DNA of 64,000 bases from Caballeronia cordobensis. Its GTDB lineage: Bacteria > Pseudomonadota > Gammaproteobacteria > Burkholderiales > Burkholderiaceae. Shown one piece after another: positions 1-64,000 of the stretch; within the stretch, counting starts at the first letter, position 1; each line of letters begins with the position of its first letter. A model generated the notes under the pieces. The model was given only the letters and a program-made list of their open reading frames with translations. It was not told the DNA's origin and ran no database searches. The stretch is taken from positions 186,001 to 250,000 of the forward strand of contig NZ_FCNY02000008.1 of NCBI RefSeq assembly GCF_001544575.2, given 5' to 3'. The position numbers were made by a program, and so were the translations under genes.

Positions 1-204
1 CAGCGGCAATATGGCCGCGCAGCGGCGTCGTGTGCGGGGCATCATGGCGCACGAACGGTTCAATCCGCGGGCCGCGCTCGATGACGACGCTGTCTTTTCC
101 CTGTCGCTCGCAGAGGGCGTCGGATGAAGCGAGGTCATTGACTCAATCAACATGAGCGTACGCTCGATATGCTTCGAACGATGCAGACGTCAGGGGCTCA
201 TTCA
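1..204. other. Left-edge region without a confident gene
   Basis: No gene can be assigned here. A plus-strand frame is open from the left edge and stops at a TGA at 125-127. It could be the last 41 codons of a gene that starts outside the window, but the short peptide is not recognisable. Minus-strand frames are also open to the edge. The stretch from about 128 to 204 is the leader of the acyl-CoA dehydrogenase gene. Confidence 0.3.
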
Positions 205-1521
205 ATGCCAATCGACTTCACACTGACCGGCGCGCAACGGAAGTTGCAGAAAAACGCGCGCGAATTCGCCATGGAGATTCTCCACCCGGTGGTCAGGCGA
301 GCGGATGAGGAACGTGATACACAGAAGGCATTCGCCATCACGAAGAGTGCCTATCTCGAGTGCTACAAGCTCGGCTTTGCAACGGGATTCCTGCCGCGAG
401 AGTATGGCGGCGGCGGTATCAGCAATGTGGACTTGCAGGTCGTCGCGGAAGAGATCACTGCTGTCGATCCTGGCTTTGCAACCGTTTTGCTGGTGAACGG
501 CCTCGCGCTGATGCCGATCGTCTGGTTCGGATCCGACGCACAGAAGCAGAAGTGGCTGCGACAGGCCACGAGCGATCCACGCGGAGAATACATCGCCGGA
601 TGGACGGTCAGCGAGGCGGTCGGTGAAACGGGCGGCACTGCAAATTTCGATCATCCCTCGGCGCATCCGGCGGGCATCGGTCTGGTCGCGAAGCATGACA
701 AGGGTCGCGGCGAGTATGTGCTGAACGGCACCAAGTACTGGCCGTGCAATGCGGGCGGATGGGATTTGAAGGGCGCGGACGTGAACGTCTGTATCGTGCG
801 CACCGATCCGGAAAAAGGCGGGCGGGAAGGACTGAGCGCGATCGTCGTGCCCCGAGGCACTGCGGGTGTCGCTTACGGCGAGCCGATTTCCAAGCTCGGG
901 CATCGTTTATGCCAGAACAATGCGATGACGTTCTCGGACTGCCGCGTTTCCGAAGAGAATGTGTTCGCCGTAGGGGACGGCGACCTCGTCGTGAGTAAGG
1001 CATTCACGTGGTCCGGGCCGGTGGCGGCCATCGCGGCGGTCGGCGTTGCGCGATCGGCATATGAGTTTGTCCTGAACTGGTCGAAGACGCACAGCGCGGG
1101 CGGCGGCTCGCCCATGATTCATCACCAGGCGGTCGGCTACATGCTCGCGGATATCGCGATGAAGATCGAGGCATGCCGGGCCTTTTCGTGGAAAGCGGCG
1201 CATTATCTCGACCAGTTCGATTCGGAGGGCCATGCCGTCGCAGCGATGGCCAAGGTGTTCTGCGGCGAAGCGCTGTTCACCGCGGTCTTTCGGGCGCTTC
1301 AGATCATGGGCGTGAACGCGCTCGACAGGCAGCATCCGATGGAAAAATTCCTGCGCGAAGCCGCCGTGTTTCCTTTGTACGATGCGGGCAATATAGGAAT
1401 GCAAATGCGCAAGATCTGGGGTGTCATGCTGGACGACCAGTTCGATCCGCGGGCGATTGCCGACACCCGCCAAATGACCTTCCGTAAATCGATGGAAAGC
1501 GCGGGCGCCTTGCTGCCATGA
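205..1521 (+). CDS. Acyl-CoA dehydrogenase family protein (unusual active site)
   Basis: Flavin-dependent acyl-CoA dehydrogenase-fold enzyme of 438 residues, cytoplasmic. The N-terminal helical domain begins MPIDFTLTGAQRKL, the middle beta domain includes GWTVSEAVGETGG, and the C-terminal helical domain carries QIMGVNAL near residue 370. I chose the ATG at 205 because CAGGGG lies just upstream and family homology begins there; the frame also opens at 169. At the position where medium-chain enzymes have the catalytic Glu in a YEGT-like motif, this protein has YDAGN, so the base may be Asp, as in nitroalkane oxidase, or the role may differ. The gene stands alone, with a 125-bp gap to the next gene on the same strand. 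Family assignment is firm; the substrate is unknown. Confidence 0.85.
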   Translation: MPIDFTLTGAQRKLQKNAREFAMEILHPVVRRADEERDTQKAFAITKSAYLECYKLGFATGFLPREYGGGGISNVDLQVVAEEITAVDPGFATVLLVNGLALMPIVWFGSDAQKQKWLRQATSDPRGEYIAGWTVSEAVGETGGTANFDHPSAHPAGIGLVAKHDKGRGEYVLNGTKYWPCNAGGWDLKGADVNVCIVRTDPEKGGREGLSAIVVPRGTAGVAYGEPISKLGHRLCQNNAMTFSDCRVSEENVFAVGDGDLVVSKAFTWSGPVAAIAAVGVARSAYEFVLNWSKTHSAGGGSPMIHHQAVGYMLADIAMKIEACRAFSWKAAHYLDQFDSEGHAVAAMAKVFCGEALFTAVFRALQIMGVNALDRQHPMEKFLREAAVFPLYDAGNIGMQMRKIWGVMLDDQFDPRAIADTRQMTFRKSMESAGALLP

Positions 1522-1646
1522 AGCGGCGCGAAATACTATTGGATGCGTCGAGCATATCAATCGACGATGCGGCAATACCAATGGAAGGCTGTCAATGCCG
1601 GCCTCGCTTCATAGACTGTTAGACAGGTCGACGCGGAGAGCCGGAC

Positions 1647-2678
1647 ATGGACGACATCATCAGCAGGCAACGCCGCCGCACGCTACGCGCCGGTATCGCC
1701 ATAATGGGCGCGGGAGCATGGCATGTCGCAACCGGGGCGCGCGCACAGTCAACGCAAACGCAGGCGTCCGGTAGCGGTGCGACGCTCGACGATATCCGGC
1801 AGATCGACGCTGGCGTCCTCAATGTGGGCTACGCGCAGGCAGGTCCGCCCGATGGTCCCGTGGTGATCCTTCTGCACGGCTGGCCGTACGATATTCATAG
1901 CTACGCCGACGTCGCGCCCCTGCTCGCATCGAACGGATATCGCGTGATCGTGCCTTACTTGAGAGGCTACGGCTCCACGCGCTTCCGCTCGCCGGAGACG
2001 CCGCGCAACGGGCAACAGGTCGTCACCGCGATCGATGTCGTCGCGCTGATGGATGCGCTTCGAATCGATCAGGCCGTGCTCGGCGGATACGACTGGGGCG
2101 CGCGCAGCGCGGATATCGTCGCCGCGCTCTGGCCCGAACGCGTGAAGGCACTGGTTTCGGTGAGCGGCTATCTGATCGGCAGTCAGAACGCCAACCGCAA
2201 GCCGCTGCCGCCTTCGGCCGAACTCCAGTGGTGGTATCAGTACTATTTCGCCACGGAGCGCGGAGCGCTCGGCTACGCGGCGAATGTCGATGCGTTCAAC
2301 AAACTCATCTGGCAACTCGCATCGCCACGATGGACGTTCGACGACGCGACCTATCGACGTTCGGCCGCCGCGTTCCGTAATGCGGATCATGTGGCGATCG
2401 TGATCCACAACTACCGATGGCGCCTCGGCCTCGCGCAAGGCGAGCCGCAATACGACGCCCTTGAACAGCGACTGGCCGCCGCACCCACGATCTCTGTGCC
2501 GACGGTCACGCTGGAGGGCGACGCGAACGGCGCTCCGCATCCCGAACCGGCGGCATACACGCGGAAGTTCAGCGGCAAGTACGCGCACGAGACGATCGAG
2601 GGCGGCGTTGGCCACAACTTGCCGCAGGAAGCACCCCGTGCTTTCGCCAATGCGATCGTGCGCGCTGCCAATCTCTGA
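1647..2678 (+). CDS. Exported alpha/beta hydrolase (epoxide hydrolase-like)
   Basis: 343-residue alpha/beta hydrolase. The N-terminus has a twin-arginine type leader (RQRRRTLRAG, then a hydrophobic stretch and a likely AQS cleavage area near residue 34), so export to the periplasm is expected. The oxyanion region is LLHGWPYDIHSY near residue 76. The nucleophile elbow is GGYDWGARSAD with Asp149, and the catalytic His lies in GVGHNLP near residue 323. An Asp nucleophile is typical of epoxide hydrolases and haloalkane dehalogenases rather than esterases. GAGAGCCGGAC precedes the ATG. It is one of three Asp-type hydrolases within 14 kb. Substrate unknown. Confidence 0.85.
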   Translation: MDDIISRQRRRTLRAGIAIMGAGAWHVATGARAQSTQTQASGSGATLDDIRQIDAGVLNVGYAQAGPPDGPVVILLHGWPYDIHSYADVAPLLASNGYRVIVPYLRGYGSTRFRSPETPRNGQQVVTAIDVVALMDALRIDQAVLGGYDWGARSADIVAALWPERVKALVSVSGYLIGSQNANRKPLPPSAELQWWYQYYFATERGALGYAANVDAFNKLIWQLASPRWTFDDATYRRSAAAFRNADHVAIVIHNYRWRLGLAQGEPQYDALEQRLAAAPTISVPTVTLEGDANGAPHPEPAAYTRKFSGKYAHETIEGGVGHNLPQEAPRAFANAIVRAANL

Positions 2679-2723
2679 CAGCCGCCGATCAACACGACTG
2701 CTGCGCACTCAAAGAGGCCGGTT

Positions 2724-3116
2724 ATGCCTTTCCACATGAAGACATCCGACGCATGGTCACGGACGATCGTGATGATGCATTCGTGCATGAATCCTGCCGG
2801 CCTCGCTATGCCGCCGCGCGAAGTACACGCGCTGCGCGACAAGGCCGCCGATGCATTCGGCGATGCACTCGTGGTGAGCGTGATAGAGCGCCCCACACCG
2901 ACGACCGCCACGATCTGCTGGCGCGATCCGACACGCTGCAGCTATCGCGATCAGTCATGGAGAATCCGGCGCGCGCGTAGACGCGGACGGTGCGCAATGA
3001 GCGGCGAGTCGATTGCGGCAGGCGATTTCGTCTATGCACCGATACGAACGTCCAGCGTGTGCAACGGGCACGCGATGATCCTCGCGTCCGTGATCGAGCA
3101 ATACGCGTTGTCTTGA
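2724..3116 (+). CDS. DUF3331 domain-containing protein
   Basis: 130-residue small protein. The blocks VIERPTPTTATICWRDPTRC and GRCAMSGESIAAGDFVY and the C-terminal AMILASVIE match, as I recall it, the DUF3331 family, which is restricted to Burkholderia-group bacteria. Function is unknown. AAAGAGG six bases before the ATG supports the start. It lies 45 bp after the hydrolase on the same strand and is convergent with the response regulator gene, whose stop codon lies a few bases beyond. I see no signal peptide or membrane segment. The family is recognised from memory of its motif pattern, not from a search. Confidence 0.7.
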   Translation: MPFHMKTSDAWSRTIVMMHSCMNPAGLAMPPREVHALRDKAADAFGDALVVSVIERPTPTTATICWRDPTRCSYRDQSWRIRRARRRGRCAMSGESIAAGDFVYAPIRTSSVCNGHAMILASVIEQYALS

Positions 3117-3124
3117 GGAGCGGT

Positions 3125-3871
3125 TCAAGCCGTACCCTGATGCGCGGTCAGCGCGGTCGCGACGCGTCCAATCGAATCCGGAGCCAACGAGGGCAGGATC
3201 GTTGAGGCGACGCACGCGATTCCGATGCCGAGCACCTCCGCCTTCCTGACCAGATCGGGCAAATTGCGCGAAGCCATCTTCCTCATGACCTGCCCACGAT
3301 AAATCTTCACGGTGACTTCGCTCAGGTTCATATCGTACGCAATCTGCTTGTTCAGCATGCCCGCGACGACCCGTTGCATCACGTCCTTTTCGCGCACGTT
3401 GAGTGACTCGTACGACGAAAGCACGAGGGCGAGCGCCGCTTCGGAGGCTCGGCGTGCCGCATCGCGCTTCAGTGCGTCCGCGATCGCATCGAGCATGTCC
3501 TGGTCGCGGAAAGGCTTCTCGAAGAAGTCGAGCGCGCCGGCTTTCATCGCCTTGACGGTCATCTCGATGTCGCCGTATGCGGTCATGAAAAGTATCGGCA
3601 TGCGCACGCCGTAACGCGCTACGTCTGCCTGAAACGCGAGGCCGCTCGCGCCGCGCAATCGAACGTCGAGGATCAGGCAGCTCGGCACATCGTACTTGGG
3701 GAACGCAAGGAACTCGGCGGGCGAATCGAAGGTCTGGACGCGCAGCCTGACCGAACGAACGAGGCTTTGCAATGTGAAGCGAATGGACTCGTCGTCATCG
3801 ACGACATACACCACTGGCGTGTGCTCGTCCGGCCCCGTATCACGGGACGTGGATTGCGGTACGGAGTTCAT
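3125..3871 (-). CDS. FixJ/NarL-type response regulator
   Basis: 248-residue two-component response regulator. The receiver domain covers about residues 19-135: acidic pocket VVDDDES, phospho-acceptor Asp69 in LILDVRL, Thr in MTAYGD and Lys in EKPF. A LuxR/GerE helix-turn-helix follows at about 165-220 (LNVREKDVMQRVVAGMLNKQ). The layout matches FixJ-like regulators that activate promoters after phosphorylation by a PAS-containing histidine kinase. AGGAG lies six bases before the ATG. No dedicated small kinase is adjacent; the large hybrid kinase 1.5 kb away is a candidate partner, because such kinases often pair with FixJ-type regulators. That pairing is inference. Confidence 0.9.
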   Translation of the reverse strand: MNSVPQSTSRDTGPDEHTPVVYVVDDDESIRFTLQSLVRSVRLRVQTFDSPAEFLAFPKYDVPSCLILDVRLRGASGLAFQADVARYGVRMPILFMTAYGDIEMTVKAMKAGALDFFEKPFRDQDMLDAIADALKRDAARRASEAALALVLSSYESLNVREKDVMQRVVAGMLNKQIAYDMNLSEVTVKIYRGQVMRKMASRNLPDLVRKAEVLGIGIACVASTILPSLAPDSIGRVATALTAHQGTA

Positions 3872-4337
3872 CTTTGCTCCTGTGCAGAGACCTTGCGCAC
3901 ATGAATCCGGGGCAAGAGTCGGGATCTATACGACAGGAAAATCACGGCAGGAAAGGGGAAGGGTCGAAGCGGCCGACTCATTCGGCCCAGTCATTTGGCC
4001 GATCGGAAGCCGGTAGATGTTATCCTCCGCGATGCAAATCACTTTAGCAGGATTCGATAAAAAAATTCTGCCGCGTTATGGGCATTGTGGGTAGCGATTC
4101 GGATTCCGACGCACCGTCACGGGTCGAATATGCTGCGGCGAAGCGGCTGCGTCTCGCGCTACACGCGACCTCGTATAGCGCGATATACGTTGGTATAGAC
4201 GCGCCTCCGGCACGCTGTTTCGGCCACTATAGTTTCCTCATCACGCGACCGAAAAAGACAGCATCGCATCGCGGCCGCAACACGTTGTCGAGAATGTGCT
4301 GTCACTGAATCGGATACTGCCCCGCTAGGAGAGCGAC
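3872..4337. other. Intergenic region between response regulator and enoyl-CoA hydratase
   Basis: This 466-bp divergent spacer contains no convincing gene. A 76-codon frame at 4078-4308 has no good ribosome-binding site and no recognisable protein. The region is less GC-rich than its neighbours around 4020-4080 and 4165-4240 and probably holds the promoters of both flanking genes, plus the inverted repeat listed separately. Confidence 0.5.
4172..4189. promoter_or_regulatory. Inverted repeat CGTATA-N6-TATACG
   Basis: Perfect 6-bp arms separated by six bases, about 150 bp upstream of the enoyl-CoA hydratase gene, in an otherwise non-coding spacer. The size and spacing fit a dimeric regulator site, possibly for the divergently encoded FixJ-like regulator. 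The role is inferred only from position and symmetry. Confidence 0.35.
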
Positions 4338-5177
4338 ATGACCTTGGATAGCAACAACGCGCAGATCGGAATCGAACGTCGCAGCCCGTCGTACTGGCGC
4401 GTCATCGTGAATAACCCGCCGTTCAACATATGCGGGCCGGATATGCTGCCGCAACTTGGCGCGGTGGTCACCGCGCTCGAAACAGACCCGCATGTGAAAG
4501 TGGTGGTGTTCGAAAGCGCAGTGCCGGGCTTTTTTCTCACGCATTACGATTTCATTCCGCCGCTCGAAGCGACGACGAGCATGGCGGCGGGTCCGACCGG
4601 TTTGCCGCCGCTGCCCGACATGCTCGTGCGTATCGGCCGGTCGTCGGTGATCTCCATCGCGAAGATTCGCGGCCGCGCAACGGGAGTCGGCAGTGAACTG
4701 GCGCTTGCGAGCGATATGCGCTTCGCCAGCCGCGAGAAGGCGTTGCTGTCGCAATGGGAGATCGGTGCGGCGCTCGTCCCCGGAGGCGGGCCGATGACGC
4801 GGCTGTCACGATTGATCGGCCGGGGGCGCGCGCTCGAAGTGCTGACGAGCGGAAACGACTTCGACGGCGCGCTTGCGGAACGATACGGATACGTCAACCG
4901 TGCATTGCCCGACGACGAACTCGACGACTTCGTCGATGCACTTGCCACGCGCATCGGTTCGTTCGACAAAGAATCGCTCGCGGTCATCAAACAGCATGTC
5001 AATGCAGAGACGCTGCCGCCGGATACGTCCGTCGCACCCGAGTGGGATGCCTTCATTGCCGCCGTTCAGCGGCCTGCCGCTCAGGAAAAGATCGCGCAAT
5101 TGATGCAGATGGGCCTGCAAAAGAATCCGGACGTGGAAGCGAGGCTTGCGGAATACACCGGATCGCTGTGGCGCTGA
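4338..5177 (+). CDS. Enoyl-CoA hydratase/isomerase family protein
   Basis: 279-residue crotonase-fold enzyme. Both catalytic glutamates of hydratases can be placed: Glu120 in RGRATGVGSELALASD and Glu141 in SQWEIGAALVPGGG, so hydration of an enoyl-CoA is plausible. The start is supported by TAGGAGAGCGAC before the ATG. It is a single gene between a divergent regulator and the large sensor kinase. It is not linked to other beta-oxidation genes here, so the substrate is open. The N-terminal half is less canonical than in classical FadB/EchA proteins, so lyase or other crotonase activities remain possible. Confidence 0.82.
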   Translation: MTLDSNNAQIGIERRSPSYWRVIVNNPPFNICGPDMLPQLGAVVTALETDPHVKVVVFESAVPGFFLTHYDFIPPLEATTSMAAGPTGLPPLPDMLVRIGRSSVISIAKIRGRATGVGSELALASDMRFASREKALLSQWEIGAALVPGGGPMTRLSRLIGRGRALEVLTSGNDFDGALAERYGYVNRALPDDELDDFVDALATRIGSFDKESLAVIKQHVNAETLPPDTSVAPEWDAFIAAVQRPAAQEKIAQLMQMGLQKNPDVEARLAEYTGSLWR

Positions 5178-5319
5178 CCGTTCTACCGGAAAGCGACGAA
5201 CGCGACGGAAGGTTTGGCGGGCTCCTTGCGTGATAGGCTACTTTTCGCTTCGGGAAACGATACGTGTCGTCGGATGCGAATCGATTTTGTCGGAAGAGAG
5301 CGGCGAAAGGGAGCATCTC

Positions 5320-8300
5320 ATGGACCTCACCGGCTTTTCGCTCGAACCCTTGCATGACGACGGCGACCTCCTCACGTACCGCGCGAATCGCCCGGATTCG
5401 CCGCTCACGCTGCTCGCGCGAGTAGCGAATCAGCCGGCGTCGCAAAGTATTGTCCGGCTCGAACACGAATACAGTCTGGCGCCGTTGCTTGCGCCCGAGT
5501 GGTCCGCGCAACCGCTCGCGCTCGATCTCGGCCGCGTGCCGCCCGTGCTGATTCTCGACGACAGCGGCGGCGATCCGCTTATCCGGGCGCTGGGCAAGCC
5601 GCTTGCACTCGCGCGCTGCCTGCGCATCGGCGTGAACCTCGCGCGGGCCATGGTCGAAATGCACGCGCTTGGCATCGTGCACAAGGACATCAAGCCCGCG
5701 AACGTGCTCGTCGATAGCAACGACGAGGTGCGCCTGACCGGCTTCGGCATTGCATCGCTGCTGCCGCGCGAGCATCAGCCGGCCGTGCCGCCGGAAGTCA
5801 TCGCGGGAACGCTGACCTATATGTCGCCTGAGCAGACCGGACGCATGAACCGATCGATCGACGCGCGCAGCGATCTGTACTCGTTCGGCGTGCTGTTCTA
5901 CGAGATGTTGACAGGCGCGCCGCCATTCGCCGCATCCGACGCGATGCAGTGGATCCATTGCCACATTGCGCGCCGCCCCGTGCCCGCGACGGAGCGCGTT
6001 CAAGTCTTGCCTGCGGTCGTCGGACGCATCGTCGACCGGCTGCTCGCCAAGACCGCGGAAGAGCGATACCAGACCGCGCTCGGCGTGCTCGACGATTTGC
6101 GGACCTGTCTCACGGCATGGGAAACAAGTGGCGACATACCGGATTTCATGCTCGCGACGCGCGATGCCTCCGACCGCTTGCTCGTCCCGGAAAAACTCTA
6201 CGGGCGCGACGCACAGATCGATGCGCTGCTCGCGGCCTTTGACCGCGTCGTGAAGCAGGGCGACGCGGAAGTCGTTCTTGTCTCGGGTTATGCGGGCATC
6301 GGGAAGTCGTCCCTGGTCAACGAGTTGCAGAAGGCGCTCGTACCATCGCGTGGCCTCTTTGCATCCGGCAAGTTCGACCAATACAAGCGCGATATGCCGT
6401 ATCTGCCGCTTACGCAGGCGTTCCAGTCGCTCGTGCGCGTGCTGCTCAATAAAAGCGATGCGGAGTTGAAGCACTGGCGGCTCGCACTGACACAAGCGCT
6501 CGCACCCAACGGCCAGTTGATGATCGGCTTGATTCCGGAGTTGGCCTTGATCATCGGCGAGCAACCGGCGGTGCCGGCATTGCCGCCGCAAGAAGCGCGC
6601 AACCGCCTTCATATCGCGTTTCGACGTCTGCTTGGCGTGTTCGCGCGACCGGAGCATCCGCTTGCGTTGTTCATCGACGATCTGCAATGGCTCGATGCGG
6701 CCACGCGGGAACTCATCGAAGATCTCGCGGCGCACACGGACGTGACGCACTTGCTGTTGATCGGCGCATATCGCGCCAATGAAGTCGAGCCGGGACATCA
6801 CCTCGCGCAACTGATCGGCGCAATGAGCGGCGCAACGGGCGACGCGGGCATGAAGGTGGAGCATATCGATCTCCAGGCGCTCGGCACTCACAGTACGACG
6901 GAACTCCTCTGCGATGCACTACGCTGCGGCGCGCAGGACGCGGCGCCGCTCGCGCAACTCGTGCATGAAAAGACCGGCGGCAATCCATTCTTCCTGATCC
7001 AGTTCCTGACGATGCTCGCCGATGAAGGACTGCTCGCATTCGACCATCATGCCGGCAACTGGACGTGGGATCTGGCGCGTATCCGCGCGAAGGGATTCAC
7101 CGAGAATGTCGCCAGCCTCATGACGGCCAAGCTTGGCCGCCTCCCGCACGCGACGCGCGAAACGCTGAGCCGCCTCGCGGTGCTGGGCAACGTGGCGAAA
7201 ATCGACGCGTTGATGCGCGTCTATGGCGAACCCGAGGCCGCGATCGACGCAAAGCTGTGGGAGGCCATGAAGAGCGGTCTCGTTCGTCGTGCCGGCGATG
7301 CCTATGTATTCGCGCATGACCGGGTGCAGGAGAGCGCTTATGCGCTGATTCCGCAAGACGAGCGGGCCGCGATACATTTGCATATCGGCCGCGCGCTGGC
7401 TTCAGGCGAGTCGTCGAACGATCACGGCGAGCGCCTCTTCGACATCGTCAATCATCTCAATCGCGGGGCCGAGTTGATGACCGATGCGAGCGAGCGCGAA
7501 CGCACCCTCGTGCTGAACGGCGAGGCGGGACGGCGCGCGATGAGTTCGGCCGCGTTTGCCGCGGCGCGCAACTACCTTGCGCAAGGGGTCGCGCTCTTGT
7601 CCGCCGATGCGTGGACGCACCACTACGCGCGTACCTTCGATCTCTATCTGGCGTTCTCGGAATGCGAATACCTGGCTGGCCATTTCGCGGTTGCTGACGC
7701 GCTTTTGGGCATGATGCTCGAACGCGCATGTTCGAGCCTGGACCGGGCCAAAGTCTTCGGCTTGCGGATGGAGTTGTACCAGGTCGCGGGCCGGTTCGAC
7801 GACAGTTTCGACGTGGCCGTTCTCGCGTTGCGCGAACTGGGCGTGCTGCTGCCGCTGCACGACGACGCGGTCGGCGCCGAGGTCGATCGGGAACTGCGCG
7901 ATGTTTCGGACGGTCTCGCAGGACGCGCCATCGAAACGCTGGTCGAAGCGCCAGTCGCGACCGAGCCGGCCACATGGACGATCATCGACTTGCTCGTGGA
8001 GTCGATGCCCTGCGCATTCATCGCGCGTCCGGCTTTCTATCCCCTCATCACGTTGAAGGCGGTGAATCTGTCACTGCGGGCGGGCAACACCGACAAGTCG
8101 AGCTTTGCCTATGGCAACTACGCGCTGATGCTGGTATCGAGTATCGGCGACATTGCGTCCGCGGTGCAATTCTCCGAGATGTCGCTCACGTTGAACGAGA
8201 AGTTCGGCAACCGGCGCTTCAAAGGCAAGCTGCTGCATCTTCATGGCAATCACATCAATTTCTGGCGTCGTCACATCGTGACCGATCTGCCGATTCTCGA

Positions 8301-11286
8301 GCGCGCGAACACCGCGTGTCTCGAAGTCGGTGATCTGGCGTTTGCCGGATACCTTGCCTTCACCACCGTCTGGCAGACGATCGAAAAGGGTACGCCGCTT
8401 GCCGAAGTGCTGCAGCTTTCGGAGCGCCACGCATCGTTCGCACGCCAGAGCCGAAACGACGCGGTGTACGAGACGATTCGCCTGCAACAGCATTTCGTGA
8501 CGACCCTGCGAGGCGAAGTCGGCAACAGCACACCGGCGGAGGTCCGCTTCGACCCCGAGGCGGCGTTTTCGGTCATCGTGCGGGCAAACTTCGGCTGCGG
8601 TATTGCGTTCCGGCACATCATGGACCTGATGCTGGCGTATCTGGAAGGGCGTTACGACGACGCGCTCGATGCCGCTCAGCGCGCACAGAGCAATCTCGAT
8701 GCCGCGATGGCGCTGCCGATCGAAGCGACGTTTCACTTCTTTCAAGCGCTGACTTTGGCAGCGCTCGACGCATCGGCAAGCGAAGAAGAGCGGATTTCGC
8801 GGCGCCGCACGTTGCACGCCGTGTGCGCCAGGTTCGCGGATTGGTCGAGCCATTGCCCGAGCAACTTCCAGCATCGCCACGCGCTGTTATCCGCCGAGGC
8901 CGCGCGACTGGAAGGCCGCGCGTCCGATGCCATGCACCACTACGAAGAAGCGGTGCGCTCGGCGCGCGAGCATGGCTTCATACATCATCAGGCGCTCGCG
9001 CATGAACTTGCCGCGCGCTTTTTCATCGAGCGTGGTCTGGAGACGATCGCGGACACGTATCTGACGAACGCACGATCCTGCTATGAGCGCTGGGGCGCGC
9101 ACAGCAAGGTTCGCCAACTGGCGCGAGACCACGCGCAGATTCAGCGCTCGCCGGCGAAGTTCGACGGAACCATCGCGACCACCAGCGAGCAACTCGACCT
9201 GGAGACGGTGGTCAGCGTGTCGCGCGCGATCTTCAGCGGCGTCGATCTGACCCAATTGATTCACACGCTGATGAAGCTATCGCTGGAGCATGCGGGTGCG
9301 AATCGCTGCCTGTTGCTGCTCAAGCGCCGCAGGGAAATGCGCGTCGAAGCCGAGGCAACGGCGAGTGCGGATCGCGTCGAAGTGCGCTTGCTCAGGTCGC
9401 GCGTCGATCAAGTGGACCTGCCGGAATCCGTGCTGCGCTACGTGATGCGCGCGAGTGACAGCCTGCTGCTTCACGATGCATCGTCGACGAATCCCTACTC
9501 GTCGGACGAGTACGTCATGCGTCACGATTGCCGTTCTATCTTGTGCTTGCCGCTCATCAAGCAGACCCGCCTGATCGGCGTGCTTTATCTCGAGAACAAT
9601 CTGGCGTCGAACGTCTTCACGCCCGCCCGCACCGCTATTTTGCGGCTGCTTGCATCGCAGGCGGCGATGTCGCTCGAGACCGCGCGCCTCTATGCCGATC
9701 TGCAACATGCGGAAGCGCTGCTGGCCGACGCGCAGCGACTGAGCGACACCGGAAGCTTCGACTGGCACGTTTCGAGCGGCGAGATGGCCTGGTCGAAGCA
9801 AAGCTTCAGGATATTCCAGTACGATGCCGACACGGTGCCGACGCTCGAACTGATGCTCGCGCGCGTTCATCCCGACGACGTCACCTTCGTGCGCCTGATG
9901 CTCGATCGGGCGATGCGTGAACGCCAGCCCTTCGATATCGAGCACAGGCTGCTGATGCCGGATGGCTCGACACGGCACCTGCAACTCGTGGCGCACGTGG
10001 TTGACGAGATCGACGACGGCATACGCGTGCTCGGCGTACTGAAGGACATCACGACGCGCAAGCAGGCCCATGCCGCGTTGCTGCGCAGCGAGCATCGCTA
10101 TCGCAGCCTTTTCTTCGACATGCCCGTGGGACTCTGGCAGATCGACGCCCAGCCGCTTATCGCCTTGCTGTCCGATCTGCGCGCGCAAGGCGTGGAGAGT
10201 CTGTCCGACTATATCGACGATCATCCCGGATGGCTGAACCGCGCAATGGAGCTGCTCGTCATCGAGGAAGTCAATCATCATGCGGCGGCCATGTTCGGCG
10301 CGCACGACACGAACATGCTGCTCGGCCCATTGCCCTGGGTGTGGCGAGAGAGCCCCGGCACCTTCCGGCGCGCGCTGGAAAGCCGTTACGGCGGCGCATC
10401 GTTCTTCCAGGAGACGACGAGAATTCCGACGCTCGACGGACGGATCATCGACGTCCTGTTGACGATCGCACGGCCCATCGCGGCCGAGGATCTCGGTATC
10501 GCGCTGATCAGTCTTGTCGATCTGACGGAGCGCATCCGCGCGCAGGACATGTTGCAGCGGCTTCAGGCGGATTTCGCCCACGCGGCGCGCATTGCCACGC
10601 TCGGCGGACTGAGCGCATCCATCGCGCATGAACTGAAGCAGCCGCTGGCCGCGATTACGATGAACAGCGCGCTCAGCACCCGCTGGCTCGATCGCAAGAC
10701 ACCCGACGTGAACGAAGCGCGCCTCGTCAATCAGCGCATCAGGATCGATGCGCAGCGCGCGGTGGATATCGTCGATCGCATCAGGGCGATGGCGATGCGC
10801 CGCAGACTGACGCGCGCCGCCGCGCCGCTCGATGAACTCATCGACGAAGCGCTGTTGTTTCTTCAGCATGATGTGGGCTCACGCGGCGTCACGATCGAAC
10901 GCAAGCGCGCGAGCCCCGCGCCCGTTGTCGTCGTCGATCGCGTGCAATTGCAACAGGTTATCGTGAACCTGGTCGTCAACGCGATGCAGGCCATGGAAGC
11001 GGCCGCCGTGAGCGCCTGCATCGTCACGGTACGCACCCACATGTCCGAGTCTTCCAGCGTCACGTGCTGCGTGGAAGACAGCGGTCCGGGACTCGATGAA
11101 GAGGACATGGCGCGCATCTTCCAGAGCTTCTTTACGACGAGAGAAAGCGGCATGGGCATGGGCCTCGCAATCTGCCGGTCGATCATCGAGGCGCATGGCG
11201 GACAGATCGATGCCGACAACGCGTCGGCGCACGGCGGCGCGCGCTTTTTCTTCACGCTTCCCATGGCGCAGTCCGGCCCATCATGA
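5320..11286 (+). CDS. Trifunctional Ser/Thr kinase-like / AAA ATPase / sensor histidine kinase
   Basis: Giant signalling protein of 1988 residues. The order is a protein-kinase domain (about 1-265; HKDIKPAN at 121), an AAA_16-type ATPase (Walker A GYAGIGKSS near 328, Walker B LALFIDDLQWLD), a long helical TPR-like region (about 700-1280), a GAF domain (about 1294-1455), two PAS-like segments (about 1466-1580 and 1590-1740), then HisKA with phospho-acceptor His1770 in SIAHELKQP and an ATPase with VEDSGPGLD and GMGMGLAI. The kinase domain looks degraded: DFG reads GFG, and the VAIK lysine is replaced (TLLARVA), so it may act only as a sensor. I chose the ATG at 5320 because AAAGGGAG precedes it; the frame is open further upstream but would overlap the previous gene. 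No membrane segment is evident. It probably phosphorylates a FixJ-type regulator (inference). Confidence 0.9.
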   Translation: MDLTGFSLEPLHDDGDLLTYRANRPDSPLTLLARVANQPASQSIVRLEHEYSLAPLLAPEWSAQPLALDLGRVPPVLILDDSGGDPLIRALGKPLALARCLRIGVNLARAMVEMHALGIVHKDIKPANVLVDSNDEVRLTGFGIASLLPREHQPAVPPEVIAGTLTYMSPEQTGRMNRSIDARSDLYSFGVLFYEMLTGAPPFAASDAMQWIHCHIARRPVPATERVQVLPAVVGRIVDRLLAKTAEERYQTALGVLDDLRTCLTAWETSGDIPDFMLATRDASDRLLVPEKLYGRDAQIDALLAAFDRVVKQGDAEVVLVSGYAGIGKSSLVNELQKALVPSRGLFASGKFDQYKRDMPYLPLTQAFQSLVRVLLNKSDAELKHWRLALTQALAPNGQLMIGLIPELALIIGEQPAVPALPPQEARNRLHIAFRRLLGVFARPEHPLALFIDDLQWLDAATRELIEDLAAHTDVTHLLLIGAYRANEVEPGHHLAQLIGAMSGATGDAGMKVEHIDLQALGTHSTTELLCDALRCGAQDAAPLAQLVHEKTGGNPFFLIQFLTMLADEGLLAFDHHAGNWTWDLARIRAKGFTENVASLMTAKLGRLPHATRETLSRLAVLGNVAKIDALMRVYGEPEAAIDAKLWEAMKSGLVRRAGDAYVFAHDRVQESAYALIPQDERAAIHLHIGRALASGESSNDHGERLFDIVNHLNRGAELMTDASERERTLVLNGEAGRRAMSSAAFAAARNYLAQGVALLSADAWTHHYARTFDLYLAFSECEYLAGHFAVADALLGMMLERACSSLDRAKVFGLRMELYQVAGRFDDSFDVAVLALRELGVLLPLHDDAVGAEVDRELRDVSDGLAGRAIETLVEAPVATEPATWTIIDLLVESMPCAFIARPAFYPLITLKAVNLSLRAGNTDKSSFAYGNYALMLVSSIGDIASAVQFSEMSLTLNEKFGNRRFKGKLLHLHGNHINFWRRHIVTDLPILERANTACLEVGDLAFAGYLAFTTVWQTIEKGTPLAEVLQLSERHASFARQSRNDAVYETIRLQQHFVTTLRGEVGNSTPAEVRFDPEAAFSVIVRANFGCGIAFRHIMDLMLAYLEGRYDDALDAAQRAQSNLDAAMALPIEATFHFFQALTLAALDASASEEERISRRRTLHAVCARFADWSSHCPSNFQHRHALLSAEAARLEGRASDAMHHYEEAVRSAREHGFIHHQALAHELAARFFIERGLETIADTYLTNARSCYERWGAHSKVRQLARDHAQIQRSPAKFDGTIATTSEQLDLETVVSVSRAIFSGVDLTQLIHTLMKLSLEHAGANRCLLLLKRRREMRVEAEATASADRVEVRLLRSRVDQVDLPESVLRYVMRASDSLLLHDASSTNPYSSDEYVMRHDCRSILCLPLIKQTRLIGVLYLENNLASNVFTPARTAILRLLASQAAMSLETARLYADLQHAEALLADAQRLSDTGSFDWHVSSGEMAWSKQSFRIFQYDADTVPTLELMLARVHPDDVTFVRLMLDRAMRERQPFDIEHRLLMPDGSTRHLQLVAHVVDEIDDGIRVLGVLKDITTRKQAHAALLRSEHRYRSLFFDMPVGLWQIDAQPLIALLSDLRAQGVESLSDYIDDHPGWLNRAMELLVIEEVNHHAAAMFGAHDTNMLLGPLPWVWRESPGTFRRALESRYGGASFFQETTRIPTLDGRIIDVLLTIARPIAAEDLGIALISLVDLTERIRAQDMLQRLQADFAHAARIATLGGLSASIAHELKQPLAAITMNSALSTRWLDRKTPDVNEARLVNQRIRIDAQRAVDIVDRIRAMAMRRRLTRAAAPLDELIDEALLFLQHDVGSRGVTIERKRASPAPVVVVDRVQLQQVIVNLVVNAMQAMEAAAVSACIVTVRTHMSESSSVTCCVEDSGPGLDEEDMARIFQSFFTTRESGMGMGLAICRSIIEAHGGQIDADNASAHGGARFFFTLPMAQSGPS

Positions 11287-11317
11287 ATCCGATTCACATG
11301 TTGCGGAGCCGATCATC

Positions 11318-12175
11318 ATGCATGTTCGATATCAATCCATCGCTGTCGGCGAGTTATCGATTTTTTATCGTGAATCCGGCTGCGACAATCGACGCGTCGT
11401 GCTCCTGCTGCACGGATTTCCCTCGTCGTCACGCATGTTCGAACCGCTGCTGAGAAGCCTCGGCGACGAATATCGCCTGATTGCACCGGATTTTCCGGGC
11501 TTCGGTCATAGCGACGCGCCTTCCCCCGAGACATTCGCCTACACGTTCGATCACATTGCCGAGGTGATCGGGGACTTCGTGGATGCGCTGGGACTTGAGT
11601 CGTACACGCTCTACGTGCAGGACTACGGCGGGCCAGTGGGTTTTCGGCTTGCGCTCGCCCATCCCGAACGTGTAGAGGCGATCATCGTGCAAAACGCCGT
11701 GACGCACGAGTCGGGTCTCGGGCCGTTATGGGATACGCGTCGCGCGTTCTGGGCCAATCGCCACAAATATCAGGCTGCGGTCGAGCAGAACCTGATGTCG
11801 CTCGCGGCCGCGAAAGCGCGTCATGTCGGCACGAGCCCGTACGCCGATCGATACGATCCCGATTTGTGGACCGACGAATTTGCGTTTCTGTCGCGCCCGA
11901 ACCAGACGAGAATACAGAGCGATCTCTTCTACGACTACCGGACCAACGTCGCTTCCTATCCGAAGTGGCAGGCATGGCTTCGCCGCCATCGGCCGCGCAT
12001 GCTGGTCGTATGGGGACGTTACGACCCATCGTTTCTGCCGGGCGAAGCGCATGCGTACCGGGACGACGTTCCCGATGCGGAGGTTCATTTGCTCGATGCC
12101 GGGCATTTCGCGCTCGATGAGAAGGCCGATGAAATCACCGAGATCGCCCGCGATTTTTTACGCCGTTCAAGTTAG
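11318..12175 (+). CDS. Alpha/beta hydrolase (haloalkane dehalogenase/epoxide hydrolase-like)
   Basis: 285-residue cytoplasmic alpha/beta hydrolase. The HGFPSSSRMF loop follows strand 3. The nucleophile elbow VQDYGGPVGF has Asp102, and the catalytic His263 is in DAGHFALDE. The VQD(W/Y)GGP elbow is typical of haloalkane dehalogenase and fluoroacetate dehalogenase-like proteins as well as some epoxide hydrolases. No leader peptide is present. The ATG at 11318 is chosen because homology starts there, and GCGGAG lies upstream; the open frame extends back into the kinase gene. It follows the kinase by 31 bp and may be co-transcribed. Confidence 0.82.
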   Translation: MHVRYQSIAVGELSIFYRESGCDNRRVVLLLHGFPSSSRMFEPLLRSLGDEYRLIAPDFPGFGHSDAPSPETFAYTFDHIAEVIGDFVDALGLESYTLYVQDYGGPVGFRLALAHPERVEAIIVQNAVTHESGLGPLWDTRRAFWANRHKYQAAVEQNLMSLAAAKARHVGTSPYADRYDPDLWTDEFAFLSRPNQTRIQSDLFYDYRTNVASYPKWQAWLRRHRPRMLVVWGRYDPSFLPGEAHAYRDDVPDAEVHLLDAGHFALDEKADEITEIARDFLRRSS

Positions 12176-12309
12176 CGAAAACATACCGGCGGCATGATTC
12201 GCCATACCCTGGGACGATTGAAGGAAAGCGCGCGCCGTCCTGTAATGAAGCATGCCGACTGGCGTCCTGCGTTGTGCCGGTCGTTCTTCGTTACTGAAAG
12301 GAGGATGGC

Positions 12310-12669
12310 ATGCGAATCCGAATGTCGAGTATCACCGTCGCTGCGGCCGCTTCATTGATGTTTCTATCGGCCGTTACCATTCCGCGGGCATCGGCCGCGG
12401 ATTCATCGTCCGATAGCACGGCAGCGGGCAGCAAGAAGACAGTCCGCACTGAGAATCGCGCACTGAGCCATTCCGTGCGCCAGTCACTCACGAAAGTGCC
12501 GGGTCTGGACTCGTCGCATATCAATGTGCTTGCACGCGGCGGCACGATCACGTTGGCGGGGTATGCACCGGATCAGTCGCAGATCGATTCGGCACAGACG
12601 GCCGCATCGAAAGTTGCAGGTGTTCAGCGGGTCGACAACCGGCTCACCGTCCTCGAACCAGGCAATTGA
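12310..12669 (+). CDS. BON domain-containing periplasmic protein
   Basis: 119-residue protein with a cleavable signal peptide (hydrophobic core at about 7-22, cleavage near ASA at about 28-30) and one BON domain (about 50-116; NVLARGGTITLAGYAPDQ and the end VQRVDNRLTVLE). BON proteins such as OsmY act in the periplasm or at membranes, often under envelope or osmotic stress. The start is secured by AAAGGAGG five bases before the ATG, one of the strongest ribosome sites in the window. It lies 134 bp after the previous gene, so a separate promoter is likely. Confidence 0.85.
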   Translation: MRIRMSSITVAAAASLMFLSAVTIPRASAADSSSDSTAAGSKKTVRTENRALSHSVRQSLTKVPGLDSSHINVLARGGTITLAGYAPDQSQIDSAQTAASKVAGVQRVDNRLTVLEPGN

Positions 12670-12734
12670 ATCGCGGCGCACACAGGCAGCATGACAGCGG
12701 CGCGCGTGAAAAAACGAACCCCGAGAGGAGTGAC

Positions 12735-14054
12735 ATGGCAGACAGTACTCGACCCGAAGCGTCGTCACGTCGTCGCTTCATGGAAACGGCGGTTGCGGCT
12801 GCGGCAGCGGGTTCCGCGAGCAGATTCGTCTTCGCCGATACGGCTATCACCACCACATCCGGACCGCCCGGCAGCGACAAGACCGCGTTGCGGCGCTTGC
12901 ACGTGCATGTGCCGGAGGCGCAGCTTACGGAGCTTAGACGACGCGTCAAGGCGACCAAGTGGCCTGTTCGCGAGACGGTTCCCGATGCCTCTCAGGGCGT
13001 GCAGTTCGCGACGATGCAGAGCGTCGCGCATTACTGGACCACGACGTATGACTGGCGAAAAGTCGAGGCGAAGCTCAATGCGCATCCTCAGTTCGTCACC
13101 GAGATCGACGGCGTCGACGTTCATTTCACACACGTGCGCTCGCGCCACGCGAATGCGTTGCCGATCATCATCACGCATGGCTGGCCCGGCTCCGTCATCG
13201 AGCAGATGAAGATCATCGATCCGCTGACGAACCCGACTGCTCACGGCGGCGCGCCGGCGGATGCGTTCGATGTCGTGATTCCGTCGCTGCCGGGATACGG
13301 CTTCTCCGGTACGCCGACGACGACGGGCTGGGACCCGGCTCGCGTCGCGCGCGCCTGGGTCGTGCTGATGGAACGCGTTGGCTACACGCGATATGTTGCG
13401 CAGGGCGGCGACTGGGGCAATGCAGTCACCGAGCAAATGGCGCTGCTGAGGCCGCCCGGTTTGCTCGCCATGCATACCAACATGCCGGCGACCGTTCCCG
13501 ACGATATCGCCAGTGCTTTGAAAGACGGCAAGCCCGCGCCGGCGAATCTGTCCGAAGACGAGAAGCATGCATTCGATCAACTCGACTTCTTCTACAAGCA
13601 TGGCCTTGGCTATGCGCTGGAGATGGCCAATCGTCCGCAAACGCTGTACGGACTCCAAGACTCGCCGATAGGGGCGGCAGCCTGGATGCTCGATCACGAC
13701 GCAAGCAGCCAGGCAATGATCGCGCGCGTTTTCCAGGGACAGCCCGAAGGCCTGACGCGCGATGACGTCCTCGACAACATTACGCTGTACTGGCTGACGG
13801 GCACATCCATTTCGTCGGCGAGACTGTACTGGGAGAACAAGTTCAACTTCTTCGCGCCGAAACATGTCGAGATTCCGGTCGCCGTCAGCGTATTCCCCGA
13901 CGAGATTTATGCCGCGCCGCGCAGCTGGACGGAGCGGGCGTATCCGAAGCTGATCCATTACAACCGTCTTTCCAAGGGCGGACATTTTGCGGCGTGGGAG
14001 CAGCCTCAGCTTTTCACTCAGGAGATCCGCGCGAGTTTTCAGTCGGTACGCTAA
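12735..14054 (+). CDS. Tat-exported epoxide hydrolase with EHN domain
   Basis: 439-residue microsomal-type epoxide hydrolase homologue. A Tat leader is visible (SSRRRFMETAVAAAAAG, residues 10-26). An epoxide hydrolase N-terminal (EHN) domain covers about 50-160 (LRRLHVHVPEAQLTELRRR). The alpha/beta hydrolase core has THGWPGS at about 148, nucleophile Asp226 in QGGDWGNA, and His417 in GGHFAAWEQP. It would open an epoxide to a diol in the periplasm or outside. The ATG at 12735 is chosen because GAGAGGAG precedes it and the Tat motif then sits at residue 11; an upstream start at 12666 is less likely. It leads a small cluster with the NTF2-like and aldo/keto reductase genes. Confidence 0.88.
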   Translation: MADSTRPEASSRRRFMETAVAAAAAGSASRFVFADTAITTTSGPPGSDKTALRRLHVHVPEAQLTELRRRVKATKWPVRETVPDASQGVQFATMQSVAHYWTTTYDWRKVEAKLNAHPQFVTEIDGVDVHFTHVRSRHANALPIIITHGWPGSVIEQMKIIDPLTNPTAHGGAPADAFDVVIPSLPGYGFSGTPTTTGWDPARVARAWVVLMERVGYTRYVAQGGDWGNAVTEQMALLRPPGLLAMHTNMPATVPDDIASALKDGKPAPANLSEDEKHAFDQLDFFYKHGLGYALEMANRPQTLYGLQDSPIGAAAWMLDHDASSQAMIARVFQGQPEGLTRDDVLDNITLYWLTGTSISSARLYWENKFNFFAPKHVEIPVAVSVFPDEIYAAPRSWTERAYPKLIHYNRLSKGGHFAAWEQPQLFTQEIRASFQSVR

Positions 14055-14109
14055 CTGAATGATCGACGAAGACTACGATATAGAAATCGACGAAGCATAG
14101 GAGAACGCC

Positions 14110-14493
14110 ATGCACGATGAGACGATACGTAAAGCACTGGATGCACACTGGCTCGCCTCGGCCGCCGGCGATCTCGACGCGGAGCACGATATCTACGACG
14201 ACAGCGCCGTTTGCGACTATCCTCAATCAGGCGAACGTATCTGTGGCAGAGCGAATCTCCAGGCACTGCGTTCGAGCCATCCGGACCGGCCATCGGGCTT
14301 CGAGGTGAGGCGGATACAGGGAGCAGGCGACCTTTGGGTGACGGAATACGTCATCACGTATCGGGAGCGCGCGGCTTATACGGTGAGCATCATGTCGTTT
14401 GCGAACGGAAAGGTCACGCACGAGACTCAGTACTTCAGCGAAGCGTTCGAGGCGCCCGCGTGGCGGAGTCAATGGGTGCAGCGCATTCCCTGA
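14110..14493 (+). CDS. NTF2-like (SnoaL-type) family protein
   Basis: 127-residue small cone-fold protein. The pattern ALDAHWLASAAGDLDAEHDIYDD at the N-terminus, RICGRANLQAL and the strand-rich C-terminus ending in WRSQWVQRIP are typical of the NTF2/SnoaL superfamily, which holds small-molecule-binding proteins and isomerases or limonene-epoxide-type hydrolases. The catalytic role cannot be assigned. AGGAGAACGCC before the ATG supports the start. It sits 55 bp after the exported epoxide hydrolase and 49 bp before an aldo/keto reductase, so the three may form one operon. Confidence 0.75.
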   Translation: MHDETIRKALDAHWLASAAGDLDAEHDIYDDSAVCDYPQSGERICGRANLQALRSSHPDRPSGFEVRRIQGAGDLWVTEYVITYRERAAYTVSIMSFANGKVTHETQYFSEAFEAPAWRSQWVQRIP

Positions 14494-14542
14494 CGCCTTA
14501 GGGCACGGCGGCGTCGATCCAGAGCACACCGACTGCGGAGGT

Positions 14543-15487
14543 ATGAACATGAACATGCCCGATGATTTCCGGCTGAAGAAGTTGCCGCTCGAACACGGTG
14601 GTGGTCAAATGCCCGCCATCGGTTTCGGCACATTGATCGCCGATTCGGCCCTTACGTCGAGCGCAACCCGAACCGCGCTGAAGGTGGGCTATCGACACTT
14701 CGACTGCGCCGAGCGATACCGCAACGAACGCGAAGTCGGTGACGCTTTGCAAGCGGGACTGTCGAGCGAAGGGCTTTCGCGCGCCGACATCTTCGTCACC
14801 ACCAAACTGTGGAACACGAATCATCGGCCGGAACGTGTCGAAGCGGCGTGCGATGCAAGCTGCGAACGGCTTCGGACCGACTATCTGGATCTGTATCTCA
14901 TTCACACGCCTTTCGCCTTTCAGCCCGGCGACGAGCAAGATCCGCGCGATGCGAAAGGAAATGTGCTTTACGATGAAGGCGTAACACTGCTCGATACCTG
15001 GAAAGCGATGGAGCGCCTCGTCGATAACGGCCGATGCCGCGCCATCGGGCTATCGGATATCGGTCTCGAAGATCTGCGCTCGCTCTACGAATCTGCGCGA
15101 ATCAAACCGGCCGCGGTGCAGGTCGAAGCCCATCCGTATCTACCCGAGAGCGAGTTGCTGGCGTTTTGCAAGGCGCATGGAATCATATTTCTCGCCTTCG
15201 CGCCTTTGGGACACGGAATCAGACCGGGACCGCTCGATGATCCGGTCGTCGCCCGGCTTGCCACGCGATTGAGCAGAACGCCGGCACAGTTGCTGCTCGC
15301 ATGGGCCGTGCAACGCGGCACCGCGCTGCTGACGACGCCCAAGACCGAAGAGCGCGCGCGCGAGAACTTCGATATCTCCGCGTTGCCGGATGACGCATTC
15401 GACGAGATCGATGGCATCGAGACGAGGCAGCGTTTCAATGAAGTCGTCAAGACCGGGAGCCCCGGATTCATTCCTCGAATCAGTTAG
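14543..15487 (+). CDS. Aldo/keto reductase
   Basis: NADPH-dependent aldo/keto reductase, 314 residues, cytoplasmic. The catalytic tetrad is visible: Asp54 and Tyr59 in FDCAERY, Lys88 in TTKLW and His121 in YLIHTPF. TM-barrel strands and the C-terminal cofactor region (TTPKTEERARENFDIS) are intact, and the length is normal for the family. Three closely spaced ATGs (14543, 14549, 14555) follow GCGGAGGT; 14549 has the best ribosome-site spacing, and the first is given here. The stop abuts the stop of the convergent NodT-like gene. It probably reduces an aldehyde or ketone; the substrate is unknown. Confidence 0.9.
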   Translation: MNMNMPDDFRLKKLPLEHGGGQMPAIGFGTLIADSALTSSATRTALKVGYRHFDCAERYRNEREVGDALQAGLSSEGLSRADIFVTTKLWNTNHRPERVEAACDASCERLRTDYLDLYLIHTPFAFQPGDEQDPRDAKGNVLYDEGVTLLDTWKAMERLVDNGRCRAIGLSDIGLEDLRSLYESARIKPAAVQVEAHPYLPESELLAFCKAHGIIFLAFAPLGHGIRPGPLDDPVVARLATRLSRTPAQLLLAWAVQRGTALLTTPKTEERARENFDISALPDDAFDEIDGIETRQRFNEVVKTGSPGFIPRIS

Positions 15488-17038
15488 TCAGCGAGGCTCG
15501 CTTGTCAGCGGGGTGGCATCGCCATAGGTCGACTCCCATCCGCCGCCGAGCGACTTGCACAGTGTGATGAGATTCTCCGCAGCCGTCGCCTTGCTTTCCT
15601 CGAGCTTGCTCTGCGCATCCAGCAACTGTCTCTGCACGTTGAGCACGTCGAGATAGTCGAGCGCGCCCGCCTTGTAGCGTTGCTGCGCGATACCGAGCGC
15701 ACGCTTGTTCAACGTAACAACGGTCGTCAGGCGCTCATGCCGCCGCTGTTCGGCATCGTAGACGAGCAGGGCATCATCGACCTCGCGCCATGCTTCGAGC
15801 ACCGTGCGCTTGTAGACGATCGCCGCCTCCTGCTGCTGCGCCTCGCGAAGCTGCAGTGTTCCCTTGAGCCGTCCGCCCTCGAAGATCGGAAACGTGATGG
15901 AAGGCCCCACGACGAATTGTCCCGACGCCCAATCGGCGAGATTCGAAAGCTGAAGACTTTGGAATCCCGCGCTGCCATTCAAGGCAATGCGCGGATAAAA
16001 ATCGGCTTTCGCCATGCCGATGGATGCGGTCGCGGCATGCAACCGAGCTTCGGCCTTTTTGATGTCGGGCCGGCGCTGCGCGAGCTCGGACGGAAAGCCG
16101 ACCGGAACCTGACGCGGAAGCGTGGGCACATCACGCGTGTCGGCGAGCATGTGTTGCAATGCGCCCGGTTGCTCGCCGAGCAGAACGCCGATGGCGTTGA
16201 TGCTCGTATCGCGATGGGATTCGAGCGTAGGAATGAGGCTTTCGATGATTTCCATCTGCGCGAGGGCGTTGGCGACGTCGAGGTCAGTGGTGACGCCTTC
16301 TCGCACACGAACTTGCGTGAGCTTCACCGCGTCCCGCGCGATGCCGAGGTTCTGCCGCGCGATCTCCAGCAGGCTTTGCGTACTGCGCAAATCGACGTAA
16401 TCACGCGCGAGTTCCGCGCGCGCCGCCAGAAGAATCGCGTTTCGATCTTCGTACGATGCATGGTTCAAAGCCGTGGCCGCTTCGACACTGCGTCTGACGC
16501 GGCCCCAGATGTCGATTTCCCACGATGCATCGAAGCCGGCCTGATACAGGTCATACGCCGGCGATCCTTTGGAGCCCGGTATCGCCGATACACCGAGCGG
16601 CGCGCTGCCGGACGCCGATTGCGGCTGGCTCTGCGAGGGTGTCACGCCGAGCAGCGAGAGGATGCCGTTTTCGCTGCCGCGCTCGCGGTTATAGGACGCG
16701 GCGGCATCGAGTGTCGGCAACCCGGCAGCGCCGACGATGCGCCGCTGCGCACGGCTTTGAAGCAGGCGCGCAGTTGCCGCGGCCACGTCCAGATTGGAGT
16801 CCGCGAGACGCTGTTCCAGCGCGTTCAGCATGGGATCGTCGAAGAGGGTCCACCAGTCGGGTATGAAGGGCGCCGCAACTGCCTTGCTCGGGGCCTGCGC
16901 CGTTAGCGTGCGGTCGAAAGCATCGGGCGCGGCGGCCTTGGGGCGCTCGAAGTCCGGGCCGACCATACAGCCCGTGATCGAGACGCATGCGAGTACGGCA
17001 AGCGCGATCGCGCGTAAGGAGTGCTCGTTCGGATTCAT
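15488..17038 (-). CDS. NodT-family outer membrane efflux lipoprotein
   Basis: 516-residue TolC-like outer membrane factor. A lipoprotein signal peptide has lipobox ITGC with Cys24, followed by MVGPDFERP, the hallmark start of NodT-type factors. Two outer-membrane-efflux repeats follow with long helical segments and the internal blocks RPDIKKAEARLHAATA and YKAGALDYLDVLNVQRQLLDAQ. It forms the exit duct of the tripartite pump. Its ATG overlaps the TGA of the EmrA-like gene by 4 bp (ATGA), showing translational coupling in a three-gene operon with the inner-membrane pump. Confidence 0.92.
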   Translation of the reverse strand: MNPNEHSLRAIALAVLACVSITGCMVGPDFERPKAAAPDAFDRTLTAQAPSKAVAAPFIPDWWTLFDDPMLNALEQRLADSNLDVAAATARLLQSRAQRRIVGAAGLPTLDAAASYNRERGSENGILSLLGVTPSQSQPQSASGSAPLGVSAIPGSKGSPAYDLYQAGFDASWEIDIWGRVRRSVEAATALNHASYEDRNAILLAARAELARDYVDLRSTQSLLEIARQNLGIARDAVKLTQVRVREGVTTDLDVANALAQMEIIESLIPTLESHRDTSINAIGVLLGEQPGALQHMLADTRDVPTLPRQVPVGFPSELAQRRPDIKKAEARLHAATASIGMAKADFYPRIALNGSAGFQSLQLSNLADWASGQFVVGPSITFPIFEGGRLKGTLQLREAQQQEAAIVYKRTVLEAWREVDDALLVYDAEQRRHERLTTVVTLNKRALGIAQQRYKAGALDYLDVLNVQRQLLDAQSKLEESKATAAENLITLCKSLGGGWESTYGDATPLTSEPR

Positions 17039-18111
17039 TTGGCCTCGACTCCCCGTGCGAGCGTTTCATTGCGCCGGCCCGTCGCGACCTCCGCCTCGAC
17101 TGAAAGCCCCACGCTCAAACCCGATGCCGCTTCCTGTCCGTCATCGATCGTGATCTTGACCGGCACGCGCTGAACGATCTTCGTGAAGTTGCCGGTCGCA
17201 TTATCGGGCGCGATGGGCGCGAAGCTCACACCGGTAGCGGGCGCGAGGCTTTCGGCGCGGCCGCGGATCACGACGCCGGGAAAGCTGTCCACTTTGATGC
17301 GCACCTTTGCGCCGGGCCGCATCCTTGCGATCTGATTCTCCTGGAAGTTGGCGACCACGTACGCTTGCGCCAACGGAACGACGGCGAGCACCGGCGCACC
17401 GGGCGTCACGAATGCGCCGACGCGCGCGGATCGGCGGCCGATCTTGCCATCGACAGGTGCAAGAATCTCCGTATACGAGACGTTGAGCTTCGCCTGCTCC
17501 AGCGACGCTTCGGCACGCGCTTGCGCGCCCGCGGCCTTGTCGCGTTGCGTTCGAAGCACGTCCAGATTTTGCTCCGTCGTCTTCAGCGCGGCACGGTCAT
17601 GCGCTTGTTGCGCGAGCTGCTGGGCGAGCGTGCTCGACGCGCGCTGCTGCTCTTGCGCGGTGCCGGCGCCCGCATCCGAAAGGTTTTGATAGCGTGATGC
17701 GTTGGCGCGCGCGAATTGAATGGCGGCGTCGTCGGAGCGCAGCGTCGCGCGGGCCTGATCGACGAGCGAAGGTTGCCGCGCGATCTCGGCATCGAAGTTT
17801 GCTACCGATGCGCGGGCTGCGCGGACATCGGCTTCGGCACTCATCAGCGCGGCGCGAAAGTCTCGATCGTCGATGCGCACGAGCAGTTGTCCCGCCTTCA
17901 CGATCTGATTGTCGTTGACCATGACATCGGAGATCTGGCCGGCGATACGTGGTGCAACGAGTGTGAAATCGGCCTGCACATACGCATCGTTGGTGGATTC
18001 GACGTCCGGATGCGAAAACAGCCTGATCGAAATCCATGCCACGACAGCGAGCGCAACGACCGATCCCACGGCGATGATGAGCCTGGAATGAGAGCGAATG
18101 AAGGATGGCAT
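17035..18111 (-). CDS. EmrA/HlyD-family membrane fusion protein
   Basis: 358-residue periplasmic adaptor. One N-terminal transmembrane anchor (about residues 10-30, LIIAVGSVVALAVVAWISI) is followed by the EmrA-type motif STNDAYVQADFTLVAPRIAG, a lipoyl half, a long coiled coil rich in Ala/Gln/Arg (about 90-200), and the second half containing YTEILAPVDGKIGRRSARVG. It links the DHA2 pump to the NodT-like outer membrane protein. The ATG at 18111 is chosen because AAGGGACG precedes it and the anchor then starts normally; the frame extends upstream into the pump gene. It is 11 bp after the EmrB-like gene. Confidence 0.92.
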   Translation of the reverse strand: MPSFIRSHSRLIIAVGSVVALAVVAWISIRLFSHPDVESTNDAYVQADFTLVAPRIAGQISDVMVNDNQIVKAGQLLVRIDDRDFRAALMSAEADVRAARASVANFDAEIARQPSLVDQARATLRSDDAAIQFARANASRYQNLSDAGAGTAQEQQRASSTLAQQLAQQAHDRAALKTTEQNLDVLRTQRDKAAGAQARAEASLEQAKLNVSYTEILAPVDGKIGRRSARVGAFVTPGAPVLAVVPLAQAYVVANFQENQIARMRPGAKVRIKVDSFPGVVIRGRAESLAPATGVSFAPIAPDNATGNFTKIVQRVPVKITIDDGQEAASGLSVGLSVEAEVATGRRNETLARGVEAK

Positions 18112-18122
18112 GATGACGTCCC

Positions 18123-19694
18123 TTAAGGGGAGGGCGACGGCTTGACGTACCACGGCGGATAGATACGCACAGGCAATACGGGAACGAGCACGAGCAGCGC
18201 AACGGCGACGCACGCCATGACGCGATATAGATCGGCTGATGCCAGCACGAGCGCCTGCTCATGCACGCGATGCGCGAGTTCGCCAACACCGTGCGTCGCG
18301 TCGATGCTCTGACTGGTAATCAGCGCGCGGTTACCGAGCTGATCGACGAGCAAGTTGGAATGAAAACGTTCACGAGCGGTGCCGATTCCTTCGATAAGAC
18401 CGGTCGCCACGGCGGCGGAGAACGTCTTGACGGTGTTGAACATCGCGGACGCGAAGGGCCCCTCGGTCGGCGGCAAGCCGGTGGTGACGCCCATCAGAAT
18501 CGAGAGAATCACCATCGGTTGCGCCATGATCTGCAAAGACTGCAACCAATAGAAGTTGTCGCGAATCCATTCGGAGGTCATGTAGTTGCCCATCGCGCAC
18601 GTTGCGATCATGAACAACAGGCCGAGCGTCAAGACCCATCGCACATCGACGCGGCGCAGGTTGAGTGTCGCGGCCGTCAGCGGAAGCACGATCAATAACG
18701 GCAGTGCCACGAGCATCGACAGCGGCGCGGACTGCAGGGCGCGATACCCGTGCACGCGGGCGAGAAACTGACCCGGAATCGCGGAGACGCCGACCAGCAG
18801 TGTGACGGCGCCGGCGAGCGTGATCAGGCCATGCGTGAAGTTTCTGCGCGCCAGCAGTTGCAGCTTGAAGAACGGCATCGGATGAAACCACTCGTTGACC
18901 AGGAACGCGACGAGCAGCACGGTGCCACCGAGAAACATTGCGCAGATGAAATCGGAGCTTAGCCAGTCGAGTCGATCGCCTTGCAGGAGCGCGATCACGA
19001 GCATCGCCGCCGCTGGAAACCCGGTAAGCAAGCCTGTCCAGTTGAAGGATCGAAACCGTTCGAGCTTCAACGCATCGTCGGGAAGACCCCACGCAATCGC
19101 GACACAACTCACGAGGCCGAGCGGCAGAATCTGCCAGAACACCATCTTCCAGTGGACGTATTCCGTCCACAGCGCGGCGAGCGGCGTGCCGAGCGCCGGC
19201 CCGAACGTCGCGGTCAGCGCATATCCGGCGAGTCCGTAAAGCTTGATTTTCGGCGGTAGGTAACGCAGCGCGACGATGATCAGCATGGGCGGCAGGCAGC
19301 CGCCCGAGATGCCCTGCAGGACGCGCAAGACATACAGCGCCGTCAGCGAGGAGGCGAACGGGCACAGCAACCCGATGAGCATCGTGGCGAGCACGGCGCC
19401 TAGCGTGAAGCGCTTGAGCGTGAACGTGATGCCGAACCACGGCGCGAAGATCATCGTGGCGACGTTGGCCGCTTCGAACCATGCGGTGAACCAGGTTCCA
19501 TCGTCATGTCCGATGGAGAAGGCGCCTTGAATATCGGACAGGGGGAACGCCGTGACCTGTTCGTTCAGGATCGCGAGAAGAGAGGCGAGCAGCATGCCAA
19601 TCAGCCCCACCGCGACGCGCAACGACAGCCCCGCATCTTGCGGCGCAGCCTGTGGGGGTGCGGGTTCGCGTGCGACCAGGTTGTTGATATTCAT
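18123..19694 (-). CDS. DHA2-family MFS drug efflux pump (EmrB-like)
   Basis: 523-residue inner-membrane proton-driven transporter of the 14-helix DHA2 family. The first helix contains LLASLLAILNEQVTAFPLSDI, followed by the WFTAWFEAANVATMIFAPW segment. A motif-C-like stretch (GYALTATFGPALGTPLAALW) is typical of antiporters. It is the first gene of the efflux operon, followed by the adaptor and outer membrane factor, so the substrate is probably pumped directly out of the cell. Only a weak ribosome site (CAGGT) precedes the ATG. No regulator gene is next to the operon. The substrate is unknown. Confidence 0.92.
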   Translation of the reverse strand: MNINNLVAREPAPPQAAPQDAGLSLRVAVGLIGMLLASLLAILNEQVTAFPLSDIQGAFSIGHDDGTWFTAWFEAANVATMIFAPWFGITFTLKRFTLGAVLATMLIGLLCPFASSLTALYVLRVLQGISGGCLPPMLIIVALRYLPPKIKLYGLAGYALTATFGPALGTPLAALWTEYVHWKMVFWQILPLGLVSCVAIAWGLPDDALKLERFRSFNWTGLLTGFPAAAMLVIALLQGDRLDWLSSDFICAMFLGGTVLLVAFLVNEWFHPMPFFKLQLLARRNFTHGLITLAGAVTLLVGVSAIPGQFLARVHGYRALQSAPLSMLVALPLLIVLPLTAATLNLRRVDVRWVLTLGLLFMIATCAMGNYMTSEWIRDNFYWLQSLQIMAQPMVILSILMGVTTGLPPTEGPFASAMFNTVKTFSAAVATGLIEGIGTARERFHSNLLVDQLGNRALITSQSIDATHGVGELAHRVHEQALVLASADLYRVMACVAVALLVLVPVLPVRIYPPWYVKPSPSP

Positions 19695-20040
19695 GATGGT
19701 TGACCTGTTGCGCGTGTTCGGTCAGACATCGCATCACGGCATCGTGCGTTCCGATGACGAGACCCGTTTCTTATCCGGTTAATACACATGGTCTTCAGGA
19801 GAACGCACGTGCGGGAAGGCGAGAGAGGCCGCATTACCAATGACATTGCCTTGCGCGAGCGTCCCGCAGCGGAATGCATGGTTCCGTTTGCGCGAGTCAC
19901 CGTTTTTTATTTTGGGCTGCGTAGAGTGTACGCGCGAGAAATTGCGGCTGCAGTTTTCGTGCAGACAATGAAGTTCGCCAATATCGCTACGTCGCGCTTG
20001 CGCCGGATGTTCGACAACTTCATCGGGATTGAACCGCCTA

Positions 20041-20059
20041 TCGGAAGAGTGACTTCCGA
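20041..20059. promoter_or_regulatory. Inverted repeat TCGGAAG-N5-CTTCCGA (operator candidate)
   Basis: Perfect 7-bp arms separated by five bases, about 130 bp upstream of the MdtG-like efflux gene. The 19-bp size fits a TetR- or MarR-type operator, families that often control efflux genes. No such regulator gene lies in the window next to it. The function is inferred from symmetry and position. Confidence 0.4.
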
Positions 20060-20076
20060 ATCGCATGGATTCTCTC

Positions 20077-20089
20077 TCGATTCAATCGA
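20077..20089. promoter_or_regulatory. 13-bp palindrome TCGATTCAATCGA
   Basis: Perfect palindrome around a central C, 18 bp downstream of the larger inverted repeat and about 95 bp before the efflux start codon. It may be a second regulator site in the same promoter, or chance; the two symmetric elements close together make regulation likely. Confidence 0.3.
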
Positions 20090-20184
20090 ATATAGACTTC
20101 AGTGCATGTAAGGGCGCGTCGAGCGCCTGGTGCACGTGTGGAGTTGGCATGCGATATGTAGTCTCGAATCAATCTAAGGTCGAA

Positions 20185-21417
20185 ATGAGTCAACTCATTA
20201 CGGCCACGGCGCCGACCGGCTATGCCGCGCGCAATGAACAATACTGGCGGCGCAACCTTGCCGTCTGCGTGTTCGGCTCCTTCACGACGCTCGTGAGTCT
20301 CAGCATGCTGCTGCCGTTCTTGCCCCTGTATGTGCGGCAACTCGGCGTCGAGTCGCAGTCGGCGGTCATCGAATGGTCGGGTGTCGCTTTCAGCGCGACG
20401 TTTCTTGGCACCGCCGTCACGGCTCCGTTATGGGGACGCCTCGCCGATCGGTATGGCCGCAAACCGATGCTCGTGCGCGCGGCGCTCGGCATGGCTGTGG
20501 TGATGTCGCTGATCGGCGTCGCGCATTCGGTCCAGCAACTGGTCGTACTGCGTCTGATCGCCGGGCTGATAGGCGGCTACGCATCGGCTTCCACGGTGAT
20601 GATCGGAACGCAGGCGCCACGCGAACGGGCGGGCTGGGCGCTCGGCATTCTGTCGACGGGCGCGCTCGCGGGCAATCTTGTCGGGCCGCTCATCGGCGGA
20701 ATGCTGCCGGGGATTTTCGGCATTCGCGGCACGTTCTTCGCGGGGGCGGCAATGATTGCGGTGGCGGCGCTCCTGACCATTACGCTCGTGAAGGAAGATT
20801 TCAATCGCGGCGATGCGAAGGCGAGCGCGACGCGGACGGCATCGGCCGAGACGCCCAAGGCGAATTACGGCGTCGTCGCCGCGTTACTCGCGACCGCGAT
20901 GATGGTGCTGCTCGCGAATATGTCGATCGAGCCGATTATCACCGTATATATCGGCGGTCTCAATGTGACGCCGGATCATGTGGCTAGCATCGCGGGTGTC
21001 GTCATGGCGTGCTCCGCCCTCGGCAGCATGCTGACGGCGGCGCGGCTCGGCGCGCTCGCCGACCGCATCGGAAGCTGGAATGTGATCGTCGTATGTCTGG
21101 TGTTGACGGGCATTACGATGATTCCGCAGGCGTTCGTGCACCAATGGTGGCAACTCGCCGGACTGCGCGTGCTTATGGGCATGACGCTCGCCGGGCTGCT
21201 GCCGTCGATCGCCAAGCTTGCACGCAGCGCCGTTCACGAAAGTCGCGCTGGACAGATGCTCGGATATCTGCAATCCGCGCAGTTCGGCGGGCAAGTGATT
21301 GGACCGGTGATCGGCGGGCAGATCGGTGTCTTGTTCGGCCTGCATTCCGTGTTCTTCGCGACCGGCGGCGTGCTGTTGGCGTGCGCGGGACTCGCGCATT
21401 GGGCGCGTACGCGATGA
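20185..21417 (+). CDS. Multidrug efflux MFS transporter (MdtG-like)
   Basis: 410-residue, 12-helix DHA1-type transporter. The start of helix 1 (WRRNLAVCVFGSFTTLVSLS, then MLLPFLPLYVRQLGV) closely resembles E. coli MdtG. Motif A is seen as GRLADRYGRKPMLV between helices 2 and 3. The antiporter motif region GWALGILSTGALAGNLVGPLIGG is also MdtG-like. The ATG at 20185 is preferred because TAAGG lies just upstream and homology starts there; an upstream in-frame ATG at 20065 would add a non-membrane tail. It is monocistronic, and the following gene is convergent. It probably exports drugs or small hydrophobic compounds. Confidence 0.88.
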   Translation: MSQLITATAPTGYAARNEQYWRRNLAVCVFGSFTTLVSLSMLLPFLPLYVRQLGVESQSAVIEWSGVAFSATFLGTAVTAPLWGRLADRYGRKPMLVRAALGMAVVMSLIGVAHSVQQLVVLRLIAGLIGGYASASTVMIGTQAPRERAGWALGILSTGALAGNLVGPLIGGMLPGIFGIRGTFFAGAAMIAVAALLTITLVKEDFNRGDAKASATRTASAETPKANYGVVAALLATAMMVLLANMSIEPIITVYIGGLNVTPDHVASIAGVVMACSALGSMLTAARLGALADRIGSWNVIVVCLVLTGITMIPQAFVHQWWQLAGLRVLMGMTLAGLLPSIAKLARSAVHESRAGQMLGYLQSAQFGGQVIGPVIGGQIGVLFGLHSVFFATGGVLLACAGLAHWARTR

Positions 21418-21454
21418 GCGGGACGCGCGCACCTTCGGAAGCGCGCCGATCTCT

Positions 21455-22189
21455 TTAGCCGTGAGAGATCGATGTCCCAACGACAGCCGGGATAAACGTG
21501 TTGAGATGGTCGAGTTCCTTCTCGATCGCCTCTCGCGCCGGCAATGTCGCCCCCTCCTGCAACAGGCGCCGCGCAGCTTGCAGCGCACCCGGCGGTTTGG
21601 CGGCGAGGCACATGGCGTAATCGTTCGCCGCGGCGCGGACATCCGCGTCCGCTACGACGCGCGAAACAAATCCATGCCCCAAGGCTTCTGCCGCTGTAAT
21701 CGGGCGACCGCTCAACAACCAGTCGCGCGCCGTCAGATCGCCGACACGGCGGCCTAGCAAAGCCGTTGCTCCCGCCTCGGGAACGATGCCGAGATCGGCA
21801 AACGGAAATCGAAACATCGCGCTCTCGCCCGCGACCACCCAGTCGGCGTGAAGCAGCATCGTGGCGCCGAACCCCACCGCCGCGCCATTGACCGCCGCGA
21901 CCAGCGGCTTGGGTTGATCCGAGAACGCGTCGATGCAGCGCCGGACCGCACCGTCGGCGGCCTGCGGCCACAGCGTCTCGAACGCGGCGGTGTCGTGGCC
22001 TGAGCAGAAGCTATCGCGGGTTCCGTGCAGCAGCACGCAATGCACCCGTATGTCGCGCTGCGCGAGGAGCAGCGCATCCGCCAACGCGTCGAACATCACG
22101 GCATCGAGCGCGTTCCGCTTCTCGGGGCGGTTCATTCCAATGGACCAGATCTGGCCATTGAGTTCATGGGTAATTCTGGCTTCCATCAT
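21455..22189 (-). CDS. Enoyl-CoA hydratase/isomerase family protein (isomerase-like site)
   Basis: 244-residue crotonase-fold protein. The CoA and oxyanion motifs are clear (CSGHDTAAF; NGAAVGFGATMLLHADW). The two hydratase glutamates are replaced, by Thr110 in GFGAT and by the Phe/Ala of FPFADLG. Glu138 in LGIVPEAGA sits where peroxisomal-type delta3-delta2-enoyl-CoA isomerases place their base, so an isomerase role is more likely than hydratase. Its ATG overlaps the TGA of the DUF2000 gene (ATGA), so the two are translationally coupled. It may be part of the catabolic island as the last gene of a unit divergent from the CoA-transferase operon. Confidence 0.85.
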   Translation of the reverse strand: MMEARITHELNGQIWSIGMNRPEKRNALDAVMFDALADALLLAQRDIRVHCVLLHGTRDSFCSGHDTAAFETLWPQAADGAVRRCIDAFSDQPKPLVAAVNGAAVGFGATMLLHADWVVAGESAMFRFPFADLGIVPEAGATALLGRRVGDLTARDWLLSGRPITAAEALGHGFVSRVVADADVRAAANDYAMCLAAKPPGALQAARRLLQEGATLPAREAIEKELDHLNTFIPAVVGTSISHG

Positions 22190-22638
22190 GCGAACAGCGA
22201 GAAGCCGCCAACCAGTTTGCCTATCCTGTTTCTCGGGCCAACAAGGCCGACCGCCAGGTACTGGAGCGATTCTCCAGGATGTGTGAGGACGGCATCGAGA
22301 AACGCGTCGTAGTCGGTAGTGGCCTGTCCTTGTACGGGAAAGTCGACGACGTCGCAGTGCTGGAGCGACTTCCGGCGCAATTCGCTCAGTTGCAGGGACG
22401 TCGCCTTGAGCACGGGAATGCCGACAGGAATGAGCCCGGGGTGCGCAGTGCCATCGCCCTCCCGCAAAGGGGCGCCAACGAGACGGCTGTGACGCTGACC
22501 CAGCGTGAACGCCACGACCGCGGCTGCGTTCGACGCTTTACCGGGCGTCAGCGATTCATCGACGACGATGACACAACGCTCCGGCTTTTGCGTGGCCTCT
22601 GGCGGGTTCAAAGCGGGCATTTCGGTTTGCAAGGACAC
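22186..22638 (-). CDS. DUF2000 domain-containing protein
   Basis: 150-residue protein of the DUF2000 family, recognised by CVIVVDESLTPGKASNAAA, HSRLVGAPLREGDG, LIPVGIPVLKA and the C-terminal LAVGLVGPRNRIGKLVGGF. The family has a peptidyl-tRNA-hydrolase-like fold, but its function is unknown. I chose the GTG at 22638 because AGGAGAG lies seven bases upstream, which beats the ATG six codons later and the long upstream extension. It is coupled by a 4-bp overlap to the downstream enoyl-CoA isomerase-like gene. Confidence 0.8.
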   Translation of the reverse strand: MSLQTEMPALNPPEATQKPERCVIVVDESLTPGKASNAAAVVAFTLGQRHSRLVGAPLREGDGTAHPGLIPVGIPVLKATSLQLSELRRKSLQHCDVVDFPVQGQATTDYDAFLDAVLTHPGESLQYLAVGLVGPRNRIGKLVGGFSLFA

Positions 22639-22737
22639 TGCTCTCTCCTGAAGGACTAGCCATAAAGCGAATGCTATTGGCTTCGTCTTCAAAAGTATTG
22701 GACGATTTTGCAGCGGTCGAGAAAGGTGCCCGTCCAA

Positions 22738-23286
22738 TTAACTTTTCTTTGCAGAGTCGAACCAGCGCGGATAGTAGCGCTGGACGACTTCCCCGTCCGT
22801 CGCGAGGGCATGACACCGGTTCAGCTGAAACGGCCGCTCGCGATTCTGCGCATCCCGTGCGCGCTGATTCGCCATGGTCTGGAAGGCGAGCGTAGCCAGG
22901 ACGCCGATCAGATCCGTCATATGCGTGCAGCCGTGCGTGCCGCCAAGGCGTTCCTTCACCGCCGCGCTCAAGCCCGGCGCAATGCGTAGTCCCACGAGTT
23001 TTCCGTAGTCGGGCGCGATGCGGTCGCACACGTTCTCATAAGGAAGGGCATCGAAGCACGCCTCGGCGGCGACGATATGCATGTCGGTATCGATCGTGAT
23101 TCTCAGCGACATGTCGTGAATGGGCTCGCCAGCGCGACGCGTGCCGGCGGGTCCGATCTTGTCGTGTGTTTTGACATCGACGAGGCGCGCTTCGAGGTCG
23201 TAAAGACCGCCCGGCCTCGCATAGCCATTCGCTTCGATACGCCGTGTGTGCAGCAATTCCCGCTCTTCAATCGTGGACAGTGGCAT
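22738..23286 (-). CDS. DUF2889 domain-containing protein
   Basis: 182-residue protein with the DUF2889 pattern: PLSTIEERELLHTRRIEANGY, GLYDLEARLVDVKTHD, MSLRITIDTDMHIVAAEACFDALPY (in parts) and LGGTHGCTHMTDLIGVLATLAFQ. The family function is unknown; members often sit among catabolic CoA-ester genes. The ATG at 23286 is chosen from the family start; in-frame ATGs at 23364 and 23376 are possible, and no site has a strong Shine-Dalgarno. It is divergent from the CoA-transferase operon and shares the intergenic region with the AT-rich palindrome at 23424, so it may be co-regulated. Confidence 0.75.
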   Translation of the reverse strand: MPLSTIEERELLHTRRIEANGYARPGGLYDLEARLVDVKTHDKIGPAGTRRAGEPIHDMSLRITIDTDMHIVAAEACFDALPYENVCDRIAPDYGKLVGLRIAPGLSAAVKERLGGTHGCTHMTDLIGVLATLAFQTMANQRARDAQNRERPFQLNRCHALATDGEVVQRYYPRWFDSAKKS

Positions 23287-23423
23287 CAGCAAGCTCAATG
23301 AAGGGCGATGCCGGAGCAAGCCGGCTTCGCATGTGAAGGGACGATTGCAATCGAGTTGATGCATACGGTATCGCAACGCATCCGCAAGCTAAGACTCCCA
23401 TCGACCCGCTTGCGCGCATATAG

Positions 23424-23438
23424 AATATAAATTATATT
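23424..23438. promoter_or_regulatory. Island operator 1: AATATAA-A-TTATATT palindrome
   Basis: Perfect 15-bp palindrome with 7-bp arms, followed by TTG, ending 27 bp before the GTG of the first CoA-transferase gene. The same core recurs ahead of six other transcription units in this window. It is proposed as the site of the two nearly identical GntR regulators encoded at 27686 and 50311. Its closeness to the start codon suggests repression by blocking RNA polymerase. Confidence 0.65.
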
Positions 23439-23465
23439 TTGTGCACGGGGAACCAAGGAGGAGCA

Positions 23466-24611
23466 GTGAATAGTCCATTTGAAGACGTCCAGATACTGGA
23501 CCTGACGTGGGAATTCGGCCGCTACGTGGGCCGGCTATTCGGGGATCTCGGTGCGCGGGTGACGCGTATCGAACCGCCGGGCGGATTGCCTGACCGGCGG
23601 GCGGCGACATCGGCGGACGCAATCGAACGCGAGCCGGCGGTCTATGAATTCGAGTTCTTGAACGCGGGCAAGGACAGCATGACGCTGGATCTGACCTCCG
23701 CGAAAGGCCGCGAAACGTTCGCGGCGCTGGCGCAGTCGGCGAACGTGATCCTGCTCGAGCGCGGCGGTCCGTTGTATGACGAACTGTCGTGGGTGCGGCA
23801 GCAGGCTCCGCTGGCGGTCGTGACATCGATCTCGCCTTTCGGACGCACGGGTCCGTGGGCGGATGCGCCCGCGACCGATTTGACGCTGCAGTCGGCGGGC
23901 GGCATCGCCTGGCTGTCGGGCCGTCTGACCGATGCGCCGCTGCGCTTGCCGGGCCTGCAAGCGACGATGGTCACGGGGGTATACGCGGCAACGGCGACAT
24001 CGCTGGCGCTGTACGACACGCTGGCCACGGGCCGCGGTCACGAGGTGGACGTATCGGCGCAGGAGTGCATCGCCCACTCGTTGCAGAACTCCATCCAGAT
24101 GTGGGACTTCGAGCGCAAGGTGTCGATGCGTGGCGGCGAAGGCACGCGAGACGCGAGCGAGGACATGTTCGCCTGCCGCGACGGGTTGATTTTCCTGGCG
24201 GCGCCGCGCTCGCTGGGCGTGTCGTGGAACGCGCTCGTGGACTGGATTCAGGAGACGGGACATCCGTCGGCGGAAGAGCTCACGAAGGAGCGCTGGGCGG
24301 ATCGCGTATGGCGGCTCACGGGCGAGGCGAAGTCGATATTCCGTCAGACGCTGGAATCGTTCACGCGGGACTACACGCAGGATCAGCTCACGCAAGAGGC
24401 GCTGAAACGCAAGATCGTGATGGGTCCGGTGGCCCGGGTCACCGACGTGCTCGACGACCCTCAGCTCAGACACCGCGAGTACTTCGAGCAAGTGGCGTTG
24501 TCGCTCGCTGGCGCGCGCGTGAGCTTTCCCGGCGCGCCTTATCGATTGTCCGAGCCCGTATGGAAGCTCAGGCCCGCCATCGCCGGCAATGAACAGCCGC
24601 AGCCGGCGTGA
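23466..24611 (+). CDS. CaiB/BaiF CoA-transferase subunit lacking the catalytic Asp
   Basis: 381-residue class III CoA-transferase homologue (FEDVQILDLTWEFGRYVGRLF at the N-terminus; GDLGARVTRIEPPGG; TGRGHEVDVSAQECIA). At the position of the catalytic Asp near residue 169 of CaiB it has Ala166 (LQATMVTG), so it should be inactive alone. The next gene encodes a homologue that keeps the Asp, resembling heteromeric enzymes such as benzylsuccinate CoA-transferase BbsEF. The GTG at 23466 is chosen because AAGGAGGAG lies directly upstream. It is first in an operon with the second subunit, a thiolase-like protein and a DUF35 protein. The CoA acceptor acid is unknown. Confidence 0.88.
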   Translation: MNSPFEDVQILDLTWEFGRYVGRLFGDLGARVTRIEPPGGLPDRRAATSADAIEREPAVYEFEFLNAGKDSMTLDLTSAKGRETFAALAQSANVILLERGGPLYDELSWVRQQAPLAVVTSISPFGRTGPWADAPATDLTLQSAGGIAWLSGRLTDAPLRLPGLQATMVTGVYAATATSLALYDTLATGRGHEVDVSAQECIAHSLQNSIQMWDFERKVSMRGGEGTRDASEDMFACRDGLIFLAAPRSLGVSWNALVDWIQETGHPSAEELTKERWADRVWRLTGEAKSIFRQTLESFTRDYTQDQLTQEALKRKIVMGPVARVTDVLDDPQLRHREYFEQVALSLAGARVSFPGAPYRLSEPVWKLRPAIAGNEQPQPA

Positions 24612-24630
24612 CACAAGAAGAGGAGACTTC

Positions 24631-25848
24631 ATGAAGCCTGATTTCCTTGAAGGCGTTCGCTTTACCGATCTCACATGGGCCGGAGCAGGTCCGTTCGGCA
24701 CGAAGGTGTTCTCCGATTTCGGCGCTGAAGTGCTGAAGATCGAAAGCACCACGCGCCTCGATTCAGTGCGCACGGCCGGTCCTTACAAGGATGGCGTCTT
24801 CGGACTAAACCGCAGCGGTTACTTTGCGTCGCGCAACACGGGCAAGAAAAGCATTTCGCTGAACCTGAAGACCGAGGAAGGCAAGCGCATCGTGCGCGAG
24901 CTGGTCGCAAAATCGGATGTCGTGTCGAACAACTTCGGCCCCGGCGCGATGGACCGCTTCGGCTTCGGCTACGAGGCGCTGCGCGAGATCAAGCCCGACA
25001 TCATTTATCTGTCGATGCCGATGTACGGACAGGACGGCCCGCGCGCGAACCTGCTCGGCGTCGGCATGACGATCAGCGCCGTCACGAGCATCATGTGGCA
25101 GACGGCCTATGGTCCCGCCGATCCCGTCGGTCCGGGCACGCATTATCCGGATCACGCCGCGAATCCCTATCACGCGGCGTTCGCGGTGCTCGCCGCGCTC
25201 GCGCATCGGCGCAAGACCGGGCGCGGCATGAAGATCGATCTGTCGCAGGTCGAATCGACGATCAATTTCGTCGGCCCGGCCATCGTCGAGGCGAGCGCAA
25301 CGGGCCGCGAGCCGCCGCAGATCGGCAATCGCAGCCGCAGCCATGCGCCGCACAACATCTTTCGCGCGCGCGGCGACGATCAGTGGGTCGCCGTGGCCGT
25401 CACGGACGACGCGCAGTGGCGCGCGCTCACCGCGATCATCGGGCGCGCGGATCTGGGCGACGATGCCTCGCTTTCCACCGCGGCCGGCCGCCTGGCCGCG
25501 CAGGATCGCGTCGAGCAGGCCGTGTCCGAATGGTGCGCAACGCATTCGCCCGACGAGATCGTGGCCGCGCTGCGCGCGCAACGGATCGCCGTGTCCGAGG
25601 TCGCGCATTCGCGCAGGCTCATCGAAGCCGATCCGCAGCTTGCGCATCGGAACTACTGGCAGCACGTGCAGCATCCGGAGATCGGCGCGGTGCTGCTCAA
25701 CTCGCCGCCGTATCTCATCGACGGCGAGCGCGTCGAGCTTCAGCCGCCGCCGCTGCTCGGCCAGCATACCCGCGAGGTGCTCGGCCGCCTGCTTGGTATG
25801 TCCGGAAAGCAACTGGACGAACTGAACGATCAAGGAGTGTTTTCGTGA
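24631..25848 (+). CDS. CaiB/BaiF CoA-transferase, catalytic subunit
   Basis: 405-residue class III CoA-transferase. The N-terminus has VRFTDLTWAGAGPFGTKVFS and FGAEVLKIES. The conserved Asp174 in HYPDHAANPYHA matches the residue that forms the acyl-anhydride intermediate, and GRGMKIDLSQVES follows. With the upstream Asp-less homologue it probably forms a heteromeric transferase that activates a carboxylic acid, using an acyl-CoA donor. AAGAGGAGA precedes the ATG. Its TGA overlaps the GTG of the thiolase-like gene by 4 bp (GTGA), so the two are translationally coupled. Confidence 0.9.
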   Translation: MKPDFLEGVRFTDLTWAGAGPFGTKVFSDFGAEVLKIESTTRLDSVRTAGPYKDGVFGLNRSGYFASRNTGKKSISLNLKTEEGKRIVRELVAKSDVVSNNFGPGAMDRFGFGYEALREIKPDIIYLSMPMYGQDGPRANLLGVGMTISAVTSIMWQTAYGPADPVGPGTHYPDHAANPYHAAFAVLAALAHRRKTGRGMKIDLSQVESTINFVGPAIVEASATGREPPQIGNRSRSHAPHNIFRARGDDQWVAVAVTDDAQWRALTAIIGRADLGDDASLSTAAGRLAAQDRVEQAVSEWCATHSPDEIVAALRAQRIAVSEVAHSRRLIEADPQLAHRNYWQHVQHPEIGAVLLNSPPYLIDGERVELQPPPLLGQHTREVLGRLLGMSGKQLDELNDQGVFS

Positions 25849-27029
25849 GCGAGTGGAAAGCGGCAAGCCCGTCGAAAGCGCTGCGCCGGGCGGCAGCGGT
25901 GGTCGGCGTCGGCCATTCGGACTGGGTGGGCGACTGGAAGCGCGTGCGCGGCGGCGAGAAGCCGACCGATAGCTACGGCTACGGCGCGATCGCGCTGCGC
26001 CAGGCGCTCGACGACGCGGGCATCGGCAAGGATGAAATCGACGGTCTCATCGTCGGTCCGACGACGGCCTACGAGCGGATGTCGGAAGTGCTCGGCATCG
26101 ATCCGCGCTGGGGCGATCAGGCCGATGCGGTACTGTCGGTCGCTCAGGCGGTGACGGCGATTCAGGCAGGCCTCGCGGAGACGGTCGCCCTCGTCTACGG
26201 CAACGATCAGCGCTCGGCGCAGATCCAGTACGGCGGCCCGCAGGCAATGGGCGGCGATGCGTTTCTCTCGTACGTGTATCACTCGCCATGGGGCCTCACC
26301 TCGCAAGGCGCGCTGTATGCGCTGACGTTCCGCGCCTTCTGCGAGGCACGCGGCTTCGAGCCCGATGACCTCGGGCACGTGGCGGTCGCGCAGCGCGCGT
26401 GGTCCTCCATGAATCCGAACGCGGTGATGCGCAAGCGGATCACGCTCGACGAATACCGCGAGGCCAAGTACATCTGCGAGCCGCTGCGCCTGTACGACTA
26501 CTGCATGATCAACGACGGCGGCGTCGCGCTGATCGTCACGACGGCCGAGCGGGCGGCGCGCTTCAAAAAGCCGCCCGTGTATATCGAGGCGATCGGGCGG
26601 CGCGATCTGAACCGCGGCGCCACCAGCCTCGAACCGCGCCTGACCGACTTCTACCTGTCCGCGCAGCAGGACTGCGCACGTCAGGCCTACGAGATGGCCG
26701 GTTTTGGCCCGAAAGACATGGACCTGTTCCAGGTGTACGACAGCTTCTCCGTGCATGTGCCGCTCGCGCTCGAAGGTTACGGCTATTGCGCGGTCGGCGA
26801 CGTCGGGCGGTTCCTGCGCGAAGAGGGCATCGGGCCGGGCGGCAAGCTGCCGACCAATACGGGCGGCGGGCACTTGTCGGAGACCTATATGCAGGGCTGG
26901 GCGCATCAGATCGAATGCGTGCGCCAGGTGCGCGGCGAATGCGGCGAGCGTCAGATCGACGATTGCCGGCACGCGCACTACACATCCGATGTCGCCGGCA
27001 AGGCCGTTTCGATCATCTATAGCCGATAG
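25845..27029 (+). CDS. Thiolase-fold protein lacking the active-site Cys (Ltp2-like aldolase candidate)
   Basis: 394-residue thiolase-superfamily protein of the SCP-x/lipid-transfer type. The C-terminus has the typical TNTGGGHLSETYMQGWAHQ segment and a GxGGKLPT block. The usual nucleophilic Cys near residue 90 is absent: the region reads QADAVLSVAQAVTAIQ. In the Ltp2 family such Cys-less proteins act with a DUF35 partner as retro-aldolases that remove acetyl- or propionyl-CoA from a beta-hydroxyacyl-CoA. The next gene encodes exactly such a DUF35 protein, which supports that role. The start GTG overlaps the preceding stop, with AGGAG seven bases upstream. Confidence 0.85.
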   Translation: MSEWKAASPSKALRRAAAVVGVGHSDWVGDWKRVRGGEKPTDSYGYGAIALRQALDDAGIGKDEIDGLIVGPTTAYERMSEVLGIDPRWGDQADAVLSVAQAVTAIQAGLAETVALVYGNDQRSAQIQYGGPQAMGGDAFLSYVYHSPWGLTSQGALYALTFRAFCEARGFEPDDLGHVAVAQRAWSSMNPNAVMRKRITLDEYREAKYICEPLRLYDYCMINDGGVALIVTTAERAARFKKPPVYIEAIGRRDLNRGATSLEPRLTDFYLSAQQDCARQAYEMAGFGPKDMDLFQVYDSFSVHVPLALEGYGYCAVGDVGRFLREEGIGPGGKLPTNTGGGHLSETYMQGWAHQIECVRQVRGECGERQIDDCRHAHYTSDVAGKAVSIIYSR

Positions 27030-27037
27030 GAAATCAC

Positions 27038-27472
27038 ATGACTGAGACACCCGCCGAAGCGCCGCGCACGCCGCAACCGGTGATGGGCATGTACGACGCA
27101 CCGATGTGGCAGAGCATCCGCGATGGCGCGCTCAAGCTCCAGCACTGCGCGTCCTGCGACACCGTGCTTTACCCGCCGGGGCCGGTTTGCCCGCACTGCC
27201 TCTCCAGCGAACTCGAATGGCGCGGCGTGTCGGGGCGTGGCACGGTGCTGTCCTGGGTCGTCTTTCACAAGACCTATCTGGACGCATACCCGGCGCCCTA
27301 CAACGTGATTGCGGTACGTCTGGAAGAAGGTGCCGTGCTTGTCTCGAACCTTGAAGCCCCGCTGCCCGAGGGAAGCTGGATCGGCAAGCAAGTCCGCATG
27401 ATCTTCAAGCCGATGCCGGACGGTTTCGTGCTGCCCAAATTCGTGCTGGATACGGACGGGACCCGCTCCTGA
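27038..27472 (+). CDS. DUF35 zinc-ribbon/OB-fold protein (aldolase partner)
   Basis: 144-residue acyl-CoA-associated DUF35 protein. The rubredoxin-like zinc ribbon is complete: LQHCASCDTVLYPPGPVCPHC (two CxxC pairs, at about residues 38-58). The OB fold follows (WRGVSGRGTVLSWVVFHK and YNVIAVRLEEGAVLVSN). DUF35 proteins bind CoA esters and are obligate partners of Cys-less thiolase-fold aldolases. It begins eight bases after the thiolase-like gene and is the last gene of the operon. It is paralogous to the DUF35 gene at 45813. Confidence 0.9.
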   Translation: MTETPAEAPRTPQPVMGMYDAPMWQSIRDGALKLQHCASCDTVLYPPGPVCPHCLSSELEWRGVSGRGTVLSWVVFHKTYLDAYPAPYNVIAVRLEEGAVLVSNLEAPLPEGSWIGKQVRMIFKPMPDGFVLPKFVLDTDGTRS

Positions 27473-27548
27473 GCGAGCGCGCATTCGAGCGTCTGACAAG
27501 GCGGTTCGCGAGCGTTCTGGCGCACGCCGGGTGCGGCTGGCCGAGGAT

Positions 27549-27564
27549 CATATATTTTATTTGC
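27549..27564. promoter_or_regulatory. Island operator 2: degenerate AT-rich half-palindrome
   Basis: CATATATTTTATTTGC matches the right half and the trailing TTTGC of the island palindrome but is poorly symmetric. It lies about 120 bp upstream of the first GntR gene and right after the CoA-transferase operon. Autoregulation of the regulator is the obvious suggestion; the weak match lowers confidence. Confidence 0.4.
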
Positions 27565-27685
27565 CCCTTACAATGTGCTCCTTGCCGGACGGCGAACCGC
27601 TCCGGCAGACACGACAGGCACGGGCCAGCCGCGGATTTGCGCGGCGCGGCCGCGAGCGGACAAGGCAGGACACTCTGGGGTTCAT

Positions 27686-28333
27686 ATGGTGTTTCGAACA
27701 AAGCTGGATCAGGTGGCCGAGCGGCTGAGAGAGCGGATCATCTCGGGCGAGTACCGGCGGGGAGAGAAGCTGAAGCAGGCGGAGATCGCGGAGGAACTCG
27801 GCGTATCGATCACGCCGGTGCGCGAGGCGCTCAAGGCGCTCGAAATGGAGGGCTTTGTGCTGAGCATCCCGCACAAAGGCCTGCTCGTGCCGGAGATAGA
27901 CCGCAAGAGCGTGCGTGAGATCTTCGAGTTGCGCGTGGTGCTGGAGCGCCGGCTCACGGAGTGGGCGCTCGAAAAGATCACGGACAACGAGATCGCCGAG
28001 CTGCGCACGATCCATCGCGAGTTGAGCAAGTTGACGAAGGCGCGCGAGCCGTTCCCGGTGCGTGCGGCCAACGTCCGGTTTCACTTTCGAATCTATGAAA
28101 TCGCCGATCGCCCGCAGACGCTGCAGTTCGTCCGGGTGTTATGGGCCAAGTATCCGTTCAACTTCCACGACGACCAGGCAGCCCGCTTCAAGCAACTGCT
28201 GCACGAGCACGAAGAGATTCTGCGCCGGCTCGAAGAAGGCGATCGTGCCGGCGCGCTGGCGGCGATGGTCGAGCACATCGAGGCCGGCTGGCATCGTGTG
28301 GAGAAGAACGCCACGGAACCGGCGAAAGAATGA
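27686..28333 (+). CDS. GntR-family (FCD-type) transcriptional regulator 1
   Basis: 215-residue regulator. The winged helix at about 7-70 contains LRERIISGEY and the recognition region ELGVSITPVREALKALEMEG. The FCD ligand domain (about 80-205) shows FELRVVLERRL, VRFHFRIYEIA, LHEHEEIL and EHIEAGW, whose histidines suggest a metal site. Over the first 53 aligned residues (KLDQ to GFV) it matches the regulator at 50311 at 48 positions, with an identical recognition helix, so both should bind the same DNA. The ATG at 27686 is where homology starts; only CTGGGG precedes it. It probably senses a pathway acid or CoA ester. Confidence 0.92.
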   Translation: MVFRTKLDQVAERLRERIISGEYRRGEKLKQAEIAEELGVSITPVREALKALEMEGFVLSIPHKGLLVPEIDRKSVREIFELRVVLERRLTEWALEKITDNEIAELRTIHRELSKLTKAREPFPVRAANVRFHFRIYEIADRPQTLQFVRVLWAKYPFNFHDDQAARFKQLLHEHEEILRRLEEGDRAGALAAMVEHIEAGWHRVEKNATEPAKE

Positions 28334-28382
28334 CCGCGCCGGAACGGGAAGCTGGACCTTTTCCAGGAGACGCAGGGCAACC

Positions 28383-29162
28383 ATGAGCACTTCTCGCAAT
28401 CCCGTTTCACCTCTCGGCGCGCCGGGCGCGCGCCGCACGCTGATCGTGACCGGCGGCTCGCGCGGCATCGGCGCGGCCGTCTCGCGGGGCGCCGCGCGCA
28501 GCGGCTATCGCGTCTGCATCAATTATCGCAATGGGGTGGAGGCCGCCGAACGGCTCGCCGACGAGATCGTGTCCTCGGGCGGCGACGCATTCGCGTGGCA
28601 AGCCGATACGTCCGACGAGCGCGCCGTCGTCGCCATGTTCGACGAGGTCGCGCGACGCTATGGCCCGCTGACCGATCTCGTCAACAATGCGGGCGTGAGC
28701 GGCGGCTCGACCCGTCTCGCGGACCTCGACGTCTCCGCGCTGCAGGAAACCCTCGCCGTCAATGTGATGGGCTATTTCCTCTGTTGCCGTGAAGCCGTGC
28801 GATGCATGTCGACGGAGCGCGGCGGCGCGGGCGGGCGCATCGTCAACGTATCGTCGGTGGCGGCTGCGCACGGATCGGCGGGCCGGCGCGTGCACTATGC
28901 GGCATCGAAAGGCGCGGTCAATTCGCTGACCATCGGCCTCGCGAAGGAAGTGGCGCGCGAGGGCATCCGCGTGAATGCGGTTTCTCCGGGCCTCGTGTAC
29001 ACCGATTTCAACGAACCCGGACGCATCGAGCGTCTCGCGGACGAAGTTCCGATCGGACGCGGCGGATCGCCGGAGGAGATCGCCAACGCGATTCTCTGGC
29101 TGCTGAACGACGACGCGGGGTATGTGCTGAGCGCCAACCTGGTGGTGTCGGGCGGCCGGTAG
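28383..29162 (+). CDS. SDR-family oxidoreductase
   Basis: 259-residue classical short-chain dehydrogenase/reductase, FabG-like. The nucleotide-binding motif GGSRGIG is near residue 24. VNNAGVSGG, the serine of NVSSVAAAHG and the YAASK active-site motif are all present, and VNAVSPGLVYTDF follows. Length is normal. GGAGACGCAGG precedes the ATG. It follows the GntR gene by 49 bp and is probably co-transcribed with it. It would oxidise a hydroxyl group or reduce a ketone; cofactor and substrate are not resolved from the sequence. Confidence 0.9.
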   Translation: MSTSRNPVSPLGAPGARRTLIVTGGSRGIGAAVSRGAARSGYRVCINYRNGVEAAERLADEIVSSGGDAFAWQADTSDERAVVAMFDEVARRYGPLTDLVNNAGVSGGSTRLADLDVSALQETLAVNVMGYFLCCREAVRCMSTERGGAGGRIVNVSSVAAAHGSAGRRVHYAASKGAVNSLTIGLAKEVAREGIRVNAVSPGLVYTDFNEPGRIERLADEVPIGRGGSPEEIANAILWLLNDDAGYVLSANLVVSGGR

Positions 29163-29280
29163 TCACATCGGGGAAATCTTCCCGAACTGATTCGGATAAC
29201 AAACTGTTTTGCGTCGCCTGGACGACGATGAGAGCGTCGGTGCAAACCCTCGTTCGACAGAAGCGCGTTGTCCGGATGGA

Positions 29281-29297
29281 AAATATAATTTATATTT
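29281..29297. promoter_or_regulatory. Island operator 3: AAATATAA-T-TTATATTT palindrome
   Basis: Perfect 17-bp palindrome with 8-bp arms, followed by GCG, about 66 bp upstream of the MFS transporter start. It is the most symmetric copy of the island motif and lies in a 200-bp gap without a gene. Confidence 0.65.
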
Positions 29298-29362
29298 GCG
29301 ACATCACTTTCAGGAATCGCGTTGCCGGCCAGCGAAGCCCGGCAAGCAAAAAGGAGACGATT

Positions 29363-30670
29363 GTGCGCTGGAGATCTCGCTACTGGGTGTATCTGATGCT
29401 GTTCGCGCTCGCCGCGATCAACTATCTGGATCGCGTCGCGCTGTCCGTGTCGGCCGGCCACGTCCAGGCGGCGCTGGGCATCGACAAGGTTCAGCTCGGC
29501 TATCTGTTTTCTTCCTTTCTCTGGGGTTACACGCTCTGCCTGATCCCGATGGGCCTGCTCATCGACCGATTCGGCTCGCGCTCGGTGACGGCCTTCAGCA
29601 TGGCGCTCTGGTCCGCCGCGACCGCGCTGACCGGCGCGGCCACATCGATGGGCGGCGTCGTCGCCGCGCGCGTGGTGATGGGTGTCGGCGAATCGTGCTG
29701 CTATCCGGCGGCTTCGCGGATCATCCGCGAATGGGTGCCGAGCAGCGAGCGCGGCACTGCGATGACGGTGTTCAACTCGGGCGCGTACTTCGGTCCGGCG
29801 CTGGGTGCGGTGGGCTTGTCCTGGCTCGTATCGGTGCTCGACTGGCGCATCTCGTTCGCCATCTGCGGTCTCGTGGGTTTCGTGTGGCTGGCCGTGTGGC
29901 TCGCATTTTTCCGTCAGCCCGAAGAGGCCTCGTGGATTTCCGATGAAGAGCGCGAAACGATTCGCCGCGAGCGCGAGACCGTATCGCAAGCGCAGGCGGT
30001 CGCGTCGCAGCCGATCGGGCTGAGCCGCATCATCGCGAGCCGCACGATGTGGGGCCTCATGCTCACGCAGGGCGCGGGCGCCTACACGCAATATCTGTTT
30101 CTGACGTGGCTGCCGAACTACCTGCAGGCTGAACGCGGCATGACGCTGCTCAAGAGCGGCACCGTGATGGCGCTGCCGTACATCGGATCGATCGTTGTTT
30201 CCGTGGCGCTCGGCATGTTGAGCGACCGCCTGCTGACGGCGCGCGCGGTGGAAGCGGGACGCCGGCGCATCGTGCTCGGCTCCGTCGTGCTAGGCGGCGC
30301 GGTCATCCTGTTCGTGCCCTGGGTGTCCAGCATCGAAGGCATTCTGCTGCTCATCACGATGGCGCTGGGCAGTGTCGCGACGGGCAACGCGCTCAACATC
30401 ACGCTGCTCGGCGACCTGTTGCGCTCGAAGGCCGATCTCGGCCGCGCGACGGGCCTGCTGCTGATCGGCGGAAACGTGTTCGGCTTCCTCGCACCGATCG
30501 TGACCGGCTATGTGGTGCAGGCGACCGGGCGATTCGACACCGCGTTCGCGGCGGCGGGCGGCCTGCTCGTGATGGGCGCGCTGTCATCGTGGTTTCTCAC
30601 GCGTTCGCCGATCGGCGAGCGTCCCGGCGCGGCGCTGCAAGGCGATGTGACGGGGCAGATCGGAGGCTGA
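29363..30670 (+). CDS. MFS transporter, ACS (anion:cation symporter) type
   Basis: 435-residue, 12-helix transporter. Helix 1 (YWVYLMLFALAAINYLDRVALS) and the later RFGSRSVTAFSMALWS and GVGESCCYPAASRIIREW blocks are characteristic of the ACS family, which imports organic anions such as glucarate, phthalate or tartrate. The GTG at 29363 is chosen because AAGGAGACGATT precedes it at ideal spacing, and the membrane core then begins six residues in. It is followed two bases later by an amidohydrolase gene, so uptake and first hydrolysis may be coupled. It probably carries the island's substrate or a related acid. Confidence 0.9.
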   Translation: MRWRSRYWVYLMLFALAAINYLDRVALSVSAGHVQAALGIDKVQLGYLFSSFLWGYTLCLIPMGLLIDRFGSRSVTAFSMALWSAATALTGAATSMGGVVAARVVMGVGESCCYPAASRIIREWVPSSERGTAMTVFNSGAYFGPALGAVGLSWLVSVLDWRISFAICGLVGFVWLAVWLAFFRQPEEASWISDEERETIRRERETVSQAQAVASQPIGLSRIIASRTMWGLMLTQGAGAYTQYLFLTWLPNYLQAERGMTLLKSGTVMALPYIGSIVVSVALGMLSDRLLTARAVEAGRRRIVLGSVVLGGAVILFVPWVSSIEGILLLITMALGSVATGNALNITLLGDLLRSKADLGRATGLLLIGGNVFGFLAPIVTGYVVQATGRFDTAFAAAGGLLVMGALSSWFLTRSPIGERPGAALQGDVTGQIGG

Positions 30671-30671
30671 C

Positions 30672-31724
30672 ATGAACGAACCGCTCACCGCGCCGCGCGA
30701 CATCGCGAAGGCTGCGCCGCACATTGCGATACGCCCGGAATGGCTGGCGCTTCGCACCGAACCGGCACTGGAACCCGACCTGCCGATCATCGATGCGCAC
30801 CATCATCTGTGGGAGTTTGCGGACAAGCGTTATCGCTCGCGGGATCTGCTCGACGATCTCGCGAGCGGTCACAATGTCCGCGCGACGGTGTTCGTCGAAT
30901 GCAAGACGCACTACGACACCGATGGCCCGGAAGAACGCGCGTCGGCGGGTGAAATGCGCTTCGCATTGGCCGAAGCGCGCGAGGCCGAGGCGCTCGGCAC
31001 CTTCACGCGCGTCGGGGCCGCGTTCGTCGGCAACGTGGATCTGACGCTCGGGGCGGCGGCGGGGCCGGCGCTCGATCACCTGATCGACGTGTCGGAAGGG
31101 CGCTTGCGCAGCATCCGCAATATCGCCGTGTGGCACGCCAACCCGGACGTGCGTCCATCGGCCGCGACGCCGCCGGCCAGGCTGCTGCTCGATCCGTCGT
31201 TTCAGGCCGGCATTGCGCAGTTGGCGCCGCGCCAGCTTGCATTCGATGCATGGCTGATTCACACGCAACTGCCCGAGCTATGTCAGCTAGCGGACAAATT
31301 CGGCGATACGCCGATCGTGCTCAATCACGTCGGCGGCCCGCTGGCGCTCGGGCCGTACCGCGGGCACCGCGACGCAGTGTTCGCGGCATGGCGCGATGAC
31401 ATGGCGCGGCTGTCGAGCTACGCGAATGTGCACGTGAAGCTGGGCGGCTTCGGCATGCCGCTCTTCGGCTTCGACTTTGAGAGAACGGCGCTGCCGCCTG
31501 ATTCCGCATCGGTGGCCGAGGCGATCCGGCCGTATGTCGAGACTTGCATCGAGACGTTTGGCGCTTCGCGCTGCATGTTCGAGAGCAATTTCCCGGTGGA
31601 CAAGGGCTGTTTCGGCTACGGCATCGCGTGGAATGCCTACAAGCGCGTGACGGCGAATCTGCCTGCGTCAGACCGCGCTGCGTTGTTTCACGATACCGCG
31701 GCCCGCTTCTACCGTATCCGATAA
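30672..31724 (+). CDS. Amidohydrolase-2 family metal-dependent hydrolase
   Basis: 350-residue TIM-barrel hydrolase. The metal motif appears as IIDAHHHLWEF (His43 and His45), with LNHVGGPL, a KLGGFGMPLFGF strand and FESNFPVDKG near the C-terminus supplying the final Asp. This subgroup includes lactonases such as fuconolactonase and rhamnonolactonase, and decarboxylases. Lactone hydrolysis is therefore a reasonable guess given the SMP-30 lactonase homologues nearby, but the substrate is open. CGGAGG precedes the ATG, and the gene is coupled to the MFS gene upstream. Confidence 0.85.
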   Translation: MNEPLTAPRDIAKAAPHIAIRPEWLALRTEPALEPDLPIIDAHHHLWEFADKRYRSRDLLDDLASGHNVRATVFVECKTHYDTDGPEERASAGEMRFALAEAREAEALGTFTRVGAAFVGNVDLTLGAAAGPALDHLIDVSEGRLRSIRNIAVWHANPDVRPSAATPPARLLLDPSFQAGIAQLAPRQLAFDAWLIHTQLPELCQLADKFGDTPIVLNHVGGPLALGPYRGHRDAVFAAWRDDMARLSSYANVHVKLGGFGMPLFGFDFERTALPPDSASVAEAIRPYVETCIETFGASRCMFESNFPVDKGCFGYGIAWNAYKRVTANLPASDRAALFHDTAARFYRIR

Positions 31725-31768
31725 GGCGGCGCACGCAGAATTCGCATCGTTTTCAAACATTAAGCATA

Positions 31769-31785
31769 CCGTAATATATATTCGG
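31769..31785. promoter_or_regulatory. Island operator 4: AATATATATT palindrome
   Basis: A perfect 10-bp core AATATATATT (31773-31782) lies inside a longer repeat CCG...CGG with one mismatched pair, about 40 bp before the MBL hydrolase GTG. It is a looser match to the island motif, but it has the same position and base composition in the same kind of gap. Confidence 0.5.
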
Positions 31786-31823
31786 AAGAACGCAACCGAA
31801 GACCGAATGACCAGGAGACAGCA

Positions 31824-32723
31824 GTGCAAGCGCAGAGAATCGGCAACACCGAAATCCGCAAGTTCGACGAAATCAGCCGGCTGCCGCTCGAAGCGCGCTG
31901 GTTGTTCCCGTCGATCGACGAAGCCATTGTCGAAGCCAATCGCGACTGGCTCGGCCCGAACCTCGTCGAACCGGGCTCGACCCGGCTGTACATGAGCTTT
32001 CATAGTTACGTCATCCGCACGCGGCATCACACCATTCTCGTGGATGCCTGCAACGGCAATCACAAGCAGCGGCCGTCGATGCCCGCCTGGAACGACCTGA
32101 ACACGCCCTATCTGGCCAATCTCGCCGCGATCGGTGTGGAGCCGGAAGAGATCGACATCGTGCTCTGCACGCACCTGCACGCCGATCACGTCGGCTGGAA
32201 CACGCGGCTCGAAAACGGCCGCTGGGTGCCGACCTTTCCGAACGCGCGTTACCTGATGGCGCGCGTCGAATTCGAATATCTGTTCGATCAGCATCGCAGG
32301 CATCCGGAAACGCCGGTCAATCGCGGTTCGTTCGAGGACAGCGTGCTGCCCATCCACGAGCACGGACGCGCCGATCTGGTCGAGCTCGATCATGTGGTCG
32401 AACGCGAACTGGGCGAGGGCGTCTGGCTCTCGCCCGCCTGCGGCCATACGCCGGGCCACGTATTCGTGAATGTCGGCGACCACGGCCGCGAGCGCGCCGT
32501 GTTCACCGGGGACGTGATCCATCACCCGATCCAGTTCGCCGATCCGTCGCTGACGAATCTCGCCGATTTCGACGCGAAGCAGGCCCACGACACCCGGCTC
32601 GCGCTGATGCACCGCTATGCGGATACCGACACGCTGTTGCTGACCGGGCATTTCCCGTCGCCGACGGCCGGCCGCATCGTCAGTCACGGCGACCGGTTCC
32701 GCTTCGCTTTCGACGGCAAATGA
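31824..32723 (+). CDS. MBL-fold metallo-hydrolase
   Basis: 299-residue metallo-beta-lactamase-fold hydrolase. The dinuclear zinc motif HxHxDH is complete: His117, His119, Asp121 and His122 in CTHLHADHVGWN. Further ligands lie in CGHTPGHV and FTGDVIHHP and in the late LLTGHFPSP. The family includes lactonases and N-acyl-homoserine lactone hydrolases. There is no signal peptide, so it is cytoplasmic. The GTG start is supported by AGGAGACAGCA upstream. It heads a unit followed by the Liv-type importer, suggesting it processes an imported ester or lactone. Confidence 0.88.
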   Translation: MQAQRIGNTEIRKFDEISRLPLEARWLFPSIDEAIVEANRDWLGPNLVEPGSTRLYMSFHSYVIRTRHHTILVDACNGNHKQRPSMPAWNDLNTPYLANLAAIGVEPEEIDIVLCTHLHADHVGWNTRLENGRWVPTFPNARYLMARVEFEYLFDQHRRHPETPVNRGSFEDSVLPIHEHGRADLVELDHVVERELGEGVWLSPACGHTPGHVFVNVGDHGRERAVFTGDVIHHPIQFADPSLTNLADFDAKQAHDTRLALMHRYADTDTLLLTGHFPSPTAGRIVSHGDRFRFAFDGK

Positions 32724-32789
32724 ATTAAAGAACGGCCTGAACCGCGGCGGCCGGGCAGGCGGCACGAAAACCATAAAGGAGATATCCGT

Positions 32790-33965
32790 ATGATCAGTAA
32801 GACGCTGAAGACCATCGCGATTCGCGCGTTGTGCGCGGCGGCCATGAGCGGCGCCGCGTGCGTCGCGCACGCCCAGGAGACGATGAAGATCGGCGTGATC
32901 GCGTCGTTATCGGGGGGCGGGACCGCGTGGGGCCTCGGGCTCCAGCGCGGCGTGCAGATCGCAATCGACCAGCTCAACGAAGCGGGCGGGTTGAAGCTCG
33001 CCGGGAAGACCTACAAGCTCGAACTGATCGCGTACGACGACCAGTACAACGCCGCGCAAGCGAAGACGGCCGCCGACCGGCTGGTCAACCGCGATCAGGT
33101 GAAGGTGATCTTCGGGCCGGTCGGATCGCCGGGCGCGCTCGGCTCGCTGCCGGTCACGCAGCCCGCGAAGGTCCTGCAGTTCGTCGACGGTTATGCGCCG
33201 CAGATCCTTCGCAATCAGTGGAAGGGCGCGTACGTATTCCGCGTCAACAACAGCACGCAGGAATTCTCGACACCGATCGTTCAATGGCTGCACAAGAACT
33301 CGCCGAACGCGAAGAAGATCGGCATGATCGCGCCGAACGACGCGACGGGCCAGTCGGGCGTGCCGATCCTCACCGAGGCGTACAAGAAGAACGGCTTCGA
33401 AGTATGGACGGATGCCTACGAGCGCGGCACGAAGGAATTCACGCCGCTGCTGCTGCGCATGATGGCGCAAAACGTCGACGTGTTCGATCTCAACGCGAAT
33501 GCGCCGGGTGAGGCGGGGCTGCTCGTCAAGCAGGCGAGGCAGGTCGGCTACAAGGGCATCATCATCCAGTCGGGCGGCGCGGGCATCGACGAGCTGATCC
33601 AGATTGCCGGGCCGCTCGCCAACGGCATGATGAAGTACGACGTGATCGATGAATCGCTGCCGCGCGTGAAGCCGTTCGTCGCCGCCTATCAGAAGAAATA
33701 CAGCGGCGTGATGAACGGCCTGGCCCCGGTGTACTACAACGCGGCGAACATGCTCTTCGAAGCGATGCGCCGCGCCGACTCGACCGACACCACGCAGATC
33801 CGCGACCAGCTCGAAAAGATGACGGGCTACGACGCGCCGATCTTCGGCAAGGTCGTGTGGACCGGCGCGAAGGACTATGGCGTCGATCATCAGTTGCTGC
33901 ACACGTTCGTCATCAAGGAGGTGACGAACGGCAAGGCATCGGTGAAGGCCGTCATCACGCCGTAA
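32790..33965 (+). CDS. Branched-chain amino acid-type ABC substrate-binding protein (LivK-like)
   Basis: 391-residue periplasmic binding protein of the Peripla_BP_6 family. The signal peptide covers residues 1-29 (ends CVAHAQ). The mature part begins ETMKIGVIASLSGGGTAWGL, typical of LivK/AmiC-like proteins, with RGVQIAIDQLNEAGG next. Related systems in Burkholderiales import aromatic and short branched acids as well as amino acids. AAGGAGATATCCGT precedes the ATG. It is the first of five importer genes; the hairpin after it (33987-34007) would let it be made in excess over the membrane parts. Confidence 0.92.
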   Translation: MISKTLKTIAIRALCAAAMSGAACVAHAQETMKIGVIASLSGGGTAWGLGLQRGVQIAIDQLNEAGGLKLAGKTYKLELIAYDDQYNAAQAKTAADRLVNRDQVKVIFGPVGSPGALGSLPVTQPAKVLQFVDGYAPQILRNQWKGAYVFRVNNSTQEFSTPIVQWLHKNSPNAKKIGMIAPNDATGQSGVPILTEAYKKNGFEVWTDAYERGTKEFTPLLLRMMAQNVDVFDLNANAPGEAGLLVKQARQVGYKGIIIQSGGAGIDELIQIAGPLANGMMKYDVIDESLPRVKPFVAAYQKKYSGVMNGLAPVYYNAANMLFEAMRRADSTDTTQIRDQLEKMTGYDAPIFGKVVWTGAKDYGVDHQLLHTFVIKEVTNGKASVKAVITP

Positions 33966-33986
33966 AGGCGCCCCTGCCGCGCGGCC

Positions 33987-34007
33987 GGCCGGCGAAGTCC
34001 GCCGGCC
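33987..34007 (+). terminator. Hairpin between LivK- and LivH-like genes (attenuator candidate)
   Basis: GGCCGGCG-AAGTC-CGCCGGCC forms a perfect 8-bp GC stem with a 5-base loop in the gap after the binding-protein gene. There is no following T run, so full termination is unlikely. Such stems often stabilise the upstream mRNA and give high binding-protein levels. Confidence 0.5.
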
Positions 34008-34052
34008 TCGCGCGTGCCGGGTTTCATCGCTGACGAGATTCAGGAGCGTTTC

Positions 34053-34922
34053 ATGTTCTCTCCCGCAGTTCTTGGCCAGGTATTCGTGGACGGTATCGGC
34101 CTGAGCGCCATCTACATCCTCATTGCGCTCGGATTCACGCTGCTGTTCGGCATCATGCGCGTCGTGAACTTCGCGCACGGCGCGTTCGCCATGCTCGGCG
34201 GCTATGCACTGTATTACCTGTACGGCGGCTTCGGTCTGCCGTATCTGATCGCGGCGCCGCTCTCGGCGCTGATCGTGGCGATCGTCGCGCTGCTGCTCGA
34301 ACGCATCGTGTATCGCTTCTTCTACCAGCGGATGTTCCAGAGCATGATCGGCCTGCTCGGGCTCGACATGGCGATCATGTACACCGCGGTGATCGTCTGG
34401 AACGCCGAGGAGCGATCGGTGCCGCCGAGCACCGATGCGCTGCTGCAGTTCGGCGGCCTCGTGTTTCCGGCTCAGAAGCTCATCATCATCGGCATTGCGG
34501 CGGTTGCGCTGCTCGCCTTCTATGTTTTCACCCACTACTCGCGCTACGGTCTCGCGATGCGCGCAGCGGCGCAGGACGTCGATATCGCCGAAGCGCAGGG
34601 CGTGAACAGCACCGCGATCTATCGTCTCGCCTTCTTCATCGCGATCTTCATGGCCGCGCTCGCGGGCGGGTTCTACGCCCAGACCTATGCGCTCTCGCCG
34701 TTCGTCGGCGAGCCGCAGTTGATGATCGCGTTCATCGTCGTGATTCTCGGGGGCATGGGCAGTATTCCCGGCGTTGCGCTCGGCGGCCTGCTGCTCGGAC
34801 TCGCAAACAGCTTTCTCGGCACCTTCTACGGCAGCGCCACGTCGATATTCGTGTCGTTTGGCGCTGTGATCCTGCTGCTGATCTTCCGCCCGTGGGGCCT
34901 GCTTGGAGCGAAAGAAGCATGA
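34053..34922 (+). CDS. Branched-chain ABC importer permease (LivH-like)
   Basis: 289-residue inner-membrane permease with about eight hydrophobic helices. The start FVDGIGLSAIYILIALGFTL and MRVVNFAHGAFAMLGGY are signature LivH segments, and the EAA-like loop around SRYGLAMRAAAQDVDIAEAQG is clear. CAGGAG seven bases before the ATG at 34053 decides the start over the in-frame ATG at 34014. Its TGA overlaps the ATG of the next gene (ATGA). It partners with the LivM-like permease. Confidence 0.92.
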   Translation: MFSPAVLGQVFVDGIGLSAIYILIALGFTLLFGIMRVVNFAHGAFAMLGGYALYYLYGGFGLPYLIAAPLSALIVAIVALLLERIVYRFFYQRMFQSMIGLLGLDMAIMYTAVIVWNAEERSVPPSTDALLQFGGLVFPAQKLIIIGIAAVALLAFYVFTHYSRYGLAMRAAAQDVDIAEAQGVNSTAIYRLAFFIAIFMAALAGGFYAQTYALSPFVGEPQLMIAFIVVILGGMGSIPGVALGGLLLGLANSFLGTFYGSATSIFVSFGAVILLLIFRPWGLLGAKEA

Positions 34923-35950
34923 ACAAACCCTCCGTTCTTCAATCCGCGCTGCGGACAGGGCTTCCGTTGCAGCCCGCGCCGCAGGCGAGCGCCTTGCGGC
35001 CCGCGCGCCGCTGGCTCGCTCATCCCGCGGTGATCGCCGTCATGCTCGTCGTGCTCGTGGCATTGCCGCTCTTCGGGCAGGACAAGTTCGTCCTCTCGGT
35101 GGCCGTCACCACGTTCATCACGGCCATCGCCGCGAGTTCGTTGCACCTCATCGTGCGCACGGGTCATGTGTCGCTCGGTCATGCCGCGTTCATGGGCATT
35201 GGCGCTTACGTATCGGCCATTTCGACGATGAACTTCGGCCTGCCGTTTCCGGTGTCGGTGTGCCTCGCGTTTCTCGCGCCCGCCGCGCTCGCGCTGATCG
35301 TCGGCCCGATTCTGCTGCGTCTGACGGGCAAATACTTCGTGCTCGTCACGCTGCTCTTCGGCGAGATCGTACGCACCGTGTTCGTCAACTGGACGAGCGT
35401 CACGGGCGGCTCGAACGGCATCTCCGGCGTGCCAGGGCCAAGCGAGTTCTTCTCGAACGCGGTGCCGTTCTATTACCTCGCGCTCGGCTTTGCAGTCGTC
35501 ATCATCGGGATCGTCGGCCGGCTGCTCGGGTCCGAAATTGGCCGGATGATCGATTCGGTGCGGGAAGGCGAATCGCTCGCGCGCTGCTCGGGCGTGCCGG
35601 TGCTGAGCACGAAGGTCGCAGTGTTCGTGCTCGCGTGCGGGATCGTCGGCGTCGCGGGTGCGTTGCAGGCGCATTTCGTTCACTACATCGATCCGACTTC
35701 GTTCGCGCTCGAACAGTCGCTGAATCTCGTGGTGATCAACGTGATCGGCGGAATGTACACGCTGATCGGGCCGATCGTCGGCACGGTGTTCGTCGTGCTG
35801 CTGCCGGAATTCCTGCGCGGCTACGTGGAACTGCAGCACGTCGTCTTCGGCATCGTGCTGATCCTCGTCATGGCGTTCTTTTCCGGCGGCATCGCCGATG
35901 CGGGCGCGCTGTTCAAACGTCTCGGCCTGGGACGCGGAGGCCGGCAATGA
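34919..35950 (+). CDS. Branched-chain ABC importer permease (LivM-like)
   Basis: 343-residue inner-membrane permease of the LivM type: hydrophobic N-terminal helix AVIAVMLVVLVALPLFG, HLIVRTGHVSLGHAAFMGIGAY and LTGKYFVLVTLLFGEIVRTV. It has a hydrophilic N-terminal tail of about 40 residues. It overlaps the LivH-like gene by 4 bp and the ATPase gene by 4 bp (both ATGA), so the three are translationally coupled. Confidence 0.92.
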   Translation: MNKPSVLQSALRTGLPLQPAPQASALRPARRWLAHPAVIAVMLVVLVALPLFGQDKFVLSVAVTTFITAIAASSLHLIVRTGHVSLGHAAFMGIGAYVSAISTMNFGLPFPVSVCLAFLAPAALALIVGPILLRLTGKYFVLVTLLFGEIVRTVFVNWTSVTGGSNGISGVPGPSEFFSNAVPFYYLALGFAVVIIGIVGRLLGSEIGRMIDSVREGESLARCSGVPVLSTKVAVFVLACGIVGVAGALQAHFVHYIDPTSFALEQSLNLVVINVIGGMYTLIGPIVGTVFVVLLPEFLRGYVELQHVVFGIVLILVMAFFSGGIADAGALFKRLGLGRGGRQ

Positions 35951-36732
35951 GCGCGCGCCTGCTCCAAATAGAAAAGTTATCGCGGCATTTCGGCGGACTT
36001 GCCGCCGTGTCGGAACTAACGTTTCACGTCAACGAGCACGAGATACTCGGCATCATCGGGCCGAATGGCGCCGGAAAAACCACGGCGATCAATCTCGTGA
36101 GCGGCATGATCCGGCCAAGCAGCGGTCATGTGCGGCTCGAAGGCGAGGACGTGACGGGACTGTTGCCGCACGTTCTCGCGCGCAAGGGGCTCGTGCGCAC
36201 GTTCCAGTCGACTACCGTGTACGGCGGGCGCACGGTCTATGAAAACGCCGTGCGCGGCGCCTTCCTCGGGATGTATCCGGGCGCGATGGCGGCGTTCTTC
36301 AATACGCGCCGTGCGCGTGCGATGCGTGCCGAAAGCGAGCACCGCGTGGCCGAGCTGCTCGAATGGCTGAACCTCGCCGAGGTCGCTTCCTTGCAAGCCG
36401 GCAGCCTGCCGTACGGCTATCAGAAGACGCTCGGCATGGTCATCACGCTTGCGGCGCGGCCGCGCATCGTGATGCTCGACGAGCCGGTCGCGGGTCTGAG
36501 CGCGGAGGAGGCCGATCACGTGCGCGACACGATCCTGAAGATCCGCGATCGCGGCATCACCGTGATCGTGATCGATCACAACATCCGTTTCATGAAGGGC
36601 CTGTGCGATCGCGTGATGGCGATGCATCAGGGCCATGAGCTGACGACCGGCGCACCGCTCGACGTGCTGGCCGATCCGAAGGTGATCGAAGCGTATCTGG
36701 GGAGGGGACATGCCGCAGCTCACGGTATCTGA
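35947..36732 (+). CDS. ABC importer ATPase (LivG-like)
   Basis: 261-residue ATP-binding subunit. Walker A is GPNGAGKTT at residues 38-46. The signature reads LPYGYQKTL, the divergent form usual in LivG rather than LSGGQ. Walker B with catalytic Glu is IVMLDEPVAGLS, and the switch His is VIDHNIRFM. The C-terminus ends in the LivG-type YLGRGHA tail. It pairs with the LivF-like ATPase, whose ATG lies 23 bp inside its 3' end. Confidence 0.93.
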   Translation: MSARLLQIEKLSRHFGGLAAVSELTFHVNEHEILGIIGPNGAGKTTAINLVSGMIRPSSGHVRLEGEDVTGLLPHVLARKGLVRTFQSTTVYGGRTVYENAVRGAFLGMYPGAMAAFFNTRRARAMRAESEHRVAELLEWLNLAEVASLQAGSLPYGYQKTLGMVITLAARPRIVMLDEPVAGLSAEEADHVRDTILKIRDRGITVIVIDHNIRFMKGLCDRVMAMHQGHELTTGAPLDVLADPKVIEAYLGRGHAAAHGI

Positions 36733-37420
36733 TCTGAACGTCCGTTACGGGCGCGTGATCGGCACGCATGGCGTGTCGTTCTCGGTCGAGGCCGGCGAGA
36801 TCTTCGCGCTCGTCGGCAGCAACGGCGCGGGCAAGAGCAGCGCGATCAAGGCGATTCTCGGCATGGCGCACTATGCGTCCGGCTCGATCACGTTCGAAGG
36901 CGAGAACATGCGCGGGCTCAAGACGAGCGAGATCGTGCGCCGCGGCATCGCTATCTCGCCGGAAGGGCGGCGCGTGTTCGGGCAGTTGTCGGTGGCGGAG
37001 AACCTTCGCATGGGTGCGTTCACGCGCCCGCGCGAAGAGGCCGATCAACGCGTCGAGCAGATCTATGCGTACTTTCCGCGTCTCAAGGAGCGCTGGAGGC
37101 AGCATGCGGCGAGTCTGAGCGGAGGCGAGCAGCAGATGCTCGCCATCGGCCGCGCGCTGATGTCGAAGCCGAAGTTGTTCCTGCTCGACGAACCGTCGCT
37201 CGGACTGGCGCCGATCGTCGTCGAACGAATCGGCGATGTGCTCGATGAAATTCGGCGCGTGGAGCAACTGACCGTGATCCTCGCGGAGCAGAACGCGCAC
37301 TGGGCGATGCATCTCGCGTCGCGCGCGGTGATTTTCGAGCTGGGCCGTTCGGTCAACACCGGTCCGACCGAGCAGTTGATGAAAGACCCCGCCGTGCAAA
37401 GCGCATATCTCGGTATCTGA
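36710..37420 (+). CDS. ABC importer ATPase (LivF-like)
   Basis: 236-residue ATP-binding subunit, the last gene of the importer operon. Walker A is GSNGAGKSS, the signature is LSGGEQQML, and Walker B is LFLLDEPSLGLAP; AEQNAHWAMHLA carries the LivF-type replacement of the switch His region. GGAGGGGAC precedes the ATG inside the LivG-like gene. A strong hairpin follows the stop codon. With the binding protein and two permeases it completes a full importer. Confidence 0.93.
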   Translation: MPQLTVSDLNVRYGRVIGTHGVSFSVEAGEIFALVGSNGAGKSSAIKAILGMAHYASGSITFEGENMRGLKTSEIVRRGIAISPEGRRVFGQLSVAENLRMGAFTRPREEADQRVEQIYAYFPRLKERWRQHAASLSGGEQQMLAIGRALMSKPKLFLLDEPSLGLAPIVVERIGDVLDEIRRVEQLTVILAEQNAHWAMHLASRAVIFELGRSVNTGPTEQLMKDPAVQSAYLGI

Positions 37421-37444
37421 TTGCGGCGATCGCTGCATGAGAGA

Positions 37445-37465
37445 CGGGCTGCCGCCGGCAGCCCG
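37445..37465. terminator. Bidirectional terminator hairpin
   Basis: CGGGCTGCC-GCC-GGCAGCCCG is a perfect 9-bp stem with a 3-base loop, located between the convergent LivF-like and SMP-30 genes. It is followed by CTTCGTT on the plus strand. Position and stem strength make it a likely terminator for both directions. Confidence 0.7.
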
Positions 37466-37487
37466 CTTCGTTAAGAAGACAACACGA

Positions 37488-38399
37488 TCACGGCCACTGC
37501 GCGCCGCGCTGGCCCACATAGACCGCGATCAACGATGACGCCGTGGTCACGAACAGGCGATTACGTTTCGGCCCGCCGAACGTGAGGTTGGTCGCGACTT
37601 CCGGCAGATGGATCTTGCCGAGCAGCGCGCCGTCGGGGGCATAGCAGTGCACGCCGTCGCCGGCCGTGGTCCACACGTTGCCTTCGGTATCGACGCGAAA
37701 GCCATCCGCCACGCCGGGGGAAATCGTCGCGAACACGCGTGGACGCACGAGGCGCGCACCGTCCACGACATCGAACGCGACGATGTGATGCGGGCCGTTC
37801 GGGTCGTGCGAGACGCCCGAATCGGCGATGTAGAGAATCGACTCGTCCGGCGAGAACGCGAGCCCGTTCGGCTTCACGAGTTCGCTGGTGGCGATGCGCA
37901 GTTCACGCGTCGCGGGATCGAGCCGGAACACATGGTTCGCGCCGATTTCGCTTTTCGCCTTGTCGCCGGTGTAATCGCTGAGGATGCCGTAGTCGGGGTC
38001 GCTGAACCAGATGCTGTCATCGGACTTCACGACGATGTCGTTCGGCGAGTTGAGGCGCTTGCCTTCGAAGCGGTCCGCGAGTACCGTGATCGTGCCGTCG
38101 TGCTCCGTTCGCGTGACGCGACGGCCGCCGCTCTCGCAGGTCAGAAGACGTCCCTGACGGTCGCGCGTGTTGCCGTTGGCGTTGTTGGACGGATAGCGAT
38201 ACACCGTTGCCGGCGCGCCTTCCACCCAGCGCATGATGCGGTTGTTCGGGATGTCGCTCCACAGCAGGCATTCGCTGTCGGCGAACCACACCGGACCTTC
38301 GGGCCAGCGCATGCCGGTATGCAGCACTTCGATACGCGCATTCGCGACGATGCTCTGGCGGAAGCGTTCGTAATCGACTATTTCGAATTCTGGACTCAA
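37488..38399 (-). CDS. SMP-30/gluconolactonase family protein
   Basis: 303-residue beta-propeller lactonase homologue. Metal ligands are visible: Glu in RWPEGPVWF, Asn in RLNSPNDIVV and Asp in LYIADSGVS. It would hydrolyse a sugar-type or other lactone in the cytoplasm. The start is a TTG at 38399 with AAGGAGACGAAC directly upstream; no ATG or GTG nearby has such a site, and the longer frame runs into the neighbouring gene. It is closely related to the SMP-30 gene at 59980 and less so to that at 52451. It lies downstream of the flavin reductase gene in the same direction, probably in one unit. Confidence 0.87.
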   Translation of the reverse strand: MSPEFEIVDYERFRQSIVANARIEVLHTGMRWPEGPVWFADSECLLWSDIPNNRIMRWVEGAPATVYRYPSNNANGNTRDRQGRLLTCESGGRRVTRTEHDGTITVLADRFEGKRLNSPNDIVVKSDDSIWFSDPDYGILSDYTGDKAKSEIGANHVFRLDPATRELRIATSELVKPNGLAFSPDESILYIADSGVSHDPNGPHHIVAFDVVDGARLVRPRVFATISPGVADGFRVDTEGNVWTTAGDGVHCYAPDGALLGKIHLPEVATNLTFGGPKRNRLFVTTASSLIAVYVGQRGAQWP

Positions 38400-38434
38400 G
38401 TTCGTCTCCTTTCTTTGGGTGTATCGACGGGCGG

Positions 38435-39070
38435 CTAGCGGTTGTCTTTCGCATTCCACGTATCGACGGGAATCGTGGGCATCTCGAAGACATCCGCCAT
38501 GCGCAGGTAATGGTGACCGTGCATGCGGCCGACGAGCTGAAGCCGTTGCGTATCGATCCAGCAGCGTTGCGCGTCGAGCACCGCTTCGTCGGGGACGTGC
38601 ATCGCGAGCACTTCGCCGAGCACGAGCGAACGCCGCGTGCCGAGCGCGATGATCTGCATCAGCCGGCATTCGAACGACACGCGGCTTTCAGCGATGCGCG
38701 GCGTGCGGATCAGCGTGGACGGCGCCGGCGTGAGGCCCGCTTCCGCGAACTCGTCCACCGCCGGACCGAACTCGATCGCGGTGATGTTCATCTGCTCGAC
38801 GCAGTCGGCGCTCACGAGATTGACGACGAATTCCTTCTGCAAACGCACGTTCTCTCCGGTGTCCTTGCGGTCCGAATCGGAACGATGATTGATCGCGAAA
38901 CCCAGCGTCGGCGGGTCTTCGGCGAAGACATTGAAGAACGAGAAGGGCGCGGCGTTGGGCTTGCCGTTCGCGTCGATGGTCGATACCCATGCGATCGGAC
39001 GCGGCGTGACCGTCGACGACAACAGCTTGTAACGCTCGATCGGTTTGAAGCGGGAGAACTCGAAATACAT
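38435..39070 (-). CDS. Flavin reductase family protein (FMN-binding split barrel)
   Basis: 211-residue flavin reductase-like protein. The conserved block LLSSTVTPRPIAWVSTID, then GKPNAAPFSFFNVFAEDPP, and TGENVRLQKEFVVNLVS identify the DIM6/NTAB-type split-barrel fold that binds FMN. It may supply reduced flavin to an oxygenase, but no partner monooxygenase is encoded in the island, so it may act directly on a substrate. GAAGGAACGTC precedes the ATG. The divergent promoter region shared with the MFS gene holds island operator 5. Confidence 0.87.
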   Translation of the reverse strand: MYFEFSRFKPIERYKLLSSTVTPRPIAWVSTIDANGKPNAAPFSFFNVFAEDPPTLGFAINHRSDSDRKDTGENVRLQKEFVVNLVSADCVEQMNITAIEFGPAVDEFAEAGLTPAPSTLIRTPRIAESRVSFECRLMQIIALGTRRSLVLGEVLAMHVPDEAVLDAQRCWIDTQRLQLVGRMHGHHYLRMADVFEMPTIPVDTWNAKDNR

Positions 39071-39112
39071 GACGTTCCTTCGGCAAGCGCGCGGGCGCGT
39101 TGCGTCTCGTGT

Positions 39113-39139
39113 AAATATAGATTATATAATGCATTATAT
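39113..39139. promoter_or_regulatory. Island operator 5: two overlapping AT-rich palindromes
   Basis: AATATAGATTATATA (39114-39128) matches operator 1 at 13 of 15 bases. It overlaps ATATAATGCATTATAT (39124-39139), a perfect 16-bp palindrome. The site lies between divergent flavin reductase and MFS genes, about 43 bp from the first start and 96 bp from the second, so one regulator could control both units. Confidence 0.6.
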
Positions 39140-39234
39140 GTGTTGCATCCGTCAACGAAGCCCATAGAAGCATCGCATCGGAACCAGACGAAAGTCCACA
39201 CGGCGACGAAACCGTCGTCAATCAGGAGACAAGC

Positions 39235-40548
39235 ATGCAATCTGTCGATCCCGCTTCGGCGGTGTCTTCGCATCACGCTGCGGCACCGGGTGTCTCGATC
39301 TATGGGCGCATCACGCGCCGGCTTCTGCCCTTGCTGTTCATCTGCTATGTGGCGTGCTACCTCGACCGCGTCAACATCGGTTTCGCGAAGCTGCAGATGG
39401 CGTCGGATCTAAGCTTCAGCGATACGGTGTACGGGCTCGGCGCGGGCATGTTCTTCATCGGCTATCTTGCGTTCGAAACGCCGAGCAACATGATTCTGTA
39501 TCGCGTGGGCGCGCGGCGATGGCTCGCCCGCATCATGGTGACCTGGGGCGTCATCTCGGCGGCGATGCTTTTCGTCCGGACGCCCGGCGCGTTCTACACA
39601 ACGCGCTTTTTGCTGGGCGTCGCGGAAGCGGGCTTCTTTCCGGGCGTGGTGCTGTATTTGACGCAATGGTTTCCGTCGCGCCGGCGCGCTGGCGTCGTCG
39701 CGATCTTCATGACGGGCATTCCGGTATCGGGCGTGCTTGGCGGGCCGCTCTCGGGCTGGATCATGAGCAGCATGGGCGGCACCGGCGGCCTGGCATCGTG
39801 GCAATGGCTGTTTCTGATCGAGGCGCTGCCGTCCATCGTGCTCGCGGGCGTGCTCTGGAAAGCGCTTCCCGAACGCGTGGCCGATGTCGACTGGCTGAGC
39901 GCTGCGGAAAAAGGGTGGGTGCAGTCGCAACTCGACGCCGAGCACGATGCGAAGCCCGATGCGTCCCTGCGCCAGATGTTCACCGACGCGCGTGTATGGC
40001 TCTGCGTGCTGATCAACTTCTGCATCGCGACCGGGCAGTACGGCGTCAGCTTCTGGCTGCCGACGCTGATCAAGCGTCTCGGGCTGCACGACAACTTTCA
40101 GATCGGCTATCTCAGCGCGATTCCCTACCTGGCGGGCGTCATCGCAATGCTGATGCTCTCGCGCACCGGCGACCGGCTGCGCGAGCGCCGCTGGCATGTG
40201 GCCGCGCCCGCGCTGGTCGGCGCCGCGGGCTTCGTGCTCAGCACGTTCCTGCAGCACGACACGACACTCGCGCTGGCCGCGCTGACCATCGCGACCGGCG
40301 GCGTCATGGCGACGCTGCCGCTGTTCTGGTGTCTGCCGACATCCTTTTTGAAGGGCGCATCCGGTGCGGCGGGCATCGGGCTCATCAATTCGGTCGGCGC
40401 GCTGGCCGGCTTCGTGAGCCCGCTCTTGACCGGCGTGCTGAACGACTTCACGCATGACGCGCGCTATGGCGTCGCCATGCTGGCCGCGTGGCTCGTGCTC
40501 GGCGCGGCGCTGGTGCTGCGGTTGCCGCGGGCGCTGGTCAACCGGTAG
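39235..40548 (+). CDS. MFS transporter, ACS type
   Basis: 437-residue, 12-helix transporter. ITRRLLPLLFICYVACYLDRVNIGFAKLQM (seen in segments) at helix 1 and GVAEAGFFPGVVLYLTQWFPSRRRA in the helix 4-5 region are classic for the phthalate/tartrate/hydroxyphenylacetate branch of the ACS family. It probably imports an organic acid. CAGGAGACAAGC precedes the ATG. It is followed by an acyl-CoA dehydrogenase gene 50 bp downstream in the same unit. It differs from the other two island carriers, so the island may handle several acids. Confidence 0.9.
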   Translation: MQSVDPASAVSSHHAAAPGVSIYGRITRRLLPLLFICYVACYLDRVNIGFAKLQMASDLSFSDTVYGLGAGMFFIGYLAFETPSNMILYRVGARRWLARIMVTWGVISAAMLFVRTPGAFYTTRFLLGVAEAGFFPGVVLYLTQWFPSRRRAGVVAIFMTGIPVSGVLGGPLSGWIMSSMGGTGGLASWQWLFLIEALPSIVLAGVLWKALPERVADVDWLSAAEKGWVQSQLDAEHDAKPDASLRQMFTDARVWLCVLINFCIATGQYGVSFWLPTLIKRLGLHDNFQIGYLSAIPYLAGVIAMLMLSRTGDRLRERRWHVAAPALVGAAGFVLSTFLQHDTTLALAALTIATGGVMATLPLFWCLPTSFLKGASGAAGIGLINSVGALAGFVSPLLTGVLNDFTHDARYGVAMLAAWLVLGAALVLRLPRALVNR

Positions 40549-40598
40549 GGCGCACGGCGGCCCGCGTTCCTCTCACGTATTTCACGAAGGACTTTTCG

Positions 40599-41801
40599 AT
40601 GACGACAGAAGCGAATCACGAGTCAGGCGAGGACATCGGCATTTCCGTCACACGCGAGGATTACGCGGATCTGCGCGATGCGGTGCGCCGCATCTGCCGC
40701 GATTTTCCGGGCGACTACTGGCGCAAGCTCGACAACGAGCGCGGATATCCGACCGAATTCGTGAATGCGCTGACTGCCGGCGGTTTTCTGGGCGCGCTGA
40801 TCCCCGAAGCGTACGGCGGCTCCGGCATGCCGCTGCGCGCCGCCGCCGTGATTCTCGAAGAGATCAATGCGAGCGGCTGCGTCGCGAGTCCCGCGCATGC
40901 GCAGATGTACATCATGGGTACGCTTCTGCGACACGGCAGCGAGACGCAGAAGCGCCGCTATCTGCCGGAGATCGCGTCGGGTGCGCTGCGGCTCCAGGCG
41001 TTCGGCGTGACCGAGCCGACCACCGGATCGGATACGACGCAACTGAGAACGCGCGCGGAACGGCGCGGCGACGTCTATGTCGTGAACGGACAGAAGGTAT
41101 GGACGTCGCGCGCGCTCCATTCGGATCTGATGCTGCTGCTGGTTCGCACGACGCCGGCGGCGCAGTGCGCGAAACGAACCGATGGTTTGTCGACGCTGCT
41201 CGTCGATCTGCGCGAGGCGAAGGGCAGGGGCATCGATATCCGGCCGATCCCGGCGATGATCAATCACAACACGACCGAGATCTTCATCGAGAATCTCGAA
41301 GTGCCGGTCGAAAACCTGATCGGCGAGGAGGGCAAGGGCTTTCGCTACATCCTCGACGGCATGAATGCCGAGCGGATTCTCGTGGCGCAGGAGTGCATCG
41401 GCGATGGCCGCTGGCTGCTGAAAAAGGCCGTCGATTATGCGAACGAGCGCAAGGTGTTCGGACGTGCGATCGGACAGAATCAGGGTGTGCAGTTCCCGCT
41501 CGCGCGCGCCTACATGGAACTCGAAGCCGCCGATCTGATGGCGCGCAAGGCCGCGGCGCTATTCGAGGCGGGGCAGCCGTGCGGGGCCGAAGCGAACATG
41601 GCTAAGCTGCTCGCGTCCGAGGCGACCTGGCACGCCGCCGATACCGCGCTGCAAACGCACGGCGGTTTTGGTTATGCCGAGGAATACGGCATTGAACGCA
41701 AGTGGCGCGAAGCGCGGCTTTATCAGACCGCGCCCATCTCGACGAACCTCATTCTTGCGTATCTCGGCGAGCATGTTCTCGGGCTGCCGCGGTCGTATTG
41801 A
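40599..41801 (+). CDS. Acyl-CoA dehydrogenase family protein
   Basis: 400-residue flavin-dependent acyl-CoA dehydrogenase. FAD and substrate motifs are clear: FGVTEPTTGSDTTQLRTRA, and the C-terminal QTHGGFGYAEEYGIERKWRE. At the medium-chain-type catalytic position it has LYQTAPIST instead of YEGT; a Glu in the YAEEYG region may serve instead, as in isovaleryl-CoA-type enzymes. GAAGGACTTTTCG precedes the ATG at 40599. Its place behind an organic-acid carrier fits alpha,beta-desaturation of the CoA ester made by the CoA-transferases. Confidence 0.9.
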   Translation: MTTEANHESGEDIGISVTREDYADLRDAVRRICRDFPGDYWRKLDNERGYPTEFVNALTAGGFLGALIPEAYGGSGMPLRAAAVILEEINASGCVASPAHAQMYIMGTLLRHGSETQKRRYLPEIASGALRLQAFGVTEPTTGSDTTQLRTRAERRGDVYVVNGQKVWTSRALHSDLMLLLVRTTPAAQCAKRTDGLSTLLVDLREAKGRGIDIRPIPAMINHNTTEIFIENLEVPVENLIGEEGKGFRYILDGMNAERILVAQECIGDGRWLLKKAVDYANERKVFGRAIGQNQGVQFPLARAYMELEAADLMARKAAALFEAGQPCGAEANMAKLLASEATWHAADTALQTHGGFGYAEEYGIERKWREARLYQTAPISTNLILAYLGEHVLGLPRSY

Positions 41802-41827
41802 TGCGCGAACGTTTCGCGGCGCGTGCC

Positions 41828-42607
41828 TTATTCACAGTCATCGAACTGCCGGCCGACCTCTTCGATATGCGTTTGCATCGCTTCGGCGGCGGTATGAGGC
41901 CGATGCGCGCTGACAGCATCGTAGATCGCGCGATGCTGCGCGAGCCGCGCCGTCGCGAGCCGATGCGATTCGTCCTCGGAAGCCGACGCCAGCAGCGTAT
42001 TTCTCGCGATATGGCTGCGCAAGGTCGAACCTGCATTCAGGCAGAGCGTGGCCAGCATCCGGTTATGGGAAGCGCGGACCAGCGCCAGATGGAAATGCGC
42101 ATCCGCGAGCGCTTCGGCCTCCACGTCTCTCGCGTGCACGGCATCGGTCATGCGCTGAAGCAGCGTCTGCAACTCGCGCAGATCGCTGTCGGCTGCACGC
42201 GTCGCGGCGAGCCTCGCAGCGGCGCATTCGACGACGAGCCGGAACTCCAGCGTGTCGCGTCTCGAAGCCGCGGTTTCGCCGAACACCGAAGGCTCCAGCA
42301 TGTCCGATGCGGGCGGCGCGCGGCGAATGAACAGCCCGCGGCCGTGACGCGCATCGATTGCACCGGTTGCGATCAGTCGCTGGATGGCCTCGCGAAGCGT
42401 CGAGCGCGATACGCCGAGCGTCAGCGCCAGTTCGCGTTCGGGCGGCAGACGCGGCTCGTTGCGCAAGCCGGCTTCTTCGATCGCGCTTTCGAGCTGACGA
42501 GCGACGCGCGCGACCGTCTCGCGGCGTCCGGCCCTACGCTCGGTCGTGTGGGGCTGCTGCATCGGTGGTCTGACCATCTTGGTGAGTGCCCAAGGTTGTT
42601 TCAACAT
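41828..42607 (-). CDS. GntR-family (FCD-type) transcriptional regulator 3
   Basis: 259-residue regulator, clearly different from the two paralogous regulators of the island. The winged helix contains LPPERELALTLGVSRSTLREAIQRL at about 53-77. The FCD domain has FRLVVECAAARLA, DAHFHLALVRASHN, AQHRAIYDAV and MQTHIEEV. The FadR/LldR-like arrangement divergent from an aldehyde dehydrogenase gene suggests it controls that gene. The start is uncertain: ATGs at 42607, 42577 and 42562 all lack a good ribosome site, and an inverted repeat at 42578-42594 would fall inside the longest version. Confidence 0.85.
   Translation of the reverse strand: MLKQPWALTKMVRPPMQQPHTTERRAGRRETVARVARQLESAIEEAGLRNEPRLPPERELALTLGVSRSTLREAIQRLIATGAIDARHGRGLFIRRAPPASDMLEPSVFGETAASRRDTLEFRLVVECAAARLAATRAADSDLRELQTLLQRMTDAVHARDVEAEALADAHFHLALVRASHNRMLATLCLNAGSTLRSHIARNTLLASASEDESHRLATARLAQHRAIYDAVSAHRPHTAAEAMQTHIEEVGRQFDDCE
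42578..42594. promoter_or_regulatory. Inverted repeat CTTGG-N7-CCAAG
   Basis: 5-bp arms separated by seven bases, near the start of the divergent GntR gene and upstream of the aldehyde dehydrogenase gene. The TTGG...CCAA shape resembles sites of FCD-type GntR proteins, but the arms are short and may lie in coding sequence, so this is tentative. Confidence 0.3.
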
Positions 42608-42676
42608 GGTGGGGTCGCGCTTCGCTTCCCCGCGAACATCGGCGCGCTCGGCGCGTCTCTCTAAAGGTGAGAACGA

Positions 42677-44122
42677 ATGGACGAGATCAATCAGTATTCC
42701 CTATTTATCGATGGAGACTGGGTTGCGTCGAGCGGCACGGCGCGGCTCACGGTGCGCAATCCGGCGACAGGCGAAACCATCGCCACGGCCGCCGACGCGA
42801 CGGACGCGGATATCGACCGCGCGGTTCAGTCCGCGGCGGCGGCATTTCCCGCATGGAGCCGCCGCACGGCCGTCGAGCGCGCGGACTTCCTGTTGCGCCT
42901 GAACACGCTGATCCAGCGCGATCACGAACGCCTGGCGCGGCTGCTGACGCAGGAAGTCGGCAAGCCGATCCGCGAGGCGCGCGGCGAGATCGATTTCGCG
43001 ATCTCGCTGATTCGCTTCGCCGCCGAGAATGCGCGCCGCCTCGAAGGCGATATCGTGCCGGGGAGCCGTCCGGGCGAAAAGATCCTGATCGACAAGCAGC
43101 CGCATGGCGTGATCGCCGGCATTTCGGCGTGGAATTTTCCGGCGGGGCTGCTCGCGCGCAAGGTCGCGCCGGCGCTCGCGGCCGGCAATACGATCGTGCT
43201 CAAGCCGCATGAACTGACGCCGGTGACATCGCTCGAAATCGCCAGGCTCGTCGCCGAAGCAGAGTTCCCGGCGGGCGTCGTCAACATCGTGAGCGGGGGC
43301 ATTCCGGCGGGACAGCGCCTTGTCGCGAATCCGGCCGTGAAAATGGTCACGATGACGGGCAGCACCGCGGCGGGCAAAAAGATCATGGCCGCGGCCGCGC
43401 CGACGCTGAAGGAAGTCCGCCTCGAACTCGGCGGCAAGGCGCCGTTCATCGTGCTCGCCGACGCCGATCTCGAAGCGGCCGCCAGCGCGGCCGTCGAGGC
43501 GCGCTTTCTCAACGCGGGTCAGGTCTGCACGTGCAATGAACGCACGTACGTGCACGAAGCCGTCTACGACCGCTTCCTCGAACTGGTGAGCCAGAAGATC
43601 GGCGCGATCAAGGTCGGCGATCCGTCGAACGAAGATACGACGATGGGCCCGAAGATCAGCGCCGCCGAGCTCGAAAAGGTCGAGGCGATGGTCGCAAAGG
43701 CGGTGCATCAGGGCGCGCGCGTGCGGATCGGCGGCGCGCGGCTGAGCGGCGGCGTGTACGAGCGCGGCCATTTCTACGGTCCCACGCTGCTGACGGACGT
43801 GACGCACGAGATGGACATCGTGCAGGGCGAGGTGTTCGGTCCGGTCATGTCGGTGCTCAAGGTGCGCGATTTCGACGAGGCACTCAAACTCGCGAACGAT
43901 TCGAGCTACGGTCTTTCCGCGTATCTCTTCACGAAGGATCTCGGCGTGCTGATGCGCACCGCCGCCGAACTGAACTTCGGCGAGATCTACGTGAACCGTT
44001 CGCTCGGCGAAGCGCCGCAAGGTTTCCATCATGGTTACGGCGATAGCGGCCTGGGCGGCGAGGACGGCAAGTACGGGCTCGAAGCCTACGTTCGCACGAA
44101 GACGATCTATCTGAACGCCTGA
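42677..44122 (+). CDS. NAD-dependent aldehyde dehydrogenase (AldA-like)
   Basis: 481-residue aldehyde dehydrogenase. Cofactor motifs are ISAWNFPAGLLARKVAPALA and TGSTAAGKKI. The catalytic base is Glu250 in VRLELGG and the nucleophile is Cys284 in NAGQVCTCNERTYV. The GQVCxCxERxYV block and MGPKISAAELEKVE resemble lactaldehyde/glycolaldehyde dehydrogenase AldA of E. coli. It would oxidise a small hydroxy-aldehyde, consistent with an aldehyde released by retro-aldol cleavage. AAAGGTGAG precedes the ATG. It is divergent from the GntR gene at 41828, and a hairpin terminator follows. Confidence 0.9.
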   Translation: MDEINQYSLFIDGDWVASSGTARLTVRNPATGETIATAADATDADIDRAVQSAAAAFPAWSRRTAVERADFLLRLNTLIQRDHERLARLLTQEVGKPIREARGEIDFAISLIRFAAENARRLEGDIVPGSRPGEKILIDKQPHGVIAGISAWNFPAGLLARKVAPALAAGNTIVLKPHELTPVTSLEIARLVAEAEFPAGVVNIVSGGIPAGQRLVANPAVKMVTMTGSTAAGKKIMAAAAPTLKEVRLELGGKAPFIVLADADLEAAASAAVEARFLNAGQVCTCNERTYVHEAVYDRFLELVSQKIGAIKVGDPSNEDTTMGPKISAAELEKVEAMVAKAVHQGARVRIGGARLSGGVYERGHFYGPTLLTDVTHEMDIVQGEVFGPVMSVLKVRDFDEALKLANDSSYGLSAYLFTKDLGVLMRTAAELNFGEIYVNRSLGEAPQGFHHGYGDSGLGGEDGKYGLEAYVRTKTIYLNA

Positions 44123-44127
44123 CGCAG

Positions 44128-44147
44128 GCGCGGGCGCAAGCCCGCGC
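44128..44147. terminator. Terminator hairpin between convergent genes
   Basis: GCGCGGGC-GCAA-GCCCGCGC is a perfect 8-bp GC stem with a GCAA tetraloop, placed between the convergent aldehyde dehydrogenase and DhaL-like genes. No long T run follows, so it is a GC-rich bidirectional terminator candidate. Confidence 0.6.
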
Positions 44148-44162
44148 ATCGTGCCGCGCGTG

Positions 44163-44783
44163 TCAGTTGCAGGAAGCGGGCGCGATGCCGTCCAGCATGT
44201 GGCGGAACGCGATCATTCCCGGATCGTCGAGACCGATCGAGCGCTCCGCGAACATCCGCGCGCGCCCGATCCGGTTCGGCTGCGTTCTGAACGACGCGAT
44301 GGTTTCGTCGACTGCCGCGCTCGCGGCGGCGTATTGCGCACGAGGATCGTCGATACCGTCGATGGCGTCGTGCGCGGCCGCGAGCGTATCGAGCACGGTC
44401 TTGTCGCCGAGCTTCGCGCCGCCGCGCTGAGACATCGCATCGAGCGCAGCTTGCAGGGCCGCGGGCAGGTCGCGCCAGGCGAGCGTCGCCTGGTTATCGA
44501 GCCGGCGCGCGAGCGTCATGAACGCCACGGTCAAAAGCGTGCCGAAGCTCGATCCCGACGCGCGCGCGCAAGCCTGCGCGCAGGCCTTGAACAGCAGGCC
44601 GAGATCCGCGTACGGACCGGCGTCGAGCGCCGTGCGCACGCGCGCGGCGCATTTTTCGAGCGTCGCGCCGAGGTCGCCGTCGCCGAGCTGGCCATCGAGC
44701 CGATTGAGCTCGGGCGCCGCTTCATCGATACGGTCTGCCCAGCGGCGCAGCGCGGCTTCCATCTGTGAAGGCGTGAGAGACAT
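44163..44783 (-). CDS. DhaL-like dihydroxyacetone kinase ATP-binding subunit
   Basis: 206-residue DAK2-domain protein. The Mg-ATP Asp cluster is present in LNRLDGQLGDGDLGATLEKC. ASGSSFGTLLTVAFMTLA and RGGAKLGDKTVLDTLAAA match the family. It supplies the nucleotide site to the DhaK-like subunit encoded two bases upstream. No PTS DhaM gene is present, so ATP is the likely phosphate donor. The ATG at 44783 lies right at the family start; the longer frame overlaps the DhaK-like gene. It is the last gene of the operon headed by the fused CoA-transferase. Confidence 0.88.
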   Translation of the reverse strand: MSLTPSQMEAALRRWADRIDEAAPELNRLDGQLGDGDLGATLEKCAARVRTALDAGPYADLGLLFKACAQACARASGSSFGTLLTVAFMTLARRLDNQATLAWRDLPAALQAALDAMSQRGGAKLGDKTVLDTLAAAHDAIDGIDDPRAQYAAASAAVDETIASFRTQPNRIGRARMFAERSIGLDDPGMIAFRHMLDGIAPASCN

Positions 44784-44785
44784 CG

Positions 44786-45787
44786 TCAGTGGCTCCAGAA
44801 CGGGCAGCGCGCGGGCGCGCGCAGCAGCGTTTCGAGATCGGCGTCGAGGCGCTGGATCGTGAGCGATGCGCCCGTCATTTCCATCGACGTCGCATAGCGC
44901 CCGACGAGCGGCGCGACGATGCTCACGCGCTTCGCATCCAGCAGCCGCGCCACCGCGCGATAGAGGATGTAAAGCTCCTCGTGCGGCGTCGCGCCAAGCG
45001 AGTTGAGCATGACGGAAACCCGCTCGCCCGCGCCCACGTCGAGGTCGGCGAGCACGCGTTCGAGCATTTCGCCCGCGAGCGCGTCGGCCTGTTTCAGCTC
45101 GCCGCGCCAGATGCCGGGCTCGCCGTGAATGCCCATCCCCATCTCGATCTCGCCTTCGCCGATCGTGAAGTTCGGTGTGCCGACTTCCGGCACGATGCAA
45201 GGCGTCAGCGCGACGCCGATCGTGCGGCATCCGGCAATGGCCTTGCGCGCGCTGCCGGCCACGTCGTCGAGCGTGGCGCCGCGCTGCTCCGCGCGCGCAC
45301 CCGCGATCTTGTACGCGTAGACGATACCCGCAACCCCGCGGCGCTTGCCGCTTTCTTCGGCGGATGCGCTCGCGACGTCATCGGTCACGAGCACCGTTTC
45401 GCTTTGCATGCCGTCGAGTGCGGTCAGCTCGCAGGCCATGTCGAAGTTCATCCGGTCGCCGCCGTAGTTGCCGTACAGGCAAAGCACGCCCGCGCCGCGC
45501 TCGGCGGCATGCATCGCGTCGATGCAGTCGCCGACGGTCGGTCCGGCGAACACGTTGCCGATCGCGCAGGCATCGAGCAGCCCCTCGCCGACGTAGCCGG
45601 TGAAAAGCGGCATATGGCCCGAGCCGCCGCCGGACACGACGCCGACCTTGCCTTCGAAGCCCGGCGTCGCGCGCGCGATCACGCGGCCGCTTTCGCCGGC
45701 GCGGCGGTACGTGTCGGGATGGGCTGCGCACAGGCCGTCGAGCATTTCGTCGACATACGCGCCCGGTTCGTTCATCAGCTTCTTCAT
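44786..45787 (-). CDS. DhaK-like kinase substrate-binding subunit
   Basis: 333-residue DAK1-domain protein. The substrate loop reads SGGGSGHMPLFTGYVGEGLLD, where classical DhaK has GHEPxH. The active-site His that binds the ketone is in GMGIHGEPG, and YGNYGGDRMNFDMA is conserved. The altered loop suggests a ketose or keto-compound other than dihydroxyacetone. With the DhaL-like subunit it should phosphorylate a small carbonyl product of the pathway. CTGGAGGAATTC before the ATG is a strong ribosome site. It is 25 bp downstream of the DUF35 gene. Confidence 0.88.
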   Translation of the reverse strand: MKKLMNEPGAYVDEMLDGLCAAHPDTYRRAGESGRVIARATPGFEGKVGVVSGGGSGHMPLFTGYVGEGLLDACAIGNVFAGPTVGDCIDAMHAAERGAGVLCLYGNYGGDRMNFDMACELTALDGMQSETVLVTDDVASASAEESGKRRGVAGIVYAYKIAGARAEQRGATLDDVAGSARKAIAGCRTIGVALTPCIVPEVGTPNFTIGEGEIEMGMGIHGEPGIWRGELKQADALAGEMLERVLADLDVGAGERVSVMLNSLGATPHEELYILYRAVARLLDAKRVSIVAPLVGRYATSMEMTGASLTIQRLDADLETLLRAPARCPFWSH

Positions 45788-45812
45788 GAATTCCTCCAGC
45801 GGTGCGTGTGCG

Positions 45813-46223
45813 TCAGGCGGGGACGAAGCGCGCGAGCGAGACCTCGGGCGTCACGTCTTCGAACTGCACTTTCATCGGCATGCCCATCTTCACATCCTGG
45901 GGAATGCCGTTCCCGAAGTTGCCGACGACGATCGGGCCATCGTCGAGTTGAACGAGGCAGACGTGATACGGCAGCTCGCCGCGAAAGGCGTCCCAGTACG
46001 CGCGATGAAACGTGACCCACGAGACGAGCGTGCCGCGGCCGCTGACCGCTTCCCACGCCTGCGCATCGGACAGACACGAGGGGCATACGGGCGATGCCGG
46101 AAAATGCCGATGGCCGCATTGCCGGCACACCTGCACCGACAGCCGATGCTGGCGCGCGAAGTTCCAGTAACCCTTCGAATACTCGTCGATCGCCGGTAGC
46201 GGCTTGTCATAGGCAGTGGTCAT
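45813..46223 (-). CDS. DUF35 zinc-ribbon/OB-fold protein (aldolase partner)
   Basis: 136-residue DUF35 protein. The zinc ribbon CRQCGHRHFPASPVCPSC has both CxxC pairs at about residues 33-50. The OB fold follows with VSGRGTLVSWVTFHRAY and YHVCLVQLDDGPIVVGN. Together with the thiolase-like protein encoded three bases upstream it should form an Ltp2-DUF35-type complex. It is paralogous to the protein at 27038. Confidence 0.9.
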   Translation of the reverse strand: MTTAYDKPLPAIDEYSKGYWNFARQHRLSVQVCRQCGHRHFPASPVCPSCLSDAQAWEAVSGRGTLVSWVTFHRAYWDAFRGELPYHVCLVQLDDGPIVVGNFGNGIPQDVKMGMPMKVQFEDVTPEVSLARFVPA

Positions 46224-46226
46224 GGC

Positions 46227-47357
46227 TTATCCCTTCGTGTAGATGATCGATCGCGTGCACGGCGTGGCCGCGATGTACTGCACGACCTCGCAGTCCTTCA
46301 CCTGGCGCGCGCCGCATTCGCCGCGCAGCTGCCGCACCGCTTCGACATTGAGCGCCCAGCCCTGCATATACGAATTCGACAAGTGGCCGCCATCGGTATT
46401 CGTCGGCAGCCGGCCATGTACGCCGAGCGCGCCGTTCTCGACGAACGCGCCCGCCTCGCCGCGCTCGCAGAAGCCGAGCCCTTCGAGGCTGAAGAGCACC
46501 GTCGGCGTGAAGTTGTCGTAGCACATCAGGGCATCGACATCGTCCTTCGTGACGCCCGCCATCTCGTAGGCCTGCGTGCCCGCCTCGCGCACCTCGTCGT
46601 ACCAGAACTCGGGATCGAAGTTGCCGATGGCGGAACGCTCGAACGCATCGCGCGCGCCGACGCCCGAAATCAGCACCGGCGGCTGTCGGAGATCGTTCGC
46701 GCGCTCGCGCGTCGTGAGAATCATGCAGACGGCGCCGTCGTTGATGAGGCAGTAGTCGAGCAGACCGAGCGGCTCGACGATCCTGCGTATCGACGCGTGA
46801 TCCTCCAGCGTGATGGGCTTGCGCATGACCGCGTCGGGATTCAGGATTGCGTTGTTGCGAAAGGCGACGGACACTTCCCCGAGCTGGCGCGTCGTCGTGC
46901 CGTAGCGCTCCATATGCATGCGGAACATCAGCCCATGCGAAGCGCCCGGCGACGTGAGACCCCACGGGTCCCAGAACGAAGCGAATTCGTCGCCGCCATA
47001 GTTCATCCGGCGCGAGCGCCCGATGTTCGTATAGATGAGCGCGACATATTTCGCCGCGCCCGTTTCGAGCGCGAGCATCGCTTCGGCGATCGCCATGCCG
47101 GACATGCGGCCGTGGCCCGGCAGCGTCATCGTCCAGCGCGGATTGAGGCCGAGGATCTCGCCCATGCGCGCATAGAAGGGCACGCGGCAGCAGAGCAGGC
47201 CGTCGATCTCGTTCTTGTCGAGCCCGCAATCGGCGATCGCGGCCTTGAATGCCTCGGCGCCGAGCGCGTAATCGTCGACGGCGGGGAAGTCGCCGTAAGG
47301 CGTGTTGCCGACGCCGACGACGGCGATCCGGTTACTGAGGCCCTGCATCGGATTCAT
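46227..47357 (-). CDS. Thiolase-fold protein lacking the active-site Cys (Ltp2-like aldolase candidate)
   Basis: 376-residue thiolase-superfamily protein, paralogous to that at 25845. The C-terminal signature LPTNTDGGHLSNSYMQGWAL is present. The nucleophile-loop region reads LPGHGRMSGMAIAEAML, without Cys, which excludes normal thiolysis and fits a retro-aldolase or carrier role with the adjacent DUF35 protein. The operon order is fused CoA-transferase, this gene, DUF35, DhaK-like, DhaL-like. The start ATG has only a weak upstream ribosome site (CGGAGACACAGC, at a few bases). Confidence 0.86.
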   Translation of the reverse strand: MNPMQGLSNRIAVVGVGNTPYGDFPAVDDYALGAEAFKAAIADCGLDKNEIDGLLCCRVPFYARMGEILGLNPRWTMTLPGHGRMSGMAIAEAMLALETGAAKYVALIYTNIGRSRRMNYGGDEFASFWDPWGLTSPGASHGLMFRMHMERYGTTTRQLGEVSVAFRNNAILNPDAVMRKPITLEDHASIRRIVEPLGLLDYCLINDGAVCMILTTRERANDLRQPPVLISGVGARDAFERSAIGNFDPEFWYDEVREAGTQAYEMAGVTKDDVDALMCYDNFTPTVLFSLEGLGFCERGEAGAFVENGALGVHGRLPTNTDGGHLSNSYMQGWALNVEAVRQLRGECGARQVKDCEVVQYIAATPCTRSIIYTKG

Positions 47358-47399
47358 GCTGTGTCTCCGTTCGATATGGGATGGTCGGGGCAGACGCGC

Positions 47400-50030
47400 T
47401 CAGATCACGCCTTCCTCGCGCAGCGCGTCGATCTCCGACGCGCCGTAGCCGAGCCACTGGCTGAGCACGTGTGCGTTGTCCTCGCCGTAGCACGGCGCGC
47501 CGCGGTCGATCACGCCGCCGCTATAGGCGGGCGTCGCGGCGAGCTTGACCGGGAATTCGATGACCGGCCAGCGGCCGATGCGCGTGCCCGTTACTTCCGT
47601 CAGCCAGCCGAGTTCGGTGAGTTGCGGATCGGCATCGCAGCGGCCGGCGGCCGTCTGGCACACGCCGGCCGGCACGCCCGCGCGCTGCAGGCGCTGCATG
47701 CAGGCGTAAGGCTCCTGACTCGACGTCCACGCGCCGACGAGCGCGTCGAGTGCGTCCTGGTGAGCGAGCCGGTCCGTGAGCGTCGCGAAGCGCGGGTCGC
47801 CGGCGAGCGCGGGCAGTTGTGCGGCGTCGACGAAGGTGTGCCAGTGCGCGTCGCTGAAGCAGGCGATCGCGAGCCACGCGTCATCGCCCGCGCACCGGTA
47901 GGCGCCGTGCGGCGCGGCGCGCTTGTACGGCGAGCGGTTGCCGTAGCGCGTCCAGACGCGGCCATTGGCCGACCAGTCGAGCACGGACGACGCCGTCTGG
48001 AAGATGCCGGATTCGCACTGCGACGAGTCGATCCACTGGCCTTCGCCGGTGCGCTCGCGGTGATAGAGCGCGCCGAGCGCGGCGAGCGCGAAGCCGTATG
48101 CGCCGATCCAGTCGAGATACGAGTAGCCCCATCCGGCAGGCATCGCGGGATCGGGCAGGCCGGACATTTCGGTGCTGCCCGCGAACGACGCGGCCACGGG
48201 CCCCACCGTACGGAACCGGCCATAGCGGCCGATCGTGCCCATGCCCGACTGCTGCACATAGATGATGTCCGGCCGGATCGACTTCAGCACGTCGTAGCCG
48301 AGGCCGAGCCGTTGCAGCACGCCGGGCGAGAACCCTTCGGCGACGATATCGCACTGGCGGATCAGATCCTTCGCGATCGCGAGACCTTTCGGATGCCGGA
48401 TGTTCAACGACATGCCGCGCTTGCCCGCGTTCTTGTTGTTGAACTGCCCGCCCATATCGGGGTCCGTGACGCCCGGCAGCGGCCCGGTGGCCTTTTCGCG
48501 CGCCTCACGGCCGCCGACCGGCGCCATCGCGGCCAGCCGCGTGTCGGGATTCTCCTTCCATTCGACCTTGATGCTTTCCGCGCCGAGCGCATTCAGGAAG
48601 CGCGTGCCGCCCGCCGATGCGAGGAACCACGAGAAGTCGAAGATGCGCACGCCCTGCAAAGGGAATGGCTTGCCATGCTTCGAGAGCGTCACACCGGCGG
48701 GCGATGGATCGCGAGGCCGCGCGGGCAGCTTGTCCCCTTCGCTGCGCGCGAGCGGCTTCGTGAGCGGCTTCATGAGCGTGGCGTCGTCGTTGTGCTCGCC
48801 GAGGAACGGCGCGCGCGTGCCCGCCTGCCATGCGGTGGCCGTGCCGAGCCATTTGCTGGTCGGATAGCGGAAGCTGCGGCCAAGCTCCGGATGTTCGATG
48901 TCGCTGAACGACGAGCGCGCGAGCCAGTGCTCGTCCTCGGCATTCTCGTGAGGCTTGCGCACGGGCGCCCACAGCAGCCCCGCGTCCTGAGCTTCGCGCC
49001 ACGGCAAGTGTTCGTAATCGTACGAGCCGACGAAACGCTGGATGACTTCGAGCATATGGCGCGTATCGGCATCGACCTCGGTCGAACCCGGCGTGTTGCG
49101 AGCCGTCATGTCGGTGTCGCTCGGGGGCGGCTGCAGGTCCTCGGCCTTGTCGAACTGTTGGAGGAACGGCACGAGCCGCGCCTTGTCGCGCGCGGATACG
49201 CCCCATGTCATGTTCCAGCGGCCATCCGACGTGCGGCTGATATTCGGCACGTCGCTCGGCGTCTCGGATGCGTGCCGCGCCGTCTGCCGATAAAGCGGCG
49301 CATGCCGCATCACCCACGACATGAGGTCGAGTTCGGTGTTGATCGACACGGCTTGATGGATCGCGCACGAGACATCCTGACCTTCGCCGGTGCGCAAGCG
49401 GTGCATCAACGCGGCGAGAATCGCGACGGCGGTCTGGTCGCCGGCGATGTGATACGCGTGCCAGACCTGCGGGGCGATCGGGGGCGTGGAGTAGGTGCCG
49501 TCCGCATTCCGGTCGTAGCCGCAGTTCATCATCACGCCGCCGAGCGCGAGATGAACGAGGTCCGATGCGCGATAGTCCTTCCACGGTCCGCTGTCGCCGA
49601 ACGGCGTAATGCGCGCATGGATCAGCGCGGGAAAACGCTTTGTCACCGGCTCGCCGAGTTCCAGGTCGCGCGCGAGGCGGCCGCACGTGCTGTCGAGCAG
49701 GATGTCCGCGTGGGCCAGCAGGTCGAGCAGTCGCGCACGGCCCGTGGGACTCGCCGTATCGATCACCACCGATTTCTTGCCGCGGTTGTAGGCCCAGAAA
49801 TGCAGCGAGCGCTCGCGGTCTTCGACGTCTTCGTAAAACGGCCCGATGCCGCGCGTCGTATTGCCGTGAAGCGGTTCGATCTTGATGACCTCGGCGCCCA
49901 GTCCTGCCAGCAGCAGACCGCAGTATTCGCCGGTTTCGTCGGCGACTTCGATGACCCTGAGGCCGGTCAGCATGCCGGGGAGGGTAGCGGGGTCGGGCAT
50001 GCTGGGTCCGGAAGCGGTGCGATGCGACAT
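47400..50030 (-). CDS. Fused tandem CaiB/BaiF CoA-transferase
   Basis: 876-residue protein holding two class III CoA-transferase domains in one chain. Domain 1 covers about 15-420 (LTGLRVIEVADETGEYCGLL; GLGAEVIKIEPLHG) and lacks the catalytic Asp: the aligned region HAYHIAGDQTAV has Ala at that position. Domain 2 covers about 455-870 (LQGVRIFDFSWFLASAGGTR; LGAESIKVEW) and keeps the Asp640 in YSYLDWIGAYG. The domain order (Asp-less first, catalytic second) equals the order of the two separate genes at 23466 and 24631, so this is their fused counterpart. It probably activates a related acid with CoA. It is the first gene of the operon, 41 bp from island operator 6. Confidence 0.9.
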   Translation of the reverse strand: MSHRTASGPSMPDPATLPGMLTGLRVIEVADETGEYCGLLLAGLGAEVIKIEPLHGNTTRGIGPFYEDVEDRERSLHFWAYNRGKKSVVIDTASPTGRARLLDLLAHADILLDSTCGRLARDLELGEPVTKRFPALIHARITPFGDSGPWKDYRASDLVHLALGGVMMNCGYDRNADGTYSTPPIAPQVWHAYHIAGDQTAVAILAALMHRLRTGEGQDVSCAIHQAVSINTELDLMSWVMRHAPLYRQTARHASETPSDVPNISRTSDGRWNMTWGVSARDKARLVPFLQQFDKAEDLQPPPSDTDMTARNTPGSTEVDADTRHMLEVIQRFVGSYDYEHLPWREAQDAGLLWAPVRKPHENAEDEHWLARSSFSDIEHPELGRSFRYPTSKWLGTATAWQAGTRAPFLGEHNDDATLMKPLTKPLARSEGDKLPARPRDPSPAGVTLSKHGKPFPLQGVRIFDFSWFLASAGGTRFLNALGAESIKVEWKENPDTRLAAMAPVGGREAREKATGPLPGVTDPDMGGQFNNKNAGKRGMSLNIRHPKGLAIAKDLIRQCDIVAEGFSPGVLQRLGLGYDVLKSIRPDIIYVQQSGMGTIGRYGRFRTVGPVAASFAGSTEMSGLPDPAMPAGWGYSYLDWIGAYGFALAALGALYHRERTGEGQWIDSSQCESGIFQTASSVLDWSANGRVWTRYGNRSPYKRAAPHGAYRCAGDDAWLAIACFSDAHWHTFVDAAQLPALAGDPRFATLTDRLAHQDALDALVGAWTSSQEPYACMQRLQRAGVPAGVCQTAAGRCDADPQLTELGWLTEVTGTRIGRWPVIEFPVKLAATPAYSGGVIDRGAPCYGEDNAHVLSQWLGYGASEIDALREEGVI

Positions 50031-50070
50031 GGTTCTCCTTTGCCGGGCCGTGTTACCCGGAATCGTCGAT

Positions 50071-50096
50071 GCAAATTATAAAATATATTCTATAAC
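50071..50096. promoter_or_regulatory. Island operator 6: AT-rich element in divergent promoter
   Basis: GCAAATTATAAAATATATTC plus TATAA, read on the minus strand as GAATATATTTTATAATTTGC, matches the island consensus including the trailing TTTGC but with one base inserted in the core. It lies between the fused CoA-transferase operon and the second GntR gene, so it could control both. Confidence 0.5.
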
Positions 50097-50310
50097 GCGG
50101 TCACGTCACTTTCGATTTGAATCTCAAGCCGGGGATCGGGCGCGGCGAATGGGCGCCGGGACGCGGCGTGCGCCGACGCGCACACAAAATGCATCGGCGA
50201 CGGCGCGGGGGCTGCGGCGTCGTACAATACGGCCTGGCGTTGCCTTGCAGGCTGAGCGTGTCGGCTCAATCGGCGGGCCCGAAGCGCGATCGCACCTTCT
50301 CTGGACAATC

Positions 50311-50961
50311 ATGGCTTTCCTCACAAAACTCGATCACGTGGCAGAACGTTTGCGAGAACGGATCATCTCGGGTGAGTACCCGCGCGGCCACAAGCTGAAG
50401 CAGGCGGATATCGCCGCCGAACTCGGCGTATCGATCACGCCGGTGCGCGAGGCGCTCAAGGCGCTCGAAATGGAAGGCTTCGTCGTCAGCGAACCGCATC
50501 GTGGCCTGTCAGTGCCCGATATCGATCCGATGCGCGCACGCGAGATCTTCGAATTGCGCGTCGTGCTGGAGCGCATGCTCGCCTTCAAGGCCGCCGAGCG
50601 CGCGACGAAGGAAGACATCGCCGAGCTGCGCGCGATGCACAAGGAGTTCGTCGCGCTGGTCAAGAGCGGCGAGCGCTTCGCGATTCGCGCCGCGAACGTG
50701 CGGTTTCACTTCCGGCTCTACGAGATCGCCGACTGTCAGCAGACGCTGCAGTTCGTCCGGGTGCTGTGGGCCAAGTTTCCGTTCAACTTCCATTACGATC
50801 AGGCAGGGCGATTCAAGCAGTTGCCGCACGAGCACGTCGAGATCCTGCGCAAGCTCGAGGATCACGACGCGCAGGGCGTGGCGGATGCGATGACCGAGCA
50901 CATCGAGGCCGGCTGGGTTCGGGTCGAGAAGAATCTGACGACGCCGTCCACTGCCGCCTGA
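50311..50961 (+). CDS. GntR-family (FCD-type) transcriptional regulator 2
   Basis: 216-residue regulator, close paralogue of that at 27686. The recognition region ELGVSITPVREALKALEMEG is identical between them. The FCD domain has FELRVVLERML, VRFHFRLYEIA, PHEHVEIL and EHIEAGW. The effector domains differ more than the DNA-binding domains, so the two may read different ligands at the same operators. The ATG at 50311 is where homology begins; no strong ribosome site is seen. It is divergent from the fused CoA-transferase operon across a 280-bp gap containing operator 6. Confidence 0.92.
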   Translation: MAFLTKLDHVAERLRERIISGEYPRGHKLKQADIAAELGVSITPVREALKALEMEGFVVSEPHRGLSVPDIDPMRAREIFELRVVLERMLAFKAAERATKEDIAELRAMHKEFVALVKSGERFAIRAANVRFHFRLYEIADCQQTLQFVRVLWAKFPFNFHYDQAGRFKQLPHEHVEILRKLEDHDAQGVADAMTEHIEAGWVRVEKNLTTPSTAA

Positions 50962-50970
50962 CGGTGCTGC

Positions 50971-50999
50971 CCGGCCAGCGCTGCTTCGGCGCTGACCGG
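50971..50999. terminator. Hairpin between convergent GntR and MHS genes
   Basis: CCGG-C-CAGCG and CGCTG-A-CCGG form a 9-bp stem with one mismatch around a 9-base loop, in the 54-bp gap between convergent genes. It is a likely bidirectional terminator, with no T run. Confidence 0.45.
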
Positions 51000-51015
51000 A
51001 AGGCGCGGGCCGCGA

Positions 51016-52392
51016 TCAACGTCCCGCGCGGGCGGGGGTGAGCGGCTGCCCCGTTTCGGCGGCGATCGGTGCGATCGGCTCCTCTTCCACCAGCGAGCGG
51101 CGGCAGGTTTCCGGCAGCGTGAAATACAGCACGACGAACGCGATCAGCGCGATCGCGCAAAGATAGAACGCCGGCGAAACCGCAATGCCCGTGCTTGCCA
51201 CCAGGGCGGCCGCGATCAGCGGACCGGTGCCCGCGACCGGCCCGGCGCCGAGATTGAGCGCGAGCGCGCCGCTCGTCATCCGCGTGCGCGGCGGGAACAG
51301 CTCCACGACGACAACCGTGTTCATCACGTTGATGAGCGCCTGAAACGACGCGAAGATCACGAGCCCCGCGAATGCGATCAGCAGGCTGCCCGACGACAGC
51401 ATGAAGAACACCGGCAAGCCGAACGCCATGTGTCCGAAGATGCCGATGAGGAAGGTCTTGCGACGGCCGATCACATCCGACAGCCAGCCCGCCAGCGGAC
51501 AGAACAGCCCGTAGAGCACGAGGCTCGCGCCGCTCACCATCACCGATTCGGTGCGCCCCAGATGACCGGTCACGGGCAGATAGTTCACCATGTACGTGAC
51601 GAAGTAGTAGAAGCCGAGACCGGTGATGCTCGCGAACAGGAACGCGATGCCGATCATGCGGATATCTTCCTTCAGCGAAGCAAGGAACGGCGTTCTGGCA
51701 ACGCCGCCCGCCGAGCGCGCCTTGATTTCCTCGAACACCGGCGTGTCTTCGAGCTTCAGCCGCATGTAGAGGCCGACCAGCCCCACAGGCACCGCGAGCA
51801 CGAAGGGAATGCGCCAGCCCCACGCATCGAATGCCTGCGCATCCAGCCTGCTCGATATGGCGAACACCACGAGACTGCCTGCCGCGACGCCGAATGCGGC
51901 CGTCGCCGAAATCACGCTCGCTGCGATGCCCCGGCGATTCGCCGGCGCATATTCGACGAGAAACGTGCCCGCGCCCATCCATTCGCCGCCGACGGACATG
52001 CCTTGCACGCAACGCGTGAGCAGGAGCGCGACGGTCGCCCACATGCCGATGCGCTCATAGGTCGGGAGGATCGCGAGCACGAACGTGGCCGCGCTCATGA
52101 CGATGATCGCGATGGCGAGCGACTCCCGCCGGCCCACACGATCGCCGATCATGCCAAGCACGATGCCGCCCAGCGGACGAAGCAGAAAGGCGATGCCGAA
52201 CACCGCGAGCGATGAAAGCAGCGCGACCGTCGTGTTGCCCGCCGGAAAAAACGCGTGACCGATATTGACCGCGACGAAGCCATACACCGCGAAGTCGAAT
52301 CACTCCATGAAATTGCCGATCAGTGTCGCGATGACCGCGCGCCTTCTGCGAGTCGAGATGTCGGCCTTGGGGCCGCCGTTCGTCGTGTTCAA
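51016..52392 (-). pseudogene. MHS-family MFS transporter interrupted by an in-frame TGA
   Basis: A metabolite:H+ symporter (MHS) family gene of 458 codons. The TTG at 52392 has GGAGACTGCA just upstream. It encodes RRRRAVIATLIGNFMEW-type family sequence, but codon 31, the Trp of the conserved GNFMEWFDFAVYGF motif in helix 1, is TGA (52302-52300) instead of TGG. Downstream, the reading frame continues intact for over 420 codons with all MHS features (FLLRPLGGIVLGMIGDRVGRR; TRCVQGMSVGGEWMGAG). Translation from an internal start would lose part of helix 1. It is either a recent nonsense mutation or a sequencing error. It follows the SMP-30 gene in one unit. Confidence 0.8.
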
Positions 52393-52450
52393 TGCAGTCT
52401 CCGGTTTTGTCTGTTCTGTAGGTGGATCGCGCGCCGATGCGGCCCGCGAT

Positions 52451-53446
52451 TCAGCGCAGCGAGCGGTTCCAGTTCGTTGTCGGCGCGCCGGCGATGGGAC
52501 TTTCGAAGGTCAACACCGCATCGCCGAGCAGGCAGCCGAGGTAGGCGGTTCTCCTGTCTGGACCGCCGAACACGAGGCTCGATACGCTTTTCAGCCGCGA
52601 TGTGCCGGTCGTCGCCATGTCGTCGGGCGTGAGCGAACGGGCCGCGTAGCGCGACGCGAGGTAAGCCGTGTACTCGACGTCGAGGTCTTCGAGCACGATC
52701 TGCGTCGAGCCGTCCGGCCGAACGACGATGACGCGGTTGCTGCCGACGCAGGTGACCCACACGCCGCCGAATGCGTCGAAGCACAGGCCGTCCGGAAAGT
52801 CGGCGCCTTCGTATTGGCAGACGATTTCCTTCGGTCCCAGCGACGGTCCCGGCAGCAGGGAGAACCGGCTCGTCTTCTGCGCGTAGGTTTCGTTCACGTA
52901 CAGCCACTTGCCGTCAGGAGAGAAGGCGATTTCGTTCGTATAGCCAAGACCGTCCGCCACGATGCGCGATCCTTTCGCGTCCGCCACGCCGATGAAGCCA
53001 TCGGCAACATCGCGCGTCCACGCCCGCGCACGCGGACGCATGCGCGTGCTGACCGTGAACCAGATCGCGCCGTTGCCGTCTTCGACGACGAAGTTCGTCG
53101 GCGGCATGGGCGCGTTGTCTACGGTCTCCACGACGGGTTCGACCGCGCCGTTTCCATCGATGCTGAAGATGCCGCCGAGCTCGCTGCCGAGGTTGGCGAA
53201 CAGCACCTTGCCGCGCGTCGATAACGCGATGCCATTGGGCACATAGCGACGCGGATTGCCGTCGGCCGGCAGGACATGACGCGGCGAGCCGCCGGGACGC
53301 CAGTGCGTGTAGCCGCCTGCGCCGTGCGCGGCGATCAGTTCGCCCGTCTCAAGCGCGAGCACGCACTCCGGCCGGGTGAGGCCGGCAGCGGAGACGCGCA
53401 AGTCGGAAAAAACAAGCCGGAAGTCGGGCCTGAGTGGATAGGACAT
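52451..53446 (-). CDS. SMP-30/gluconolactonase-like beta-propeller protein
   Basis: 331-residue SMP-30 family protein, more distant from the other two in the window. Motifs include RRYVPNGIALSTRG, PPTNFVVEDGNGAIWFTVS, LGYTNEIAFSPDGKWLYVNET and FPDGLCFDAFGGVWVTCVGS, which supply the Asn and Asp metal ligands. It probably opens a lactone. GGGAGAGCTTCCG precedes the ATG at 53446; the longer frame from 53551 runs through the operator. It leads a unit with the disrupted MHS transporter and lies downstream of island operator 7. Confidence 0.85.
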   Translation of the reverse strand: MSYPLRPDFRLVFSDLRVSAAGLTRPECVLALETGELIAAHGAGGYTHWRPGGSPRHVLPADGNPRRYVPNGIALSTRGKVLFANLGSELGGIFSIDGNGAVEPVVETVDNAPMPPTNFVVEDGNGAIWFTVSTRMRPRARAWTRDVADGFIGVADAKGSRIVADGLGYTNEIAFSPDGKWLYVNETYAQKTSRFSLLPGPSLGPKEIVCQYEGADFPDGLCFDAFGGVWVTCVGSNRVIVVRPDGSTQIVLEDLDVEYTAYLASRYAARSLTPDDMATTGTSRLKSVSSLVFGGPDRRTAYLGCLLGDAVLTFESPIAGAPTTNWNRSLR

Positions 53447-53530
53447 CGGAAGCTCTCCCGCATGGGTTGGACGTGAAAGGGCGCACGCCGGTACGTGAAA
53501 ACGCCGGTACGTCTGCCGGTGGTCCCAGAC

Positions 53531-53562
53531 AATATAATTTATATTTTGCATTTTATAAAATG
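53531..53562. promoter_or_regulatory. Island operator 7: two AT-rich palindromes
   Basis: AATATAA-T-TTATATT (53531-53545) is a perfect 15-bp palindrome followed by TTGCA. CATTTTATAAAATG (53549-53562) is a perfect 14-bp palindrome four bases further on. The pair lies about 85 bp upstream of the SMP-30 start and just after the end of the dehydratase gene. It is the right-most copy of the island motif seen. Confidence 0.65.
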
Positions 53563-53591
53563 ATGCCGTCGAGCGCAGCGGCGGACGGCGC

Positions 53592-55130
53592 TTACATCTG
53601 CGCGCCGATCATCCAGGGCACGAACTCGTCGTCACCGACGCCAAGCGCTTCGCTTCGACTCTTCTCGCCGCTGGCGACGCGCAGGATTGCGCGGAAGATC
53701 TCTTCGCCTTTTTCCTGCACCGTGGCGCTGCCGTCCATGATGTCGCCGCAGTTGATGTCCATGTCGTCGCGCATGCGCTCGAACATCTTCGTGTTGGTCG
53801 CCAGCTTGATCGATGGTGCGGGTTTCGCGCCGAAGCAGGAACCGCGTCCCGTCGTGAACAGCACGAGATTGGCGCCGCTCGCGACCTGGCCGGTCGCGCC
53901 CATCGGGTCATAGCCGGGCGCATCCATGAAGACGAGGCCGTGGATCTCGATGGGCTCCGCATAGCGATACACGCCCATGAGCGGCGTCGATCCGCTCTTG
54001 GCCACCGCGCCCAGCGATTTTTCGAGGATCGTCGTCAGGCCGCCTGCCTTGTTGCCCGGCGTCGGATTGTTGTCGATGCTGCCTTTCTCGCGTTCCGCAT
54101 AGCCTTCCCACCAATGAATGCGCTCCACGATCTTCTCGCCGACCTCGCGCGAGATCGCGCGGCGGGTGAGCAGGTGTTCCGCGCCGTAGATCTCCGGGGT
54201 CTCGCTCAGGATCGCCGTGCCGCCGTGCCGCACCAGCAGGTCGACCGCCGCGCCGAGCGCGGGATTCGCCGTGATGCCCGAATAGCCGTCCGAGCCGCCG
54301 CATTGCAGCGCGATGCTCAACGCCGACACGGGCACCGGTTCGCGCGTGACTTCGTTCGCGGCGGGGAGCAGCGCGTGGACCGCCTCGATCGCGGCATCGA
54401 TCGTTGCTTGCGTGCCGCCTAGCTCCTGCATCACGAGCGGAACCATGCGCGGTCCGCTTTGCACGTTTTCGGCGACGAACATGGCGCCCATCTGATTCGC
54501 TTCGCAGCCCAGTCCGATGACGAGCACGGCGGCGAAATTGGCGTGCTTCACATACCCGCCGATGGTTCGGCGCAGTTGCGCGATGCCCTCGCCGTGGTGA
54601 TCGATGCAACAGCCGAAGCTATGCGTGACGGGCACGACGCCATCGACGTTTGGATAATTCGCCAGCGCGCCCGGTGCTGCGAAATGTTGCGCGACGCGTT
54701 TGGTGACGGTGGCCGAACAGTTGACCGTGCTGACAACGCCGATGTAATTGCGTGTCGCGACGCGGCCGTCGGCCCGGCGAAAACCCATGAAAGTGAGCGG
54801 TGTGCCGGGTGGGTCGACGGGTTTGACGTCGCAGCCGTACGCGTAGTCGCGGTCGAATGCGCCGATCGAGAGGTTGTGCGTATGCACGTGCTGGCCCCGT
54901 GCGATATCGGCCGTGGCGAAGCCGATCACCTGGCCGTAGCGGCGCACCGCTTCGCCCTTCGTGATCGAACGCAATGCGATCTTGTGGGCGGCGGGAATGT
55001 CGTCCAGCAGGACGATGTCGTCGAATTCGGGCAAGGTCGTGCCCGCCGTGAGGGCGTCGCGCGCGATGGCGACGTCGTCGGTTTCGTGAAGTTTCAGGGC
55101 TCGTGATGCGGTGAAGGTGAGGGTGTCCAT
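53592..55130 (-). CDS. UxaA-family altronate/galactarate-type dehydratase
   Basis: 512-residue sugar-acid dehydratase. The N-terminal SAF domain (about 1-95; IPAAHKIALRSITKGEAVRRYGQ and HVHTHNLS) is followed by the large UxaA catalytic domain. It contains TRNYIGVVSTVNCSATV, THSFGCCIDHHGEG, ALQCGGSDGYSGITANPALG and FTTGRGSCFGAKPAPSIK, with cysteines that may hold iron. It would remove water from an aldonate or aldarate to give a 2-keto-3-deoxy acid. GGAGGATCGAC precedes the ATG at 55130. It is divergent from the sugar ABC operon, with a LacI-type palindrome between, so both probably serve one sugar acid or sugar. Confidence 0.88.
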   Translation of the reverse strand: MDTLTFTASRALKLHETDDVAIARDALTAGTTLPEFDDIVLLDDIPAAHKIALRSITKGEAVRRYGQVIGFATADIARGQHVHTHNLSIGAFDRDYAYGCDVKPVDPPGTPLTFMGFRRADGRVATRNYIGVVSTVNCSATVTKRVAQHFAAPGALANYPNVDGVVPVTHSFGCCIDHHGEGIAQLRRTIGGYVKHANFAAVLVIGLGCEANQMGAMFVAENVQSGPRMVPLVMQELGGTQATIDAAIEAVHALLPAANEVTREPVPVSALSIALQCGGSDGYSGITANPALGAAVDLLVRHGGTAILSETPEIYGAEHLLTRRAISREVGEKIVERIHWWEGYAEREKGSIDNNPTPGNKAGGLTTILEKSLGAVAKSGSTPLMGVYRYAEPIEIHGLVFMDAPGYDPMGATGQVASGANLVLFTTGRGSCFGAKPAPSIKLATNTKMFERMRDDMDINCGDIMDGSATVQEKGEEIFRAILRVASGEKSRSEALGVGDDEFVPWMIGAQM

Positions 55131-55464
55131 GTCGATCCTCCGGTGCGATCGGTGGGGAAGAAACGCCGATGGTGCAAGAGAGGGCGAGGATTGGGGAAGG
55201 TGGTCGGACCATCGTCGAGGCGCGGGGCTGGCGGCGGCTGCGTTACCGGTAACGCACTCGAATTGCACGAGCTGCCGAACAATCGCTATACTGGCTCCGC
55301 GATCGTGTGGCCCGACCACTTCGATTGGCCTGACCGCAGAACGAATCAAGCAGACTGACTGGAAGTGTCGCATCGGCCCCGCGTTCGATGCGCCGGAAAG
55401 GAGCGTGCTGTAGATGAAGTCGCGCAGCGCCCTCTCCACAAGAAAAATGAAAGGAGACGATTCG
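55131..55464. other. Divergent promoter region, dehydratase / sugar importer
   Basis: This 334-bp gap has no convincing gene. It holds the 18-bp palindrome listed separately and presumably two outward promoters. Short frames on both strands are continuations of the flanking genes without ribosome sites. Confidence 0.55.
55239..55256. promoter_or_regulatory. Perfect 18-bp palindrome, LacI-type operator candidate
   Basis: TGCGTTACCGGTAACGCA is fully symmetric. The core GTTACCGGTAAC equals the core recognised by E. coli GntR (LacI family) upstream of gluconate genes, and its even-length CG centre is typical of LacI-family sites. It lies between the dehydratase and sugar importer genes, about 110 bp and 210 bp from their starts. 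No LacI-family gene is in the window. Confidence 0.65.
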
Positions 55465-56499
55465 ATGTTCCGTAAAGGAAGGCCAGTGAGCGCCGCGCTC
55501 GCGCTTGCCGCCTGCGCGCTTACGAGCGTAGCGCAAGCGCAGGTCGCAACGGGCGACACCACGCAGAAGAAGATCGCACTATCGAATAGCTTCGCCGGCA
55601 ACGCGTGGCGGCAGTCGATGCTCAAGAGCTGGAACGCCGTCGCGCAGCAGGCGGTGGCGGACAAGAAGATCGCGGCCGCGCCCGCTTTCACGACCGCCGA
55701 AAATCAGGTGACGGAACAGGCGCAGCAGGTCCAGAACCTGATTCTGCAGGGCTATAACGCGATCGTCATCGACGCCGTATCGCCCACCGCGCTCAACGGC
55801 ACCATCAAGAAGGCGTGCGCCGCGGGCGTGGTCGTCGTGTCATTCGACGGCATTGTCGACGAGCCGTGCGCGTATCGTGTGAACTTCGACTTCAAGGGTT
55901 GGGCAGAGCAGGGCGTCGACTATCTGGCGACGCGGCTCAACGGAAAGGGCAACATTCTGGAAGTGCGCGGCGTGGCCGGCATTTCCGTCGACAACCTCAT
56001 GCACGAAGGCGTGCTGGAGGGGCTCAAGAAGCATCCGGGGCTCAAGCTCGTCGGATCGGTCAATGGCGACTGGACGCAATCGGTCGCGCAAAAGAGCGTC
56101 GCCGGCATTCTTCCGACGTTGCCGCAAGTCGATGGCGTCGCCACCGAAGGCGAGATGTCGTTTGGCATCGCACAGGCGTTCAAGGCCGCCAGCCGTCCCG
56201 CGCCGCCGATGATCATCGGCAGCACGTATCCCGAACTGCAATGGTGGAACGAACAGGCGAAGACCGGCTATCAGTCGCGCTCGCTGTCGAATCCGCCGGG
56301 CGCGGTCTCGTTCGCGTTCTGGGTCGCCCAGCAGGTGCTCGCGGGCAAGAAGCTCCCGAAGGAAGTGACCATCAACGTGCCGCTGCTCGCCATCTCGCAA
56401 GAGGAGTTGCCCGCGAAGCTGGCCGCGACGCCGCCGGGCGGCATCGCCGACGTAACCTACACCTTGCCGCAGACCGTGGCCCTGCTCGACAAGAAGTAA
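55465..56499 (+). CDS. Sugar ABC transporter substrate-binding protein 1
   Basis: 344-residue periplasmic binding protein of the Peripla_BP_4 (ribose/xylose-type) family. The signal peptide covers about 1-25 (ends VAQAQ), then VATGDTTQKKIALSNSFAGN. QGYNAIVIDAVSPTAL and VVVSFDGIVDEPCAYRV are ligand-region motifs. AAAGGAGACGATTCG precedes the ATG at 55465, which decides against the upstream ATG at 55414. It is the first gene of a six-gene operon, and a second, closely related binding protein ends that operon. Confidence 0.92.
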   Translation: MFRKGRPVSAALALAACALTSVAQAQVATGDTTQKKIALSNSFAGNAWRQSMLKSWNAVAQQAVADKKIAAAPAFTTAENQVTEQAQQVQNLILQGYNAIVIDAVSPTALNGTIKKACAAGVVVVSFDGIVDEPCAYRVNFDFKGWAEQGVDYLATRLNGKGNILEVRGVAGISVDNLMHEGVLEGLKKHPGLKLVGSVNGDWTQSVAQKSVAGILPTLPQVDGVATEGEMSFGIAQAFKAASRPAPPMIIGSTYPELQWWNEQAKTGYQSRSLSNPPGAVSFAFWVAQQVLAGKKLPKEVTINVPLLAISQEELPAKLAATPPGGIADVTYTLPQTVALLDKK

Positions 56500-56532
56500 G
56501 CATGGCATGACGCCACGTAGGGAGGCATGTGA

Positions 56533-58014
56533 ATGGGCGCAACAATCGACAATGAGGAACGGCGCGCGCTGATTCGCTTCGAAGGCATCGGCAAGACCTT
56601 CGGGCGGGTGCGCGCGCTCGCGGACATCGACTTCGCGTTCATGCAGGGCGAATGCGTCGGCATCGCGGGGCACAACGGCGCGGGCAAATCGACGCTGATG
56701 GCCGTGCTCGCGGGCGTGTATGCGCCGACGCAGGGCCGCATCGAAGTGAACGGGCAGAGCGCGCCGCACTACGACGCCAACGCCGCGCGCGAGGCCGGCG
56801 TGCGCTGCGTGTTTCAGGAACTCTCGTTGTGCGCGAACCTGACGGTCGCGGAGAACATGACGATCGTGCATCCGCAATTGCGCGGACGCGGCTGGCGGCG
56901 CAGGGCCACGGCGCTCATGCGCGAGAAGCTCGAAGAAATCTTTCCGGGCAATGGACTCAAGGGCAACGAAGTCGTTTCCGATCTGACGCTCACGCAGCAG
57001 CAGATGGTCGAGATCGCGCGCGGCTTCACGGTGACGGACGCACCCGTGCGTCTTGTGATTCTTGACGAGCCGACTTCGTCGCTCGATGCACACACCGCCG
57101 ATCAGCTGCTGGCCTTCGTGCGGCGCGCGGCGGAAAGCGGCATCACGTGCCTGCTCATCACGCACATGCTCGGTGAGATCGAGCGCGTCGCGGATCGCGT
57201 GATGGTGATGCGCGACGGCGGCATCGTCGGCGTGCTGCCGCGCGACTCGGCGGACCGGGCGTCGATCATTCAGGCGATGGGCCAGCATCTCGAAGCGGAG
57301 CGGACGCCGGCCGCCGCGCGCATGCGCGATGCGCAGAGCGGCGAGAAAGCATTTCGCTGGAACGTCGGCGCCAGAAAACATACGTCGATCGAAGCATCGC
57401 GCGGCGAGATCGTCGGCTTCGCCGGACTCGCGGGGCAAGGGCAGACAGAAGCGCTGCTCGCCATCTACGATGCCGCGACGAGCCGCGGCGCGGGCCGCAT
57501 GAAAGCCGCGTTCGTCGCGGGGGATCGCGGGCGCGACGGCGTGTTCCCGGTGTGGTCGATCGCGCAGAACCTCGACATGCGGTGGCTCGTCGGCGGCGCG
57601 AAACGCAAGCGCGGCTTGATCGATTTCGCGGCGGCGCGCGCGCTTGCGGAAGCGTGGCGCACGAAGATCGGCATACGCGGCGCATCGATGAACGCCGGCA
57701 TTCTGTCGCTCTCGGGCGGCAATCAGCAGAAGGTGCTGTTCGCGCGCGCGCTCGCATCGGACGCGCAACTCATTCTGATGGACGATCCCACGCGCGGCGT
57801 CGATGTCGGCACCAAGCGCGATATCTACCGGCTCGTTCACGACGAAGCCGCGAAAGGCCGCACATTCATCTGGTACACGACAGAAAACGAAGAACTGTCG
57901 CATTGCGACCGCACGTATGTCTTCCGCTCGTCGGCGGTGACGCGCGTGCTGCACGCCGACGAATGCACGGAAGAAGCGCTGCTCGCGGCGAGCTTCGAGG
58001 AGCAGGCCGCATGA
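56533..58014 (+). CDS. Sugar ABC transporter ATP-binding protein (two-domain)
   Basis: 493-residue fused ATPase of the RbsA/XylG type. Domain 1 has intact Walker A (GHNGAGKST) and Walker B (VILDEPTSSLD). Domain 2 has the usual degenerate P-loop (FAGLAGQGQTEALLAIYDA) but intact LSGGNQQKVLFARAL and ILMDDPTRGVDVG. It powers import through the two permeases that follow. GGGAGGCATGTGA precedes the ATG, and its TGA overlaps the next ATG (ATGA). Confidence 0.93.
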   Translation: MGATIDNEERRALIRFEGIGKTFGRVRALADIDFAFMQGECVGIAGHNGAGKSTLMAVLAGVYAPTQGRIEVNGQSAPHYDANAAREAGVRCVFQELSLCANLTVAENMTIVHPQLRGRGWRRRATALMREKLEEIFPGNGLKGNEVVSDLTLTQQQMVEIARGFTVTDAPVRLVILDEPTSSLDAHTADQLLAFVRRAAESGITCLLITHMLGEIERVADRVMVMRDGGIVGVLPRDSADRASIIQAMGQHLEAERTPAAARMRDAQSGEKAFRWNVGARKHTSIEASRGEIVGFAGLAGQGQTEALLAIYDAATSRGAGRMKAAFVAGDRGRDGVFPVWSIAQNLDMRWLVGGAKRKRGLIDFAAARALAEAWRTKIGIRGASMNAGILSLSGGNQQKVLFARALASDAQLILMDDPTRGVDVGTKRDIYRLVHDEAAKGRTFIWYTTENEELSHCDRTYVFRSSAVTRVLHADECTEEALLAASFEEQAA

Positions 58015-58961
58015 CCGCCATGCGCATCACGTTTCGGGGCACGCAGGCGCGACTGCGCGCGCTGCTTCCGGCGATCTCGCTCGTCGCGGTGCTGGTGCCG
58101 ATTCTCATCATGCAGCCTGCGGTGATGAGCTATTTCGGATCGAGCCTGCTGCTCAATCTGGCCGTGCCGATCGTGCTGGCGACGCTCGCGCAGCTCGCCA
58201 TTATCACCGTCAACGATCTCGACTTGTCCATCGGGCCGTTCGTGAGTCTCGTCGCGTGCATCGGCGCGACGCTGCTCGTCAAGACGCCGTGGCTCGGCGC
58301 GCTCGCGCTCGCCGGTTGCGTGCTCGCGTATGCGGCGGTCGGCGCGCTGATCGAGCTACGGCAGATTCCGTCCATCGTCGTGACGCTCGGACTGTCCTTC
58401 GTGTGGAGCGGGCTCGCCATCGTGCTGTTGCCTTCGCCGGGCGGTACGAGCCCCGGCTGGCTCGGCACGGCGATGGGTTATCAGACGCCGTTCATCGCCG
58501 CGCCTATCGTGTGGTCGGTGCTGATCGCCATCGTGGGCCATATTCTGCTGATGCGGACCTCGGCCGGCGTGCGCATACGCGGGGCGGGCGGCAATCCGCG
58601 CGCGATGCGGCGCTTCGGCTGGTCGCTCGTGCGCAGCAAGGCGACGCTCTACGGCATCGCGGGCGTGTTCGGCGTGCTGTCGGGGCTTTCGCTGCTCGGC
58701 CTCACGACCTCCGCCGACGCGAATCTCGCGCTGCGCTACACGCTGCTTTCGATCGCCGCGGTGATCCTCGGCGGCGGCGAGTTCGTCGGCGGTCGCGTAT
58801 CGGTCATCGGCGCGGTGCTCGGCGCGATCACGCTCACGCTCGCGGCGTCGTTCCTCGCCTTTCTCAACATCTCGGCGGATTGGCAAGTCGGCATGCAGGG
58901 CGCGATCCTGATCGTCGTGCTGTCGTTGCGCGTGCTGCTGCAACGCGGGGAGCGGCAATGA
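58011..58961 (+). CDS. Sugar ABC transporter permease 1
   Basis: 316-residue inner-membrane permease of the RbsC family. LNLAVPIVLATLAQLAIITVNDLDLSIGPF is the hallmark helix and loop, and RRFGWSLVRSKATLYGIAGVFGVLSGL is the cytoplasmic coupling region. It overlaps the ATPase stop and the next start codon by 4 bp each. It would pair with the second permease as a heterodimer. Confidence 0.92.
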   Translation: MTAMRITFRGTQARLRALLPAISLVAVLVPILIMQPAVMSYFGSSLLLNLAVPIVLATLAQLAIITVNDLDLSIGPFVSLVACIGATLLVKTPWLGALALAGCVLAYAAVGALIELRQIPSIVVTLGLSFVWSGLAIVLLPSPGGTSPGWLGTAMGYQTPFIAAPIVWSVLIAIVGHILLMRTSAGVRIRGAGGNPRAMRRFGWSLVRSKATLYGIAGVFGVLSGLSLLGLTTSADANLALRYTLLSIAAVILGGGEFVGGRVSVIGAVLGAITLTLAASFLAFLNISADWQVGMQGAILIVVLSLRVLLQRGERQ

Positions 58962-59944
58962 AATCGCAGACATCGGGCGAAGCCATCGGCAACGATGCAA
59001 CCGCATGGGCGCGGCTCAGAAGCATTCAGGCGCCGTGGGCATGGTCCTTCATCGGCATGGTGCTCGTGTGGTTCGGCATCGTCGGCATCTTCGGGTTCGG
59101 CATCGCGAGCAATGTGGCGCAGACAGCGCTCACGTACGGCGTGTTCATGGTGCTCGTCGGTCTCGGGCAAATGCTCGTCATCACGTCGGGCGTCGGCAAT
59201 ATCGACCTCTCGGTGCCATCGACGATCGCGCTCGCAGGCGTCGTCGGCATGCACGCGATGAACGGTGCAAACGATCAGATCGCGCTCGGCGTGGCGGCAG
59301 CGCTCGGCGTCGGCGTCGCGGTCGGGATCGCGAACTACATGCTGATCCGGCTGCTGCGCATTCCGCCGATCATCGCGACGCTGTCGTCGAGTTTCATCAT
59401 CCAGTCGATCGCCATCACGCAGGGGCGCCAGCTTCCTCCGCCGCCGCCCGCGCTCGGCGCATTCGCCACGGGCCGGCTCCTGAACGTGCCGTATATCGCG
59501 CTCGTCGCGCTGGTCTTGTCGGCGGCGCTGGCCGTGCTGCTTCATCGCGCGGTGTATGGCCGCAGGCTTTCCGCCATCGGACAGAACGCGCGGGCCGCGT
59601 GGCTCGCGGGCGTCGATGTGCACCGCACGCGCTGCCTCGCCTATGTGCTTTCGTCGATGATCGCGGCGCTCACGGCGCTGCTGCTCGCGGCGACATCGGG
59701 CGGCGCGTCGCTCGATATGGGCGTCGAGTACATGCTGATCTCGATTGCCGTGGTCGTGATCGGCGGCACGCTCGTCACGGGCGGCAAGGCGACGATCGTC
59801 GGCGTGTGGGGCGCGTCGATGTTCCTGTTTCTCACGAACGCCGCGCTCAATGCGGTCGGCGCGGATGCGGGCGTGCGCTCGATCGTCTACGGCGTGCTCA
59901 TCATCGCGGTGACGGTCGCGGCCGGCGGCAAGTCGGCGCGCTGA
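58958..59944 (+). CDS. Sugar ABC transporter permease 2
   Basis: 328-residue inner-membrane permease of the RbsC family. MVLVGLGQMLVITSGVGNIDLSVPSTIALAG is the conserved region, and YVLSSMIAALTALLLAATSGGASLDMG follows. It starts within the end of the first permease gene (ATGA overlap). Having two different permeases is less common than one homodimeric permease in this family, but it occurs in several Burkholderia systems. Confidence 0.92.
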   Translation: MKSQTSGEAIGNDATAWARLRSIQAPWAWSFIGMVLVWFGIVGIFGFGIASNVAQTALTYGVFMVLVGLGQMLVITSGVGNIDLSVPSTIALAGVVGMHAMNGANDQIALGVAAALGVGVAVGIANYMLIRLLRIPPIIATLSSSFIIQSIAITQGRQLPPPPPALGAFATGRLLNVPYIALVALVLSAALAVLLHRAVYGRRLSAIGQNARAAWLAGVDVHRTRCLAYVLSSMIAALTALLLAATSGGASLDMGVEYMLISIAVVVIGGTLVTGGKATIVGVWGASMFLFLTNAALNAVGADAGVRSIVYGVLIIAVTVAAGGKSAR

Positions 59945-59979
59945 CACGGCGATCCACATCCACAGAAGGACGAGGGGAC

Positions 59980-60888
59980 ATGAAACCCAGCGATTTCGAA
60001 GTGCATGACGCGCGTTTCAGGCTGCTGCTTCAGCCGAACGCGTTTCTCACCCGCCTGACCGGTGAATGCCTGTGGGCCGAAGGACCGGTGTATTTTCCGG
60101 CGGCGGACCTGCTCGTCTGGAGCGACATACCGAACAACCGCATGTTGCGCTGGGCGCCGGGCATGGGCGTCGGCGTGTTTCGTGCGCCGTCGAACTACAG
60201 CAACGGCAACACGCGCGACCGCGAAGGGCGGCTCGTGAGCTGCGAACACGGTGCGCGCCGCGTGACGCGCACGGAGCACGACGGCAGCGTGACCGTGCTC
60301 GCATCGCACTTCGAAGGCAAGCGGCTGAATTCACCGAACGATGTCGTCGTGGATTCGCAGGGCGCCATCTGGTTCACCGATCCGGACTACGGCATCCTGA
60401 GCGACTACGAAGGCTATCGCGCCGACAGCGAGATCGGCCGATGCAACGTGTATCGCGTGGCGCCCGATGATACGCGCGTGCAGCTCGTCTGCGACGACTT
60501 CGCGAAGCCCAACGGTCTCGCGTTTTCTCCGGACGAATCGCGGCTCTATATCGCTGATTCCGCCGCTTCCCATGACGACGAAGCGCCGCGTCATATCCGC
60601 GTGTTCGATGTATCGGGCGAAGGCGTCTTGCGCAACGGACGCGTGTTCATCGAGATGCAAAGCGGCGTGCCGGACGGCATGCGTCTGGACGAGCACGGCA
60701 ACGTATGGACGAGCGCGGAAGACGGCGTGCACTGCTACGCACCCGACGGCACGCTGCTCGGCAAGATCCTGATGCCGGAAGTCGTCGCGAATCTGACGTT
60801 CGGCGGGATCCATCGCAATCGCCTGTTCATTGCGGCGACTTCATCCATCTATTCGCTTCATGTCGGTGTGCGCGGCGCGGGGCGGTAA
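59980..60888 (+). CDS. SMP-30/gluconolactonase family protein
   Basis: 302-residue lactonase homologue, a close paralogue of that at 37488 (both share NTRDR, RRVTRTEHDG, FEGKRLNSPND and FxDPDYGILSDY). Metal ligands are Glu in LWAEGPVYF, Asn in SPNDVVV and Asp in LYIADSAAS. It is placed between a permease and a binding-protein gene of the importer operon, so it probably hydrolyses a sugar lactone formed after uptake, ahead of the UxaA-type dehydratase. GAGGGGAC precedes the ATG. Confidence 0.9.
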   Translation: MKPSDFEVHDARFRLLLQPNAFLTRLTGECLWAEGPVYFPAADLLVWSDIPNNRMLRWAPGMGVGVFRAPSNYSNGNTRDREGRLVSCEHGARRVTRTEHDGSVTVLASHFEGKRLNSPNDVVVDSQGAIWFTDPDYGILSDYEGYRADSEIGRCNVYRVAPDDTRVQLVCDDFAKPNGLAFSPDESRLYIADSAASHDDEAPRHIRVFDVSGEGVLRNGRVFIEMQSGVPDGMRLDEHGNVWTSAEDGVHCYAPDGTLLGKILMPEVVANLTFGGIHRNRLFIAATSSIYSLHVGVRGAGR

Positions 60889-60924
60889 GACTTCATAACA
60901 TCGAAACGATAATCGGAGACGAAC

Positions 60925-61941
60925 ATGAAGGCGGCAAAACTCGGCGTGGCGTTGTGCATGATCGCGGCATCCGTGGGCGCGTCGGCGCAGGTGGCAACGG
61001 GCGACACGTCGTCGATGAAGATCGCGCTGTCGAACAACTACGCGGGCAATAGCTGGCGGCAGCAGATGCTCAAGAGCTGGTCCAACATTGCGGATCCCGC
61101 CGTGAAGCAGAAGATCGTCGCGGCGGCGCCCAGTTTCACCACGGCGGAGAGCCAGGCGACCGAGCAGGTCCAGCAGATCCAGAATCTCATTCTGCAGGGC
61201 TTCAAGGCGATTGCCGTCGATGCCGTTTCGCCTACGGCGCTCAACGGCGTCATCAAGCAGGCGTGCGGGGCGGGCGTGACGGTCGTATCGTTCGACGGCA
61301 TCGCGACCGAACCGTGCGCGTATCGCATCGCGGTGGACTTTCAGGGGATGGGCCGCATGCAGGTCGATTACCTGGCGAAGCGGCTGAATGGCAAGGGCAA
61401 TCTGCTCGAGATTCGTGGACTCGCGGGCGTCTCCGTGGACGACGAGATTCATCAGGGCATCGTCGATGAACTGAAGAAGTATCCGGGGCTGAAGATCGTC
61501 GGTTCGGTGCATGGCGACTGGACGCAGACCGTCGCGCAAAAGCAGGTCGCGGGCATCCTCCCGACGCTGCCGAAGATCGACGGCGTGGTCACGCAAGGCG
61601 GCGACGGCTTCGGCGCGGCGCAGGCGATCAAGGCAGCCGGGCGGCCGACGCCGATCATCATTCTCGGCAATCGCCAGGAAGAGCTCGCGTGGTGGGCCGA
61701 TCAGAAAAAGAGCGGTTACGAGACGATGTCGGTGACGATTCCGCCCGGCGCGTCTTCGTTCGCGTTCTGGGTGACGCAGCAGATTCTCGCGGGTAAGAAG
61801 GTGCCGCACGACATCCGCATGCCGGTGCTCGAAGTGAAGCCGGAAGAGCTTGACGCCGTGCTTGCAAAAACCCCGGCGGGCGCGCTCGCGAACAAGGAGT
61901 ACACGCGCGAGGAAGTCGTCGCAGTGGTGGACCGGAAGTAA
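60925..61941 (+). CDS. Sugar ABC transporter substrate-binding protein 2
   Basis: 338-residue periplasmic binding protein, a close paralogue of the one at 55465 (shared KIALSNxxAGN, SWRQQMLKSW-like and GDWTQTVAQK blocks). The signal peptide covers about 1-22 (ends VGASAQ). CGGAGACGAAC precedes the ATG. It gives the importer a second receptor, perhaps with different ligand range. It is the last gene of the operon; a hairpin follows. Confidence 0.92.
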   Translation: MKAAKLGVALCMIAASVGASAQVATGDTSSMKIALSNNYAGNSWRQQMLKSWSNIADPAVKQKIVAAAPSFTTAESQATEQVQQIQNLILQGFKAIAVDAVSPTALNGVIKQACGAGVTVVSFDGIATEPCAYRIAVDFQGMGRMQVDYLAKRLNGKGNLLEIRGLAGVSVDDEIHQGIVDELKKYPGLKIVGSVHGDWTQTVAQKQVAGILPTLPKIDGVVTQGGDGFGAAQAIKAAGRPTPIIILGNRQEELAWWADQKKSGYETMSVTIPPGASSFAFWVTQQILAGKKVPHDIRMPVLEVKPEELDAVLAKTPAGALANKEYTREEVVAVVDRK

Positions 61942-61949
61942 GGCGAGGC

Positions 61950-61987
61950 GGGCAGCGTTCGCGCGGAGATATCGCGATGCGCTGCCC
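61950..61987. terminator. Hairpin terminator between convergent genes
   Basis: GGGCAGCG and CGCTGCCC form a perfect 8-bp stem around a 22-base loop that itself contains CGCG complementary segments. It lies between the stop codons of the binding-protein gene and the convergent TonB receptor gene, so it is a likely two-way terminator. Confidence 0.5.
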
Positions 61988-62014
61988 GTCGCGGCTGTGC
62001 AGATTGTGATCGCG

Positions 62015-64000
62015 CTAGAACGTCGTGCGCAAGCCGACCATCACGCTGCGGCCGCCCTCGGGCGCGATATCGCGCACGACCGAACTCGCATAGCGAATAT
62101 CCTGATTGGTCAGGTTGTCGCCGCGCACATAGGCGAGCCAGTGGGTCATGCCGACGTGGAACCGGTAGGTGAGCATCAAGCCGAGCCGCGTATAGCTCGC
62201 AGTCGGCAGATCGTCTTCGGGCACGCGATGCTGCGCCCACGCGTGCTCCATCTCCGCATGCGCGCCGAACGGCCCGTAGCCGTAATCGACCGCGACCGTC
62301 GCGCGTAACGGCGAGATGCGCGGCAGCGGCTGACCGGTGTCCATATCGCGGGCGTGCGTGTAATCGCCGACCAGGGAGACGTCGACCGAGTGCGCGCCGT
62401 GCTCGTACACGCGCCATTTGCCATCGAGCTCGATGCCGTAGAACTCCGCGCGCACGCCGCGATAGACCGCTTCGTTCAGGGCATCGTCGGTGCCGGGCGG
62501 CACGACTTCGTCATCGTCGTTGACGAGGCGTCCGGTGTTGAACTCGGTCAGATAGTTTCTGAATCGGCTGTAGAACGCGCCAATGCTGCCCTTGTTCGGC
62601 CCGCTCGCAAAACGCAGCGACAAGTCCGCCGAGACGGCCTTTTCCTTCTGCGCATCCGGATTGCCGATCAGGTATTGGCCGGTCGCGTCGTGCGGTCCGT
62701 TGGCGAAGAGTTCGTAGAGCGCGGGCGCGCGCTCCGTATAAGCGACGTTTCCCGCCACCGACCACACGGGCGTGAGCTTGTACAGCGCGCCGAGCGAAGC
62801 GCTGACCGCGTTGAAGTCGCGATCGGCAGCGCCCGCGAACTTGTCGTTGCCCGCCGCGGTGGGATCCTGCCTGACGTGTTCGTAGCGTGCGCCCGCGCTC
62901 AGCTTGAGCGCATCGGTGACGTTCCACTCTTCAAGCCCGAAGAGCGCCACGTTGGTCGTCTGCGTGGTCGGCACGAGCGCCTCGTCGCCGAGCGCCGAGA
63001 ACGTATTCTGGCTGACCTGCACGCCGATCGCGCCTTCCAGCGGACCGATCTTGCGGTGCCGCGCCTCCAGCCGCGCTTCATAGCCGTGATTGCGGAACGT
63101 CGTGCTCGTCTCGCCGTCGTCGATTTCCCTGTGCTCGTAGTCCGTGTAGCCGAAATCGAACTTCAGTTGCGAGAACGGCCCTTGCAGATTGCGCACTTCG
63201 GACGCGAACGCGACGTGATCCTGATGCATGCGCAACCGCACATCGTCTTCCGCGACCGAACCGTAGTTCGCTTCATAGCCGTTGTACGACAGGCCCGCAT
63301 AGCCATCGGCCCAGGTGTACGCGCCGCCGACCGCGCCGCCGTGCCAGCGGCCGTCGCTGTTCGGGATGCTGCCGTAGGGCTCGTCGGCGTCGGGGCCGTC
63401 GAGCGCTCGCTGACGGTCCGAATGCGCGAAGCCGGGAATGCGCTCCTTGCTGGTTTCGCGGTCGAACGCGTCGACGTGAAAGGCGAATTGCCCGTTACCG
63501 CCTTCGACCATGGCTGCGCCGGCGCGCGCATCGTTGGCACCGCCGTAACTCGCATCGACCGCGCCGTCCACGCCCTTGATCGGCTCGCGCGGAATGCGGT
63601 TGTCGATCGTATTGACCACCCCGCCGATGGCGTTGCCGCCGTACAGCAACGCCGCCGGTCCGCGCACGATCTCGACGCGCTCGATCGTGAGCGGCTCCTG
63701 CGGCACGGCGTGATCATACGAGAGCGACGAGGCGTCCCACGCCGCCACGCCGTTCTGCAGAAGGCGGATGCGGTCGCCGTCCATGCCGCGGATGATCGGG
63801 CGGCCGACCATCGGCCCATAGGTCGTCGTGGACACGCCCGGCAGGCCATTGAGCGTCTCGCCCAGCGAGTTGGTCTGCCTGCGCGTCAACGCGTCGCCGT
63901 ACAGGGCGGTAGCCGGCGCGATGAGATCGGTATTGCCGAGCGGGTTGGCGGTGACGAAAACCGGCGCCAGCGCGCCGCCGGGAACCGCAGGGGCGCTGGC
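62015..64000 (-). CDS. TonB-dependent receptor, ZnuD-like (5' end outside the window)
   Basis: Outer-membrane beta-barrel receptor; 661 codons are visible, and the frame stays open to the window edge, so the signal peptide and start are missing. The plug domain shows LGETLNGLPGVSTTTYGP, RPIIRGMDGDRIRLLQNG, VEIVRGPAALLYGGNAIGG and VVNTIDNRIP. The last strand ends in the membrane-insertion signal GLRTTF. The plug wording resembles ZnuD-type receptors for zinc or other metals rather than sugar receptors, so it may be unrelated to the sugar importer. No Zur-type site can be tested because the promoter lies outside. Confidence 0.88.
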   Translation of the reverse strand, partial: ASAPAVPGGALAPVFVTANPLGNTDLIAPATALYGDALTRRQTNSLGETLNGLPGVSTTTYGPMVGRPIIRGMDGDRIRLLQNGVAAWDASSLSYDHAVPQEPLTIERVEIVRGPAALLYGGNAIGGVVNTIDNRIPREPIKGVDGAVDASYGGANDARAGAAMVEGGNGQFAFHVDAFDRETSKERIPGFAHSDRQRALDGPDADEPYGSIPNSDGRWHGGAVGGAYTWADGYAGLSYNGYEANYGSVAEDDVRLRMHQDHVAFASEVRNLQGPFSQLKFDFGYTDYEHREIDDGETSTTFRNHGYEARLEARHRKIGPLEGAIGVQVSQNTFSALGDEALVPTTQTTNVALFGLEEWNVTDALKLSAGARYEHVRQDPTAAGNDKFAGAADRDFNAVSASLGALYKLTPVWSVAGNVAYTERAPALYELFANGPHDATGQYLIGNPDAQKEKAVSADLSLRFASGPNKGSIGAFYSRFRNYLTEFNTGRLVNDDDEVVPPGTDDALNEAVYRGVRAEFYGIELDGKWRVYEHGAHSVDVSLVGDYTHARDMDTGQPLPRISPLRATVAVDYGYGPFGAHAEMEHAWAQHRVPEDDLPTASYTRLGLMLTYRFHVGMTHWLAYVRGDNLTNQDIRYASSVVRDIAPEGGRSVMVGLRTTF

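Follow-up and report, generated by a model that had tools for sequence, protein, structure and literature searches.

The stretch of DNA from the GC-rich soil bacterium Caballeronia cordobensis analysed here (64,000 nucleotides, referred to below as the window) carries a degradation cluster of 30 kb in which CoA-transferase, thiolase-like and transport genes lie among regulators of the GntR family (Table 1). The gene assignments of the initial annotation were mostly confirmed by Pfam and NCBIfam, the gene it read as MHS being entered here as an MFS transporter. The SMP-30-like name of 37488-38399 is a reading of the translation, no NCBIfam match being obtained for this gene at E≤1e-20, and that of DhaL rests on its place beside DhaK, both in the window and in relatives. 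GntR1 and GntR2 are the two paralogues described initially; at least three FCD GntR genes are present in the window. The view that the paralogues are its only FCD genes was dropped on account of GntR3, a canonical FCD gene that is not a close relative of either.

Up to 26 genes, two weak units included, can be joined into one candidate pathway. Its CoA-transferase III pairs and its thiolase with a DUF35 partner recall the benzylsuccinate-type enzymes BbsEF, BbsAB and Ltp2-ChsH2, the last of which we take to be entry 6ok1. The Bbs thiolase models were matched in the cluster far below NCBIfam cut-offs and, unlike in the Bbs systems, these genes are joined here with DhaKL, lactonase-like proteins and importers. 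Deoxyribonate catabolism was considered and set aside, as the available text of PMC6365646 describes an AraC-type regulator and different genes for the P. bryophila cluster. A literature search for the combination of pathway genes, requiring at least five of six terms, returned no paper.

Table 1. Genes and sequence elements of the cluster (window coordinates)
Feature	Position	Strand	Remarks
Type A operator (predicted) AATATAAATTATATT	23424..23438	+	over -10 of CoA-transferase operon, TTGCGC-N17-TATATT
CoAT1a, CoAT1b (CoA-transferase III pair), thiolase-like Thio1, DUF35/OB protein OB1	23466..27472	+	
Loose AT site ATATATTTTATTT	27550..27562	+	upstream of GntR1-SDR; initially placed at 27549
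GntR1	27686..28333	+	VanR/FCD regulator, HTH SITPVREA, candidate repressor
SDR	28386..29162	+	
Type A operator (predicted), exact	29282..29296	+	over -10 of MFS1-amidohydrolase, TTGTCC-N17-TATATT
MFS1, amidohydrolase 2	29363..31724	+	
Weak AT run TAATATATATT	31772..31782	+	upstream of MBL-Liv importer; initially placed at 31773
MBL-fold hydrolase, LivKHMGF importer	31824..37420	+	
SMP-30a-like protein, flavin reductase	37488..39070	-	flavin reductase by Pfam
Type A operator (predicted), 2 mismatches	39114..39128	+	between flavin reductase (-) and MFS2 (+); TTGCGT-N17-TATATA towards MFS2
Type B operator (predicted) TATATAATGCATTATATG	39123..39140	+	overlaps type A site 39114..39128
MFS2, acyl-CoA dehydrogenase	39235..41801	+	
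GntR3	41828..42607	-	third FCD GntR, canonical HTH
Fused CoA-transferase (CoATfus), Thio2, OB2, DhaK, DhaL	44167..50030	-	
Type A operator (predicted), 2 mismatches	50075..50089	-	between fused CoA-transferase (-) and GntR2 (+)
GntR2	50311..50961	+	GntR1 paralogue (72% identical), same recognition helix
MFS transporter, SMP-30b	51016..53446	-	
Type A operator (predicted), exact	53531..53545	-	upstream of SMP-30b and MFS transporter

An AT palindrome specific to the cluster in this genome

The palindrome AATATAAWTTATATT, here termed type A, occurs in three exact copies in the window (ahead of the CoA-transferase operon, MFS1 and SMP-30b) and in two copies with two mismatches. At ≤3 mismatches the window yielded five matches against 0.04 expected from shuffles of the window, five or more being reached in 0 of 100 shuffles. 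Across the whole genome (8,208,096 bases) five type A places were found at ≤2 mismatches, all inside the 30-kb cluster, and none for the reversed control; by this count the motif is not common at unrelated promoters, an outcome that had been named beforehand as speaking against a regulon. The palindrome is real and, in the C. cordobensis genome, specific to the degradation cluster. At ≤3 mismatches type A and the reversed control each gave 13 matches; a looser definition therefore carries no genome-wide information, and looser forms were dropped for genome-wide use.

Seven sites had been proposed, of which five are solid: 23424, 39114 and 53531 stand as given, and 29281 and 50071 have been amended to 29282 and 50075. 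Neither of the others, at 27549 and 31773, reaches three mismatches to type A in the window scan. The first is loose and has a counterpart only in genome G715 among four relatives aligned (identity 0.87 within the site versus 0.20-0.55 in the flanks; two species). The second is weak and aligned with nothing in relatives, and the MBL-Liv promoters of G715 and Burkholderia sp. E7m39 have a better AT element. Ten A/T runs of at least 10 bases are present in the window, eight at the seven places and two elsewhere (4057 and 19903), in keeping with the observation that it holds almost no other AT runs.

The cluster is also found in two other Caballeronia, E7m39, Pollutimonas and G715. In G715 it is divided between two contigs, both of which carry a GntR paralogue and sites. 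The palindrome is kept at matching promoters in other genera, in keeping with the regulon first suggested. At the CoAT1a (six species) and MFS1 (four species) promoters the 15-mer has an identity of 0.96-0.97 versus 0.24-0.47 in the flanks, the values for CoAT1a being 0.96 and 0.24-0.40. The MFS1 site is kept in the window and three relatives, and the promoter alignment revealed no such palindrome at the MFS1 of E7m39. G715 holds a 15-mer identical to that at 50075..50089 and, in its SMP-30b gap, a two-mismatch site out of register with 53531 in the alignment, only the intergenic gap being shared.

The right arm of the palindrome is the -10 box, and TTG stands 17 bp upstream of TATATT in all ten CoAT1a and MFS1 promoters compared; for the promoters of flavin reductase, CoATfus and SMP-30b this register is not conserved among species. 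Such a good -10 with its TTG is what would be seen if the sites were only AT-rich -10 and spacer elements devoid of operator function, an explanation that we consider very improbable. The left arm, AATATAA, lies in the spacer, where a sigma-70 promoter does not need it, yet it is conserved; promoters of this kind should recur throughout the genome, whereas the matches at ≤2 mismatches are confined to the cluster; and at CoAT1a of G715 the symmetry reaches 17 bp on each side.

In relatives, type A was matched at ≤2 mismatches in 95 of 150 genomes, and in many of them it was no more frequent than the reversed control (8 versus 9 in Caballeronia sp. dw_19). At ≤1 mismatch the 58 genomes of the genus gave eight matches in four genomes, versus eight control matches in seven genomes, two of them in dw_19. 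With numbers so near the control in these 58 genomes, the argument there rests on how exact the copies are and where they lie, and not on how many there are. Outside the cluster lay one of five type A matches in G715, one of three in Pollutimonas and none of three in E7m39 (control 2, 5 and 2, respectively).

A second palindrome with a TGCA core, type B, is represented by the site at 39123..39140, the sole match of AATATAATGCATTATATT at ≤3 mismatches in the whole genome. Among genomes with a GntR1/GntR2 family member, 12 of 16 had type B, as against none of the 10 that lack one, its reversed control being matched in 7 of these 26 genomes; four genomes with distant family members (G192, G707, G766 and G153) had no type B site. 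At four of five loci inspected, type B sites adjoin genes for a CoA-ligase or CoA-transferase in the neighbourhood of the GntR gene, and two further sites were seen at loci L119 and L120. Among four motif strings sought in the literature, the 12-base form of type B was the only one found, in two papers that, in the portions available, deal with other subjects.

GntR1 and GntR2 as candidate readers

GntR regulators form a large bacterial family, and in most of the operators known for them a GT/AC core lies at the centre, its guanine being read by an arginine. GntR1 and GntR2 matched both PF00392 and PF07729 above cut-off, corresponding to an N-terminal GntR wHTH and a C-terminal FCD domain. In the GntR1 model six helices follow the wHTH (residues 76-209, mean pLDDT 90.5), and the top PDB matches include McbR (the best, TM 0.81), AlkR, TM0439 and Atu1419. 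Residues N129, H133, H175 and H197, invariant across 39 homologues aligned from 120 listed, are taken by us, from the FCD pattern, to be a putative metal/effector site. In the available portions of two papers, a six-helix effector domain is given as the mark of VanR (PMC12042122), and a metal/effector site of three His and an Asn/Asp is reported for some VanR members (PMC7797058).

Ile42 of GntR1, within the frame S-x-T-x-x-R, stands at the position of the guanine-reading Arg45, which in Atu1419 reads an essential G (PMC7797058, in part). Isoleucine occupies this position in 2 of the 54 FCD regulators of the genome, GntR1 and GntR2, and arginine in 44; GntR3 has the canonical Arg. Among the 120 homologues listed, of 1308, all have I, V or A. 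GntR1 and GntR2 thus lack the base-reading arginine, a feature described as typical of VanR and not strictly defining (same partial source), and type A, with no G or C in its 15 bp, lacks the GT...AC core, exceptions to which include BioR and NanR (excerpts of PMC4494728). The loss of the guanine-reading arginine from the recognition helix is in keeping with an operator made up of A and T alone.

The exact palindrome was present in 3 of 58 Caballeronia genomes, the same three with GntR1 at E≤1e-40 (up to 52 candidates scored). Of 398 family genomes, four have, among the places listed, the exact TTG-N11-palindrome, and precisely these four hold a GntR1 at ≥70% identity; no more than seven candidates per genome were scored in this search, making the number of distant relatives a lower bound. 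These counts come from related genomes and are hence not independent. Co-occurrence and the unusual recognition helix make the two paralogues, as first suggested, the best candidate readers.

Some other reader, whether an unlinked regulator, an H-NS-like silencer (silencers favour AT-rich DNA) or GntR3, which is present in both the window and G715, appears improbable. A tblastn search (E≤1e-10) detected no GntR3 relative in the C. glathei and Pollutimonas stretches examined (each of about 60 kb), in which the motif is retained; GntR3 has its canonical Arg; and under a silencer one would not expect a palindrome of 15 bp to be locked to the -10 amid diverged flanks. It is less improbable, though still unlikely, that GntR1 and GntR2 read one palindrome class and a different regulator the other. 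The arm spacings differ by 3 bp within one cluster (type A 15 bp, type B 18 bp), and a single dimer may not accept both; most relatives of 43-49% identity are accompanied by type B, not type A, and the C. glathei and Pollutimonas clusters have an extra, more distant family member. Against such a division, both classes occur in dw_19, where a single family member was found at E≤1e-40, and the two classes overlap at 39114-39140.

Proposed regulation and comparison with known systems

Judged from the sequence, the palindromes are quite probably operators of a local catabolic regulon, read and repressed by GntR1 and GntR2. As is usual for a regulon, several promoters within the cluster carry the candidate operator, which is rare elsewhere in the genome. 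Dimers of GntR1 and GntR2 would bind AATATAA-W-TTATATT, and since the palindrome at the best sites lies over the spacer and the -10 hexamer, the bound protein would shut out RNA polymerase. Release of the repressor would follow when the FCD pocket takes up an acid or acyl-CoA of the pathway, and uptake, lactone opening, CoA activation and cleavage would then be induced jointly. The cluster is probably switched as a single unit, and its substrate could be found through inducer screening. The loose site at GntR1's own promoter counts against this model.

More tentatively, and with the balance leaning slightly against it, these regulators may represent a clade of VanR-type GntR proteins with an Arg to Ile change in the helix and an operator code of its own (AATATAA arms, a 1-bp or TGCA spacer and no GT/AC core), running an undescribed CoA-dependent pathway that possibly releases dihydroxyacetone. 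A clade with neither the arginine nor the GT/AC core would constitute a natural experiment on specificity shifts and offer a sequence-testable rule for predicting AT-only operators.

The FCD repressors Atu1419 (PMC7797058) and AlkR (PMC12042122), as far as the available text of each extends, control catabolic genes through palindromic operators that overlap the -10, as proposed here; their operators carry G and C (ATGTATACAT and ATTGTCAGACAAT, respectively) and are read with Arg45, which GntR1 and GntR2 lack. E. coli McbR/YncC, a VanR-type GntR (PDB 4P9F), shares the SITPVREA recognition helix with GntR1 and GntR2 and is the best fold match to the GntR1 model, yet is only 24% identical, which makes orthology unlikely. 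ATATAT reportedly appears to form part of the McbR sites from ChIP-seq (PMC13343897, in part), and the accessible part of PMC6134199 gives no McbR motif. McbR is said, in sources available in part, to bind very many AT-rich sites, in contrast to the local regulon proposed here with its defined 15-bp palindrome on promoters. BioR, which regulates biotin metabolism in alphaproteobacteria (PMC4554459) and is an exception within the FadR subfamily (TTATMKATAA; PMC4494728), likewise has, in the excerpts available, an AT-dominated palindrome outside the GT/AC consensus, of a different and shorter sequence than type A.

Palindromes at the promoters of the gene cluster

Scanning of the window (bases 186001-250000 of the contig, from a genome of 8.2 Mb) for the AT-only palindrome AATATAAWTTATATT (type A; 15 bp, arms AATATAA/TTATATT, 1 bp spacer) yielded three exact and two 2-mismatch copies, against a shuffled-sequence expectation of 0.04 at up to 3 mismatches. 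Across the whole genome at up to 2 mismatches the only matches were these five sites (5/5), with none for the reversed motif used as control; at up to 3 mismatches there were 13 matches versus 13. The initial annotation had joined seven such sites into one regulon. That reading is well supported for the five, and weakly for its two loosest sites, 27549 and 31773, which fall outside the set. A second palindrome, AATATAATGCATTATATT (type B; 18 bp, TGCA core), matched the host genome once at up to 3 mismatches, overlapping a type A site.

Features of the cluster and of related loci
Feature	Position	Strand	Remark
Type A, CoAT1a promoter	23424		exact
AT site, GntR1 promoter	27549		loose
Type A, MFS1 promoter	29282		exact
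AT site, MBL-Liv promoter	31773		loose
Type A, flavin reductase/MFS2 promoter	39114		2 mismatches
Type B	39123-39140		overlaps type A
Type A, CoATfus/GntR2 promoter	50075		2 mismatches
Type A, SMP-30b promoter	53531		exact
GntR1	27686-28333	+	FCD regulator
GntR2	50311-50961	+	FCD regulator
GntR3	41828-42607	-	adjoins aldehyde dehydrogenase
Fused CoA-transferase operon	44167-50030
E7m39 GntR/ALDH gap	L068:1486-1584
C. glathei GntR1 homologue P0012	L049:9995-10639		73% identical

The right arm of type A contains TATATT, and a TTG lay exactly 17 bp upstream of it in 10/10 CoAT1a and MFS1 promoters; the palindrome therefore covers the spacer and the -10 element. The window MFS2 promoter keeps this register (TTGCGT-N17-TATATA), which promoter comparison did not find at MFS2 in relatives or at the CoATfus and SMP-30b promoters. 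Since the predicted operator spans the spacer and -10, its occupation would exclude polymerase and so cause repression. Operators overlapping the -10 are described for Atu1419 and AlkR in PMC7797058 and PMC12042122, respectively.

The cluster is also present in Caballeronia sp. dw_19, C. glathei, Burkholderia sp. E7m39, Pollutimonas bauzanensis and a further genome of the family, G715, where it is divided between two contigs of a three-contig assembly. On one (C3), CoAT1, MFS1, MBL-Liv and flavin reductase accompany GntR1 (88-89%); on the other (C1), the fused CoA-transferase, DhaKL, SMP-30b and its transporter accompany GntR2 (88%). G715 has exact type A sites upstream of CoAT1a and MFS1, a CoATfus/GntR2 15-mer identical to that of the window, and counterparts of the SMP-30b gap, of the site at flavin reductase and of the loose one at GntR1; in promoter alignment, window site 31773 did not align with the AT element at the G715 MBL promoter. 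Outside the cluster G715 has one more 2-mismatch site (control 2). Identity of the 15-mer was 0.96 among six CoAT1a promoters versus 0.24-0.40 in the flanks, and 0.97 among four MFS1 promoters versus 0.28-0.47, flank figures excluding the TTG, itself 1.0. The MFS1 set omits E7m39, whose aligned MFS1 promoter lacks a type A site, and Pollutimonas, where no MFS1 was seen in the stretches examined. In Pollutimonas the cluster holds an exact site and a 1-mismatch site, and a single 2-mismatch site lies outside it (control 5); the three sites of E7m39 all lie on two cluster-bearing contigs (control 2). Between a GntR gene and ALDH, E7m39 has both an exact type A site and an overlapping A/B pair, which suggests autoregulation there.

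Candidate regulators and their recognition helix

The two paralogous GntR proteins proposed as readers in the initial annotation gained support from co-occurrence. Of 58 Caballeronia genomes, three hold a GntR1 relative at E<=1e-40, and these same three have exact type A palindromes. Family-wide, such relatives occur in 7/398 genomes, with at least 70% identity in four, and exact TTG-N11-palindromes, among the places listed, fall in the same four. The odds computed treat the genomes as independent and serve only as illustration. We infer that GntR1 and GntR2 are strong candidate readers. Looser searches gave 8 type A matches in 4 of the 58 genomes at up to 1 mismatch (control 8 in 7), and some TTG-N11-palindrome match at up to 2 mismatches in 55/398, many of them small and with control matches too. 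Type A alone, at up to 2 mismatches, matched 95/150 relatives, so that outside the host genome a site is informative only when exact or clustered.

The helix of GntR1 and GntR2 reads SITPVREA, its Ile (20/22 aligned sequences) being Arg instead in GntR3 and in a 29% outgroup. The S-x-T-x-x-R frame corresponds to Ser44, Arg45, Thr46 and Arg49 of Atu1419, in which, according to PMC7797058, Arg45 contacts an essential guanine whose change to A abolishes binding. The 54 FCD regulators found in the host genome carry Arg (44), Lys (3), Ile (2, namely GntR1 and GntR2), Thr (2) or Gln, Ala and Ser (1 each). Among 120 homologues listed of 1308, the residue was I in 98, V in 21 and A in 1. E. coli McbR shares the SITPVREA helix, and its binding sites reportedly seem to include ATATAT (PMC13343897). 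Of all the results, the most informative is that a lost arginine goes together with a lost G/C core.

GntR3, a third FCD regulator, has the canonical Arg helix. In both the window and G715, the gap between its gene and that of the aldehyde dehydrogenase lacks type A sites (up to 3 mismatches); type B is likewise absent from this gap. The C. glathei homologue P0012 is publicly labelled 'Predicted regulator PutR for proline utilization', a name to which the surrounding genes give no support.

Distribution of the type B palindrome

A TGCA-core type B site was found in 12/16 genomes with a GntR1 family member, on the regulator's contig in 11 of the 12, versus 0/10 genus genomes without one. A distinct palindrome, with a GG/CC core, occurs in 2/10 of the latter and in G016. 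The reversed control matched in 7/26 genomes. At four of five distant loci inspected (L051, L102, L096, L101) type B adjoins a CoA-ligase or CoA-transferase gene near the GntR gene; at the fifth (L099, genome G231) it lies between TauD and TctC genes. The scan found none in G192, G707, G766 and G153, all with a distant family member. A palindrome other than type B, AATGTAATGGATTACATT, was present in G013, G012 and G016 (L106, L107, L117) among the 26 genomes scanned.

Putative pathway and base composition

Among the conserved cluster genes, MFS and Liv provide for uptake, MBL, SMP-30 and amidohydrolase for hydrolysis of lactones or amides, and two CoA-transferase III pairs, one of them fused, for CoA transfer. 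The set also includes acyl-CoA dehydrogenation, dihydroxyacetone kinase and two pairs of thiolase/DUF35. At a guess, a substrate activated to its CoA ester and then cleaved to free a three-carbon ketone would fit these genes. According to PMC4494728, the ligands of FadR-group regulators are small molecules, carboxylic acids among them, and PMC12042122 reports release of AlkR by long-chain acyl-CoA.

One operon combines the fused CoA-transferase, a thiolase/DUF35 pair and dihydroxyacetone kinase. The best PDB match of the transferase is a benzylsuccinate CoA-transferase subunit, and matches of the thiolase/DUF35 pair include lipid-transfer protein 6ok1. Speculatively, this operon would be accounted for by a retro-aldol step in which a branched polyol acyl-CoA releases dihydroxyacetone.

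Within the cluster and beyond it, third-position GC of chosen ORFs was mostly 0.80-0.90 (range 0.74-0.90), whereas ORFs preceding it (1-23400) had 0.68-0.79, hinting at different origins.
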